Assembly: GCA_963969365.1 (NCBI GenBank)
Contig: OZ017760.1
Span: 2,356,001-2,420,000 of the forward strand
DNA from: Asterochloris sp. CNOR1
Taxonomy: Eukaryota; Chlorophyta; Trebouxiophyceae; Trebouxiales; Trebouxiaceae
Direction: 5' to 3'
Length of the DNA: 64,000 bases
Of this stretch, positions 1 through 64,000 are shown piece by piece. How positions within the stretch are numbered: position 1 is the first letter of the stretch; every line of letters starts with the position of its first letter. Under the pieces are notes generated by a model, which made no database searches, had not been told where the DNA came from, and saw nothing but the letters and a program-made list of their open reading frames with translations. A program made the position numbers and the translations under genes.

Positions 1-480
1 CTGCCTGCTATGCCTTGCAGGGTTGCAGGAGGTCTGCGCAGCGTCCACTGGTGTTTCCAGGGGTTGGACACGGCAACGGAACCTCACAGTCATGTGCAGG
101 TGATGCTGCTGCTTGCCCAAATTACCTCGTGTGGGTGCCATGGTGGTGGGGCAGCTGAACTTGGCAAGCTTGTGCAACCTGGTCCATGTTTGCATAGAGA
201 CAGCAAACTCAGGCTTCAGGTGGCCAGTCATCACGCCGCAATGCATCTTGATGGCTCAGCCCACGCCTTGGTCGTCTCCCAGCTTACACAGGGAAGCTTC
301 CATCAGCACTAACCATAGTGCCTGAAGCCCCCTTTGGTGCACAGGCAAGCCTGCAGGCAGGCTGCTTTCGGAGGCGTGCTAGGCCCAGATGGCTGCCCCA
401 AAGGCACTGCACTGCCACAGGTCAGGCCTGCGCCGCACACGCTCCGACTGAGCAGTGGTTATGCGCTACTGACAGCGCCC

Positions 481-740
481 CTCACAAATCTGCCACCAGC
501 CCCAGATGGGCACTTCTTGCCAGACCATGGCCTGGCAAACAGCACCCTAACACTGCAAACCCCCTGAGGACTGCCCTGCTTGCCCTTCACAGGTCTGTCG
601 CCACAAGCCATAAGCCTCAGCTGGGCACATTTTGCCAGACCATGGCTGGGGAGAGTCAAATACCAAAGCACCTCAGCAGAGTGTCCTACTTGCCCCTCAC
701 ATATCTGCTGCCACACGCCACCAGCCCCAGCTGGCCATGG
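481..740. repeat. Diverged ~105-110 bp tandem repeat, about 2.4 copies
   Basis: Three related units begin near 481, 586 and 696. Each opens with a CTCACA/TTCACA-type word followed by a conserved CTGCCACC-AGCC block. The first two also share GCCAGACCATGGC and end in a CTGCTTGCCC / CTACTTGCCC block. The third unit is truncated around 740. No convincing coding sequence lies in bases 1-480. The unit length is close to that of the repeats seen inside introns of the genes downstream, so this may be intron or 5' flanking sequence of a gene that extends off the left edge. Confidence 0.6.
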
Positions 741-780
741 AAGGCAGGCTTGGGGCTTCAGTCATTTCTGTGCTATGCAG

Positions 781-966
781 GTGGCTCTGGCCGCCGCCAC
801 CAGCATCAGCCAGATGATACATCCGACCTTGGCCAGGAGGCAGCCTCAGCTGAGCACCCTCAGGATGACACTGGAACAGGCGACTCCGGGCGGCCAGGGC
901 ATGGGGCTCATGCTCGCTCACAGGTGCGCCATCTGGGCCCAGCAGGGACTTGCTTCCAGCATGAAG
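781..966 (+). CDS. Orphan candidate exon, 62 codons, unknown protein
   Basis: An open segment of exactly 62 codons is bounded by a TGCAG acceptor ending at 780 and a GTGAGC donor at 967, the same splice signals used by the secure genes here. The peptide begins VALAAATSISQMIHPTLA and contains LSTLRMTLEQATPGG. I do not recognise the family. It could be a late exon of a gene entering from the left, or a 5' exon upstream of ORC4. A related stretch containing GGGCCCAGCAGGGAC recurs at about 1340-1360, so part of this sequence has been duplicated. Splice signals and phase are the only support. Confidence 0.3.
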
Positions 967-1586
967 GTGAGCCAGGACAGGTGGCCCACCCATGCACAGG
1001 TCATAAGCTTTCCTACATGGCCTCTGCCTCTGTTTACCTGCATCTGCATCAGCAGTCACTTGGCAGCTGCTGGTTGAAGGCATCCCTGCTATAATAGCTT
1101 CAGCATTGAGAACACTTGTGGTTTATATTCTGCCGGCAAGCAAGCATGCAGTGTTGCGCAAGAAGACATGCAAGAAGGCGCACAGGCACTGTCAGGGCTA
1201 GCGTGGCAGCAGCTTGCAGGCTGGCCACCATGGCTCCCAGGAGGTGCACCTGTGTGAGTTTGCCTGAACCCTAAACCCCGGCAGGGGGGCTGCTGCACGC
1301 TCTGGTGGGCCCCAGTGTCGGCCTTGGACAGCGCACAGGTGTGGGCCCAGCAGGGACCGACCCCAGGCGTGCTTCCAAACTGTCATGGGTGGCCAGCCAG
1401 CAGGTTGCAGGGGAGTCCTAGCTCTGGGCAGTGCAGCAGCAGCAGGATGGCCCATCAGGGTTTACAGGAATGCACAGCTGTCAGCTTGTCAGGCAGGCAG
1501 GGTCCTGCACAGGACCTGCTGCCGCATTGCTGTGTGTGCTGTCAGCCCATGCTGGTCTCCGAAACACAAGCTCATGGCCCCTGCCA

Positions 1587-4500
1587 ATGCAGGCCCCGCT
1601 GGACCCCCACAGCTTCATCACGCAGCGCCTGATAAACCCCTGTAGCGCCGAGGCGGCCAGCATGCGGCTCCGGCCACAGCTGCAGATGGCAGCCCAGTCC
1701 CTGCTAGCCATGCTCAGCAAGACAGCCACCACCCCTGGGGACAACAGCTCCACGCTTCTGATAGGGCAGAGGGGTGTGGGAAAGACGCTGGTGAGCCATG
1801 GTGTCTGCTGCTGTCTTGGGTCAGCAGTGGTCGAGCGTGACTGTCAGTCAACATATGGCAGAGAGCATGGCATTCTATGCGCCCCACACTGCATGAAACG
1901 CCATGCTGACCGCCAGCTCTTGCGGGGCACATGGCGTGGGCAGGACGCTGGTCAGCACTGCTCTTTCCTGCTGCCCTCTGAGACTTTTTGCTCACAGGCA
2001 CAGGCACACTGTGGCCTTGCGGGTATCTGAAGTGGGCAGGACGGTGGTGGGCACTTTCCTTGCCTGCATCTTCAGGGGCAAGTGCACACAGTTCCATTGC
2101 GTCTGCAGCCTGGCTGATCTGGGGACATGTGTAGTGGGAAAGCGAGACGGGTGGTACCCTGCCCCTGCCTGCTCCCCCTTGATCAGCTGCTCACAGGGAT
2201 GCCGCTTCCCAGCCTGCAGAAGGAAAGTGTTGGCGCCTGGCTTGTGGGCATGTGCAGTTTCGGGGGAGTACGGTGCCTGCCTTCTATTGCCGGGTAGGCT
2301 TGGCCGCCACCTGCTGCCAACTGCCTAGAGCCCCAATGCCAGAGTGATGGCAGGATATCAGGCCTTCCTGTGTCTCCATTCATGTGCATCACAAGTCCAG
2401 TCAGTACTTGGCACTGCTCTGCCCTGCACCTGCCGTTGCAACTCATGAAGGGCTTGCTGCAATGCCTGCAGGCGTCGCCAGGGCCCATCTCCTCGGATGC
2501 CATATTGTAACCAGATGACATGAATCAGACAGATCTGATTCTGCAGGTGATGGAGAGGGTGCTGAGCGACTTGCAGGCGCGGCACAACTCTGAACCCAGT
2601 GACCCCAAAGTGGGGGTGGTGCGCTTGACAGGGCTAGCCCACACGGAGGATGTAGCGGCCTTCAAACAGATTGCCCACCAGCTGTGTGGGTGCGTCGTGC
2701 CTTGAGCCAATGGGGTGCAGCCGCCCCTGATAGGACCAGCCCATATGGGATGTGGTGGCTGTCGTGGTCAGCTGTGCGGGTGGCTGGCATCTGGAGCCAT
2801 TTGTGTGTTCTGTAATGCTGGTGTGCCTGACAGGCCTGGCCTAGACACTGAGGACATGGCGCCCTCCAGAGGAACTAGAGCACCTGCTGGGGCTGAGTGC
2901 TCTTTCAGGCTGTCGACTTGCAGAGCCTGGTTGACTTGGGTGTACTGGGCTACATGTGGGTGCCATGCTTATGCGTCCTGCCACTGATTGGTGTTGCTTT
3001 GATGGGGGTCGCCATCAGCTGTGCTGGTACATGGTGGCGTGAGCCACTGGACGTTTGCTGAAGCTCTGGTGGGCTTGACAGGTCTAGAACCCACCAGCTG
3101 TGCGGGTAAGGGCAACTGCAAGCAGAGCCAGGCTGGAGATGAACATAGGGTTCCTGTGCCACGTGGGGTTCCCACAGCCAACATAATTGCCTGCAGGACG
3201 TTTGGGAGGGCCCGCTTTGCGCGCGGCGCTAGTCTGGAGGAGAACCTGGGGTTCCTGCGAGTCATGTTGGTGGATCTGGCGCGCGCAGGGAAGGTGGTGG
3301 TCTTCGTCCTGGACGAGTTCGATCTCTTTGGGCGCCGTGCCAAGCAGACCGCTCTGTACAACCTGCTGGACGCCATGCAGGCAGCTGACATGCAGGTGGA
3401 GGCAAAGTACTTTGTGTACATGTGGAGCCTGTGGAAGCTGCAAAGGGTCTGCATAGCTGACTCCAGATCTCTTTGCACAGCCTGGCGTAGGGCTTCAGTG
3501 CACAGAGCAGCGCTGTGTGGCTCTAGAGTCAGCTCAGCTTGTTAGACAAGGTTTTGGTGGTAGCTCGATGGGCAGCGGGTCAGGGAAGTCTGCTGCATGC
3601 TGAAAAATCCAGGCAGGCTGCCAGTATGCAGGTGGCAATCAGTTTAGTGACACCACAGATGAGGTGTTGAGGGTTTGGGAGCCACACAGGCTGTACTTGC
3701 GGGTCTAGGCTGCCTCAAACCCATTGTTGCTTTATCAAAGCTGCCCACTGATGTGCTAATTTGGCTTCTCCATGCACAGGCTGCAGTGGTGGGGCTGACC
3801 TGCCGCACAGACGCCATTGAGCTCCTGGAGAAACGGGTGCGCTCTCGCTTCTCGCACCGGCGGCAGCTCGTGCTGGAGCTCACTGCGGCAGAAGCCCAAG
3901 GTGTGCTGCAACTGCTAGTGTTGTTGCAAGCTGGGCAGAACTGTTCATTGCTGCTTTGCACAGACCTCGAAAGGGATGTGATGATTCAGGAAGGGGCAGT
4001 GAGGCAGCCTATCCAAAGCAGGGCTCATGGGGGTTGTTTAGCTCAGCACAGCACAGGCGAGGCCAAGGCAGGCAAGCTGGCCTGTGCTGGTTGCACATGC
4101 GACTGCAAACTGATGCTCTCAGGTGTGCCTCTGCTTTGGCGCCTCTGCTCTGGCCGGCACTGCACCCTAAACCCTGAATCCACCCACTGCTTCTGTGGTC
4201 ACATCAGTTCCTAAATGGGGTGCAGAGTCAGTGCAGCTTGTACCCGCATCACCAGCTGCACAGCCTGATTGGGATCAGATGAGGGGTGGTGCTGCATTGT
4301 GCAATATGACACAGAGCACGCTTCATGCATGGACATATTGTCATTGCAAAGCAGCACATCAACGGCTGCCAACCAGGCAAATGTATCACCTGGGACTTGC
4401 GCCTCCAGCATGTTCAGACCCAGCTGCACTTGCCTGGGTGCTCAGCAAAGCACGCCCATGCTCCAACTCATTGAAAGGGGCTCATTGAAAGCAATGCATT

Positions 4501-7500
4501 AAGGGCTGCCAGTTGCAGGCAGCGCCCATGCAGGCTGTGCTTAGACAGGCTGCCACGGGGCTTAGCAAGTGCACATGCATGCTGCAAGTGCAAGCACAGG
4601 TGTGGGGCACGCCAGTTCAAGCTGTGTCACAAGCAAGCCGCCTGCGCTATACAGCATTAGGTCTGACTGTTGCACAGGGTATGAATCGTCAACTGCTGAC
4701 TTCCACGAGCTCACAGTGGCGTGATGGTGAGCAGTTATCTTGCAGGAGTGCCAGCTTCAGGCAACGTCCCGGCTGTCAGCGCGCATACAGGCAGCGCAGG
4801 TGGGAGTGCGCAGGCGCAGGATGGGGGTAGCCCCTGGAACCTTTTGGCAGCCATGCTGACCCTGCCAGAATCGTACATCTCTGGTGGGTCTGAGGTGGCA
4901 TCACTCGCTGGCGCCTTCCTAAAGAGGCCAGTGAATGCTTCACTAAAGACATGACTTCAGCATGGCTAGATTAGAGGTCATAAACGTTGATTGGGGTTAA
5001 GCTGGGTCTTGGCACGTGTGGCTGCTGAGCTGTTGTGCCCTGCGACACTTCAGAAGCAGGACACAGGCGTTGAGCGGCATGCTGGTGTGCAGTGAGGGAT
5101 GCCCAGCCTGCAGTTGCTGGCCAGGCACCAGCAGACCCTGCTCCTGCGCTGCCACTGACGCCTCCCTTCAACCTGTGCCATGCCAGCTGGCCAGCACGGG
5201 GGCCACCACCTGCTTTCAGCAGATTGCGGTGCACATGACAGCTGCTTGCGGTCGGCAGAGCTGCAAGGCAAGCCTCCCATGCAGCAGGGCGTATATGCAT
5301 AGCTGCAGCACTGCACATGCACACCAAGTCCTTCTGCCGTTGTCCGCAACCAAGACAATGGCTTGTGCGTGGCAGGTCCTTCAGACATGGAACAGCAGAT
5401 GTGGTTTGCATCATGCAAGCCAGCACGGCATTGAGTGAAAAGCATTGTGTTCCATCCGCTGCAGATGGGCAGGACAGGAACGCCTGGAACTCTGCAGTGC
5501 AAGGGGCACTGGATCAGCCTGAGCTGCGGCGGCAGCTCACGCTGGCGCTCGATGCAGGTGTGCTGGCATGTACTGCGAAACGCTGGTGCTGATCAGTGGC
5601 TGTCAGAATGCTGCCTTCATGCTGACTTAGCCCTGCACTCATCTACCCATGTGCCTCACGTTGGCTGGCACTGTGCTGAGCAAGGGGCGCCTGAGCAGCT
5701 GCTCTATGCAGGTCTCCTGTTGCATCCAGCACGGTGCCGCTGGCCAAAACGCAATGCAGCCCTCAGGGTGGGGCTGACTTCAGCCTGTCTGATACATGGT
5801 GGTCTCCCTTATTGGGGCCAAGAGCCCTGACAGCCCTCTTGAACAGGTGCAAGCTGCAGTGGCCTCTCTGGGGTGCCCCTTCTTGCAGACGTCTGGTTCC
5901 CACCTCAGGCTATTGTGCTCACAGCAGCAGGCTCCATCACTCTTTGTCAGTGGCTACGGTAGCTCACAGAAGGTGCCAGTTGATCTGCAGAATCTGGCGC
6001 TTGATTCGGCATGGGTGAGCACTCCCTCCCATCTTAAGGACCTTTTCTTTCAATGACGGACAGGCCAAGTTTCCTGCAGGGTTTGACAGCCGCCAGGACC
6101 CCAACTCAGGGCACTTGTGTGTGTGCCCTGAAATGCTAGCTGGAGTTGCGCCTGCATTGGGTTGCTCTGGCACTTCATCTCTGACTTGCCACCGCAGCTG
6201 CAGGTGTCCTGTGCTTCAGCAACTGTCGCTCTGGGCTACAAGAGCAGCAGGATCTGGGGTCCGATTTGCGCTTTGGGGTATTCTGATTGCCTGGTCACCG
6301 TGGCTGCAGGGTTGAGTACTCTCGGGGACCCGGCCCATGGCCAGCAGGGCCGGCGTGAGTGTTGCTCACCTCTGGTGCTCAAAGACCAGCTTGCCGCTGT
6401 GGCTGCAGGAGTCGGCACCGCCAGAGCCCGCAGGTCATGGCGCCCAACATGCCCTCGCTGCCACCAGAGGCGTCGTGTTGCGCACCTCTGGCGCGTCATG
6501 ATCAGCATGCTGCCGTGGCTGCAGGGTTTGGCACCCCCAGGGACCTGGCCCACTGTGCTCTGCACGCCCTGAATGCTAGCAGGCAGCGGGGGTCCCTGCC
6601 GGCTGTCGGGGACCTGCTACATGGAGTGGCAACTGTAAGGGGCGTCGCCCTTCAGCAGGTGGGCACTCTGCAGACAGGGAGCTGCATCCCAGCTGTGGTC
6701 AGGTTATGCTTCCAATGTGGGCCGGTGCGGCCCACGCACTGCCCACCAACCAGCAGTGGTGGTGCAGGAGGGCTTTGAACCTGGCTTGAGGCAATTTGCC
6801 TGCCACTCCAGGGCTCCCCCTCTGCTGTCACGTGGGCCAGCAGAAGTTGTCATGTCATGCATGCATAGCAGCTGGCCAGGTGCTGTTCCTCGAAATGGCA
6901 ACATTCAAAGAACCCAGACACAGCCGCCAGGACTGAGTTATGCCTGACATGCTAAAGCTGGGCGGCCTGGTTGCTTGGGTAAGTCTTGCACATTGGCCAG
7001 CCTGCATTGTGCCCGCCCTTCTAATAGGCCCCTGGCGTAGGTTGCCAGCCCAGCAGCATGGGGCCCCCCAATTACATCTGGAGACTTCACCTGAACTAGG
7101 GTATCAGGAACTGCACGGCATGTTCATGTTGGCGAGCAGTGACTGGCGCCGCCAGTAGTCTGTGTGCAGGGTCTGGGGGAGTGAAGCCCTCTTCGGACTG
7201 TGCCCCGATGTTGTTGCAGATTCAGGTGCCCCGCTAGCTGTGCCAGATGACCCTCGTCTGGTGTGCCCCAACAGATGCTTGCTACTGACCTCCAGCAAGC
7301 CCTGTGCGTAAGGCACATGCGGCAGCTATGCGAAAATGCTGCTGCGGAGCTCAGCCTCCAGAAGCCGCTACTGCATGGACCCACCTGCTCTCTGCTGTTG
7401 CAGGTCAACATGATTGCCTCCCTGTCGGTTCTGGAGCTGTATGTCCTGGTGGCCCTCTTCCGCATCAAGCGCCAGGGGAAGGACAGCTGCACCTTTGAGA

Positions 7501-8413
7501 CGGTAACCTCCAGTCACTGTGCATCTCTTTGCACAATAAAGTGCTGGCGCGGCCCAAAGGCAAGAGCAGGCGCACTGTTGAGGCAATGCTGAGCTTGTCT
7601 GTGACGAGCTGTATCCCTGCAGGGACCAGACTCGCCTCTTCCACAATGCATTATAGGATAGTCTGTCCACCAACACCACATACCATGGCCAGCCACTTCA
7701 GGCAGCCCGCATTTCCCTGTAGGTGTACGCTGAGTACAAGAAGCTGGCAGCCTATGAGCCCCAGGACATGCACGGCAAGACAGCTGCACTGCGCGCCCTG
7801 CAGCGACTGCTGGCGGCAGCTCTTGTGGACTGGGTGGATGCGAGGTGGGCTGCTCCCTGCTGTCTTGCTGCATGCAAGCTGCACCCGTCTTCAGGCACTT
7901 GCCGTGTTCATTTGAACAGCTCTGTGCTGGCTCCGAGGGGTCTCTCTCTATATTGTTCGCTGCTTTGAATGCTGACACCATCCTCAAGCACTTGCCCTCT
8001 GATTGCGGTCAAAGGTAGCTGTGGCGAGTTCTGTGGACCCCAGGGGTTCCACTCTGTCCCTGGCAGGCAGATCTGAGCCATCTGTCCGTTAGGTGGGTGA
8101 CTCTAAAGCCTGTGTCGGGGCGTGTCCAAACTGGGTGACGTGCTTCTTGCCTGGCACCTCATGGCCAGGCAAGAGGTCTATGGGCTGCATGCCAAAGTCT
8201 GCATAATCCAAGGCTGCATGCAAAAATAATGTCCATTCTGGCTGGTGCAGGGCGGAGCAGAAGGGTGGCCAGCAGCAGTACCAGCCAGTCACTGTGAACG
8301 TGTCCCTGGACGAAATTGATGCTGGCCTCAAGCTGCACAGGACGGCGCCTGAGCTGCTGAAGAAGGGACTTGTGATGGAGGCTGCGCGAGGGGCCTATGC
8401 CCAGGAGGGCTGA
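1587..8413 (+). CDS. ORC4: Origin recognition complex subunit 4 (ORC4), ten exons
   Basis: ORC4 is an AAA+ subunit of the nuclear origin recognition complex, which licenses replication origins. Proposed exons are 1587-1790, 2547-2689, 3197-3395, 3780-3900, 4746-4883, 5465-5557, 6525-6634, 7404-7502, 7723-7844 and 8251-8413. They total 1392 nt and stay in frame to a TGA, giving 463 aa; animal ORC4 is about 436. Visible hallmarks are Walker A GQRGVGKTL (end of exon 1), VVRLTGLAHTED (exon 2), Walker B VVFVLDEFDLF (exon 3), GLTCRTDAIELLEKRVRSRF (exon 4) and MIASLSVLELYVLVALF (exon 8) of the C-terminal winged-helix region. The start is the first in-frame ATG in the exon; the same bases resemble a TGCAG acceptor, so an extra 5' exon is possible. 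Some sequence between exons 7 and 8 may be missing. Introns carry decayed copies of exons 1, 2 and 7. Confidence 0.93.
1931..2154 (+). repeat. Decayed copies of the ORC4 Walker-A exon end in intron 1
   Basis: The true exon end and donor at 1771-1796 (GTGTGGGAAAGACGCTG then GTGAGC) recur at 1931-1956 (GCGTGGGCAGGACGCTG then GTCAGC) and at 2029-2055 (AAGTGGGCAGGACGGTG then GTGGGC). The two copies are 96 bp apart and match at 21 of 25 bases. A weaker third copy lies near 2132-2154. Translated, they still read GVGRTLVST and EVGRTVVGT. They sit in the intron and are interpreted as relics of tandem duplication, not as extra nucleotide-binding loops. Confidence 0.75.
2726..3110 (+). repeat. Ladder of exon-2 copies in ORC4 intron 2
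   Basis: The end of ORC4 exon 2 starting at 2624 (CTTGACAGGGCTAGCCCA, later CAGCTGTGTGGGTG) recurs at 2726-2784 (CCTGATAGGACCAGCCCA and CAGCTGTGCGGGTG), 2826-2863 (CCTGACAGGCCTGGCC) and 3074-3110 (CTTGACAGGTCTAGAACCCA and CAGCTGTGCGGGTAAG). A partial CAGCTGTGCTGGTA lies at 3014-3027. The first steps are 102 and 100 bp. Each of the better copies keeps a potential donor at the matching place, so the active junction sits at one end of a series of homologous junctions. Confidence 0.75.
6265..6524 (+). repeat. Acceptor-side ladder upstream of ORC4 exon 7
   Basis: Exon 7 begins after GTGGCTGCAG at 6515-6524. The same acceptor and following bases occur about 117-119 bp upstream (GTGGCTGCAG, then GAGTCGGCACCGCC) and about 105 bp further up near 6300 (GTGGCTGCAG, then GGTTGAGTACTC). 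The homology reaches back before the acceptor: GTGTTGCTCACCTCTGG near 6359 matches GTGTTGCGCACCTCTGG near 6475. Two extra acceptor units therefore precede the one that gives a reading frame in phase with exon 6. Confidence 0.75.
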
Positions 8414-8619
8414 CAGTTCACACACTTACACATATGCATGCATATCACTCAAATGCATGGGTGCCGGTTCTGGACACATGAGCGCAGAGTGGATGTGTCT
8501 GCAGTTTGAACATTTCATGATGCTCGTTGCTGTTTGACAGAAGAAATATCATCCTGTCAAGACACGTCTTGACCAGGCAAGGCTCCAGTGGTCCCGATGG
8601 CAAGCTCCAGACTGGATAG

Positions 8620-10002
8620 GCGTTGTGCCTATGTTGTGTCCATGTCTGCAGATCAGAACCAGGCAGTCAGGTTCTGCAGGCCCGTACTGATGGCCAACAC
8701 AGCTAGCCATGCAGGCAGCTCACCCAAGACTGGCAGAGTCCTGGATTTGGGCAAAACTCACATCACTAGCTGGCCCCTGCACACCGACAAGATTGTTGGC
8801 CAGCAGCTCACCAGGAGCAGCCAAGCCCTGCAGGCCTGTCTTGGTGGCTCCCGGCCCGCCCTGAGGCGCTTGCGCAGCCCAGTCCTCCCCCACCAGCTCC
8901 CCAGCTGCCTTGGCAGGGATGGCGCCAATGTCTGTCTCATAGGCAGCCAGGCGGGACGCATTCACAATCAGGTTGTGGTAGCGCACCCTGCGGGGCGCAT
9001 GGCAGTGTCAGGGAGGGCTGGAATGGCAGCATGTGGTGCATGATGGGCATCTAGCAGCACACCTTGCGGAGCTACTGACCTGATGGAGATCTCATGGCTC
9101 TTCATGCTGCCCTGCACTTCAGGTGGGTTTCCCTCTGTGATGTGCAGCAGCAGTGCCGTCTAAGTGTCCCATCAGTGCCGTTGGAAACACTCCAACACTG
9201 CAGCTGAAGCCCTCATCAGCGCATCCAGATCCCCCCATCAGTGCACCCCACACACTGTCATCAGTGCCACCCATTGCTCACCTGTTCCCCTGTGCTTTGT
9301 CCAAGCACATGCCCTCGCAAGCAAGCGCCCACTGCTGCAGCTGGTGACCATGACCTGCGCCTTGCAGGTGCGGGTTCTGCTCAAGCGCCTGCAGTAGCCT
9401 TGCTTGGGCCTCCTGCCTCAGTCCTGTAGCAACCAGAGCTGCCTTGCTTGCAGCACTTGCTGCACATCTGGTGGAGTATGCAGCAGCCGTTGTTTTGGAG
9501 TACATTTTCGGTAGAAGGGCTCACAAACCGCTCATGGGCATGCATGGGGTGGGTGATGGCTCCCTTAAGTCATATGGCAATCTCTTGAACAACAGCCCAT
9601 CTGCCATGCCAGCAGCCCATTTGAAGCCATGGTTCACTTTGCACCTGATGTGATGCCTGCCTGTTGCCCTGCAGTTGGGATGTGCTGACTCAGCGATGAC
9701 AGACAACCCAGGGTGCGCTTTGCACCTGACCAGCAGCAAGGCGGCGGCTGACAGGCCTTCGCCCGCACTGCATGCATGGTGCCTGGTGTGATGCCTTTAG
9801 GCAACCCCACTGCAGGGCATGTGCCGTCAGCGTACGCCTCTAGTAAAGGCACAAACAGGTCTCCTTGAAAGTGGCTGCACAGCGCCCCAGGCTGCCATCC
9901 CAGAGCTGCACAGCAGATCAAGTCGTTTCCCAACTACCCAGGCTCCCTGATCCAAAAGATGATGCGGCCGCACATGGTGTGACTCCCCGCTGCTGTCCCA
10001 TT

Positions 10003-10038
<36 letters not shown>

Positions 10039-11445
10039 CTGCAAGGGGGAACTGGACTCCAGAACAAGCCGGAGGCGGCGGCTGACAGGCGTCTGCCCGT
10101 ACTGCGTGCATCACACCTGGTGAGATTCCCCCCTGCTGCCCCTGTGCAGAAGCTGTGCTGGCATCCTGCCCCCCCTGTGCAGGCGCCGCCTGGCTCTGGG
10201 ACTCCGCGGCCTCCAGCGCATCCAGCACGGACTCGCTCCCCCCACCCCGCCTGTTTGCGGCAGCCACGGCTGCGAACGCTCGCTCCTGGTCGCCCGGCGT
10301 CCCTGCCTGCGCGCTCAGGGGGTCTGCGCTGCATTGCAGTGCAGTGGCAGGCTGAGCAGGCATGCTACAGGAAGAGATGGAAAGAAGGGTGGGCGTAGCG
10401 CAGTGCAAATCCTGCTCGCAGAGAGGCTCTGGCTCAGGGTTTTGCATGCAGTGCAGTGGCAGGCTGAGCAGGCACGCTGCAGGAAAAGACGGAGAAAGGG
10501 TGGGCATAGCGCACTGCAAATTCTGCTCGCAGAGAGGCTCTGCGCGCTCAGGGGGTCTGCGCTGCATTGCAGTGCAGTGGCAGGCTGAGCAGGCACGCTA
10601 CAGGAAAAGATGGGAAAAGGGTGGGCATAGAACAGTGCAAATCCTGCTTGCAGAGAGGCTCTGCGGGCTCAGGGGGTCAACAGTGCATGCAGTGCAGTGG
10701 CAGGCTGTGCAGGTGTGCTACTGGTCACCTGGGAACCTGCCTATGTGCTCAGGAGGTCTGTGCTGCATGGCAGTGCAGTGGCGGGCTGCATGTGAACGCA
10801 AGAATGTTTTGTAACACGAAAGAAGCAAAGCACGGCAGCGCTGCACATGCACAGAGCCTGTGCACAGGCTGATTGCAGCCAGCCTCAACAGCAGCACAGG
10901 TGCCAAGCCAGGCACATCCGGCAGCCCAGGATCTGGATTGGAGATGACAGGTGCTCTAATAGCCTTGCTGACGGCTCACGGAGGCTGTTGAGCAGACCTC
11001 TATGCACCGGGTAAAGACCTGTCCAGGTCGCGCAGCAGGATATTGCAGCCCTGGGATTGGCATCTCAGACAGGCACAAGCAACCAGCTGTTGTTCCCTGT
11101 CAGGGAATTGGCAAGTGCCAGGGCTGCACCTTGAGGCACCACAATGCCTGCCCCGTCGCCTGGAGTCAGCTCATTTGTGACAGAAGGTACGGAACGCTCA
11201 TCCATTGGCTCAGGGACCGGCACTCCAGATGGGCCTTGCATGCTATGTCCTGAAGGTGCAAGCATGATGCGAATCTGAGCAGGCAAACTTCTTAGGGGCC
11301 TATACATGTGAGGAGGCTGATGCATGCATGCAAGACTGGGCTCACCAAAGTGTTGCAATGTGGCCTGCTGCTCACTGGGCAGGCCAAGCTCCCCAAGAGT
11401 ACCGTCAACAGGATCATCACGACGTGCACCTGACCCTCGCAGCAT
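8620..11445 (-). CDS. Unrecognised multi-exon gene, Ala/Pro/Gln-rich protein
   Basis: Several minus-strand segments have coding character and good splice signals. One near 11445-11345 starts MLRGSGARRDDPVDG and ends LQHFG before a GTGAGC donor. One near 11277-11100 contains GVPVPEPMDERSVPS and GAGIVVPQGAALALANSL. One near 10310-10150 contains GDQERAFAAVAAANRRGG and VLDALEAAESQSQAAPA. One near 9440-9360 contains ALVATGLRQEAQARLLQALE. One near 8990-8790 contains VRYHNLIVNASRLAAYETDI and ends NNLVG before GTGTGC. I cannot assign a family or prove these belong to a single protein, and the C-terminus was not found. The gene would converge on ORC4. Its low-complexity middle overlaps the poly-G tract (poly-Pro on this strand) and a minisatellite, so the exon limits there are doubtful. 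Confidence 0.35.
9741..10135 (+). repeat. Dispersed pair of ~60 bp direct repeats flanking the poly-G
   Basis: GCGGCGGCTGACAGGC occurs at 9741 and again at 10075, followed in both by CCCG-ACTGC-TGCAT and a CCTGGTG word, so about 60 bp are homologous at a spacing of 334 bp. The two copies bracket the 33-G tract. This is probably another duplicated junction block in the unassigned minus-strand gene. Confidence 0.55.
10006..10038 (+). repeat. 33-base uninterrupted poly-G tract
   Basis: The plus strand has 33 consecutive G residues, preceded by GGA and followed by CT. On the minus strand this is poly-C and would read as poly-proline in one frame. A homopolymer this long can form G-quadruplex structures and is prone to length change and sequencing error. 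Its exact length, and therefore the reading frame across it, should not be trusted. Confidence 0.95.
10319..10800 (+). repeat. ~120 bp minisatellite, about five units
   Basis: The core GTGCAGTGGCAGGCTG (last unit GTGCAGTGGCGGGCTG) occurs at 10339, 10451, 10572, 10692 and 10773, giving steps of 112, 121, 120 and 81 bp. The first four units also share CAGGAAAAGA-type and GGGTGGGC segments, GCAAATCCTGCTCGCAG and the AGAGGCTCTG word. It overlaps the unassigned minus-strand gene and probably lies in one of its introns. The final unit is shortened. Confidence 0.85.
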
Positions 11446-11898
11446 TGATCAAGCTGGAAAAGAGCGGAGCAGCTGCAGAAGTTGAACAATATCAGACAGG
11501 ATGCAGTAGACCTTGTGCTGCTCACGCCCCGAGCCTCGGAGGGGTTGACGTGCCCACAGGGTGCTGATATGAAAGACTTGTGACTCTTAACGCTTTAAGC
11601 AGGGGGCTTCACTGTTGCACATTTTCTTTTGGATCTTGCAGGACCTCATGTCTGGTGGGCAGTATCAGATTGATGACTGCATGCCTGCCCCTACAAACGC
11701 ATTATTGCAATGCACACCTTCATCCTCACCTATCTGTCGCTGCTTCCTTGGCCTTGTGCGCAAACGGTGCTGGTTGTTGGGCGCCGCTCACACCAGGCTG
11801 TGATGCTCATTCACAGACAGTGAGTTCATCGAGATTGAATCTCTTGTGCATGCAAAGTCTTGTGACCGTTTAGATGGCAGTCACTTTCATGTGTTGCA

Positions 11899-13483
11899 TC
11901 ATATGGCAGCAAAGTCCCGAACAGTTGTAGTACTGTCCATGATAGTGTCCTCTACTTTGTCCCACAAGGCTGAGGTGTTGTATATCAGACTGAAGATGGT
12001 GTGCTCCAGCTGAAACAGACCCATTGCATCAGAGTGCACAAAGAAGTCTGCCTCAGCAAGGCTGGGCAGACAGAGAGGCTGTTCTTCGCGGGGAGGCCAA
12101 GGTTGCAGCCAGAAGTCTGCCTCATAGTTCTCCAAGGTCAACTGGGTGAGTGCAGGCCAGTGACCAAGCCGGAATATAACACGCACAAGCCACGCAGCCA
12201 CCCCTGGTGTGCTTTTGCACAGGTGCACCAATTTACAAGATCAGTGCACACACCTGTATTGCAGTCAAGCCTGAGGCGCTGCAGGCTGGAGCAGCACTGC
12301 AAACAGGGCATTGCTGCCATGTCCAAACACCGGAGGTTTGCAGGCTTAAGGCTGTGACATGGGGTGGCAGCTGCTCCAATCCACTGCAGTCTCTCAGGTT
12401 GAGGCTCACGTCCTCAAGCTGCGTCAGCCTTGTGAGTGTGTCCCCAAACATCACAGGCTCAGGGGAGGCCCAACTCAGGTCCAGAGATCTCAATTGTGGC
12501 CAGTCCTGGAGCATCAACAAGGTGGAGTGAGGCACAGCCATCCGAGGACAGCAGAGGTCGAGAAGGAGCTCAAGCCTGGTCAGCCTGACCAGGCAGCTCA
12601 AGCTTGGGCAAATATCAACGCCATGAATGCACAAGACTTCCAGCATGGTCATTTGGGAAGTGGCAATATTGCGTGGGCTGCAATTGGCTCAAATGACATG
12701 GTCAGATGGGACAGTGAGGGCATGGGAGGTATGTCTGGGCACTGAGCGTCCCTATATCAAGGCACTGAATGTTCTGTAGCTGTGACGCTTGCATGACACA
12801 CAGATCCCAGGGCATTGCTGCTGTTGGGCAGACAGGATCATGATTCCCAAGCAGTAGCAGCCCCGAGATGCGGATGCCGTGAGGGACTGGCTGCAGAAGC
12901 CACTGTCTGGTGGGACTTAGGAGCCTGGGGAGATATCCAGAGCCCCGATGGCGTCCCCACCCCCCCACGTGTACTGGCACATGCAAAACCAGCTCCTGCG
13001 TCTAGTCCTTACAGACCTGAGCATGCGGTAGGAGTGAAGCAAGTCAGCATTAAAGTGGGAGAGATTCTTACTACCTCAGCAGGGTAATGTTTAGCTGTGC
13101 CAGTGCTGACAGCACAGGGGGCTTTCACTTTGTCATGCAGTAAATTAGAGGCTCCCAATGCAGGTACTCTGACTCACCATGGCAAGACCCAGCCAGTGCC
13201 GCAGCAATGCTTCAGAGTCTGGGAGACCAAGTACCAGGTGAAAGATGTGCACTTGCACTTCAGAGGGCAGGCCAGCAAGCAGCTCCCCCATGCTCATGTT
13301 CTGCTTGGCGACCTGCAAGATTGAGCAGGAGGTGCACTGGCCAGGAGGCAGCGAGCTTTCAGGTTCACATGGCATGTGCTTCCCACCTGGATTACTGGAC
13401 GATCTAGTGAGACCAACTAGAGCAGTGTTGCGTGTAACAAGGCTGTGCCAAGTTCGTTGGTGCTGAACAGGTCTGTGCAGCAA
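11899..13483 (-). CDS. F-box-like / leucine-rich-repeat protein, copy 1
   Basis: The N-terminal part, near 13300-13160, reads MSMGELLAGLPSEVQVHIF, resembling an F-box helix (LPxEVxxHIF), followed by ALLRHWLGLAMVSQ. Further exons toward 11900 encode leucine-rich repeats: LVRLTRLELLLDL, LPQLRSLDLSW-type text (here WPQLRSLDLSWASPEPV), LTQLEDVSLNLRDCSGLEQL and, in the last exon, LGHWPALTQLTLENYEADFW. Such proteins usually serve as substrate receptors of SCF ubiquitin ligases. The gene is a diverged paralogue of the copies at 16112-17816 and 22978-24471. Exon borders in the 12700-13000 segment are uncertain because the best frame changes there. It may use a start further upstream near 13483. Confidence 0.65.
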
Positions 13484-14024
13484 TGACCTGGAGTCCGCAT
13501 GTAAATGCTAATGGCATTTGCTGCTTAGGCCTTCTTGACGACTCCGCCATATGCCAATCACCTTAACAGCCTAGAATCACCTCATCAGACATTGTCTTGT
13601 CATTGCAAACTCACAACATGAGGTACCAGCAGCGTATGGCCTCAAAGTTCTAGCATACATGGTGTTTACATTTGAGAAAAGTTCTGGTGCATATGAGGAG
13701 TTCTGGAAGGCATTTCACCCAGGTACTAGCAAACCAGATATGCAATGGACAAAGCCGATGCCAAGATGTACTGGCTGTCACTTAGCCTATCAAACTGTGT
13801 TCTGAGCATCGTGTTGATGGGTGCTGACTGCGTGTTGAGTGCTTTGGCTTGTGGGCCTGTAGCAGAGGATGCAGGTCTGGGATGAGCAGCATGCCTGGCA
13901 AGAGCGCACATGGGTGAAGGGTTGGGGTGCTGCCATGGCTAGTGCAGACAAACAGCACGATCTGCATCTGCAGCTGCCTCAGCAGCTGTGCACCCCAGGT
14001 CTCGCCATGCATGTTTGTCATTTC

Positions 14025-15180
14025 CTAACAGCTGCCGCCATCTAGCACTGCATCCCGAGCCTGCACAGGGTCCAAGCCATCTTCCATCCCCTCCACTGCC
14101 TCAGCCACCATTGCGGTCACATCCTGCAGGAAACGCACTTACATGTCACTGAAGTCTGCTTCCTGGCTTGTGAGTTGAAGAAAGCCATTGTGTGACTGAG
14201 GGAATATTGTCAATGAGCAGTCATACAAGGGCAAACAAATGCATGCAGAATACCCTGTGCGAGCAGCGGCACTGAGCCTACCTGCAGGAGGTGGCGCCGC
14301 CTACTGCTGCCAGTCAGCACTGCACTCCTGGCCTGCACAGGGTCAAGTCCTCCCTGCTTCTCTACAATGGCTTGAGCGACCATGGCAGCCATGTCCTGCA
14401 GCAGGTGGCGGCTGCTGCCTATGCTGGCTGCCTGGAAGGCTGTGATGGAGTACATGGCCTGCTGGCGGTCTGCACCGGCGGTGATGAGCTGCTGCTCCAA
14501 AGTGGTGTCCTGCAGGAGGCAGGGAGGCCTGAGCTCAAGGGACATGCATATCAAGGCTGTATGGTCACATGTCAATAGGCATGAAACACATAGGCACACA
14601 CTAGAGGGACGTGTGCATGGGTTCATATCATTGAGGGCAAAAGACTCCTTCAACAAAGAACAGGGTGCAAGGGGCTGTCCAAGGAATAGCATGAAGGCAA
14701 CAGAAGAACTCTGAGCTGCATGCTCAGCCAATGTTGCTGCCTCTGCATGATGGAGGCATGGCATGCAGCTCAAGCCAGCACACAGACTGAGGCAGGACAC
14801 AGCCGTCGCCAGTGATGCAGTACCAGGGAGGCTGGATGGTGGCATGCAGCGCCTGAAGCTCCCATACCTCACCTACAGAAGGTGGCGGAGGCTGCTGCCT
14901 GCCTCAGCTGCCTGGAGTGCGGCAGTGGTGTCCTTTGCTTGCTCCAGCAGTGGCAAGCTGCTGCTCCAGAGCGCTGTCCTGCAACAATGGTGCATCTTGG
15001 CTGCATGACTCTGGTGAAGCAGTGAGCGTGAAGTCAGTCACAACAGGACGTGTAGCAATGCCGTGGGACTCAGGAAAATCTAGCAGGCAAACACCAATGA
15101 CAGACAAGTGTCGCGCCCCCCCGACTGAAGGCCGCACTGACCAGCATGAATGCAAACATGGCAACCTTGGCAACGGCCAT
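14025..15180 (-). CDS. Small, possibly secreted, protein with two ~41-residue repeats
   Basis: A first exon starting at 15180 would encode MAVAKVAMFAFML, a hydrophobic leader that may continue with VSAAFS, followed by a GTCAGT donor. Exon 14509-14282 is exactly 76 codons (DTTLEQQLITAGADRQQ... ending RRRHLLQ), and exon 14123-14025 is 33 codons ending in TAG. The protein repeats a unit: LLQDMAAMVAQAIVEKQGG then LDPVQARSAVLTG in exon 2, and the start of exon 3, DVTAMVAEAVEGMEDG then LDPVQARDAVLDG. I do not recognise the family. Its inverted copy at 24949-25430 lacks the leader exon and has a premature stop, so this copy is probably the functional one. Linkage of the leader to exon 2 is inferred from phase only. 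Confidence 0.5.
14880..14986 (-). pseudogene. Decayed extra copy of exon 2 of the small repeat-protein gene
   Basis: Minus-strand sequence reads DSALEQQLATAGAS, matching DTTLEQQLITAGAD of the intact exon, and in a shifted frame ALQAAEAGSSLRHLL, matching AFQAASIGSSRHLL. The two halves are in different frames, so the copy carries a frameshift. It lies between the leader exon and the intact exon 2, upstream in transcription order. It is another case of a duplicated exon left behind in an intron. Confidence 0.6.
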
Positions 15181-16111
15181 GGTGGGCGCTGCTGGCAGGC
15201 TGGATTGGCTGGAAAGGAAGCTTGCTGGGATAAGAGGTGCTGACTGGCGGAGAGTGTTGGGGTCGCTGTCAAAGTTGGGATGACCGGGCCCTGAAGTAAT
15301 TCAAGGGATCGAGGCCGCTGGCATCAGTCAACAGGGACTGCCTGCTATACAGAACACTGAGATTTCTGTCAAACGCCTTGCACCAAGCAAAGGTGTGATG
15401 GTCGAGTGGACTGAACCCAGATCAAAAACGTCACACGCGATCGGCATGATCTTGGAGCCCTGACAACATGTAGAAGTGCGCTGCCCGACCTCTTGAATGT
15501 GAGCCATGTGGCGCGTACCTCGTCAACCCCTGCGGCTGTCTTTGCTGTGCAAGGTACCTTTGATGCCAAACAACTTGGACTGCTGCTCTTTGAAAGGAAC
15601 AGTGTGCAAACCTGAGGTGGCGGCCTGTGTTTGTTTACATGCCTGTAGGGTGTGTGTCAAAGTTTGTATGGCAACACCCTGAGGTGCTGAGGATCAGACT
15701 GAGAGTGGGATGCTCCTGGAGCTGAAGTAAGGTGATGGCATCAGAATGAGGGGTTTTGCTTCCAGGAGAAGCCAGTGACGCGGTTGTGCCCAGGTCCAAG
15801 GCTGCACAAGGTAAGTTACGTTGTGCAGGCTAGCGGCCTGGCAGGAAGTGGACTCTTTCAGGTCACACTGTCACTTCTGGTAAGCACAAGGGCGCCGACT
15901 GTGACAGAATAACTGCACACGTACCCACATTGCAACCACGCAACAGGCTTTGTAATCGTGGCATCTCAGTGGCCCATCCAGAATGGGATGTCTGCGAGTC
16001 ACACAAATCACTTGTGGTAAGATGCAGTCAATAGGGGGCGCTCTGAGCAACAGCATATCTGCGCACACCCTCATCAAGGTCAAGCCACAGGCTGTTGCAT
16101 CTTCAGGATGT

Positions 16112-17816
16112 TCAGCGTCTTTCGGCCAAGAGCCCCCTCCGAGTGGTACCCAATGGTAAACTGTGAAATTTGTTGAGGCGCCTGTGCCACAGGCCTAAAG
16201 TGTTGAGCATCAGACCAAGAATGGTATGCTCCAGCTGCAGCAAGCCTGTGGCATCAGACCCCACGAAGATGATCAGATTGGCAAGGCTGGGCAGACCAAA
16301 GGGTGTCGCTTCCAGGGGCGGCCAGTGCTGCAGCCAGAAGTCCCCAGAATTTTGGCTGGCCAAAGTAAACATGGTGAGCGCCGGCCAGTGGCCCAGCTGG
16401 AAGTTCACAAGCCCTGCAAGCAATGCAGTCGCTTTCGATCAGTTAAAGTTGCTTGGGCGCTCAAGAGCAACAGCATGACCGTGCACACCATGTTCACTGG
16501 AAAGCTCCAGGCGTTGTAGCCCGGGGCAGCTCTGCAAGCAGGGCGCCATTGCCATGTCCAGGAGCTCCTGGGCATGCAGCCTAAGTGATGTGACATGGAG
16601 TGGCAGCTGCTGCAATCCGCTCAAATGTGACAGCTTGAGGTCCAGAGTCTCCAGCTGTGTTAGCCTCATGAGTGTGTCCCTGACCATCACGGGCTCAAGA
16701 GAGGCCCAGCTCAGAGACAGAGATTTTAACTGAGGCAGATCCTTGCAACACAAGCAAACAAGGTGTAGTCAGGCAAAGGCATCTGTGCAGACAGACATGG
16801 CTGAGCAAGCATTACATACCTTGATGCTTTGCAAAACGTCAGCCGAGACTGGGTACATGGTTGACCCTGAGAGGTGATTAGCGCTCAATGAATTCCTGGT
16901 CAGCCTACTCAAGCAGCTCAAGCTTGGGCAACTGCCGATGCCTTGAGTCACCAGGACTTCCAGCACTGTCAAATTGGGGAGGGGCAACATTGCATGGGCT
17001 GTGACTGCCTCGAATGACAGGGTCAGACATGTGAGCCTGGGCATTAGAGGAAAGTCTGGGCACTGAGCGTCCCACAGATCAAGGCGCTGAATGTTCTGTA
17101 GCTGCGACGCTTGCATGAGTAACAGATCCCTGGGGCATCGCCGCTGCTGGGCGGGCAGCACTGTGCCGTCCACAGAGTGCCAGCCGCGCAGTGCGGATGC
17201 CGAGGGGAACTGGCTGCGGAAGCCATTGCCTGGTGGGGAATAGAAGGGGGCAGGTAGAGCCCATACTGAATGCAGGGGCCCGCGCATTCACTGGCACGTG
17301 CAGAACCAGCTCTTGCATCTAGACCTTGCAGACCTGAGCATGCAAGCAAGAGTGCAGCAATCAGCACTAAACTGAAAGATGGGAGACCCCATCGCCTCAG
17401 CACGCCGATGTTGAGCCATGTCAGCGGAACCAGTCCAGGGTGGCTTTGCTTTGTCACACAGCAGACTGGAGGCTGTTGGGCATGTCTTGACTCACCAGGG
17501 CAAGATCGAGCCAGTGCCGCAGCAATGCTCCAGCTGCGCGCAGACCAAGTGCCAGGCAGAAGATGTGCACTCGCACCTCAGAAGGCAGGGCAGCCAGCAG
17601 CTCCCCCAGGCTCATGATGTGGTGGTCGCCTGCAAGATCAAGCGCACTCTGCAGAAGGTGCAGCTGTTGGCTTCGAGGGAGGGGGCTCAGGCCAATTGGC
17701 AGCACAGATGCCACAGATGTGGATCCCACCGGTTCGTCCGGTCTAACCGAATGAAGCAATGCTGTGTATATGTCAAGGCTGCGCCAATCGGTGTTATTTT
17801 GAACACACGTGTGCAT
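16112..17816 (-). CDS. F-box-like / leucine-rich-repeat protein, copy 2 (intact final exon)
   Basis: The F-box-like start is MSLGELLAALPSEVRVHIFC, with possible N-terminal extension to 17816 (MHTCVQNNTDWRS). The first exon ends near 17496 at a GTGAGT donor. Later exons give ASQLQNIQRLDLWDAQ, LMPRLTCLTLSFEAV, LPQLKSLSLSWASLEPVMV, LTQLETLDLKLSHLSGLQQL and LQSCPGLQRLELSSEHGV. The terminal exon GLVNFQLGHWPALTMFTLA... runs to a stop at 16112 and ends GLLAERR. Inferred role is SCF-type substrate recognition through the LRR domain. The segment 17040-17320 shows two overlapping open frames, so one exon edge there is unresolved. Compared with the inverted copy at 22978-24471, this one lacks the 7-base deletion and looks functional. 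Confidence 0.65.
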
Positions 17817-17823
17817 CGATGGT

Positions 17824-18429
17824 ATCTCTGGGCTGTGTTCGTCAGCGTTGAATTTCGAGAAAGAAGATCATGCCACAATTCAGCAGCTGGTCATTGACAT
17901 GATTCCAACAGCGTGGTTCTATCCAAAATTGGTGCAAGTGCACATTGATCACATTCAGTGGTCCAGGCTTGATGTAGCCACCGCTTGTACATGCCACTCA
18001 AAGCAGCTCTGGCATTGTCATGAGAGGGATACAGTCATTGCAGGGCTCAACAACAGGCAGAGGTACAGGCCGAAATAGCTGCTGACCTCTGATCAAATCA
18101 AAGGCTGCAACTGAGAACAGCCATGATCCAGAAAAAAGACTACAAGCTGAGGACGTCCTGCCCTACCTGATGTGCTTCCCCTGTTGCCTCAACCTTCAAG
18201 ATTGGCCGTGAATGCTCTCAGGGGAGGCAGCCGGAGATAGCCAGAGACGGTGCTGTGCAGGATGTGGTGAAGGCTCATTGCTGGGCAGCAGGAAGCTGAC
18301 TGGGCCTTCTGTCAGCTTGCTGCACAACATGCGTGTCAAGCAGGTCCTGCCTGTCTGTCCTGCTATCTAGCCTGCGTTCTCAAAATTGAAGGTGGTTGCA
18401 CAGGACCTGATTGTGGGCTGCATCCGCAT
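17824..18429. other. Intergenic stretch, no gene seen
   Basis: About 600 bp lie between the 5' side of F-box copy 2 and the stop codon of the DHHC gene. I found no conserved coding block, RNA gene or repeat. It probably holds the promoter of F-box copy 2 and the 3' untranslated part of the DHHC gene. The left duplication arm ends at its left edge. Confidence 0.5.
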
Positions 18430-21400
18430 TCAATCCAAGTGGGGCCTTGCTTGGGGTCTCTGAGGGAACAGCAGCTCCCCAAGGTTTGATTGGAGGCCTC
18501 GGTCATACTGCCAGGGCGCTCTCAGGTCAGCCGCAGCAGCCCTGACTTGCCGTTGATGCCTCAGCAGCCGCATGACCTCCCACCACTGGCAGTCTCCCCC
18601 AGGCCTGAAGCAGCTCAGGGAGGTGGCTGGTTGCCATGGCCAGCAGCAAGAGAGACATCAGCTTGTATCCACTGCTCAAGCTGCCAGCAGCCCAGGGGCC
18701 CTGTGGCTCTGTGACACGGGCTGCTGAGGACTCCCAGCCACCACGTCCACACAATGAAGTGGCTGCTTACAATTGCAGATAGGGAGTGCCATGAGCAGAC
18801 CCCTGCCTGCCGCTTCATGCCCAGGCAGGTGGGACAGGCAATAGGGCACCTCTGTGCAGCTGCACTGGCAACAGGTCCATATTGGGGAGCACATGCCAAG
18901 TGAGTTCGAGAGATGGCAGGCTCTGCTGCCCAGCCTTTGGCACCACATCACAGGCAGCTGGCGCAGCCGGCAGGGCGGCGTCGCGCAGCTGTTCTCAGGT
19001 GCACTGTCTGCAATGAGTCCAGTCAAGACATGGGTTGCACGCAAAAGGCCAGCACTGCTGCCCTCGCACCTGTCCAGCGCTGCTGCTTCAAGGCAATGAT
19101 GCTCGTAGTCCCGCCACTTGTAGGACTCATAGGTCGTCATGTTCCACCGCGCCAGCAGGAGGTGGTAGCCCAAGAACAGCCCCACCAGAACAGACCCCAC
19201 CCCTAGGAACAGGAGCATCACCACCTGTGCGCAGTCAAGAAGGAGCTGCAGGTTTAGGCGAGTAAGAGGACCATCACAGGTCCAAGGAGGGCACAGAAAC
19301 AAGAAATTGATAACAGAGATAGGGCTCTCTTCCCCAGGCCAAGCACCGAAGCCACAACACCTGCGCAGCAGCAGGAGCTGCTAATACACTTCATTGGTCC
19401 CGCACCAGAAGTTGCCCTACTGAATGTATCAGATCACATGAGCATAACGCAGCTGGCACCTGGCGGGCCTAGCCTGCGGCGCCTGGCAGCAGAAGCAGGC
19501 TGCACAATAATAGGCATCACAAGCAAGCCTGACCAGGCCATTATTGTGAATTGACGCTGCAGGCCGGCCATCACGAGGAGCAGAGCGCAGGTGCCCAGCC
19601 TAGCAAGCGTGCATGAGTGCGGCGCAGAACAAGCCCAAAACCTGTGCCGGGCACTTTGCTCAAGATCTCAATGCAGTGGCAGGCTGGCATCCTGCCTCTT
19701 TGCAACACATCTCCAGCCGCACCTGACCTGCTGATGATGATGGGCCGCTGAGGTCATCTGCCCTTGAGAACTTTTTGAGATGACCTATAAGGAGAGTCCA
19801 TGCCCCAGTCGCTTGGCTGTCAAGAGTCAGGAGTTGGGCCTTGCCCCCATGCACAATTGCAGCAGTCTGGTGGTGCGGCCGCCAGTGCGTGATGAGCTGA
19901 CCTGCAGGGGAAAGTCCAGCACCAGAAGCTCGGCCGCCTGTGGGAGCCCGCCGCTCCTGGCCCCGCGATGCCACCTTCTTTGTCTGGCAGCCAGCGCGCT
20001 CAGCAGGGATATCAGCAGGACACTGCCTGCACGCCAGGAAGGTCTGTTGACAAGGATTTCAACATGCTTTTGAGGTATCAAGTGGCTGCCAGGCCAGGTC
20101 GTCAGCTGCAGGCCTGCATCTAAGTGCTGTGGCAAGCCTGCTGTCACGCAGGCAGGTCTGGCCACTACACAGGCTGACCTGGCCGCTTGGCAGGCAAACA
20201 GGTGCAGCAGCGCAGGAAGAGGCAGGTGCCACACAGGGGGTTGGGCTGTGCTTGCCACCACACTCGCACATTGAGAGCCCAAGAAGCCCAGAGACAGGTC
20301 CATTGGGTGCAACACTCTCTGAACAACCCAGTGTACAGTGAGGTGCCCGGTCAAGCACCCACCATACACGCAGATCAGCAGGTTGGAGCCCAGGAACGCG
20401 AGAAAGAGACGCGTGTTGTACAGGCCGATGCAGTTGTTGACCCAGGCACAGTGGTGATCCTGCTTGGCAATGCACCTGCACTGAAACACCATTCCCTGGG
20501 ATGAGGCAGGCACTGCAGCAGTGACCCAATGCACTGTGATTCGCTTGCACTTTGGCATATCGCGGTGTCGAAGTGATTGCAGACGCTGCAGTGCCTCCAG
20601 CACAAGGCACACTGACAGGGGCAGGTAGAGCAGAGCCTGGGCTATAAATTGGAAGGCAGACTGCAGGCACGGGAGAGCAAGGTGAGTCTTGTCCTGATTG
20701 CTGGTGATTCATCTGTGCACTGATCCTGGCCCCATGTGTTGCGTTGCCTGACAGCACGTTGACTCAGAAGCTGCACAGGCTGCTGTGCTGGGCTTCAGGC
20801 AGTGTCCTCTTAATGTTGCAACTGCTTGGAAGGCCGGCCCGCCACTGCAGTACGCAAAGGGTGCAGGGAGGAATGCAGGTAAAGCAGCAGCCATGTAACA
20901 CTCTGTGTCCTGTGGGCCGCACAGCACATCCAAGTGCAGGCTGCACCTTCTGTGTGGGCTTCCAGTCGTATGCCGCGGCGGCCGCTGCAGCATGCACCTC
21001 CCCACATCTGGCGGCATTTCGTGATGAGGATGCTGCACACCCACTGTCTGCACGCGCTGCAGAGCTTTGAGCGCTGCGGCCACTGCAGTCCGCAGACGGC
21101 TGGCAGGTGGGGCAGCCCTTGACACATTGTACAACATGAGTCTCAGCGCACCTTCTGCACACACTGCAGTGCTTGGAGCGCGGCGGCCGCTGCAGCTTGC
21201 AGGTGGGGCAGTCCTTGGCGATGCAGGTGACATTGTCATAGGCATACAGGCTGCAGTGGAAGGCCACTGTGGATCTGTCGATGGCCCCGGGATCCGATGT
21301 GCTGCACGCGTGGAACAGGAAGAGGCACAGGCCCATGCAGGCACTGCCTGTGTACCTTCAGCATCACAGTGACAGACGTTGGCAGCAATGAAGCAGACCA

Positions 21401-22563
21401 CAGACAAAACAAAGATTTGCACATCAGATGTGCACCAAGACGGAAGCTCACAGGGCGCAAAGTGCAGTCAGTGGTGCAACAAGACAGATTGGCAGTTGCG
21501 AGTGCGGCCACCAATGTTCTGAGCGGAAATGGCTGCAGGGTCTGCGCCAGCATGCCACTTGCGGGGCACAGCACGGCAAGACTGCTGGCATGAACGTGTG
21601 AAGGGTGTACAAGGCCCAAAAGAAGCAGCAAACTCCCCTTGGGTCGCAGCACGGCAAGACAGCTGGCAGGCACGCCAGAAGGCTGCACAATGAACAAAAG
21701 AAGCGGCATGCTAAATGCTTCAGAGAAAAGCTTGAGCTCTCACTGATGCCACGCTGGCAGTCCCAGCCTAGGGAGCAGGGGGAACACTTCTCGGCAGTAC
21801 AAGTAGTAACCCCCAAACAGCAGCACCTGCAGCACATCGTGGATCTCAGCATCGCCAACCAACCACCACCATCAATTCCAGCACCACCCAACCACCAAAC
21901 AACACTGAGCTGCGCCTGCTTCTCAGGCAGGTTGCAGCCAGAGACTGCTGGGTTAGTGGGCCTGCAAGCGCAGCACTGATAGCTTGGCCACTGCCAGTCA
22001 ACAGAGGGAGGTTTGGCATGCTTGCAGAGGACAGACTGTAACAACTGGCAGCAGATATGCCGTCAAGCAGCACACTGTCCTTGGCAGAACGGAGAGGGCA
22101 GGGTGCAGCTGCTGCCCCACAGAGAGCAGGTGGGGCTGGGATCGCCCACCAGGTAGAAGCCCTGCATGAAGGGGTTGCGGTGCTCACAGCAGTACTCCTG
22201 GACTCGGTCCAGCTGGCGCTGGCTCCTGGTGCCGCCGATCCTGCCAGCCAGGCTCCTGCAGCACAACAGTAGATGTCTCCTCCCAGCTTCTGAGGTGTGC
22301 TCTCAGCTTCTAAAGTATGGATTTGAGAGCCTCCCCAGGAAGCTGTAATATAGTGGAGATTTCTTGCTGCTGTAAGCTTCCTAAGTAGCATTGACCGCGA
22401 TGCAGGGCCCTCACCACAGGGTCTTGGGGATGCGCTTGAGCAGCATGCTGTGCAGCCAGGCCACAGGTGTGTCCTGGAAGAAGGATGCCTCCCCAAAGAG
22501 CATCATGAAGATGAAGACACACAGGCTGCCCATGTAGAGGCAGGCAAACGTGAAGAAGTCCAT
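18430..22563 (-). CDS. DHHC-type protein S-acyltransferase (palmitoyltransferase)
   Basis: This integral membrane enzyme transfers palmitate to cysteines of target proteins. The first exon (22563-22415) encodes MDFFTFACLYMGSLCVFIFM, a membrane segment resembling the ZDHHC4 N-terminus. Later exons give VQEYCCEHRNPFMQGFYLV, LLFGGYYLYCREVFPLL and the membrane segment IFVLSVVCFIAANVC. The cysteine-rich domain is split across two exons: KDCPTCKLQRPPRSKHCSVC (about 21330-21150) and IAKQDHHCAWVNNCIGLYN with the catalytic DHHC (about 20482-20360). A downstream exon (about 19235-19075) has a last membrane helix and the family TTxE motif in NMTTYESYKW. The final exon ends YDRGLQSNLGELLFPQ before a TGA at 18430-18432, as in other DHHC enzymes. 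It lies in the spacer between the inverted duplication arms. Some internal exon edges are not fixed. Confidence 0.85.
20820..21131 (-). repeat. Ladder of decayed DHHC cysteine-rich exon copies
   Basis: The true exon end lies at about 21150-21240. Just downstream in transcription, 21131-21037 repeats it: GGGCTGCCCCACCTGCCAG versus GGACTGCCCCACCTGCAAG, reading GLPHLPAVCGLQ then QRSKLCSACR in one frame. Weaker copies follow near 21001-20944 (GGTGCATGCTGCAGCGGCC) and 20871-20820 (CACTGCAGTGGCGGGCC). Steps are about 105-140 bp. Zinc ligands and frame are disrupted, so these are intron relics and not a second zinc finger. Confidence 0.7.
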
Positions 22564-22977
22564 GTCTGTTGGCCTCTGCCCCCAAGACCGTTGACCAGTT
22601 GTCACCTTCTTTCTTGCTGGTCTTTGCAGGTGCCCACTGCAGAGGCTCTGGTAATCTCAGAAATTTGAGGTCCAGGAGTTCAGATTCCGTCGGGCAGCAG
22701 ATCTGGCCTGATTAGTACCATCGCTTTTGTTCGCCAAGTCTCCAGGCAGCCAGAGACTCCAGTCTCCATCCATCGATGCACACACCTGTTCAGGATAACA
22801 CGAACTGGCGCAGCCTTGACATATACGCAGCACTGCACTTCAGTTGATCAAACCGGAAGAACCGGTGGGATCCGCAACTGTGGCATCTGTGCTGTCAACT
22901 GGCCTGCATAGCTCCCTCCATCGAAGCCAACGCTGCACCTTTTACAGACTGCTCTCGTTTTGCAGGTCACCACCAGA

Positions 22978-24471
22978 TCATGAGCCTGGGGCAGCTGCTG
23001 GCTGCCCTGCCTTCTGAGGTTCGGGTGCAGATCTTCTGCCTGGCACTTGGTCATCGCACAGCTGGAGCATTGCTGCGGCACTGGCTCGATCTTGCCCTGG
23101 TGAGTCAAGACATGCCCAACAGCCTCCAGTCTGCTGTGTGACAAAGCAAAGCCACCCTGGACTGGTTCCGCTGACATGGCTCAACATCGGCATGCTGAGG
23201 CGATGGGGTCTCCCATCTTTCAGTTTAGTGCTGATTGCTGCACTCTTGCTTGCATGCTCAGGTCTGCAAGGTCTAGATGCAAGAGCTGGTTCTGCACGTG
23301 CCAGTGAATGCGCGGGCCCCTGCATTCAGTATGGGCTCTACCTGCCCGTGGCTTCTATTCCCCACCAGGCAATGGCTTCCGCAGCCAGTTCCCCTCGGCA
23401 TCCGCACTGCGCGGCTGGCACTCTGTGGACGGCACAGTGCTGCCCGCCCAGCAGCGGCGATGCCCCAGGGATCTGTTACTCATGCAAGCGTCGCAGCTAC
23501 AGAACATTCAGCGCCTTGATCTGTGGGACGCTCAGTGCCCAGACTTTCCTCTAATGCCCAGGCTCACATGTCTGACCCTGTCATTCGAGGCAGTCACAGC
23601 CCATGCAATGTTGCCCCTCCCCAATTGGACAGTGCTGGAAGTCCTGGTGACTCAAGGCATCGGCAGTTGCCCAAGCTTGAGCTGCTTGAGTAGGCTGACC
23701 AGGAATTCATTGAGCGCTAATCACCTCTCAGGGTCAACCATGTACCCAGTCTCGGCTGACGTTTTGCAAAGCATCAAGGTATGTAATGCTTGCTCAGCCA
23801 TGTCTGTCTGCACAGATGCCTTTGCCTGACTACACCTTGTTTGCTTGTGTTGCAAGGATCTGCCTCAGTTAAAATCTTTGTCTCTGAGCTGGGCCTCTCT
23901 TGAGTCCGTGATGGTCAGGGACACACTCATGAGGCTGACACAGCTGGAGACTCTGGACCTCAAGCTGTCACATTTGAGCGGATTGCAGCAGCTGCCACCT
24001 CATGTCACATCACTTAGGCTGCATGCCCAGGAGCTCCTGGACATGGCAATGGCGCCCTGCTTGCAGAGCTGCCCCAGGCTACAAAGCCTGGGGCTTTTCG
24101 GTGAACAGGGTGTGCACGGTGATGCTGTTGCTCTTGAGCGCCCAAGCAACTCCAACTGATCAAAAGTGACTGCATTGCTTGCAGGGCTTGTAAACTTCCA
24201 GCTGGGCCACTGGCCGGCGCTCACCATGTTAACTTTGGCCAGCCTGGGGACTTCCGGCTGCGTCACTGGCCGCCCCTGGAAGCGACACCCTTTGGTCTGC
24301 CCAGCCTTGCTGATCTGATCATCTCTGTTTGGTCTACTGCCACAGGCTTGCTGCAGCTGGAGCATACCATTCTTGGCCTGATGCTCAACACTTCAGGCCT
24401 GTGGCACAGGCGCCTCAACAACTTTCACAATATCCCATTGAGTACCACTCGGAGGGGGCTTTTGGCCTAAA
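22978..24471 (+). pseudogene. F-box/LRR protein, copy 3, frameshifted in the last exon
   Basis: This is nearly identical to the copy at 16112-17816: MSLGQLLAALPSEVRVQIFC, then ASQLQNIQRLDLWDAQ, LPQLKSLSLSWASLESVMV and LTQLETLDLKLSHLSGLQQL. In the last exon (from about 24186) the sequence after TTGGCCAGC lacks 7 bases present in the intact copy (CAAAATT). This shifts the frame within about 20 codons of the exon start and truncates the C-terminal LRR block. An SCF-type role is inferred for the intact relatives only. The break makes this a probable recent pseudogene, although a shortened protein could still be made. Confidence 0.65.
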
Positions 24472-24948
24472 GACGCTGAAGATGCAACAGTTTTAAAGCC
24501 TGTGGCTTGACCTTGATGAGGGTGTGCGCAGATATGCTGTTGCTCAGAGCGCCCCCTATTGACTGCATCTTATCACAAGTGATTTGTGTGACTCGCAGAC
24601 ATCCCATCCTGGGTGGGCCACTGAGATGCCATGATTACAAAGCCTGTTGCGTGGTTGCAATGTGGGTACGTGCGCAGTTATCCTGTCACAGTCGTGCCAT
24701 GCCTCCATCATGCAGAGGCAGCAACATTGGCTGAGCATGCAGCTCAGAGTTCTTCTTTTGCCTTCATGCTATTCATTGGACAGCTCCTTGCACCCTGTTG
24801 TTTGTTGAAGGAGTCTTTTGCCCTCATTGATATGAACCCATGCACATGTCCCTCTAGTGTGTGCCTATGTGTTTCATGCCCATTGACATGTGACCATACA
24901 GCCTTGATATGCATGTCCCTTGAGTTCAGGCCTCCCTGCCTCCTGCAG

Positions 24949-25430
24949 GACACCACTTTGGAGCAGCAGCTCATCACCGCCGGTGCAGACCGCCAGCAGG
25001 CCATGTACTCCATCACAGCCTTCCAGGCAGCCAGCACAGGCAGCAGCCGCCACCTGCTGCAGGACATGGCTGCCATGGTCGCTTAAGCCATTGTAGAGAA
25101 GCAGGGAGGCCTTTGATGCTGTGCAGGCCAGGAAAGCAGTGCTGACCGGCAGCAGTAGGTGGCGCCACCTTCTGCAGGTAACCTCAGTGCCGCTGCTCGC
25201 ACAGAGTCTCTTGCATGCATTTATTTGCCCTTATCATTCTGGTGCTTGGCAACAACCCCCATATCACACAGTAGCTTCAATGCACATGCCGGGGAATAGA
25301 CTTTAGCAACATATAAGTGCGGTTCCTGCAGGACGTGGCCGCAATGGTGGCTGATGCAGTAGAGGAGATGGACGGTGGATCGGACCCTGTGCAGGCTTGG
25401 GACGCAGTGCTGGCTGGCGACAGCAGATAG
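24949..25430 (+). pseudogene. Broken copy of the small repeat-protein gene
   Basis: Exon 2 homology begins at 24949 with DTTLEQQLITAGADRQQ and runs to AAMVA, where CAA in the intact copy has become TAA (24084 positions further on the intact frame; here at 25084-25086). A one-base change in length follows within GGCCTTTGATG. The second repeat exon (from about 25334, reading DVAAMVADAVEEMDGG) still ends in a stop near 25428-25430. No leader exon is present because the ~1.1 kb segment holding it is absent from this arm. Missing start, nonsense codon and frameshift together make function unlikely. Confidence 0.65.
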
Positions 25431-25510
25431 GAGATGACGACCATGCATGGTGAGGCCTGGGGTGCACAGCTGCTGTAGCAGCTGCAGATGCAGGCCGTCC
25501 TCTGTGCCAT

Positions 25511-26196
25511 GACTGTGCAGGCTTGACAGCACCTCAGTTGCTCACGCATGCACATTGCTGCCATGCATGCCGCTTGCTGAACCTGCCTCCCTTGCTGCAG
25601 CCCCTGACTTGAACTTCTCAACAAACAAGCAGCCCTCCGGAAGGACGGGCGCTGCATCAATGTCCACGCTCAGAACACAGGGTGCTTGGCCAAAGTTGAA
25701 GAGCACACATCAGTCTCTTGGCAATGGCTGTGTCCACTGCCCAATTATTGTATCAACTCAGGAGTACTGCACTGCCATGTCTTTGGCAGTCCCACTCTGT
25801 AAGTAACCACCATCAGACAGGCATTTTAGGTCTTACTGGGAAACCTTGGTGTGGCTTGTAGGGTTTGTGCTGCTACAAAACTATATAAAGAATTGCTGCA
25901 TGTGATCAACGTCCTAGGGTTTCTGTTTGCTGACAAGGATAAACCTTGACCCTCTCCCAAAAGGTCGAGGATTTGTGTCCCAACAGGATCCTTCATTGTA
26001 AGCACTAGCTCCATCACCCTGAACCTGCCTCATCAGGTGAGCCTAGGGCAGCATTGTGTGGTTGACATGGCTGCAGACACACTCATCTAGCAGCATTTTC
26101 CCTGCCCAGCAGCCGATGAGCACATGCGCAAGGGTCTTGTGAGCTTAAACACCACTTGTGGGTCCAGCCTTGAAGCATGCCTTTGTGCGCCTGCAG
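25511..26196. other. Intergenic stretch, no gene seen
   Basis: About 690 bp between the end of the right duplication arm and the first supported LEA-like exon. Open frames here are short and without splice-phase support. It presumably contains the promoter and undetected first exon of the LEA-like gene. Confidence 0.4.
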
Positions 26197-29100
26197 GTTG
26201 CCAAAAACCCTGCACAAGACCCGACCAGAGACCAGGGAGGCTCTCAGTACAATGGCGGAGGTCATAAACTTGGCAAGAGACAAGGTCAGGCACTGCTGCA
26301 GGCATGCTACCTGCAGAGAGGGCTGCCTATGTGAGGAAGGCACACCCTCAGTAGCGGTACGATGGGCGTCAGGGGAGCCGCTACAGCTCTCTGCTGCATG
26401 CACAAGGCCTATGGACAGGACTGCATGGGGACCTAATCGTGCACAACTGGGACAGCAGCTGTTGCGGCAGCACGCTTGTCAGCAGCATCACGCTTGTTGA
26501 GGGCTGCCATGCTCCTCACACCTGCTTCCTGTGCCATGCGGGATGCGCCTGAGCTGACAAGGACGCAGCTGTGGCAGGCGGCCAAGGCTTCGTGCAGGCA
26601 TGCATTTGTGCCAGTGGCTGCGCCTGCTTCAGGCGCCAAAAGCTTGCTATGCTGACCGCTATGGTTGGCTCCCTTGTGCTGCATTTTTGCTTCACACCTG
26701 CGTCTGCAGGAAGCACCTGCTTGTGCGTATCTGATAGGTGGCAAGTGCAACCTGGGGATGTTGCGCATGCATTGTGCGCCATGGCTACTTAGAACAGCTT
26801 TATAATGCTGGCAGTGTGCAGCAGAAGGACACACTGCTGGTGCAGCATGCTTTCTGCTCACTGCTAAAGGTGCGGCCTCCTGTTGCTTGGGACAGGTGCA
26901 CGTGAGCTGCGCGTGCTCCATCTCAAGCTTCAAGCACTCACGCACCCTGCCTTACAGATGCAGGCAAGCGGCACCCACATATGCACCAACACAAACCAAA
27001 TGCAGATGCAGTCACTGGATCATGTGCCGCATGTGCGATGGCAAAACCCCTTCAACCCCAGCCGCAGAGATACACGCCAGATGTACAGGCTCCTTCCATT
27101 TACTCACAGCCCTTCCTGGCTTCCGTGCTACAGACGGCCAGGCCGTCTTGTGCCAAAACAGTTGTGACATCAAGCCTGGCTCCAGGCACAGCTTCTCTCT
27201 GCCTGCGGACACAGCACAGCAGGCTGCCAGCATCTGATGTGTTCCTCCTGCTTGCGCTGCAGGTGCAGCAGTTCTTTGACATCATCGAGCAGCACACGGA
27301 CAACATCTATGTGCCAGGCTTTGGGACGTACACGGTGAGCTGGGTGGTCACTATGTTGGAGCCTGTGAGCTTGGCAAAGACTGTGGAAGACACACAAAAG
27401 GGCTGGGCTCCTGCTGCCAGCTCACACTCTAGGCAGGCATTGTGGCTGCTGGTGGGCCGGGTAGACCCTTTGGGATACTCATGGTCGGCTGGGCACCTGC
27501 TGCCAACTTTGGTAGCCTGGGCAGTTGCTGGTTTAGCTGATGGGCTGGACATTTCCTTGAAGACACACGCACAAGGCTGGGCAGTTGCTATTGCAGCCAA
27601 TGGGCGCGGCAAATCCTTTGACACAAGGTAGGCTGGCTGTCTATGGTTTCTGGGCAGCCAATGCGTCAGCCAGTGCGGTGGGCTGGTTAGGTTTTAAGGT
27701 GGGCACCGGGGGCTAGGCAGTCAGAATTTGGGACAGGCATGGTGTTGCTGGTGGCATGGCCAGTGACTGTTGCTGCGTCTTACAGAGGGAACTCATCGTG
27801 ATGTTTGCTGGCTTGATGGCCTGGGCCATGGCAAAGCAGCCCTCAGGCCCCAGCCCTACATTCTCAGTGAGCCGTCTCCACCTCTGCAGTGCTCGTCTGG
27901 CGCGCTTCTGCCAGACCTGCGACGATGCTGCCCTGCGCCTGCAGACCTCTGCATGCAGGTGTCTCTGCAAGCTGCTTTTGCTGCTGCCTGTCCCTCAGCA
28001 CAGGCAGCAGGCACCTAGTGCAGCTGCTTGCAGAGGCAACACATGTTTAATAATGCTTGCAGAGGCAACACATGTTAAGTAAAATAACACCACGCCACCC
28101 CATGGATGCTCAATGTGCTCTTCAGTGATGTGACTCCTGTCAGCGTTCCTGAGCGGCTGTGGCTTGCCCCAGCTGCAAATGCCTGCACTGATCATGCCAC
28201 TTCAGGAGTGTGATCACCCAAATTCCAGGATGCCTTGTGCTCATGCGACCCCATGCTGAGTGCAGTTCAACCTTTTCAAAGACTGGGAGCAGGCCAAGAA
28301 GCAGGCCTCCCAGGTGCTGGGCGTTGCACAGGCCAAGGCCTATGAGGCCGTGGAAGAGGTGAGCACCTCCACAGAGGCAGCCGACATATCTACCCTGACG
28401 TCCAGGGCCGCAAACCCTCATGTCTGGTGGTCTGTAGTGTCTCCTGTACATGCAGTGCGGGCGTGAAGTCAGGCTGCTGCCATTATGCATACTCCTGACT
28501 TGCTCTGCATGAGCTCCATATACCTGAGGTTCAGATACGATGCCCCTGGCTACCTCTGCAGTAAGGTCATGTGCACCTTTACAGCTGGTCACAGCACTGA
28601 CGGCAAGGAGCTGCTGCTGCAGACCAAGCAGTGCACAGCAGACGCAGCGACAAAGGGGCAGGAGTTTGCGAAGCACTCCAAGCACAAGGTGAGGCCTGTT
28701 GGGGCTGCATGCAGTGTCCAGCCTGGGGCCAGACTGCGATATTGCTGCGCACCCATCAGTGGGGTAGCAGGCCACCCAGGAAGCTCAGGCAGCAGGGAGC
28801 TTGTACTCTGGAGTGATGGTGCTGTCAACAACTTCTCTGTATGCAGGCCACGCGGCAAATCGAAAGCTATTGCAACCTGTGACTTTCCTGGCTGACTGCC
28901 CTACAGGCTTGCAAGGTGGACTCCAGAAGCTGCAGCAGGCAGGGAACGGCAGCTTACCTCTGTGATGCACCCCTCCCCTCCCTTGCAGATGTCAGCCCAC
29001 ACAACACGATGATCAATCCAAACATCCTGCAATCTCCATTCACAGCGTCTCCTTTGCTGTTGCAGGCCCCAGCAGTGAGCAGCAGGCCGGGCAGAGTGCG

Positions 29101-32100
29101 CATCAGGGGGTTAAACCTGCACCATGAACTGAGCTGCTTTTCCCTTGTTGCAGGCGTTGGGGCCTGGCAAAGCAGGCTGCCTGGCCCCTATGCAAATATG
29201 CTGCTCCCTCAAGACATATAATGCTGCCTGCACACGATGCGAACACACCAGCGCTGTTCAGTACTTGGCAAGTATGCTGCAGGCTCATGAGGTGGGTCAG
29301 CAGGCCACTTGAAAGCCAAACAGGCCGTCGACTATGGCTGGGAGGTGGCGAAGATGCCGCTCCCTCAAGAGCGATGATGCTGCCAGCCAAGGTGCAGATC
29401 CCCACTGCTGCTGTTCCATCATGCTGCAGGCTCATGAGGTGGGAGAGCAGGCCACCCAAAAGGCGCACCAGGCGGCAGCCTACACCCGCGAGAAGGTCGA
29501 GAAGTTGGGCGAGTACGGTCGGGCAAAGGCAGGCGAGGTTGCGGAAGAGGTGAACACCACCTCTCATGCATGGATCTTTATGCAAAGCAGATCAACTCAG
29601 ACAGAAAGGCGTCAGCACAGGCACTGGGCCATCTTTGCATGTACAGCAGACACATTGCAGAACATCAGGAAGAAAAGCATTCTGCTACACTGACTATGCA
29701 GGGATTGGCGACTTTGCCTGCTGGAATACCTTCTGGAGCAGGCCACGTGCCAGGGTAGGTTGCTGCTGGAAGCTGAAGCGGCTGATCAGCTTTCGTTGCA
29801 TCCTGCAGGTTGAGGCTGTGCAGCTCCCCTGCGTGCCAGTTGCGGTACCAAGCTTTCCTGCTGAGTTGGTGGCCCCCTTTGATGTTGTGTTGGCTGCTGC
29901 AGGCTATGGACATGGCGGAGCAGGCCAAGCAACGTACTGCTGAGGCTGTGCAGTACGGCAAGGAGACTGTTGACCAGACCGCTGACCAGGTGATGCAATG
30001 CCAGCCAGCCAGTCCTGTTGCTTTTCTGCGCTCACCTCCCAGTACTGTTGCAAAGCTCAACTGCCGTCAGCAGGTGTCAGTGCATTCAAGACCGCACTTG
30101 CTTTCACATGGGAGTGGGGCCTCATTCAAACAAGCATGCCTGCTTGCTGTGGCACACCTGACGCCAGGGTGCAGGGCCATGCCTGCGGCCATCAAAGTCC
30201 CGAAGCGGATGCCATGATGAGCTTGGTCTGACATTTTGTCTCAGCTGATCTGCAGCTCTTAGTCAGATCGTTGCTGGAGCAGAAACCACCAGGGTCATTG
30301 GGTGATGGGCTCGGTGTGAAGAGGTGCCCTTTTTGCTGCATGCCGTGAACAAGGCCAGCGAGCTGATCAAGACAAGCAAAGCGGAGAGGATGATGGGCTT
30401 CCAAGAGGCGCCCCTCATGCTGCAGGCCGCAGCCAAGACCCACGAACTGATCCACGAGGGCAAGGAGGCCACGGACAAGGCGTTTGCGCGCACCAAACAG
30501 ACTACGCAGCAGGTCAGGCTTGCTTGCCTCAGGCCAAGCAGGCAGCAGCTGAGGCAGTCCCGCTTGGTTGTGGTGTGAGAGACACAGCAGCTGCAGGTGG
30601 GCCAGCCCCTGCCTCTCTCAATGGTGTGCGAGATCACACAGCAGGTGAGGCTGGCTGTTGACTGCTTTTTGGGGGTGTGACACAAAGTTTGTCGCCACCA
30701 CCTTGGTGTGAGGTGCTGCTGTTAGATCTGTCTCTAGCAGGGTAACAGGAGGGTCCAGCACTGCCGGGCTCTGCACTGCTGGCTGTGTGATGGTCCTTTT
30801 GGGGATGCACAGGCATTAGCCAGGGACAGGACAGGCCAGCCAGGGAACATGTGGAGCGAATGGTGGACACACCGGCCACAGCTGGGGCAAGCCTGCCTGA
30901 CTCGGCAGAAGACTTTGAGTGTTGGTCTGCCCAATGGGGGTGTGGAGATGCCCTGCAATGACTGCCAAGCAGGGGAGGAACAGGTGGGCCTGGTGCCGCC
31001 AGCTGCCATGGCTGCCAAACAGGGGAGGTTGAGTGTTACCTGAAAAAGGCGCTGTGGCTGTCCTGAGGAGAAGCTTGGGGCAAGCAATAGATGGGTCTCG
31101 CGGTGCATTGCGCTGCCATACGTTACATGGGACAGCACAGCCTTTTGGGGCGACAGGGACGCTCACAACCTGCAGACAAGGTTGTGCCAAGGGCAGGAAC
31201 CCAAGTTCACGCAGATGAGATGGGAGCAGCTTTGTCAGATGGCATGTCAGAAGTGCCTGCCAGACCCTGCAGCAGGGCGAGGCGTCTGCAAAGGAGGTGC
31301 CTGCAGTTGTGTACCCTGCTAAAATTGCAGGATCAGCACCAGCATAGGCAGATGTTTAGCTGGCACAGGGTGAAGGTCATCAGACTCACTGGCGATCTGA
31401 CTTGCTGCATGCAAGCACAAGGTTCAGGGCGGGCTCTCTGGAGTGAGGAAAGGCGGTTCTGACTGCTGCATGCAGGCACAAGGTTTACAGCAGGTTCTGC
31501 AGAGAGAAGACAGGGGGTTCTGACTGCTGCATGCAGGCACAAGCTTCAGGGCCCTGTGGCCAAAGTGTAGGCAGACGCACAGTCTGTAGGGGAGGCCAAT
31601 CATGCTGAGGGCTGCAGTGACTGCTACCTGCCAGTGTGGAAGCCTGCGAGGAGAGTGAGACTTGGCACCCTGCAGACCATTGCACAGGTCCGGGACAGAA
31701 CTCACCAAATGCATGCACTGATGCAGGCCCAATACAAGGCAAGTGAGGTGACTGAGAGGGGAAAGGAGACCGCACAGGAGACACTTGCGAGCAGCCAGCA
31801 CAGCGCGCACCACGTGCTGCCACAGGTGGGCTTCATCAGCCTGTGGTTGAGGACAGGCCAGTTGCATTGCTGCCTGGCAGGGCGGTACGCAGCAGTGCTC
31901 TGGGCTTGCGCAGTGATGTCATGGTGATACTATGGGCGTCGCCTCATGGGAGTGACTATGGCTGTCTGGGCGCTGCCTGCTCAACTTGTGACATTGTCGC
32001 TCACGAGTAATTGGGAGCTGTGCGGCTGCCCCGATTCTGAACATATCTTCTGGCAATGCCACCAGTGGGCAGCTGCCTCGTCTCCTGCAATTCCTTTTCT

Positions 32101-34656
32101 GGCTTCCCTGTGGCGCATGCGCAGCGTAGCTGTCCCAGTGCTCCTGAAGGGATAAGTGTGCGAGGTGAGTAATCAATGCAGCCTGCCAGAGGTCTCGCTG
32201 CAGCATCTGCCCCTCCTATACTGGCTGGGGACCCTTGCTGCCTCACTGCAGCCTGCACACCTGCTAGGCACTTCAAATGCGCTACTGACGAGAATCCAAT
32301 TTCAGAGTCCACCAGTCAGAGGGCGCTAAGGGAGGTGTACACTTTTGCAATGGCACCTACCCAGAAGGCAACGTCACCACTTGCAGTGAAACGCCCACTC
32401 TTAAATGAGTCTAGATTCGCTGGGCAGTCCCCATGCGTGCTGCCCCGCCCCACTGCATGCCTCCTCATTCGTGTCTGCAGGGCACCTGCAAGCTCCAGGT
32501 GGGCTTGCAGTGGCCTGCACGCGCAGCCCTGTCGCACAACTGCCTCAGAGCGTGGCCTCTTGAGACCCTGTGCAGGACCATGTGCCTGTTCCTGTGCGCA
32601 GGACACCCAAAGGGTCCACTACTCGTCCACGTCTCTGCGGCCGATGCCCCACTAGTGGCCTGGAATGCACCCAGAACGAGTCTCCCACCACTGGTCAGAT
32701 GCCAGCGGGCCTGAGATGTCAGCCAAACACTGCGTCCCCATCAAGATCCCCACCATGATGCTGCAACTGCTGGCAAACCATCACCCATCCTGCCACAGGT
32801 TGTGTGCACACCCTGTATTCCTGCCACTAGCTGTGTTTACGCCCTATGTACACACCCTGTGTTCATACTCTAGCTGTGTCATGTCCTTTTACCACAATCC
32901 AGTAGCCAATAGCCAATGGATGACTGTTCTTCAAACACAGCACTGCTGTGGTATCTAACACCACAGAGCAAGTGGCTGTAATGTGTCTGATGTTGAGTAA
33001 AACTGCATGTTACCCTGGGTACATATGTATGACATTCCCCATTGTAAGCCTCAGTTGAAACTGCTCCTTGATCTGGCTGCCTTCAATACATGTGGCTGGC
33101 TAGAGCAACACTTCTTCTTGAGCTGCTCCGAATCCAGAAAGCAGATTGCCACGCACAATAGAACCGCTCGACCATCACAGATCAATCAACCAGTCTCACC
33201 ACACACACATCACCATGGCAAGCCAAACAGGTAGGGTCCTGCCATTGCTGGAAGCTAGCATATTCAGCTGCTCAGTGGACACTGTCAGCGATCCAACTGA
33301 ACCTACAGGGCTTCAGGCACCAAACTGGCTGATGTGGCTGCTCTGAGCCATTGCTGGCCTGTTGTGCACTGCATCTTGCAAACATATGTGGCAGCCTGTG
33401 TGAAACCTTTGCAGCAGGCATCTCGCCCCTGCATCAGCGTCCAGATTGCAGCTGCCTGACATGCGCTGCCTCACTGCAGGCCAGGGCGGCACCGGTGGCA
33501 CAGCAGACAGCGGGATGTTTTCAGGTCCCAAGTCTGGCACCAGCATTGAGGAGCAGTCCCTCAAGGACAACCTGCCGCGGGGCCAGGGCGTGCAGGATGC
33601 CACCCAGCAGGTGTGTGCTTCCTTGGGCACTGGAAACATGCCATGCTCCTGCCTGCAGCAGGTACGCGGAATGCAGGATGCAGAGCATCACGGCGGTCAC
33701 TGCACATCCCCAAGAAGACCATGTGCAGTCCTTCAAAGCAGGCTAGAGCTCTGTAGATTAGTTCATCTCTGTCGCCTGTCCAGGGGCCAATCAAGCAGGG
33801 ATACGATGTCGGCCCATGGTGTGAATGAAGCCTGAGCATGCTTCGCTCATGACGCTCTGTGACCCTCTTTCCATCTGCTGCTTGCCCACGGCCAAGGAGC
33901 TCAGATGTGAGCAGAGCAGGGTTGCTGGCTGAGTTGTGCTAGGGAGACAAGTGCTGCAGACAGTGACCTATTGCCTGCAGCAGCGGTGTCTGCAGCATTG
34001 TCTGGCCCTGGTATGTTTTGAGGGCCAAAGTGCCCCTTGACATTGTTCCAGGCAGCATTGGGGATGCACAACTCATGCCAGTCAGCATGAGGAAGCACCA
34101 TTAAGGTTTGGTTGCTGCAGCATCAGCCAGAAGATGGGTCATAGGAAGTCACAGTATACAGTTGTCAGGATCAGCAGCACGCATCAAGCTGGCCATGGCT
34201 GTTGCAGGGGCACCTCCCAGTCTCAGACAAAGCTGCAAGGGCTTTTTCTTTCTGCAAGGCTAGTGCAGGAGAAGTGTGCACCTGCTGGGGGCTCTTTCAA
34301 GTGCTTGGCCCAAAAGCGAGGCACAGTGTGGCCCTTCCTTCCAAGTGCCGTGATGCCTTGCCCTGCAAGCTCCAAGCACCTTCCAACTCCAACCATGTCT
34401 CATGCTGCAGGGCTTTGGCACAGTCTCCCCCGACGCCGTCGGCGCCAGTGCTGCAGGGCGCTCCATGGGGGGCGCATCCACCGACAAGCTGGAGGGCAGC
34501 CACATGCAGACAGGCAATAGCGGTTCTGCGGCTCAGCCAGGCCTGGACCAGAGCACAGGCAGCAAGGGGACCAATGCAGGAGCCACTGGTGCTGACATCG
34601 CCCACTCAGGCAAGGCTGGCGCAGGTGGGTTTACTGCACACAACCCAGGCTCTTAA
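26197..34656 (+). CDS. LEA-like (group 3 type) repeat-exon protein, 5' end not found
   Basis: LEA proteins are hydrophilic helical stress protectants. Supported exons are 26197-26284, 27263-27334, 27786-27866, 28266-28358, 28623-28688, 29430-29549, 29903-29989, 30426-30512, 31727-31825, about 33480-33610 and 34411-34656 (TAA). From the second to the ninth, lengths are multiples of three in phase 0, so each exon can be gained or lost without a frameshift. The first three give an unusual N-terminus (FFDIIEQHTDNIYVPGFGTY, then IVMFAGLMAWAMA, weakly hydrophobic). The rest are Ala/Lys/Glu/Gln-rich 11-mer-like stretches such as EQAKKQASQVLG, KAHQAAAYTREKVEKLGEYG, AKQRTAEAVQYGKETVDQT and HELIHEGKEATDKAFA. 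The Gly-rich tail has GMFSGPKSGTS and AAQPGLDQSTGSKGTNAG. Linking the N-terminal exons to the LEA part rests on phase only, and an exon may be missing before 33480. Confidence 0.7.
29058..29429 (+). repeat. Acceptor-side ladder before the LEA exon at 29430
   Basis: The real exon begins TGCTGCAG then GCTCATGAGGTGGGAGAGCA. A copy about 147 bp upstream (29276 onward) reads TGCTGCAG then GCTCATGAGGTGGGTCAGCA and stays similar for about 80 bases, but has a TGA in frame. Weaker units begin near 29147 (GTTGCAG GCGTTGGGGCC) and 29058 (GTTGCAG GCCCCAGCAGTG). A similar pair occurs for the exon at 30426: a related stretch AVNKASELIKTSKAER lies about 84 bp upstream. Confidence 0.65.
31402..31565 (+). repeat. 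61 bp tandem repeat, 2.7 units
   Basis: The core TGCTGCATGCAGGCACAAG (first unit with CAAGCACAAG) recurs at about 31402, 31463 and 31524, an exact 61 bp step. Units also share GGTTC and GGTTCTGAC segments. It lies in an intron of the LEA-like gene between exons 30426-30512 and 31727-31825. Confidence 0.8.
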
Positions 34657-36178
34657 CCTCATGGCAGCAGAGCCAGTGCCAGCAGCTGCAGTCCACTGCT
34701 GTTGCTGCTAGATTTGTGAGATGGTTTGGTTCCTCAACTTCTTGAGGTACTGCCTCACCTTACTGTGATCTACTGCAGAGACAGCCAGCAAGGCTCAGGG
34801 CGCTCTGCAGCCAGGCCTGGACCAGAGCTGAAATGTTGGCGCAGACCCTGGCTTCCTGAAACCACCACCATGAGGCAAACATTTCATTTGTTATGACCAA
34901 CAGGTTGCCAAACATATGAAGAATGTAGTTGAATGTAACATCTCACAGCGCTACCTCCATATGAAGGGGCCAAGTCGCACATGTTTATTCCTCAATCAAG
35001 ACAGACGCTGAGCTTACAGGACCATGATGCAAGACAGCAAGCTGCATGTCGGAATGAAGATGATTCAGGGTTGCACAGGAGCTGGGCCAGCACTCACACA
35101 GAACTGGCACCTAGTTGTGCTACATCTGCTCCCATTGGCCAATGGCACTATGAATGGGTTGCCTGCAGCACCAGCTCGCCAAGGGTCCCCTGTGACACCA
35201 GGTGCTGCACTTGAAAGTGCTGCATCTGGTGACACTGGCTGATACAGCAGTATATCTCAACAAAAGCCAATGTTGGGATTCATGCACAGTGCACACTTGT
35301 CCACAGGAGAGTCATCAAAGAGCTGTCTGGTCTCTTACAGCTGATATTGGACCCATTTTTGGTTTTACTGCCTGCCCAACACCCTCCCTTCAAATGAAAA
35401 TTGCCATGTCCCATTGTCCTCCTGGTGGGTATTGTCAATGATCTCCTCCTATACCCCTCCTGATGTTCTTTGACGGCTGTGCTCAACACCCTTCCAAACA
35501 CCTTTTCTTGTCTGAGTCACTTGCCCCACATTTGATTCTACTCCTTGCCCTGCACTGGCACCTCGCATTGTTCAGTTCTGATCATCATCTGGTACATACT
35601 TCAATCATTACATGACCAGTGAGTTGCAGCCTGGCTGCAATGGCAGCCACAGTCTCAGGGCTACACATGCCCAGTATTCTGACTGCCCCTGTCAGGTCTG
35701 TGTATGAGTATTGAAGTACATACTTTACAGAGGGTGCAACATGAGCAGCCACAGCTTTGGGAGCTGAGTCTCTGCATGACTTGCGCAAGGGCCCTGCATG
35801 CCTCTTGCCGGGGCCAGCAGCTTCCACCTCATTACTATGTGACGCCTCTAGAACAGCCGCAGCCGCATTGCAGACCAGGCAGAAGTAATGGACCCACCCT
35901 GGTCTCCATTCTTGCAAAAGCTCCTCAGGTCACAGGAAGTGTGTGTTGCCAGCCAAGAAGCATGAAGGTGCATATCAAAGCCTCGCCTGTCTCTTGTAAG
36001 CAAAGGTGCACGTCAGCAATGTCGCTGAGGTGCATAGCTAAGGCTACTTATGTTCCTCTAGAAGATGGCCTAGTGGAGTGACTGAGGCAGCTTGAGCCTG
36101 GCAACCTCATCACCACAAAGCTCCATCAATGATCAAATGTACGATTAGCCAGACACACCAAAATGGGCACTGCACAAG
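34657..36178. other. Convergent intergenic region
   Basis: About 1.5 kb between the stop codons of the LEA-like gene (+) and the gamma-glutamyltransferase gene (-), presumably holding both 3' untranslated regions. One relic is visible: GCCAGGCCTGGACCAGAGC at about 34810-34830 repeats the LEA last-exon sequence at 34539-34557 and runs into TGA. This suggests the duplicated-edge pattern extends beyond the coding end. I see no other gene or RNA here. Confidence 0.5.
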
Positions 36179-39100
36179 TCAGTAGCCTGCCGGGGCACCA
36201 TCCTTTCTTGGGTCACTGGCCCCAATCAAGACACCATGAGCTGGGTCACAAGAGATGGCCTGCACAACAGCTCCATAGGAGCCTTGCCGAACATCATGAC
36301 CACGCAAAACAAGGCCCTGCAGGCAACATGGCAAAATGTTCTGAGTTTTCTCACCAACAGGCCTGCCAGCCAGGTCACTCACCTCAATAGTGGTCCCTGG
36401 CACGTAAAAGTTGGCGCCTAGAATAGAATGTGCCTCTGCCCCAACAACATCTGGCAGTAATTGTGAATGCAATCGAGGCGAGGCAATAGCTTGCAATGGA
36501 TCAGCTCCCATTAGTAACAGCCTGTATAGCAAGGTCGCAGATTGGCGTTGAGAGCAAGCATTACACATAAGTGTGGGCCTTTTCCTGAGCTCACCTGATC
36601 AAGGTCTGAAACACAGAAGTCAAGATCAATGGGCCCCCGCTAGCTCCCACTGTCCCCAACAGATTACCTTGAAGATCCTGCAGAGTCTTGTTCTTTTCTC
36701 AGTGTGGGCACTTAGGCACAAGTCGACCCTTGCCAATGTGGGTGGAGGCAACTGAGGGTTGTAACATACCTGTAAGATGCTAGGCGACATTGAAGACAAC
36801 GGCTTCTTGCCCGGCCTAATATAATTTGCTACACTGGGCTCCACATCGTAAGCATTGGCTTGCTGAGGGGTGGAGAAATCATCCATTTGGTTGTTGAGCA
36901 AGAGGCCTGCACATAGCACTCACTGCTCAGCAGGCACAAACTGAGACTGGCAGGCCCCTCACTTGCAACTAGAATGTCGCCCACCAGTGGATTTAGAGAT
37001 AACCTTGGACCCAAAGCCAGTGTTCACAGTGGTTGTCATGGAGACGGCTCCCCTCAGCTCATCAATCACAGTCAGGTGAGATGTGCCAGAGTCATTGCCG
37101 ATGTTGTGCACCTCATACTTGCCGCCATATACATGGTAATCTTGGGTGCGGGAGTCATTTATGGTGGCGCTACAGGTCAGGGAACCAAGTGTAATAACAT
37201 CCTGAGCACATGATGCTTGCATGAGTGTTCCTCGTAACTAGCTTGTAGGGGTAGCAAACATGTGCAACAGCAATGTGTTATACACAACGGATTGAGAGTG
37301 GAAGTTGTGTACGAGCAGACTCACCGCAGCTCAGCAGCAAATGAGGGTGACAGGGCATCCATCAGCGCAGTAGACTCTGTACCGGGTTCAGGATCGCCTA
37401 GTTGCATGCGCAAAGCAAAGGCATGCTTCATGGCTTCGGCGACATGATGCGATCCTAAGCTAATTGGGCCTCCCAGGGGCGCGACATACCCTGCACAAGC
37501 AGATGGTAACGATGCAGAGCCCTTGACATGCAAGCCTCTGCAGAAGCAGGGCACCAAGTTGGTGATGCAAGAACAGTGCCTCATGTCTGCAATGGTGCAC
37601 GCAAGCTGACCTTCGAGAATGTGAAGAGCAAGGATGATGGTTGCTGCTGAGGATGGCAGCGGTGGCACAATAAGTGTCTGGCCAAAGACCTGCGGGGCAG
37701 GGCAGTGGTGAATGACATGAAATGCCTCTAGAGTGAACATCTGCATTTTCTACGATGCAATGATGTTGCAGAGACACAAGGTGCTTGTGTGCCACACCTC
37801 AGCCAAAAGTGGCTCCTTGACCACGGGTTGTGCAAACTGTAGATCCTCTGCGGTGATGATGCCTCCATTGGCTTGTATTTCAGCAGCCAGAGCCTACAAC
37901 ATTTGGCACAGACTTTCAGTCGGTGAGCAAGAGAGCTTGTTGGAGGTCCTGAGCTGCACTGAAGCGGCTTTTGAGACCTGCCGGCAAGGCATGTGCACGG
38001 CAGCACACATGCAACACCTCAATCATGCCTGGATGCAGGGCAATCAAGTGAGGGTTAGATGCCCACCTCTGCAGCTTGCTGACCGTACACAGCATCCGGG
38101 CCTGTGATTGCTATCTGCCTGAGAGACTCTGCCAGCTGGGGGCGTTGGCAGCAAGTCTCGTTGACAGCTGGCGTCCTCCAAGATCCATCAGGACTCTGCT
38201 TCTTGTAGATTGCTCTGATGTCTGGCCACTGATCCAAGCTGCAAAAGCAGTCACAGCCAGTAATTGCAAAGCCAGGATTGTGCAAGCTTCCAAGCAGACA
38301 CAAAGGAGGCCATGTTGATTGAAAAGGCAGCTAGCTGAGAGCACTGGGTACAGCAGCAACGTGACAAGCACAGCTCGCCTGGAGGGCGCCCATTGGCGCT
38401 GCCTGGCCACACAGGCCCTGATGTTTTGGCCGCCAATCATGCCAACTTCAAGAAGCAACAGGCAAATTATGATCCAGCATGCAGTGTGGCCTTGCTCTCT
38501 GGTGTCACTAAAAATAAAGCAGCAGAGGCACTGACCTACCAGGCATGAATGGCAGGGCAGGTGTTGCAGGACAGCATCTCAAATGGGGAAGACAGCACTC
38601 ACTAATTGTCATCGCCGACAGTCCGCCTCAGGTTGGGGTGCATGGGGAAGCCATCCTCTGCAAGGGGCACCACCCTGGCCACCAAGTCCGCCCACAGCTT
38701 GCTACCATGGCGCTGGTGCGCCAGCCAGAGGCCTTTGAGCTCTAGGGGCACCGCAACTGCCAAGCCGCCGTTGATGGCTGCTTCAGGTCTGCCTGCAGCC
38801 ATGGACTAGAGACAGTGCAGACAACGTGCCAGGCCACCTGACCACCTAACAAATCGTCATTCAGAACTGCTGATGGCTGCCCCAGACTCCCTGTGACACA
38901 TTGTCAGGAGCTGTGCTTCAAAGCTGATAGCCGAAAATGCTAGGTTGCAAAGGGAAGGGCACACAAGCTGATGAAGCCATTACAATGTATTAGTTTTGAT
39001 GGCTTACCAGTTTGCAGAGGTGGCCTGAGGCTACCTGGAAGTTGGAGCCATACTCAAGCATCTTGATTGCCGCTGTGGCGTCACTGATGTGCAAAGTTCC

Positions 39101-41195
39101 TGGTCAGTCCAGCAAGCACCGCCATGCTAATGATGCAATCTGCCACCCCAAATGTGTTTCTCAAGTGTCTCTTGACAGGAGTTAAACTTAGGGTGCAACA
39201 CTCTTACTGCAAGACTGCACAAGCTGATAACAGCCTGCCAAGCTCTGCTGGACCCGCCACAAAAGCTTGTACCAGTTGATCACCTTTGAACATGTCCTGA
39301 GTGGCAGCAGCTGGAGCCACCTCCCGAGCATCAATGACCTCGGTGGTGCCGTTGGGGGCGCGAATGACCATGATGGTCCCGCCGCCTAGTCCTGAGGCTT
39401 GAGGGTTCATGATGCCCTGGCACAGCGTGGTTGTGATGGCCGCGTCCACAGCATTGCCACCATCCGTCAACACCTGCAGCCCTGCAGGCAAACTCCATAG
39501 GAACTCTGTTCATGCAGCCTCTATGAGAGATTTGTGCACAGCGCTGCATGATGAGCCGTTTGGCCCAAGCCGCCAGCAAGTGTAGCCTTACAATCAGCAT
39601 TTGCGAGAAGCGGCTGTGCTTGATGATGTTGCCATCCAGCATGTAAGCCAGCAGGATGCTCTGGGGAGCAGGCAACAACATCTAAGGCCCTGCCCCAGGC
39701 TGTGCAACCCTGCAGGCATGCCCAGAGTGCTTGCCGCTAGGTTTGTTGGATTGCCAGCGCAGAGGCACAGTACAGTGCTTGGCGTGAGATACTGCTTGTG
39801 GATTGTCAGAAGCTGCACCAGCAGGCTCCAGGCTGCCAGTGCAGGCAACGCATGGTAGAGTCAGAAACAAACAACCTTAGCCCAGCCTTTCCATAGCCCC
39901 CATCCTTACCCACCAACATGAGCATTGATGCCGTCCTGAAATACAACACCTAGCAAAAGCTGAGCAGAGGCAGACAGAGCAGTACAGGCAGACTCACCCA
40001 TGTCAGAGCAGGTACCGCAGTCTGCTGCCACCATGCCAAACTCGGAACTCAGCATACGAGGCCTGCCCCGCCAGTCATAATTCAAGGCGTGCATGCTGCT
40101 GTTGTCACCTGCACGGCAGGGTGCAACCTCACCTGCAAAGCAAGGTGCCTCTGGCAAGGCAGCCGATGGTCTGTACAAGGAGACTATTTCAGAGGGACAG
40201 CTCCAGTTGCGGCTTGCAGGCAGTGCCTGGCTTCCTGCAAAGCTGAACATGGCAGGTGCTGCTGGCGCCCCAGCTGCCATGTGGCTGCATTGGCGGCGCC
40301 CTGTGCATAGCCCAAAGAGAGTTCAGGTGGGTGCAAACCCCAGCTCAGCTTCAGGCGCCAATGTCAGCAGAGTGTGCCCCCAGGAAGCTCCATCTCGCAG
40401 CTGTCGAGTCATGTCAGTGCAGAAGCTCATGCCATGGCAGCAACAAGGCAGCAGGCTGACAGGGCGCACCCTCAGGAGGGTTGATCTCCAGCCCCATGAT
40501 CTTTCTGAACAGTGCATCCTCCTGCAGGGTGCTGGGGGCTGGAGACTGCCCGCTGCCAGGGCCAATGACCTCTGTGTGCCGTAGCGCCAGCAGCACAAGC
40601 AGTACCAGGGACAGCCCAGCCCAGCCTGCATGGTGGGCGAAGCAGCACGGGTGGCATCGCAGAATGGAAGCAGCTTGAGGAAGTCGCAGGCCTTGCCAAC
40701 ATGCACAACAGCAGCCTGGCCATGATGTGGAGGCAGCATCTGTGCATGCTGAAGACCTTGCAGGAGGCAGGCAGCATTGCGGCAGCCTACGTCACGTGGA
40801 GCAGCACATGATGCGTACCTAGTGCGGCAACGTTGCAGAGGGGATGCGGGCTCTGCGTCAAGCAATCCACAAAGCGCTCCCTGGCCCTGCAGACACAGCA
40901 AGAGAAGATCTTCCTCAAGGTCACCTAGAGGTGCCCCTGCAGTTGCAGGCTGCAACGGCCTTTTGCCATCATGGCACCTCTTGAGCAAGGCTTGCCTGTG
41001 GCGTGCGTAGTCGGGGTTGCTCAGGACACTGTCCAGGTTGTGTTCGTTGAATGGTGTGGTCTCATCTGCATTTATGAGTGTGACCTCACTCATCTCGACC
41101 TCAGCATCCTGGCTGGCAGTGCACTCTGCAAGCAGCCCGTTGCCGTTGGCCCTCCTTGGGACTGGGCTGCCCTCTCCGTTGGGGGCAGAGGACAT
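36179..41195 (-). CDS. GGT: Gamma-glutamyltransferase (gamma-glutamyl transpeptidase)
   Basis: GGT cleaves the gamma-glutamyl bond of glutathione and its conjugates, outside the cytosol or in the vacuole. It is made as one chain that cuts itself before a catalytic threonine. The start at 41195 opens a hydrophilic N-terminus (MSSAPNGEGSPVPRR) followed by a single anchor, LSLVLLVLLALRH. Conserved blocks in order are FGMVAADCGTCSDMG, GGNAVDAAITTTLCQGIMNP, GLGGGTIMVIRAP, VIDAREVAPAAA, INGGLAVAVPLELKGLWLAH, EIQANGGIITAEDL and PPLPSSAATIILAL. DSGTSHLTVIDE carries the nucleophile Thr, codon 37084-37082. Then follow MDDFSTPQQANAYDVEPS, PGKKPLSSMSPSI, GASGG, ASPRLHSQLLPDVV and GASDPRKDGAPAGY ending in TGA. 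All landmarks of a full-length enzyme are present across about a dozen exons. It is divergent from the VASt gene and convergent with the LEA-like gene. Confidence 0.92.
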
Positions 41196-42357
41196 GACCC
41201 CAATTTGGTGTTACTACTACCCCACTTTGTGTGTCACTGTTGAAACGGAGTAGGCTTGCTCTGCAATCGCAACAATGCTGCTGGTGCAGCAGTGCTAGCA
41301 GCAGCTGCAGAATCTCCTTGAGCGGCCCCAGCTGTGGTAAGCGCTTGCCTTCTTTTCTCAAGTGAAATGAGAGCCAAGGCTCGAGGTGCTGTGCAGGAAC
41401 TGAACAGGCACGGATTGCCAGTTGGTGAGGTTCTAGCGATTGTGGCCGGATGCTGGCTAATTCAGCGCTGGAGTCACAGGGACTTGGGCCAACCTCATGG
41501 GGGCGCTCAGGTTCAGGTGAGACTCATTTTCAAGTTGGCTAGGCCATAAGTAGACAACTGCATGCATGACCTGCAATAGATGATATGGCATGATGGGACA
41601 TATGTCATTCAGGCCACTTGAGGCAGCCTGGCTTGTCAGGTGCCCGCTTCCAGCTCTACCGGGGTAGGATAGTGATAGAGCGCACCGCGAAGGTGAAGCA
41701 CTATCTCCTGTAGATGGTCACTGTTTCATGACATCCTGTGGCGCTGGTCATACACAGCCAACCAGGGGAGTTCACGACTTTTAGCAGCTGTCTGGATCGG
41801 GGTCAGAAATGCTGCTAGCATTGCTGCAGAGAAGAGCAATCAGTGGGGCATGTCGCACTGCTGGTGCTATGATGCTTATACGCAGCTGGCAGCTGCCTGC
41901 AGGGCTATGTCAGGCTTCCTTACCTGCAGTGGCAGTTTTGAGACACTGTTTGCACGGCCAAAAGCAACATCTGCATCTGCAGTGGGGGCAGCAGCAAGCT
42001 GCCATGTGGTCCTTCTGAAGGGCGCAGCTGCATATGCAGAGGATGGATGCATGGGGCACTGAATTGTTAGGCGGGGGTTTGGCATTGGTTGGAACATTGC
42101 TGAGCCGTTCAGGCACCTTATCAGCTGCAGGCCAGCGCCTACAGAGAATTGCAGTCTGTGTGTTGCTGCCTGCTGGATTTCTAGACTGACCATTGTCGTC
42201 AGTGGCTGCATGCCGCAACTGTAAATGCAGGCATGCGCAAAGGCATGTAGTATGCCGAGGGCTGTTTGGTTCCTGGAGGCAGTGGGTAATTTCCCTGGAT
42301 GAGCACATCTGCCGCTCGCCGCAAACTGCGTGCGACTGAAACTACCAATGGGTGCAG
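41196..42357. promoter_or_regulatory. Divergent intergenic region between GGT and the VASt gene
   Basis: About 1.1 kb separate the GGT start codon (minus strand) from the first supported VASt exon (plus strand). It may contain a shared promoter region and unrecognised 5' exons of the VASt gene. One weakly suggestive stretch near 41640-41690 reads RFQLYRGRIVIERT, but it is too short to call a GRAM domain. No clear TATA element was identified. Confidence 0.3.
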
Positions 42358-44859
42358 GCAACGGCAGTTCCTGCAGAGGATGCCACTTTGGACACCGGGG
42401 AGCACTGGGCTTGGCAGGAGAGCCTGGCAGTGGAGCCGGCCCCTCTGCAGGAGACTGTGCTGGCTGAACGGGTGGCAGTGCCAGTCCAACACCTGTGGGC
42501 CCTCCTGTTCAAGGTGAGGCGTGGTGGCAGGTTTTTATTTGCTGCATTTGTGTGGTTCTGCATGTGCAGGCGGCAGTGCCAGACCAACACCTGCCATCAG
42601 GAGTCCTGAGGAATGTTGGGTACGTGTGACTGAAGATTGAACTGTGGGCCCTTGATATCTGCATGATACAAAACGGCATGTGTGTGCTGCTGTGTCTGGT
42701 CTGGTGCTGCTTGAGCAGGCGCTGCCTCTGGGCTGGCAATCTCAGAGTGAAGATGGCAGACGAGAATTGTTGGCAGGGGCCCTCAACCCCCAGGTAGGGG
42801 TCGTCGGAGGGTGTTCTCGCGTTCTCTGGGACATCACACAACTGATGGGTAAGTAGGGGCACCCCAAACATACACGCCTGGCCAACATCTAGAAGGGATT
42901 CTCCAGCCAATCAGCTTATCAGCAAGATGAACATCCTGGACATCAGCTTGGTACCCGGCAGCACGCCCCGCTTCTTCAAGTATCAGATGGCCAGTGACTG
43001 ACGCTGACGTCCTGCAGGCAGACGGAGAGCTGCCAGAGGAGGTCCACAGGATCAAACGTAACAGGGATATCCAGACAGGGCAGTGGCACAAGCAAGGTGA
43101 GCAGACAGCCACTCTTGACATAATCTTTCATGTGAAATTCACCTTTTTGACTCTTGACTACACCGCCCAGCAGGACCCGCCACAGCTGTGTATGCAGCTG
43201 TTCCTCAGCACAGCAGGGTGTTTTGAGGTGTTCAGTGTCACGCCGGGCGCACACTCGGCAACTTCTGCAATAGTAGGAGCTCGTCTGGCTGCACCAGCCC
43301 GCCAGAACAAGGAGCTCCACTCACAGCTCAACAGCTGTGCTCAACCTGCAGGTCAGGAGCTGGTCCGGCTGGATCAGTACATCACACCTTTGAAGACCAA
43401 CAAACTGGGCCCCACAGAGGCCCAGTGCTTTGAGCGCCTGGCCTGCCTGTTCAGAACGGACAGCAGCTTCCTGGTGACCAAACGTGTCTCCACGCCACAT
43501 GTGAGCTGCCCTGAGTAGTTGGTAGTGGTGACACCCCTAATGGCTGTGTGTTTTCGTTGTGCCAGCAGACTGCTTCTGCAAGCCGAACCCTGCAGCAGCA
43601 GCAGCCATGCTTCCATTCAGGGAGAGGTGTGTTGTCACTGGTGTGTGAGTTGCACACCCTAGATGCCTGCGCCAGGTTACCTCACAGTTGTGCTGCGCAA
43701 GACATTGTGGAAGCCTGCCAGCAGCAAGCACTCATATCGCTGGGAGATGCGCCTGCTGAGGCAGCGGCCTGCTCAGTAGAGCTCTGCACTGCTGTCCAGG
43801 CAGAATCTGTACTCCAAGCTCAGCAGAAACCCCCAGATCTGGGACAGCATGCATGGTACCATCTGCATGCAGCTCGCAAGTGTTTAGGGTTGTCTAGCAC
43901 TTGCATAGCCCAAATTGCCATGCCCGCTTTGATGGTGTCACACTATCATTGCTTTGAACGAGCTGCAAGCTGTGTTCAACTGCTGTCTTGTGGCCCATGC
44001 AGGTACCTTTTGGCAAGGCATTCTGCAGCTCCCTGCAGTGGTACGCTCGAGCTGACAGCCCAGGGCGTTGCAACCTGCGTGTCAGCTGCCAGGTGGACTT
44101 TACAGGATTTGTGGGGCCCTTGAAAGGCCTCATCCACAGGTCGTCAATGGAGGTGAGCTTCACGTCTGCGCTGAGCCCACCTTACTGTTGGAGACCGCCT
44201 CAGCAACGCCACCCAGGGGATTTCTTGTGTGAATTCGGTGAGGGGGACTCAGACACCGTAATTGCAGTGACTCTGAGGTGTTCACTGTACACAGCTCAGC
44301 CGCTTTAGGTGGGATGGGATACTTATTGCAGCATGCACTTGGGCTGAGTCAGTGCTGGCATGTGCACACCGCCACGCTAGACCATTGTGCCAACATGCCC
44401 CCTGCATCACCTTGCAAACACCAGCCGCCCAAGCTGCATGCAGACTCTGGTTACACAGGTACAGGCCACCAGTACTTGGCCTGCCCTTTGCTCACTTGGC
44501 TCACTCACGTCTACCAGCTGTCTGTGCTGCAGGGCATGCGTGAGCACCACCAAATCGTCCTGGAGCACCTGCGGCAGGCGACGGCAGGCAAGGGTGGCTC
44601 TGGGCCCCCTCCTGGGGCGTCTAGCCGCACTTGTGTTGCTGCGTCTGGAGCACACTCCAAAGACTTAACTATGTTGCCTGCTCGCCAGAGAACCATCATC
44701 AAGGTGCTGGTGGCAGCACTGGTGGCGATGGCCATTTTGGTAATGGCAGTGACCCGATTTGCCATGGAGTTAGATGAGGAACTGACTCGCAGCAGGCGGG
44801 CACTGGTTCTCGTAAATGACACTGGCTGTGCGTTGCCCAGCTTGACAACACTACCATGA
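42358..44859 (+). CDS. VASt-domain membrane protein (LAM/Aster-like), 5' end uncertain
   Basis: VASt domains bind sterols or other lipids at membrane contact sites and are usually preceded by a GRAM domain and followed by a transmembrane anchor. Exons are about 42358-42513, 43018-43096, 43352-43500, 44003-44152 and 44533-44859; the last four splice in phase to a TGA. Visible blocks are VAVPVQHLWALLFK (domain start), VHRIKRNRDIQTGQWHK, YITPLKTNKLGPTEAQCFER, SSFLVTKRVSTPH followed by VPFGKAFCSSLQWYARAD, and LRVSCQVDFTGFVGPLKGLI. The last exon encodes the anchor IIKVLVAALVAMAILVMAV and a short tail. No GRAM domain was found upstream, so either it lies in unrecognised exons or this protein lacks it. 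A short exon between 42513 and 43018 may be missing. Intron 1 holds a decayed copy of the first exon's end. Confidence 0.78.
42569..42606 (+). repeat. Decayed copy of the VASt exon end
   Basis: GGCGGCAGTGCCAGACCAAC at 42569 repeats GGTGGCAGTGCCAGTCCAAC at 42471. The first 25 bases differ at only two positions, at a step of 98 bp. The copy lies just inside the intron after the donor at 42514 and is followed by CACCTG and then divergent sequence. Confidence 0.8.
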
Positions 44860-45237
44860 CAGGACAACAACAGCCCATCCCAGCCAGCATGGCTACCAAA
44901 GTGCATGTTGTGTGTCAGTCAAATCCAGCATCTGTTCAGATGGCGCATCGTGAATCATTCGAAGTCCATGCAAGTCAAGCAGAGTGAAAACAATGTATGA
45001 ATTGAGCAACGGACTCATTTGCACTAAGAGTTTCCATAAAGGAAGCTTGATTGATCAAATACAGTTCTGTGGAGTCCCCACACCAAGAGAGGGGCCACCA
45101 TGACAGCTAGATAGGCAGAGGAGCCGGAATCTCAATAGTGAGAGAATGAGCACCGAACAGCACCAGATACTGCAACACATTTGTGGAGCTGCCATCAAAT
45201 CTGTTTGCTGTGATGTTTTGTGATGACTCAGTAGCTT

Positions 45238-48200
45238 TCACCGCCGCGCACTGGGAGTGTTCTTCCAGATGAGCTGGCGCAAGGCCGTCTGTAACACTTT
45301 GTGCTCGTACACCTGCAGGCAGACACGAACACTGTCAAACAAGAGGTGCTCTGCGCTTATTGCCGCTATCAAGCAGCTTCAGCTTGTTCTTAGTGGAGCA
45401 GTGGCACAGGGAGCTGCTGCGCCAAGTACAGTCATGGCCTGTTGCAATATAGAGGGCAGTAGTACGCTGAAAACTGGTTCTTGCAGAGCAGTGCAAGTTA
45501 GAAGGCCAGCTGCAGTGCGCCACCACTCATGGCGTGCGCCCTCTCTGACCCAGCAGTCAGTAAGGCAAGGTTAGGCAGCACACCTGCAGGCGCTCTATAG
45601 CGGCAGCTGAGCCTGACAGTGATCTGACGTCTGACATCCGCACTCGCTGTACCTACAGCAGGTTGGGCAGTTCTGAGAGTTCCACTGTATATGCTTGCAG
45701 AACGTTCGTTGATACGTGACCCAACAGCACTTTGCTGCATAGCCAGCAGGCAGCCACAGCAGGACGCTACAGGGACAACTGTGGCCGATACTGTGTTACA
45801 AGACGGCCAAGCACTGCACCTGCGGCAGGCAGGCTAGGCTTTGGCAGGGACTGCTCAGGGAAGCTTACTGCAGCATCACAGTGGATGCCGTATTATGGCC
45901 AGCCCAAGAGCTCCACAGCAGCGCCAAAGGTAGAGCAGGCTTACCACAGCGCCATCTACAGCCTGGAAGGCAGCATGTATGCAGAAATGGCTCATCAAAA
46001 CATGTAAAGCCATGCACGTCAGGCCCACCAGGGCGCCCTCAACAAAGAATACGAAGGAGGGTACAATGGGCCCCTTCTTGCGGGGGTGGCGGTGGAAACG
46101 CGCCACATCTGTAAGCTCATCAAATTCGCCCCAGATGTCGTGCTTCAGGCAGCAGACACCTGCAGGGACAGGAGGCAGGTTGCTCACAGCTACCCTTGAG
46201 CAGCGGCACTGGCCAAGACCGTGTGGCAGCCATGTCCAGGCATCTGCTTACATTAGCACTTCCCTGCAGGCACAACAGGCAGGTTGACATGATAGCTTGC
46301 AAAAACATGGCTTCACCACCCCAGACATCCTCCCAGTGTTGGCCAGATGTGACCCCGTTGCCAGCACACTCCTGCAGCTGCAGCAGGCAGTTTGCCTGAG
46401 CCTGACTTGCATTCGGGCCCCAGGTGTGGTAGCGACATCTTGCAAGACAAGCCCAGGATTGGCTTCCAGGCGGCTCCCAGCTGAACCAGAATGTCTCAGC
46501 TGTCTTTGTTGTCTAAGAGCAGTAGTGACCAGACTGAAACATGCCTGGTTACCCCAGACGCCATGCTTCAGGCAAGAGGCCCCTGCGTGGACTGTGAGGA
46601 GGGCAGTTCAAGTGATGCAGTGTGCAGTGGCACCCACCTTGCACATGCCTGACATGGTCACCCTGACATTGCACTTCAGACACGTGTGGAAACGGAGGCG
46701 ATTGCACCTCTCATGCCTGGCCACACAAAGACAGCAGAGATGGCAGACTTCGAGGTGTTGCAAAGTAATTGCATCTGCAAGATTGCAAGGGGAACATTGT
46801 GTGCTTCACAACTTACAGTTGGCACTAGTTGTGCACCCTGCATGGCTAAGGAGGTGCCCTAAAGCGTGCAAACTGGGTCTGAAAGCCCTGTGCAGACCCC
46901 TGGCTCAGCAAAAAGCAGGTGCGCAACAAGCTGTCTTCCACAAGATTGAACGTCACGCAGCGTGGCAATGCAGACCCTTGCTGCCTGTCTAAGGCAGCAT
47001 TGCGAAGTACACTGCTCCCCATGCAAGCCACCTGCTGCCCTCACCTGCCCTTTGCCTAGCATAGTCCCGAGAGAGGTCCGCATAGCTACGCAGCACTGCC
47101 TTGCATCCTCCACAGGACTGCAGGCAAAGGAAGGCAGGTTGTCAGCATGGCCTGTCTGCCGCAGCTGAAAAGGGCCTGGTGTAAGTGTTGCTGCAGCACT
47201 GGCACAGACAAGCAGGGCGGCTGAGTAGTGCCACAGGGTATTTCAGAAGACTGCTTACACATAGTGCGCACAAAAGTGACATGCATTATATGGCTGTAAG
47301 GATCCAGTCACGCGTACCAGGTGCTTGCCTAGTCATCAACAACCATGCGCTCTTGCCCAGCAGATTGGATGCAGTCTGACTATCTGGTGCAGTCTCACCT
47401 TGCTGTAGAGAAACAGAATCACGACTGCGCTGCCTGCCATGTCCACCAGTGAGTCCAGGTGTGTCAAATTCAGGACTTCAACCACCTGCAGGCACGCAGC
47501 TTGCAGACGAAGGGGTGGGCACTCTGCCGAGCTCATGGGCTGTGTCAAGGCGTGAAAGCCGTGAGCTCAACTTGCATGGACGAGCACAACAGCCAGCTGA
47601 ATGTGCAGGACTGGCAGAAGGCTCTAAAGCCAGAGAGTGGCTGCAGCTGTGCACAGCCAAATGCCTGCCTGCTGACACTCTAGGCAGCCAGCTGGACGCA
47701 GCTGTGCATGTCTGACAGGTAGCGCTGGCGGAGAGAGAGGGGTTGCAGCTGGTGCTTGCGTGCACCCGGCGACAGGCTGCCACCAGGGCTGCCTTGATGA
47801 GCATCTCACGGTGAGTGACTCGTTGAGCTGAGTGCAGCCCTCTGCCACATTGCTTGCCATGATGTTGCAGATGCAAAGATGCATTGCTGCCTTTGCTGTC
47901 AACAGTGAAAGTTGCCACCACATAGCAGCTGGCTAGAATGCATGCACTGTCCACACAATGACCAACATGGCTGGCGCGCACACAGCGCGTCATGCTGAGG
48001 TGATGCTGAGAAGCTTGCCTGGCCAGGTGCATGGCTCTGCTGAACAAGCGTGAGGTCCCTCTGGACCTGACGCTGCAGCTGCAGCTCCAGATGGCGACGT
48101 CTGTCGATTTGCAGTGCCCTTGTGACCACCAGGCCCCTGTCTCTACCCACCATACATTGCTTTGTCAAAGTGCAGCACCCCTGCAGGAGTCATTCTCCTT

Positions 48201-48276
48201 GAGGCTGCAGGCCCTGACATATTGACTTGCCAGTCTTCACCTTCCCACCTGAGCAGGCTGTGATCTTGATGGCCAT
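45238..48276 (-). CDS. Unrecognised multi-exon protein with membrane segments
   Basis: Coding-like minus-strand segments with good splice signals run from about 48276 to a TGA at 45238-45240. They include MAIKITACS (possible start), a charged helical stretch QIDRRRHLELQLQRQVQRDL (about 48110-48020), REMLIKAALVAACRR, LTHLDSLVDMAGSAVVILFL followed by YSK and a GTGAGA donor (about 47488-47397), and VLRSYADLSRDYARQR. Then come CLKHDIWGEFDELTDVARF followed by HRHPRKKGPIVPSFVFFVEG and a hydrophobic run (about 46165-46015), RVRMSDVRSLSGSAAIERLQ, and VYEHKVLQTALRQLIWKN at the C-terminus. I do not recognise the family and cannot prove that all pieces belong to one transcript. At least two hydrophobic segments suggest a membrane protein. 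If the start is right, it is divergent from MCU with about 110 bp between start codons. Confidence 0.4.
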
Positions 48277-48388
48277 GGCGAAGGTACGTGCGCCACTGCT
48301 CCCTGCCTCACTTGCAGGGCCATTCTGCAGCAGGCAATGAGTCAGCTAAGTCCCTCCCCTTCTTGGTAGGTTGATTGAGGCGCCAATC
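48277..48388. promoter_or_regulatory. Putative short bidirectional promoter
   Basis: Only 112 bp separate the proposed ATG of the minus-strand membrane protein (48276) from the first ATG of MCU (48389). If both starts are right, transcription of the two genes must begin from this stretch or from inside each other's 5' region. No recognisable TATA box is seen. The minus-strand start is the weaker of the two. Confidence 0.3.
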
Positions 48389-51300
48389 ATGCGCCGCAGA
48401 TGCCTGTCTCTGGCCCTGGAGCAGTTGCATGGCCTCCTTAATGGCTGCCAGGCTGAGAGCCAATCTGCACTGGCTTGTTTGCGGACATTCAGCTCCTTGA
48501 CAGATCCTGTGTCGGAAGTCAAGTTGCTACCCTCCAGACAGTGGGCCTTGAACTCAGATCACAAGGCAAAATGTGCATGTTACAGCACCAATCGTGGTCT
48601 GAGCGGTGGTGCCTGGAGACAGCAGGGATGGAGCGGCCTGCAGCCAGGTTTCCTGCTGCAACAGGCATCGCCTATGGTCAGGGGCTTATCCACATCTCAC
48701 AGTGGGGAGGAAGACCCAGAAGGGCAGGCTGCCCTGGAGCGGCAGAGGGTTCGGGAAGCAATCGGGGTGCTGCAGGTAATCATGCCAGCAGCAACAGTGC
48801 CAGAGAGATGCTGCACTCAGGCTTCTGCAGCTGGGTGCGTGATCCCTGGCCCAGCAGAGGATCCAGCTGGACATCTGGGAAGTAGCAGAGCATGCCCTGC
48901 AGCTGCCAGGCAGGACTGGCTGCTGAGGCAACCCAGCATTTGAAGGGACATGGCCTGCCAGGATGACATGGCCAAGCAGCTTGGTCAGGCAAACATTTGC
49001 AGATTTGCCGTCAGCTTGCCAAGTGCCATAATGTCCGCGGCCCAGCAGCCCATGTAGATTTGGTCACAGCTTGGCCAGTCATGCTGGCATGTCTCTAATT
49101 GAGCTGGTGTAGCTGACAGCATGGTGGCCTGCACTGAGGCACCGCTGCCCTGCAGCATGAGTAAGTTGCAATGCACAACCATATCTGGGGTAGAGTCTTG
49201 GCGCCCCCTTGCTGCCCCTGCGGCCCATGTGCAGACAGAGGCAGCCTCTGTGATACAGGCTTTTCAGCATGCTGCTGTGCTGAGAGAGTGCTGAAGCCTT
49301 GCTGCAGCTGCAGCGTGTGCTCTGGTGATACAGCGCCTCTAGGCCACCCAGCCAATATACCTTGTTGCTGCCCCTGCAGCACGTGCACATGGTGCAGCTG
49401 CGGGAGAGGCTAGCGACGCTCAGCGACACCCGCTTGCACATCAGTCACTCGGAGCTCCTGCAGCACATTGTGGACAGGTGAGCCAGGGGCGTCAGGAATG
49501 GACTGAACACAACACTGCAAGGTTGTCTGCCAGGCATTGATACCTGCAGCACCTCAGATTGTGGCTGGAGGATCTGCTGCCTAGTGGCACACCAGCAGTG
49601 CTGGCAGTGCCAGTGTCTGCTTGAAGTTTGGATGCTTTGACCAGCTCCCTTAGCACCCTGAGAAACGGTGAGATTGTGCTGTGAGGAGCTGTCTGCCAAC
49701 AAAATTGCAACGCCTCCTGGTTGGCTTTGCTGCCCTCAGCACTCTGTATAGTGGGCATGGGAGCAGCGACCTGCCGGTGGTGCACTATCTTGCTGGCACC
49801 ACTGCCTGCATGTATGATCAACTCTGCATGCAAGGGCTCCTGCAGCACAGCATTGACAGGTGAGCAGGGCCAGACCACCTTTGTAAGGCAGCACATCAAT
49901 CCTGCTAACACTCCCCTGGGCGCATCAGCTTGTCCTGCAAACAACTAGATGAGTAGGCCTCACTCTTTTTGCATCTGTACCCCTGGGCGCTGGCGAGGCC
50001 CTTTGCAACCCTGCACAACACTGCCGGCAGCGTGTCCGTCATCAGTCATGTCATATCCTTGCTGGATGCAGTTTTGTAGCTTCTGCCTGGCAGGCCCTGC
50101 TCTGAAGCTGCCAACAACCCCCTGCAAGTCCCTGCTGCTGCTTCATGATGAGCGCCTGCAGATGTCCTGTCGTGCTGCTGCACTCCATGCTGCTCCTCCG
50201 TCGATGTCTGCACAGCTGAGGTCAGGCTGTGAGGCCACTGGCAGCTCTGACTCGCAAGCTGTATCTTTGACCTGCAGCTCTGCAGTGAGACGAATTTGAC
50301 AGCAGAGCGTGCTGTTGAGGTGCTTCAGTCTGAGGCCCAGCACTGTCGCCTGGCTTGTGGCTCAGCTAGGCACTTGGCAGGGCACTCCACTAAAGCAATG
50401 GACACTGGTGCTGGCTCCACTATCTTACTTTGTCTTTTCTATTCTGCAGCTCTGCAGCGCAGACGCGGGCTGAGGCGGAGCACATTGCTGAGGCGCTGGA
50501 CACTGCCGGCTTCGTGATGCGCTTCCGGGACAAGGTCTACCTGAGGCCAGCTGAGATTGCTGGCATGGTCCTGCAGGTAAGTCCTCTGTGAAGGCAACAC
50601 CTGGTGCCAGCAAGCTTCTCAGGGCTTTCTCTATGAAGCAATGCGTGCTGACCAGTCTGATGTAGGCTGGACGATTGCTAGGTAGTGCTGCTATCAAAGA
50701 GTTGGCTAAAGCTCGCCCAGGACATACACTGGCAGTATATTTGCAGTGCCTGTGCAAATAACGAGGCAGCCCCAGACAAGACGTCCTCCGGAGACAATTT
50801 GCACTACACGCTAGTGTTTTGCACAGCCCTTCTCACTGGTGTGCCCTCATGGGGATGCTGCTGTGCTAGTCAATTCGGGCATGAGCATCCAGCCTGCCAC
50901 CACTAGGCAGCCTACAGTCAGCCTGTGCTTTTGACCACTGCCTGGCACTTTGATTTGCCTGTGCCTGCAGTCCGTCGCTGGAAAGATGTCACAGAGCTGC
51001 AGTTGCGGTTTTTTCTTTTTTCAGATACAGGCATCCCATGATTTGTGTGTGCTTCTGTTGCATGCAGCCTTGCGACTACTCATTGCTTCTTGCCTGCAGT
51101 CTGTCCCAGACACACGCCACGAGATTGCCATGGAGCTGCAGAAGCTGAAGGCGCAGCTGGAGCCGCTGATTGCCCAGAAACAGGAGGTGGACAAGAACGC
51201 CCACAGGTGGGGCTGCAGCTGGTACATCCTTCTGCCCTTGGACCAGCTGTTGCCAGCAAAGCTGTCTGTAGCTCTCATGCTATCAGGTTGTGCCATCAGA

Positions 51301-52535
51301 ACGACTTCACGATGCCACAGCAGGATCATGCGGCGTGGACAACAGGAAAGCTAGACGGACAAAGGCCTGGGAACTCAGCATATGCATTGAGTATGCAAGT
51401 ACCTGCGACCGTGAGTGAACTCACTTAGCACCTGAATTGCATTGGGGCTGTCTTCAACACAGGCTTTGTGGCTTGGAGCAGACAAGCCAAGCCAATGCAC
51501 CCCACCGCCACAGGATTTCTTGTGCCTGGCAGAGCTGCTGACCACAGCCATCAGCTGAGAGGCTGTTGGCACAAGTAAGCAGCTCAGGCTATGGCTTAGC
51601 CTGAAGCTCAATGTGCAGATGCCAGACAACGCTGCCTGAGCTTGCTCGTTGCCTGCTTGCAGGATGTCGCAGCGAGTCCTGTGGGGTGGCTTGGCTGCCA
51701 CTGCAGTTGTCTGGGCCGTGTGCCTGCGATTGACATTTTGGTGAGCAAGCCGAACTGCCATGCCTTTGCTGCTGTTTGATGAACCTGAGCTAAGGTTGAG
51801 GCAGGTCACTGCCAGAGACGCAGCCAGCGCTGCATATCTGCGTTCCTGCATTGCTGCCCAAGCTGCCCAGCTGCCACATCATCAGGCCTCCTCCGCTGAA
51901 TCAGGGAGCTCTCATGGGATGTTATGGAGCCAGTGACCTATTTTTTGGGCACAGCCACAGGTAATTGACTTATGAGCATCACTCTTACACGTCAATGGCC
52001 GCTCACCCATCCGTGGTACTGCCATCTTGCTTGGGACTTACAGCACAGGCTTTGCACACACTGCTGATGCCTGTTGGGGACACCGACTCAGCACTGCTCT
52101 GCTGCTCAGGTCTGCTGCTGCCCTGGCTATATTTTATGGTCAGCCAAGAGGAGTTTGGCTTCAAGCAGTACAAGAGGCGGCAGTCTGAAAAGTACAAGGT
52201 GGGTCTTGGCTGTAGGCCTACTGCGTACTGCCCTGTCAGTCAGCTGCAGCCTCTGCATTGGGCATCTCTGTGCCAGTCATCTACTGGGCAACAGCTGTGT
52301 CGTTGTGACTGAGCCAATTCCCACCATTGTACAGATTGATGGATACCGACAGCATGAGCTGGATGTGGAGCGGATGAACCTCCTGCTCAGGCAGGTGCAC
52401 CGCTATGAGAGGTACTTGGACAACGCTGACATGCCTGAGGATCAGGGGCTCAGGGAACGCACTGCTGAAAGCCTCCAAGGCGACAGCTCTGTACACCAAG
52501 TCCCACTGACCCCAAAGATGACAAGTGCAGTGTGA
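48389..52535 (+). CDS. MCU: Mitochondrial calcium uniporter (MCU), eight exons
   Basis: MCU is the pore subunit of the Ca2+ channel of the inner mitochondrial membrane. Exons 48389-48775, 49380-49477, 50450-50576, 51100-51206, 51663-51740, 51905-51960, 52110-52198 and 52335-52535 sum to 1143 nt and splice in frame to TGA, giving 380 aa. The N-terminus MRRRCLSLALEQLHGLL is Arg-rich and suits mitochondrial import. Family landmarks are VMRFRDKVYLRPAEIAGMVL, the coiled coil ELQKLKAQLEPLIAQKQEVD, first membrane helix VLWGGLAATAVVWAVCLRL, the selectivity-filter signature WDVMEPVTYF (across exon 6), second helix LLLPWLYFMVS and a C-terminal coiled coil ERMNLLLRQVHRYERYL. The alternative TTG upstream was not used as a start. 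The next gene, IFT52, starts 165 bp after the stop on the same strand. Confidence 0.93.
49543..49868 (+). repeat. Donor-side copies of MCU exon 2 in intron 2
   Basis: Exon 2 ends AGCTCCTGCAGCACATTGTG then GACAG and a GTGAGC donor at 49478. Within the intron, GGCTCCTGCAGCACAGCATT then GACAG and GTGAGC occurs at about 49834-49866, 381 bp away, with the donor hexamer intact. A poorer copy, CCTGCAGCACCTCAGATTGT, lies at 49543. The distal copy keeps a usable donor and could be an alternative or cryptic splice site. Confidence 0.75.
50271..50335 (+). repeat. Acceptor-side copy of MCU exon 3
   Basis: Exon 3 begins after TCTGCAG at 50443-50449, with CTCTGCAGCGCAGACG and later GCGGAGCACATTGCTGAGG. 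About 172 bp upstream, CCTGCAG is followed by CTCTGCAGTGAGACGA and GCAGAGCGTGCTGTTGAGG, an aligned decayed copy in which TGA interrupts the frame. The same intron therefore has donor-side copies at its 5' end and an acceptor-side copy at its 3' end. Confidence 0.78.
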
Positions 52536-52700
52536 AGCTGCCGGTTAGAGTTTCCATGTGGTCTACACGAAGAATTCACCAGCGACAGAACGGTTGAGGC
52601 AGGAACAGACCCGGTCTTGTTTTGAAAGGGCAAACAAGTCAATGGAGCCAAGCTGTGACGTTTGACCGCCATCCCCCATGTCTCGCAGATCGTTGCAGCA

Positions 52701-55700
52701 ATGAATGGCTACAGCAGAGATGAAGACGAAGTTCAGGTACAGTGAGCTGCGCATCTCATGCTGCGTTTGCTGCCTGCAAACATGCATCTCATGTGCCACG
52801 ATCACAAGGTGCAATAACAGACAGCTTGTCATACACAATCGCAGGCAGTGGCGGGATCAGGCAGTGCACAACCTTACCTGCAAAGTGCATCCAAGACTTC
52901 TCCATGTGCCCCTGCCTGCAGGCTGAAAATAGTGGCCGGAATGCCCGAGGCCCCAGCCAGCGCAATGCCTTTGCTGACCGCACGAACTTGGGGCCAGACG
53001 CTGGAGCCTCGCGCCTGCTGTTCAGCAGCCTCAAGGGGGAGACTCATACACACAAGACAGGGTTCAAGCAGCTATTCAGGCGGCTGCGGACGCTGTACCG
53101 GCCTGACAGCTTGGACAGCCGGGACCAGTTCACGCTGAAGGGCCTGTCGGAGGCAGATGTGGTGGTCTTTGGCTGCCCAAAGCAGAAGTTTACCAATTCA
53201 GGTGCGCTGTGTGCGGCCACACAAGGTGCACCCCTACATCGGAACAGGGCGAGCACAAAGGAGCAGCATCAGCAGCAGGGACCATGATGCGCTGGAGCGC
53301 CCTCAGTACATTTGGTCTAAGGGACCTTGTGAGGCCTCTACTGTGGCCTTTGGGTGCCCTCGGCAACAGTCTGACACAGGCCGAGCTTCACAATGCCCAG
53401 AAGCCTCCAGCAAGAAGCAGGGGGAGACTTCATCTGTGCAAAATCCAAAGCACACACTCTAAGAGTGCATGTGACCCCTGCTGCGCTGTCCCTCCTGTCC
53501 TCCCACCACAAGAAAGCAGGGAGGCACAGCTGTTTAAGGGAGGGTGTGGCCCCTGCTGCAGAGTTTAGCCTGCTCAAGCAGTACATCATGGAGGGTGGCG
53601 CAGTGCTGGTCCTTCTGGCCGAGGGCGGGGAGGCGCGGACAGGCACCAACATCAACTTCCTGCTGGAGGAGTTTGGGATGATGGTCGACTCCAACTGCGT
53701 CATCGCGTGAGCGATGTGTTGCCTGTGGTGCAGCTTGCTGCCTGAGACCGTGTGTTGTACCTTAAGTGCTGGATCATGTCAGGTACTCAGGGACAGCAGC
53801 TCGCAAGACGCCGTCTTCAAAGCCAACACGCTGTCTGGCATCGTGCGGTGTACCATGGGGTGCTGGGTCGTACCAACTCCAATGTGTGATCAGGTACACA
53901 CTGGCAGACACTATGTCGAAGGTGTAGGCTGTGCCCAGCAAAAGGAGACTGGGGGGTGCTTCACTACAGGCAACGTCCTGGCCTGTTCACTGCGCGCTTG
54001 ACTGCAGCCACAGATGCTTATTATGTACAGAGCCTTGCCTGAGCTAGCAAGCTACCTGACTGTGCCCCTCGTTCTGCTGCACAGGCCCACATCCTGTAAG
54101 CTCTACCTTTCTTGCTGCAGGGCTTCACACCACAAGTACATGCACCCAAAGGAGGTTCTGGTCACCGATGGGCTGCTGAACAGGGAGATGGCTGCATCCC
54201 TGGCCAGCCAGAAAGAAAGCCAGCAGGAGGACCTGACTGTGCCACAGCAGCTGCAGCCACAGGGCAGGCAGCGCAGGTGAGGTATTGCTGCGTTTGTTGC
54301 CACTCTGGTCCTCTGGCGCTGCTTCTGTCACTAATGACTTTGCACAGCTAGTCTGTGTACATGCAAAGGTCAAGTTGCGCCGCAGAATGAGGTTGTGCTT
54401 GTTGCCAACTCCTGTCATACGCTCAGATGCTATCAGCAATGCAGATTATGGCAGAAGCACAGGGCACGCAGCGCAGATAAGGGTGGCCCATGGGTAGCCT
54501 TGATGGCTTGTTGCTATGCAGGCCTGCACTGTACTTTGCAAAACTGTTATGATCAGCATTGCGAAGGTCATGCAAGGCCACAGCTCAGGCTGGGAACCAA
54601 CAACATTATACATTCGACAAACACAGTCAGAAATGACGCCGGCTGCACCACCTGGCTCCCTGCGGGGCGTGCAGCCCTCTCTAAGGTGCCTGCAGCACAG
54701 CTGATCCTGCACCATCTCCCTCGATATGTCTTTGGTCCTCTCAGGCAGAGGCCATCTTGCTAAGCCCTGTCCAAAGCACGCCTCTGTGCTGGCCTTGCTC
54801 CGAACACAGAACTGTTCTACAGGCAGGAGGCCTTCGACGGAACAGGCGCCGCCTTTGTGTACCCTCGCGGCGCCACGCTGACAGTGCAGAGGCCGGCTAT
54901 TGCCATCCTGGGCAGCGGCAAGGTGGCCTTCCCCATGCACAAGGCACTGGGTGAGCAGGCATGTCCTGCCTCCAAGCGCCTGCTGATATCAAGAGTGGCA
55001 ATGCTTCCCTGGTGGCATGGCCAGCATGGCCAACTGCCTGTGTGAGGCAGCCCTCACCTCACACAGGGTGCTGATCTAGAGGTTTTATTGCTTTGAAAGG
55101 GGGTTGCAGACACAGCCAGGGGCAGGCAAGCTTGCCATTGTGGGCAGCGACACTGCAACAGCAATCTCTTTGAACAAACAGCAAAAATGTCCCCTGTGAA
55201 TGTAGTCAAGGGCAGGTTAATGGCCTCGGTGGGCTGGCACCCAGCTTGGCTTAGGGGCAAGTGCATGCAATACATCCTGCAGGAGCCCTTTGGACGCAGC
55301 CAGGGGCGGGCAAGCTGGCGGTGCTGGGCAGTGCGGAGATGTTTGACGATGCGTGGCTAGACCGTGAGGACAATGCGCGGGTCATGGACTGGGTCTTTCG
55401 CTGGCTGCGCAGAGTGCGTACAACTTGTCTCTGTAGCAGAGCATAACCTTTGCCAAGGAGAAAGGGCATCTGCTGTGCTTGCTGTATGTGAGATTGTGCC
55501 ATCAGGAACAACACGCTTCTGCCTTGTATTGCCTACGCGGCTTGGGGACTTTGTGCACTGCATTGCACCGCTGACATCGCTGCTTGCAGTTGCTGCACCC
55601 GCGCTTGCTCTGCGTGGGAGTGCGCAATTGCCATCACGCTTGTTGACAACCCCTGTAGCTGTAGCGCTTTACTGTGGTGCTTGAGCACCTTGTGCTTGGC

Positions 55701-58700
55701 AGCAGCCTGTCACGTCTTGGGCTCTCACGAAGTGCCTTGTGTATCTGCAGGGTCGCTGTGTCTCCATGCAGGTGCGCGGCGCATCTCTGTAAAACGACAG
55801 CCACTCCTGTTGTTCACTGGCCCATGTACACTGAGATGTTGTCTTCCCCATTGTTTGCAGTGCGGCAGCCTGGCCCTGGACACACACAATGCTGAGGAGC
55901 CACCTATGACACAGTATCAGCATTCTTCATCTGCACCCTTCCCAATCATATGCTGTGACCCGTAACACGGCTCCTGCAGGGCAGCAGGCTTTGCCTGGCC
56001 CTGGGTAGCTGTGGCATGCATCGTCTCCCTTGGGCAGGTCTGCAGCCCTGCTCCTGTTTCACTTACGTCCTGTACTTCATCAGAAATGCACTGTATGCAG
56101 GGCAGCAACCTGCCTCTGGACCTGTACGACGCTGAGGAGCCAGCCATCACTGAGCACCAGCATCTTCCGGACACTGAGGCGCTGGCAGAGGACTTTAAGG
56201 CCTGCCTGCAGGTTAGAGGCTGCCACCCTTCCGGCACACATACCGATTTTTGCATACACTCAAGGTCTGCCTGCAGGTTGCTTTCATCGCCCTTCTGCCT
56301 CATGCACCGTCACAGGCATGTGACACACCCAGACTGGACAGGCAGCGCTGCCCAAATACCCAGCAGGGACTGGCATCTTCCTGAGGGAAATGCAAAGGGC
56401 ATCGCTGCCTGCATTTCTGCACATCCCTGCTGGCAACGTGCACGCTGGTCTCAAAGCCTCCTGAGGGGAGTGCAACGCTGCCTGCTGCGCTTGTGCGCAT
56501 CCCTGCTGGCAGTATGACTTGACGGCAACGAGCTCCCCCGAGCTGAGTGTAACGCTGCGTGCTGCACTTTGTGTGCATCCCTGCTGACAACATGCGAGAT
56601 GGCGTTCAGGCTTCCTGAGGGGAGTGCAACGCTGCCTGCTGCACTTCTGCGCATCCTTGCTGGCAGGTTGACCTGACAGCAGCCAGCTAACCCTAAGGGA
56701 TTGCCGAACTGTCTCGTGTTTGCAGCCAGCATGGGTTCAAATGCATTGATTAATGTGCCGCCCTAATAGGCTGGGAGTCAGGGTGTCGGCTCCTGCGCGA
56801 CTATATTTGCCTGGACTGACAGCAGCGTTCCCCTTGGAGGGACTGAGTTGCCGTTGCAAGAGGGAGGCAACGGCTTGTAGCATTGCCGGCTGCGTTTGGC
56901 TTCTACTCTGCTGTATTGTGCTGGAGGTTGTGTAAATCTGCATGTTGTTCGTGCAGAAGAGAGGTCCAGACACCGTCTTTGACTGCGTCAGATCTGTGCT
57001 GCGCTGATTGTTTGGGACTCAGGGGGAGGCACCCTCCAGGAGGAGGTCCAAGCGCCCTGACATCAGCAATCCACACAGACCAAATGATTTGCTTACAGAA
57101 AGGGGGCAGACCTGATCTTGGGACCCTTCTGGCTGCATCCAGCTGATGGGTGCGCTCCGCAGAGATTTGCGCCAAACATTGTGGTGTCTCTGCAGGAGGG
57201 GGATGAGATGCCGCAGGACTGGAGGAGCCTCTTTGATACCAGCCTATACAGTATGGACACACGATTGGTGCCACAGGTGAGCAAGGATGCAGCTGAAGGT
57301 GGTGAGCAGAAAGGGCTGCACATCGTCACCTGCATAGCAAGGCCATGCACTGCCAGGCCAAGCTATGCAGTAGGGCCGCAATCGGTCCCACAGGTGTGCA
57401 CTGAATGTGATCGTATGCAGAACATGAACACAGTAGAAGAGAAAGCTGCGCCCCCATCTCGTAAATTAACAGCTCTCTGCGCTTGAGATGAAGGCAGTGG
57501 ATTTGCATACTGGAACTGTGCAGAAGCTGGTCTTCGCTTGCAGAGGCCTGCACTCGCACAAAGCTGCAGCGTGATGCTCACCCATACTGTGTTGCTGTTT
57601 CCAGCTGATTGCAGGTGCTGGACCTCTTGCAGCAAACTGGCTGAGAGAAATCCCATGATGTCATGCAGGAACCTGCCCAACAAACTGCAGACATGAAAGG
57701 TCCGCCCTAGAGCAGGCAGACGAGAAGCGTTCAGCGTGCAGATATGAAAGCTGAGCCAAAGCCCACTAAGCTCTGTGTGGGTGCTCACTGCAGGCAGTTG
57801 ACCTGTATGGCAAGCTGGGTGTGAAGAAACAGCCGTTGACCCTGATCCAGCCAGAATTTGAAGTGCCGCTACCCCCGCTGGAGCCGGCTGTGTTCCCTCC
57901 AGCACTGGTGGAGCTGCCGGTGCCGGCACTGGAACTTTTTGACCTGGAGGACCACTTTGCCTCAGACCATGTGAGTGATCTTCAGTTTTGCACCAGCTGG
58001 AAGATGCCGCAATGGTTATCCGCCGGAGGGGTGAGGTGCTGAGAAGGGGCGGAAATGGTGCACATGTGACATGGTGCAAAGCTGTCGCACCCTCCAGGCG
58101 GAGCTGAGATGGCGCCACCGTTTGCAGTGGCGAAGGGACCTGACTTGGAAAGAAAAGCATGTGCTCTGACATAGGCCTGCCCAAAATATGACAACGACCC
58201 GTAAAGGCTGAAGCTGAGTCTGATCGAGAGGGCCACTCCACCTCAGACCATGCATGCGCTTTCAGACAAGTCAGTTGTGTGGGAGCTGACAATCTGCAAT
58301 TGGATCAAGGCCACCACCAAGATCGTGTGCCAGGGCTGTACACACTTTGCCTGACAGGCAGCTCAGCCCGTGACTGGCACATGTCAGTGTATGCATCTCG
58401 GCTACCACTCAATTGCACTGATACTGACTGTGTGGCTTGCAGGCGCGCTTAGGCCACCTGACCAACAAGTGCATAGACGGCGGGGAGGGGGACCTTGAGT
58501 TCTTTGTGCAGGAGGCTTCCCACATTCTGGGGCTGGCAGCCCCAGGGCAGGACCCTCGCAGTGCCAAGGTCAGTTCTCACAACATAGTGTGCTCCTCATG
58601 GCAGCCTTTCAGGTAGCAATCGGCATGTGGCCTTGTTGACGGTGCTGAAGGCAAGCAGAAAGTGAGTGCCGGGCCGGGGGTTGCTGTTGGGGTGAAGAAA

Positions 58701-59461
58701 GTGCTGTGCTGATACTGGCTGGCAGGTTGTCATAGGACAGAACCTACCCAGCGGTAAGGTCAGAGCAAATGACAACACTGCCTGGGGTTCCTGTGTTTCT
58801 AGGTATGCTGGCAAAAGCACCAGGACAGGAGCCACTAAGAGCCCAGGTGAGCAGCAGGGAATCATGGTGGACCGGCCGACTCACACTAGGCGTAGCTGGC
58901 AAGGTAGCTGTCCTCAAGCACTTCCAGCCCAGTGCCTAGGTCAACAAGAACCTTGACGATGTTGTGGGCTGTTCCGATGCATTGATGACTTCAGCAGGGC
59001 ATAGCTGCCCTGAGGCCATGAAAGTGTTCGTGTTGATGCTGGCTCCGGCTGCCCTCTGTTAACCTGGCTGTGTGCCAACAGTGTGGCTTGTACGTGTAGA
59101 CTGCTGTGACCTCTATGCAATGCAGAGCTGGCATTGATGCCCAGAGGCAGCACTCAGAGGCCTCCACGTCATGTTCAGGGCCAGCCAGCTTTGTTCTAGA
59201 AAACTACCAAATGATGGTTCCAGGGGCCATTATCTGGCCACTCCGCGTTCTGGTGATCAGAAAACATGGTCAGCTGCTTGATTTACTGGTCCACTCCCAT
59301 CTGTGCAGAGCGTGCTGGCAGAGGTTCTCCGGCGTATTGTGCACTACAAGAGCGGTGCAGCAACTGGCAACACCATGTCAGGCTTTGAGCAGATGCAACC
59401 ACCAGCATCAGCCCATAGTATAGCTCATAGCTCGCGTCCCCCATCTGCACTGCTCAGCTGA
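52701..59461 (+). CDS. IFT52: Intraflagellar transport protein 52 (IFT52), eleven exons
   Basis: IFT52 is a core IFT-B subunit needed to assemble cilia and flagella. Exons 52701-52736, 52922-53201, 53562-53706, 54121-54276, 54823-54950, 55283-55413, 56101-56211, 57196-57276, 57794-57970, 58443-58568 and 59309-59461 total 1524 nt in frame, giving 507 aa (about 440-455 in known IFT52). Landmarks are LKGLSEADVVVFGCPKQKF, YIMEGGAVLVLLAEGGEA, NINFLLEEFGMMVDSN, YMHPKEVLVTDGLLNREM, GAAFVYPRGATLTVQRPA, GKLAVLGSAEMFDDAWLD, MPQDWRSLFDTSLYSMDT, IQPEFEVPLPPLEPAVFP, LELFDLEDHFASD and GDLEFFVQEASHILGL. The ATG at 52701 gives a 12-codon first exon (MNGYSRDEDEVQ) in phase with exon 2. It follows MCU closely on the same strand and converges on the UBX gene. 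Several introns hold decayed exon copies. Confidence 0.94.
53317..53383 (+). repeat. Decayed copy of IFT52 exon 2 end
   Basis: The exon end at 53138-53201 (AAGGGCCTGTCGGAGGC, GTGGTCTTTGGCTGCCC) recurs about 180 bp downstream in the intron (AAGGGACCTTGTGAGGCC, GTGGCCTTTGGGTGCCC). Translated it still reads KGPCEASTVAFGCPRQQ against KGLSEADVVVFGCPKQK. This is strong evidence of origin from the exon. Near 53866-53892 a similar relic of the exon 3 end is seen (GGTCGTACCAACTCC against GGTCGACTCCAACTGC). Confidence 0.8.
55109..55157 (+). repeat. Decayed copy of the start of IFT52 exon 6
   Basis: GACACAGCCAGGGGCAGGCA then AGCTTGCCATTGTGGGCAGC at 55109 matches GACGCAGCCAGGGGCGGGCA then AGCTGGCGGTGCTGGGCAGT in the exon at 55293, a step of 184 bp. 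The copy lies upstream of the acceptor used and would shift frame if spliced. Confidence 0.8.
55861..56012 (+). repeat. Three-step acceptor ladder before IFT52 exon 7
   Basis: Exon 7 begins at 56101 after TGCAG. TGCAG acceptors followed by homologous text also precede 55861 (TGCGGCAGCCTGGCCCTGGA, later GCTGAGGAGCCACC) and 55980 (GGCAGCAGGCTTTGCCTGGC). Steps are 119 and 121 bp. The first copy still reads LALDTHNAEEPPMTQYQH against LPLDLYDAEEPAITEHQH of the exon, so it was once full exon sequence. Confidence 0.82.
56259..56284 (+). repeat. Donor-side copy of IFT52 exon 7 end
   Basis: CAAGGTCTGCCTGCAGGTTG at 56261 repeats TAAGGCCTGCCTGCAGGTTA at the exon 7 donor (56196-56215), about 65 bp further into the intron, including the junction CTGCAG and GTT. 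With the acceptor-side ladder, exon 7 has relics on both sides. Confidence 0.65.
56390..56700 (+). repeat. ~75 bp minisatellite in an IFT52 intron, four units
   Basis: The word CGCTGCCTGC (once CGCTGCGTGC) occurs at 56403, 56476, 56553 and 56630, giving steps of 73, 77 and 77 bp. Each is followed by a TGCGCATCCCTGCTGGCA-type segment, and most are preceded by CCTGAGGGGAGTGCAA. The array sits in the ~1 kb intron between exons 7 and 8. Confidence 0.85.
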
Positions 59462-59719
59462 GCCACAGCCTTGGGCATGTGCCGTGCTTGCCTGCGACCG
59501 CCCTCCTGACAGCTTTGCAGCCACTTCGACCTGTCAATAGCATAACAGCCCCAGCAGCTTTCAAGTTTCTGGATGCCAAGAATCTGAACACGTCTGCATC
59601 AGTGAACATCGCCTTGTTGGCATGTGTACAAGCTTACAGTGAAACGTACGAGAGCAGTGACTCAAAAAGACAGGCATGCATTCAGGCAAATGGGGAATTA
59701 GACTGAGACCAGGGGAGGC

Positions 59720-62700
59720 TTATCCAGTCCACCTCATGACCAACAGGGCATTCAGAGCACCAGCTTCAGAAAGCGTCTGCTCCTTATTTCTGAGGGGTTC
59801 AGAGACTGCAGCACACACATGCATAGTTGTTCAGCTGAACACCATCTATGACATTGCACATGACAAGTCTCAGGATGTACTGACCCCAGGCTTGCTTCTT
59901 GAGAGATGCTTGTTGAGAGGTGCTCAACTCACCTGGAGGGCCATGCTGCAAAGTGAAGGGCTTGCCAGCTGCAGCCTCCTCCACCTGAAGGCAAGCATGC
60001 AGCATAGCTAACTTCTCTGACGCCCTATCCGACCACTCAGGCATACGCAGACTGCATGCTCTTGTCTTTCAAACTATCCTGAACCCAACAGACAGGCTGA
60101 CACTTGCTGCAGTGCAGCATGCAGCGCAGGCCATGAGCAATCTCAGTTGCTGCAGACACCACCCTCACTGGAGCAACCTGCCTGTTCAAATGTCTGCACA
60201 CCGTTTGACCATTGAAAAGTGAGCTGCACCTGCAGGCCCTGCTCTCTGTGCTGCTCTCTTGAAAAGCAATTGCACCCTGCAGGCCCCTGCTCTCACCGTG
60301 GCAATGCACAGGTCGTACAGCCTGGCCACTGCAGCGTCCTTCGGGAAGCGCCTGTTGAGCCTCTCGCCCGATGGCATACGGATGGCTGCAGGCAAAGTGA
60401 GCAGGGGTCAGCCTGTGGCCCAAAATGAGTTCATGCCCTTGACCATAGCTGCTTGCGTCCTCTGGAGCCGCACTTGAGGCCAGCAGGAGGGGCAAAGCTG
60501 TGCTGACTGCAGAGTGGTGCATCCTCCTTGGACGTTCTGACTGAAGATGCAGCTGCCTGCCATGACACCCCTTACATTGTTAGCAAAACACGGCTCACCT
60601 ATGCCACTGCCCCCATCTGCTGGCTCTGGTGGCAGCCTGGCCTCTGCTGCTGCCTTGGCTGCCTCTGCCTTGTCTGCAGCTGCATCCTGCACATAGCAAG
60701 TGGCGATGTTGAGGGATAACGCCAGAAAGCTCTGGCCACAGCTCCTCTGCTCCAGAGTGCACGCCAGCCACCCTACCACACCGTATTCCCCTCAAAACTA
60801 TGATGGTCACCTGTTGCCACAATGCTCCTGTGCTGGAGATTGAATACTTGCTGTGTGGCTTGCAGACTGTCATGCTGGGCCCGCCGTAGGGTATACAGCA
60901 AAGACAGCAGAGCAGACGACACTGATATATGCTCCAGTCTGCCCACAGGGAGGCCAAAGCACCCCGCCCAAACATGCCGCTGTACTTTTGAAGCTTTCAA
61001 GACAGCTTTCCTGTGCTGTCAGCTGAATGCAGCGGCAGCCGCAGCGTGCTCGGCACTCTGCTATGCTGCAGACCCCGTTGGGGTGCACTGTCAGCCGTCC
61101 CATGAGAGAATGCAGCAACACAATCCGAGCTTCCCTCTGTCCCGCTGGCTTTGGCCTGCTTGTCACACAGCATGCTCACCACTCCAGCAGAACCAATCTT
61201 TATGTCCCAAACTGCCAATCAGGGCTTGAGCATGCAGCAGCATGACAAAAAGCGCCCTCTGCCCTTGTACATTGTGCCTGACAACTGACTCCCCAGGCTC
61301 ACGAATAACACATAGCACGCGCCCCAGCCCACCTGGGTCCGAGCCGGGTATCTGCTCCGAGTGGTCTGAGATGACTCCCCCGCAACCTTTGTCGGGGCTG
61401 CCACTGACTTTGCCTCCACCGAGTTGGCTGCTCCAGACGTCCCTGCCAACGATGCTGATGCAGCAGCTGCAGCCCCGTTGGGGCCTGCCTGCCGCAGGGG
61501 GGAGGTTGCCGGCTGTGAGGGAAGCTGGCTGGTGGGTGGCAGCTGCTGGCCACCCTCTACCGACATTGCCAGCGCCATTGCCAGCTCCTCGTCTTCTGTC
61601 TGCACCATTAGGGCCGTGCAGAATGTGAATCACATACAGTTTCTCTGCCCTCTTCCACTACTTCTGCACCCCACAACCAGTGTGCCCTCTTCCATACAAT
61701 GCTATGCAGGCAGCCATTGCGTTGGGGGAGATAAGTACAGGCATTGGCAAGCCTCATTGCCGTGCTGCAGCAGCAGCCCATGTTAGGGCATCAACAAGAT
61801 TGCAAGGGTTCTGCTGGCTCCCCTCCTCTGCCCTGACAGCACAATGCATGTTGCCCCTGGGGCCCCTGGGAGCTCCCTTGGCGGCTGTGTGTCCGCTGGC
61901 TGTAAGCGCAAACTCCAACTCGTGCAGGGCCCAACTAAGGACAAGCACACATGATGACAGAATTTAAATAGACTGCTGCCCTGCCATGTCCTGACGCAGC
62001 CTGAATGCAGCTCACCTGTGGCAAGGGTGCCGGGGGCCTTGAAAAGCTTCCCTGCCGGCTTCGCGCCCGCTTGGCTGCATGCACGGCGGCTGCGGGGTCA
62101 TTGATGCCATGGTCCAAGAAGGGCACCAGCTCCTCCATCAGCCTGCAGTGTGTATGTGGTCAGTGCCAGCCTATGGATGATATTTGGGCCACCCAGTTCC
62201 CTCCTCCAGTGGACAACAGCGTCGACTGGCTTGACTTTAGGCGCAGCTATGTTGAGCTGGAGAGATGTAAAGCATTGCAGAGCGGTGCCAACCCTTCTCC
62301 ATGCACCCAGAGAGAGGGCGTGTAAGCGCTGAGCACAGTGGCAGAGACTTGGAGAGCTGCAGCCCGGGTTGTGGCTCAGGAGAAATATGCTGCGCCTGCA
62401 GACTTCAGCAGGAAGAGGCCTGGGGAAGATCAACACCCATGAATGGCTTCTTGAAGTACGCGTTGACTTGATCATGGCCATGGACCACTTTGGGCATCAG
62501 CTCAGCCAGCAGCCTGCAGCCAATCAACCTGTGAACATTGTCTCAAACTGAAGCACAGACAGTGCCTGCTTCTGTGCAGATGAGGCACACGCTGAGATGC
62601 GTACAGGTTGTGCAGTAGCCTAGTTGCTGCAGGTTTACACTAAGCTCTCCCCAAGCAGCATGGCAGGCCACTTTGAAATGGTGCTGGCAGCTGGGAGGTC

Positions 62701-63297
62701 ACACCTCAAGGGTTGGCACAGCGCACAAAGTGTGGCTGCATGCAGGCGGCCCCTCATCCTCAGTTGTAGGCACATCAGATGTTAGTGCCGCCCTCACATC
62801 CTGGACATCGAACATCAGACTACAAGCATCTGCTTGGCCATCAGCATGCGCGCCCGGGTCTGAAGGTGCCGCAGCTGATGCTGCCACCCTGCCCACCTCT
62901 TGGAGAGGTCAGTGAACCTACAGGAGTGCCTCAGCTTTCTATCCCTGCCCGGATAGAGAATCAACTGGAACATGGCTCCAAGCAGTGGCAGAGTCTTGAT
63001 CTAAGGCCTCCACCCAGGCCCTCCCCCAGAGCCCTGCAACCCCCTCACCTCTACAGTGTGACAACACCCAAAAGCTGCAAGCTGCCTTACTGCAGACGCC
63101 TGGCAAAACCCTTGTTGCAGGGGCCCACATCCCAGACTGCCTCCCTCCTCACCTCTCTGCACTGACATAGCCGTTGAGCTGCAGCTGCTTGGCGCCGGTG
63201 ATGGGGTCAATGACCAGCGTGCAGGGCACGTCCTCAAATCCAGTGATCTTGTAGAAATTCTTGAACATCAAGCCTACATCTGTGCCGTCGTACACCT
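59720..63297 (-). CDS. UAS-UBX domain protein (UBXN7/PUX7-like), 5' part not found
   Basis: Proteins of this type link ubiquitinated substrates to the Cdc48/p97 unfoldase. The first recognisable exon (about 63297-63155) is the second half of a UAS thioredoxin-like domain: VYDGTDVGLMFKNFYKITGF then VPCTLVIDPITGAKQLQLNG. Next are RLMEELVPFLDHGINDPAAA (about 62148-62010), a ubiquitin-interacting motif EDEELAMALAMSVEGG (about 61600), an Ala/Glu/Lys linker ADKAEAAKAAAEARLPPEP, and the UBX domain AIRMPSGERLNRRFPKDAAV then ARLYDLC (about 60395-60260). The UBX domain continues as AAAGKPFTLQHGPP, and the last exon (59808-59720) gives NKEQTLSEAGALNALLVMRW ending in TAA. The UBA and first half of UAS were not found to the right and may lie beyond base 64000. 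It converges on IFT52, with about 260 bp between stops. Confidence 0.85.
62478..62519 (-). repeat. Decayed copy of the start of a UAS-linked exon
   Basis: Read on the plus strand, CCATGGACCACTTTGGGCAT then CAGCTCAGCCAGCAGCCTGCAG at 62478-62519 aligns with 62107-62148 at 33 of 42 positions, including the CTGCAG acceptor. On the minus strand it reads RLLAELMPKVVHGHDQ against RLMEELVPFLDHGIND of the exon. The copy lies 371 bp upstream in transcription order. Confidence 0.78.
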
Positions 63298-64000
63298 GCA
63301 GACAAGCCCAGCTGGGGTGATTACAGTTTTGCTGTGGTTTTTGCTGCCCATATATTATCACACCCAAGCAGCAGCAGGGCATGAGCAGGAATGTGCTGCT
63401 GCACAGCAAGATAAGGTAGCGTGAGCACTGAGACTGGACATCAGGCCTGTGGCGGGCTGGGCACAGAGCTATCGGCGAGTCTGGTGGGCTGGGTGTGTTG
63501 GTTGCCCTCACATTTTATACTCTGCCGGGCTACCCAGGGTGTATGCTACAGAGCCCCGATGACCTTTTGTCTACCTGCCCATGTTCAAGAGAAGTACTGT
63601 TGCGCTGAGATTTAAACGGGCCTCTGCAGTGCTAGAGCATGCAGCAAGCTCATATGACAGCTGCCCTCCTGAACGCTTGCCGCTAAATGCCACCTTCAGC
63701 GACTGGATCCTTGCCTGACGTGCAGTCATGCGGCATGCAGTGACACATTCGACTGCACGTGCACAGACCTGTCCTTTACTGCCGCATCCATGGCCTGCAG
63801 GCATGTCACAAAAGCCAAAAGGCCCCTCACAGCCAGCGCCCCTCACAAGCGCAGATGGCACTGCTGCCCGCAGATGGTGCTGTATGCTCGGCGCAGCAAT
63901 GAGGTCGAAGCACACAGACTTTGGCTGTGTATGCCAGCAAATGCCAAGAGCTTGACCAAAAAAAGGTCCTCACAGCAGATAGCCCACGACGAGCGCAGGC
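63298..64000. other. Right-edge stretch without a confident exon
   Basis: I expected the first half of the UAS domain and a UBA domain of the minus-strand UBX gene here but found no matching peptide. One minus-strand open stretch (63915-63571, containing LSYELAACSSTAEARLNLSA and ending before a GTAGAC donor) could be an exon, with no family support. Most of this segment is probably intron. Confidence 0.35.

Follow-up and report, generated by a model that had tools for sequence, protein, structure and literature searches.

Intron length is usually ascribed to transposons and small indels. The 64-kb stretch of Asterochloris sp. CNOR1 DNA analysed here, called the window in the following, belongs to contig 15 in a genome of 21 contigs and 56.4 Mb and raises the question why so many introns contain degraded copies of the exon ends that adjoin them, and what these copies have done to the introns. 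A first-pass annotation of the window had listed such copies in eight genes and had proposed that the introns lengthen or shift by serial tandem duplication across exon–intron junctions. The sample was extended by twenty 10-kb stretches, which come from 17 other contigs and were placed around chaperonin genes in 11 cases and arbitrarily in nine; together with the window the sampled DNA amounts to 264 kb or about 0.5 % of the genome. The GC content of the window is 53–59 %. The genome of Asterochloris glomerata has been described as comprising 56 Mb, with nine introns per gene and a plastid genome of 217.5 kb (PMC6652019).

Genes were predicted ab initio with a self-trained HMM, which converged on the donor CAG/GTGAG and the acceptor CTGCAG/G (the slash marks the junction). 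The acceptor motif is unusually rigid: at the three positions before the AG, T, G and C occur in 96, 94 and 97 % of 409 predicted introns, respectively, a rigidity that may have been sharpened by the self-training. Because the first model places false exons of 3 bp inside copies, the analysis was restricted to introns that are identical in a second, stricter model. This robust set contains 292 common introns, 263 with both flanks of at least 30 nt and 221 with a length of at least 150 bp. The chaperonin predictions, taken from a later model and judged by eye, are near full length, with some false short exons and three mergers into neighbouring genes. Within the window Pfam matches were obtained for ORC4 (ORC4_C), DHHC, VASt, IFT52 and UBX; the MCU match lies under the Pfam cut-off (22.6 vs 30.8 bits), and the names LEA-like and Trx-like were assigned by eye.

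The copies found gene by gene are compiled in Table 1. Six of the eight genes named in the first-pass annotation (ORC4, DHHC, LEA-like, VASt, IFT52 and UBX) carry them at introns of the robust set. The small repeat-protein gene and the MCU-like stretch, which complete the list of eight, also contain the repeats, but at junctions outside that set. A Trx-like gene that was absent from the earlier list also has copies at a robust intron. At the predicted ORC4 acceptor 6409 the active site is uncertain, since one copy of the tandem pair sits in a predicted exon.

Table 1 Copies of exon edges and related repeats in the window and in three of the additional stretches (d, distance between edge and copy in bp; positions refer to the window unless a stretch is named)
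Feature	Position	Strand	Details
ORC4 exon end and predicted active donor, source of copies	1764..1813	+	junction 1790/1791; gene models; ORC4_C Pfam
ORC4 donor-edge copy 1	1925..1973	+	intron 1791-2546; d=160, score 44; 27 nt exon and 23 nt intron; decoy GT kept
ORC4 donor-edge copy 2, weaker	2032..2052	+	96 bp beyond copy 1; score 26
Full tandem pair at predicted ORC4 acceptor 6409	6352..6582	+	unit 117 bp
Small repeat-protein gene, tandem array in and adjoining predicted exon	10307..10724	-	period ~121 bp, ~90 % identity
DHHC donor-edge copy	19791..19817	-	intron 19246-19901; edge 19909-19934, d=117, score 34; DHHC Pfam
LEA-like acceptor-edge copy in intron	30300..30368	+	edge 30388-30452, acceptor 30426
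VASt exon-end copy, stops short of junction	42555..42593	+	intron 42514-43017; source 42457-42495, d=98; VASt Pfam
Trx-like acceptor-side copy 1	46263..46286	-	intron 46160-47044; score 36; 23 nt of intron side and one exon base
Trx-like acceptor-edge copy 2	46343..46395	-	intron 46160-47044; d=212, score 42
Trx-like acceptor-edge copy 3	46552..46610	-	intron 46160-47044; d=423, score 50
Donor-edge copy, junction outside robust set	49643..49812	+	unit 190 bp; source 49453-49623; homology over 25 nt of exon and 146 nt of intron, score 62
IFT52 donor-edge copy, decoy GT now AT	54458..54583	+	intron 54277-54822; d=200; IFT52 Pfam
Acceptor-edge copy at predicted acceptor 56101, junction outside robust set	55849..55928	+	edge 56089-56167, d=240, score 72
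IFT52 donor-edge copy, decoy GT kept	57358..57400	+	intron 57277-57793; d=117, score 42
UBX exon-edge copy, stops short of junction	61859..61907	-	intron 61600-62015; source 62032-62082, d ~175; UBX Pfam
Array of four acceptor copies	stretch L027, intron 3359-3934		at 98, 199, 309 and 435 bp; exon part of each copy 17-20 nt
Array, clear serial copies	stretch L026, 6534-7178		
Chaperonin intron, both edges copied	stretch L012, 3850-4716		PF00118 matches on both flanks

For a systematic survey each edge was represented by a probe of 60 nt of exon and 30 nt of intron, which was compared with its own intron at a score of at least 32 in the 221 introns of at least 150 bp. A donor-edge copy was found in 32 of these introns and an acceptor-edge copy in 38. 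Probes swapped in from other genes gave 0.9 and 1.0, reverse-complemented probes 1 and 2, and reversed probes 0 in either case. Outside the window the corresponding counts are 23 (donor) and 33 (acceptor) of 176 introns. The splice motifs are strong here, as shown by the acceptor CTGCAG/G, and matches by chance, by composition in common or by motif similarity might be expected from them; yet the swapped edges carry the same motifs and match about once, against 32 and 38 for the own edges. Chance is thus ruled out by the three controls and its probability is practically nil. Probes of 60 nt of exon only still found copies for 17 of 216 donor and 19 of 218 acceptor edges (swapped 0.3 and 0.4). 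Edge-near intron pieces recurred in the rest of the intron in 14 (donor) and 5 (acceptor) of 221 cases (swapped 1.2 and 1.3). A longer exon probe lists copies in 76 of the 221 introns, i.e. about a third, at 81 of the 442 edges (swapped control: 4.8 edges, 4.7 introns), and 52 of the 81 cross the junction. In chaperonin genes, where both flanks have PF00118 support, a copy is present in 14 of 31 introns and at 15 of 62 edges. Exon-edge copies inside introns are real and extend beyond the window. The comparison of own with other exon edges, which the first-pass annotation had itself proposed as a check, agrees with its claim, as does the occurrence of copies on the donor and the acceptor side and occasionally, as in the chaperonin intron of Table 1, on both sides of one intron.

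Some green algae are known to harbour introners, and the repeated units could have been supplied by such a family or by another mobile element. However, neither of the two stretches searched, from ORC4 and L027, has a match elsewhere in the 56 Mb genome (the search skips very common words). Furthermore, a comparison of different loci, each against the next, yielded only 10 pairs with a score of at least 40 over 200 kb outside the window and 1000 offsets. Dispersed elements were rejected on the single-locus result for the two stretches, and an origin of this kind is hardly credible.

The geometry of the repeats is that of tandem duplication at short range. Repeat pairs were collected by a banded gapped self-comparison at offsets of 25–1025 with a score of at least 40; the control consisted of four bands of the same width at distant offsets. 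Within about 1 kb the window holds 57 direct-repeat pairs, compared with 3, 2, 1 and 0 in the distant bands, and at offsets of 1030–3030 bp the number is nearly down to the level of these bands. In chunks of 1500 bp, 234 direct pairs compare with 115 inverted ones, the inverted ones being counted twice. Once low complexity is filtered out, 207 direct pairs are left in the 264 kb. Their distances concentrate at 80–140 bp, and 36 of the 207 are near-full tandem units with a repeat length of 0.75–1.3 of the offset; decay could, as a conjecture short of proof, account for the remaining pairs. The distances of the edge copies have quartiles of 108–181 bp on the donor and 95–202 bp on the acceptor side, with 36 of 81 at 80–140 bp, in accordance with the steps of typically 65–380 bp, often 96–121 bp, noted at first pass. 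Divided by three, the distances of the 52 spanning copies leave remainders of 0, 1 and 2 in 20, 14 and 18 cases, i.e. with no clear frame bias.

A junction-spanning copy goes along with greater intron length, the median being 508 bp (n = 51) vs 317 bp in the other introns (n = 170; P = 5.5e-9). Longer introns also give more room for matches, but chance contributes few of them. A tandem genomic duplication of an exonic AGGT is a route of intron gain with good support in other systems (PMC3443670), a case in potato RdRp being one example (PMC4974935). According to this Rogers-type model each event would have created an intron with a copy of exon sequence on either side. Here, however, its in-register signature at intron length is absent: at a score of at least 32 the upstream exon end matches the intron end in 0 of 262 introns, and the intron start matches the downstream exon start in 0 of 262. 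A comparison of whole junctions gave a small excess (4 of 239 vs 0.8), as did that of upstream with downstream exons (2 of 262 vs 0.2). Classic intron birth by AGGT duplication was rejected on the in-register result and is very unlikely to explain the copies; for the same reason they are assigned to intron lengthening and not to intron gain. Of the first-pass proposal, lengthening by tandem duplication across junctions is thus retained on the evidence of the length difference and the near-full units, and the suggested tie to intron gain is given up; none of the observations requires that junctions shift.

Our preferred reading, to which we assign a probability of roughly 0.78, is that introns of this alga were lengthened by tandem duplications of about 100 bp which spanned a splice junction, some of which grew into arrays. 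A tandem unit, mostly with a distance of 80–140 bp, would be duplicated across the junction, and such an event would be tolerated because the unit brings its own splice site. The outermost copy would stay in use and the exon would remain unchanged, while the additional exon edge, the decoy splice site and the piece of intron would turn into intron DNA, so that the intron would gain one unit. Some units would expand to arrays of two to four copies, the inner ones of which would decay. Such a geometry would be expected if staggered breaks or paired nicks were filled in and slippage came next, which is put forward as a possible molecular cause. The earlier claim that one junction is kept active and the rest decay is supported as far as the decayed copies are concerned, and the gene models, from which the active junction was read, point to the outer one.

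The state of the decoys bears on this reading. On the donor side GT is kept in 14 of 25 spanning copies, with 3 more unresolved (14 of 22 resolved), on the acceptor side AG is kept in 22 of 27. Donor retention is close to the expectation from 77 % identity per base, whereas AG exceeds the expected value of about 60 %; this surplus may result from aligning across the motif, or else from selection. Near-neutral decay may accordingly be assumed more safely for donors than for acceptors. The many retained GT and AG would also suit a role of the copies as alternative or mutually exclusive exon parts under selection. However, of 47 decoys 39 would, if used, shift the frame or run into a stop and 8 would keep it open (5 copies in genes cut by the locus end were set aside), and spanning copies have a median of only 28.5 nt of exon, compared with 134.5 nt for the median internal exon. 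Selectively kept alternative exons were rejected, as most decoys cause frameshifts or stops, and only a small chance is left to them.

Serial copies, likewise reported at first pass, are well borne out. With the threshold lowered to a score of at least 26, a copy is present at 129 of 442 edges (swapped 42 of 441) and two or more at 30 of 442, as against 1 of 441 swapped edges. Among these 30, the nearest copy scores above the farthest in 17 and below it in 8. Two or more junction-spanning copies occur at 16 edges, and of the 41 steps between them 20 measure 80–112 bp and 6 measure 189–212 bp. The exon breaks of copies of the same edge lie closer together than permuted ones (mean difference 12.2 vs 17.2 nt, P = 0.008); on the same data the rank correlation is not significant (0.11, P = 0.51). 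On this mixed evidence a common exon break points to one founding duplication followed by growth of the array.

Most of the repeats are old: 150 of the 207 pairs are 20–40 % diverged and 17 are below 10 %. Because a steady process should not leave fewer young copies than old ones, we infer that the duplications resemble a past wave more than a steady process, an argument weakened by the possibility that old arrays are split and young ones merged in the count. In stretch L021 (6184–6995) a tandem duplication of 404 bp with a score of 500, not among the pairs with less than 12 % divergence, includes a whole predicted exon and intron.

Where the duplications fall was compared with random placement. 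In all 264 kb, pairs between intron and junction number 61, compared with 43.7 by random shifts (stricter model 59 vs 35.2), and the excess stems from outside the window (46 vs 31.2; stricter 48 vs 25.9). In the window alone there is none (15 vs 12.8; stricter 11 vs 9.8), and the earlier statement that introns across it are 'built from' edge copies is overstated, even though the copies exist. Pairs within introns fall below random placement (61 vs 76.5; stricter 55 vs 77.6) and those between exons above it (17 vs 8.8; stricter 18 vs 9.7). Pairs touching intergenic DNA number 3 vs 15.7 expected in one model and 23 vs 32.5 in the other; since this avoidance depends on the gene model, no claim is made from it.

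Simulations were run with junction-blind duplication, steady or past-wave timing and real exons of at least 150 nt, all rates being assumed. Under either timing the exon part of the copy distance was 0.44–0.48 and exceeded one half in 40–53 % of copies. In the spanning copies observed it averages 0.27, and 5 of 52 lie above one half. Exon sequence 60–120 nt from the junction was copied at 0 of 138 donor and 1 of 136 acceptor edges, i.e. at 1 of 274 edges compared with 2–5 % in the simulations. The short exon part speaks against the preferred reading as it stands and implies that the junction is favoured in one of two ways, by where the breaks fall or by selection. A more specific view is that duplication was directed to splice junctions as hot spots, for example by nicks linked to transcription or splicing or by R-loops, and that the units were laid around the junction. 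It draws on the exon parts of 0.27 (donor) and 0.26 (acceptor; P = 1.7e-6 and 1.5e-4 against a uniform distribution), on the scarcity of copies from deeper exon and on the excess of intron–junction pairs in both gene models. On the other hand, better survival of copies whose exon source is conserved matches or exceeds, in simulation, the excess of edges over intron-interior repeats, selection against exon-rich decoys would shorten the exon part likewise, and 61 of the 207 pairs lie wholly within introns. Direction to the junction is therefore possible but rather unlikely. The wider view that the splice junctions of this algal lineage were hit by a junction-centred wave of duplication, with growth coupled to splicing or transcription in quanta of about 100 bp and distinct from intron gain, is doubtful.

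Paralogous genes give some indication of timing. An LRR/F-box-like family, named by eye, occurs in the window (11950–13320, 15640–17650, 22980–23100) and has paralogs on contigs 4, 5, 10 and 15, which show 67–81 % identity to window 12000–13330 over the matched pieces. Members differ in local duplications: a tandem unit of 75 bp is found on contig 10, perhaps as a coding repeat, the member at window 15.7–16.4 kb shows offsets of 516 and 550 bp, and the query stretch 12000–13330 has no local duplication. These duplications were consequently gained or lost since the divergence of the paralogs. Repeats of other kinds were also noticed. Telomere-type seven-base repeats stand at the start of contig 14 (CCCTAAA, L011:1–200) and, as a 7-bp period, at the start of contig 5 (L036), and a chaperonin gene lies less than 10 kb from the contig 14 end that bears CCCTAAA. 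Contig 21, which carries rbcL, has a long array of 11-bp repeats directly downstream of this gene (L041:2530–2715).

Short tandem duplications arising from staggered breaks or paired nicks are a known product of break repair in plants. They resemble the copies described here in unit size, which ranges from tens to hundreds of bp, and in the lack of mobile elements, but are not known to be tied to splice junctions. In intron gain by AGGT duplication a short tandem duplication with splice signals likewise puts exon sequence inside an intron (PMC3443670; PMC4974935); there the new intron arises between two exon copies, whereas here the intron existed before, the unit lies across one junction and the signature of birth is missing. 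Internal tandem repeats at human exon–intron boundaries (De Grassi and Ciccarelli 2009, PMC2812944) are also tandem units, some of them at the boundaries, that change gene structure and lengthen introns. However, they are described as having an average unit of 30 bp, as recent and as belonging to genes in primate segmental duplications, while the copies in Asterochloris have units of commonly about 100 bp, are mostly old and occur in unrelated genes. Direct repeats around splice sites are also the subject of Rogers and Bendich (2025, PMC11782384), whose repeats of 4–30 bp near intron borders were interpreted as footprints of insertion; they compare the two borders of an intron, whereas here longer copies of one border lie within it. 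Novel intron positions in Drosophila, attributed to sliding or tandem duplication (PMC2891723), are alike in that duplication near introns alters gene structure, but concern new positions and not lengthening. Among the literature matches listed, whose coverage leaves out most subscription journals, there is no earlier description of the edge-copy pattern, and the word 'tandem' is absent from the main text of the A. glomerata genome paper (PMC6652019).

Taken as a whole, the interpretation given at first pass is partly supported. What the finding means for the alga is that 70 of the 442 exon edges tested, about a sixth, keep a readable record of a junction-spanning duplication. Such a record would make the growth of introns datable copy by copy, and it opens the question how the spliceosome chooses among duplicated and initially identical splice sites.
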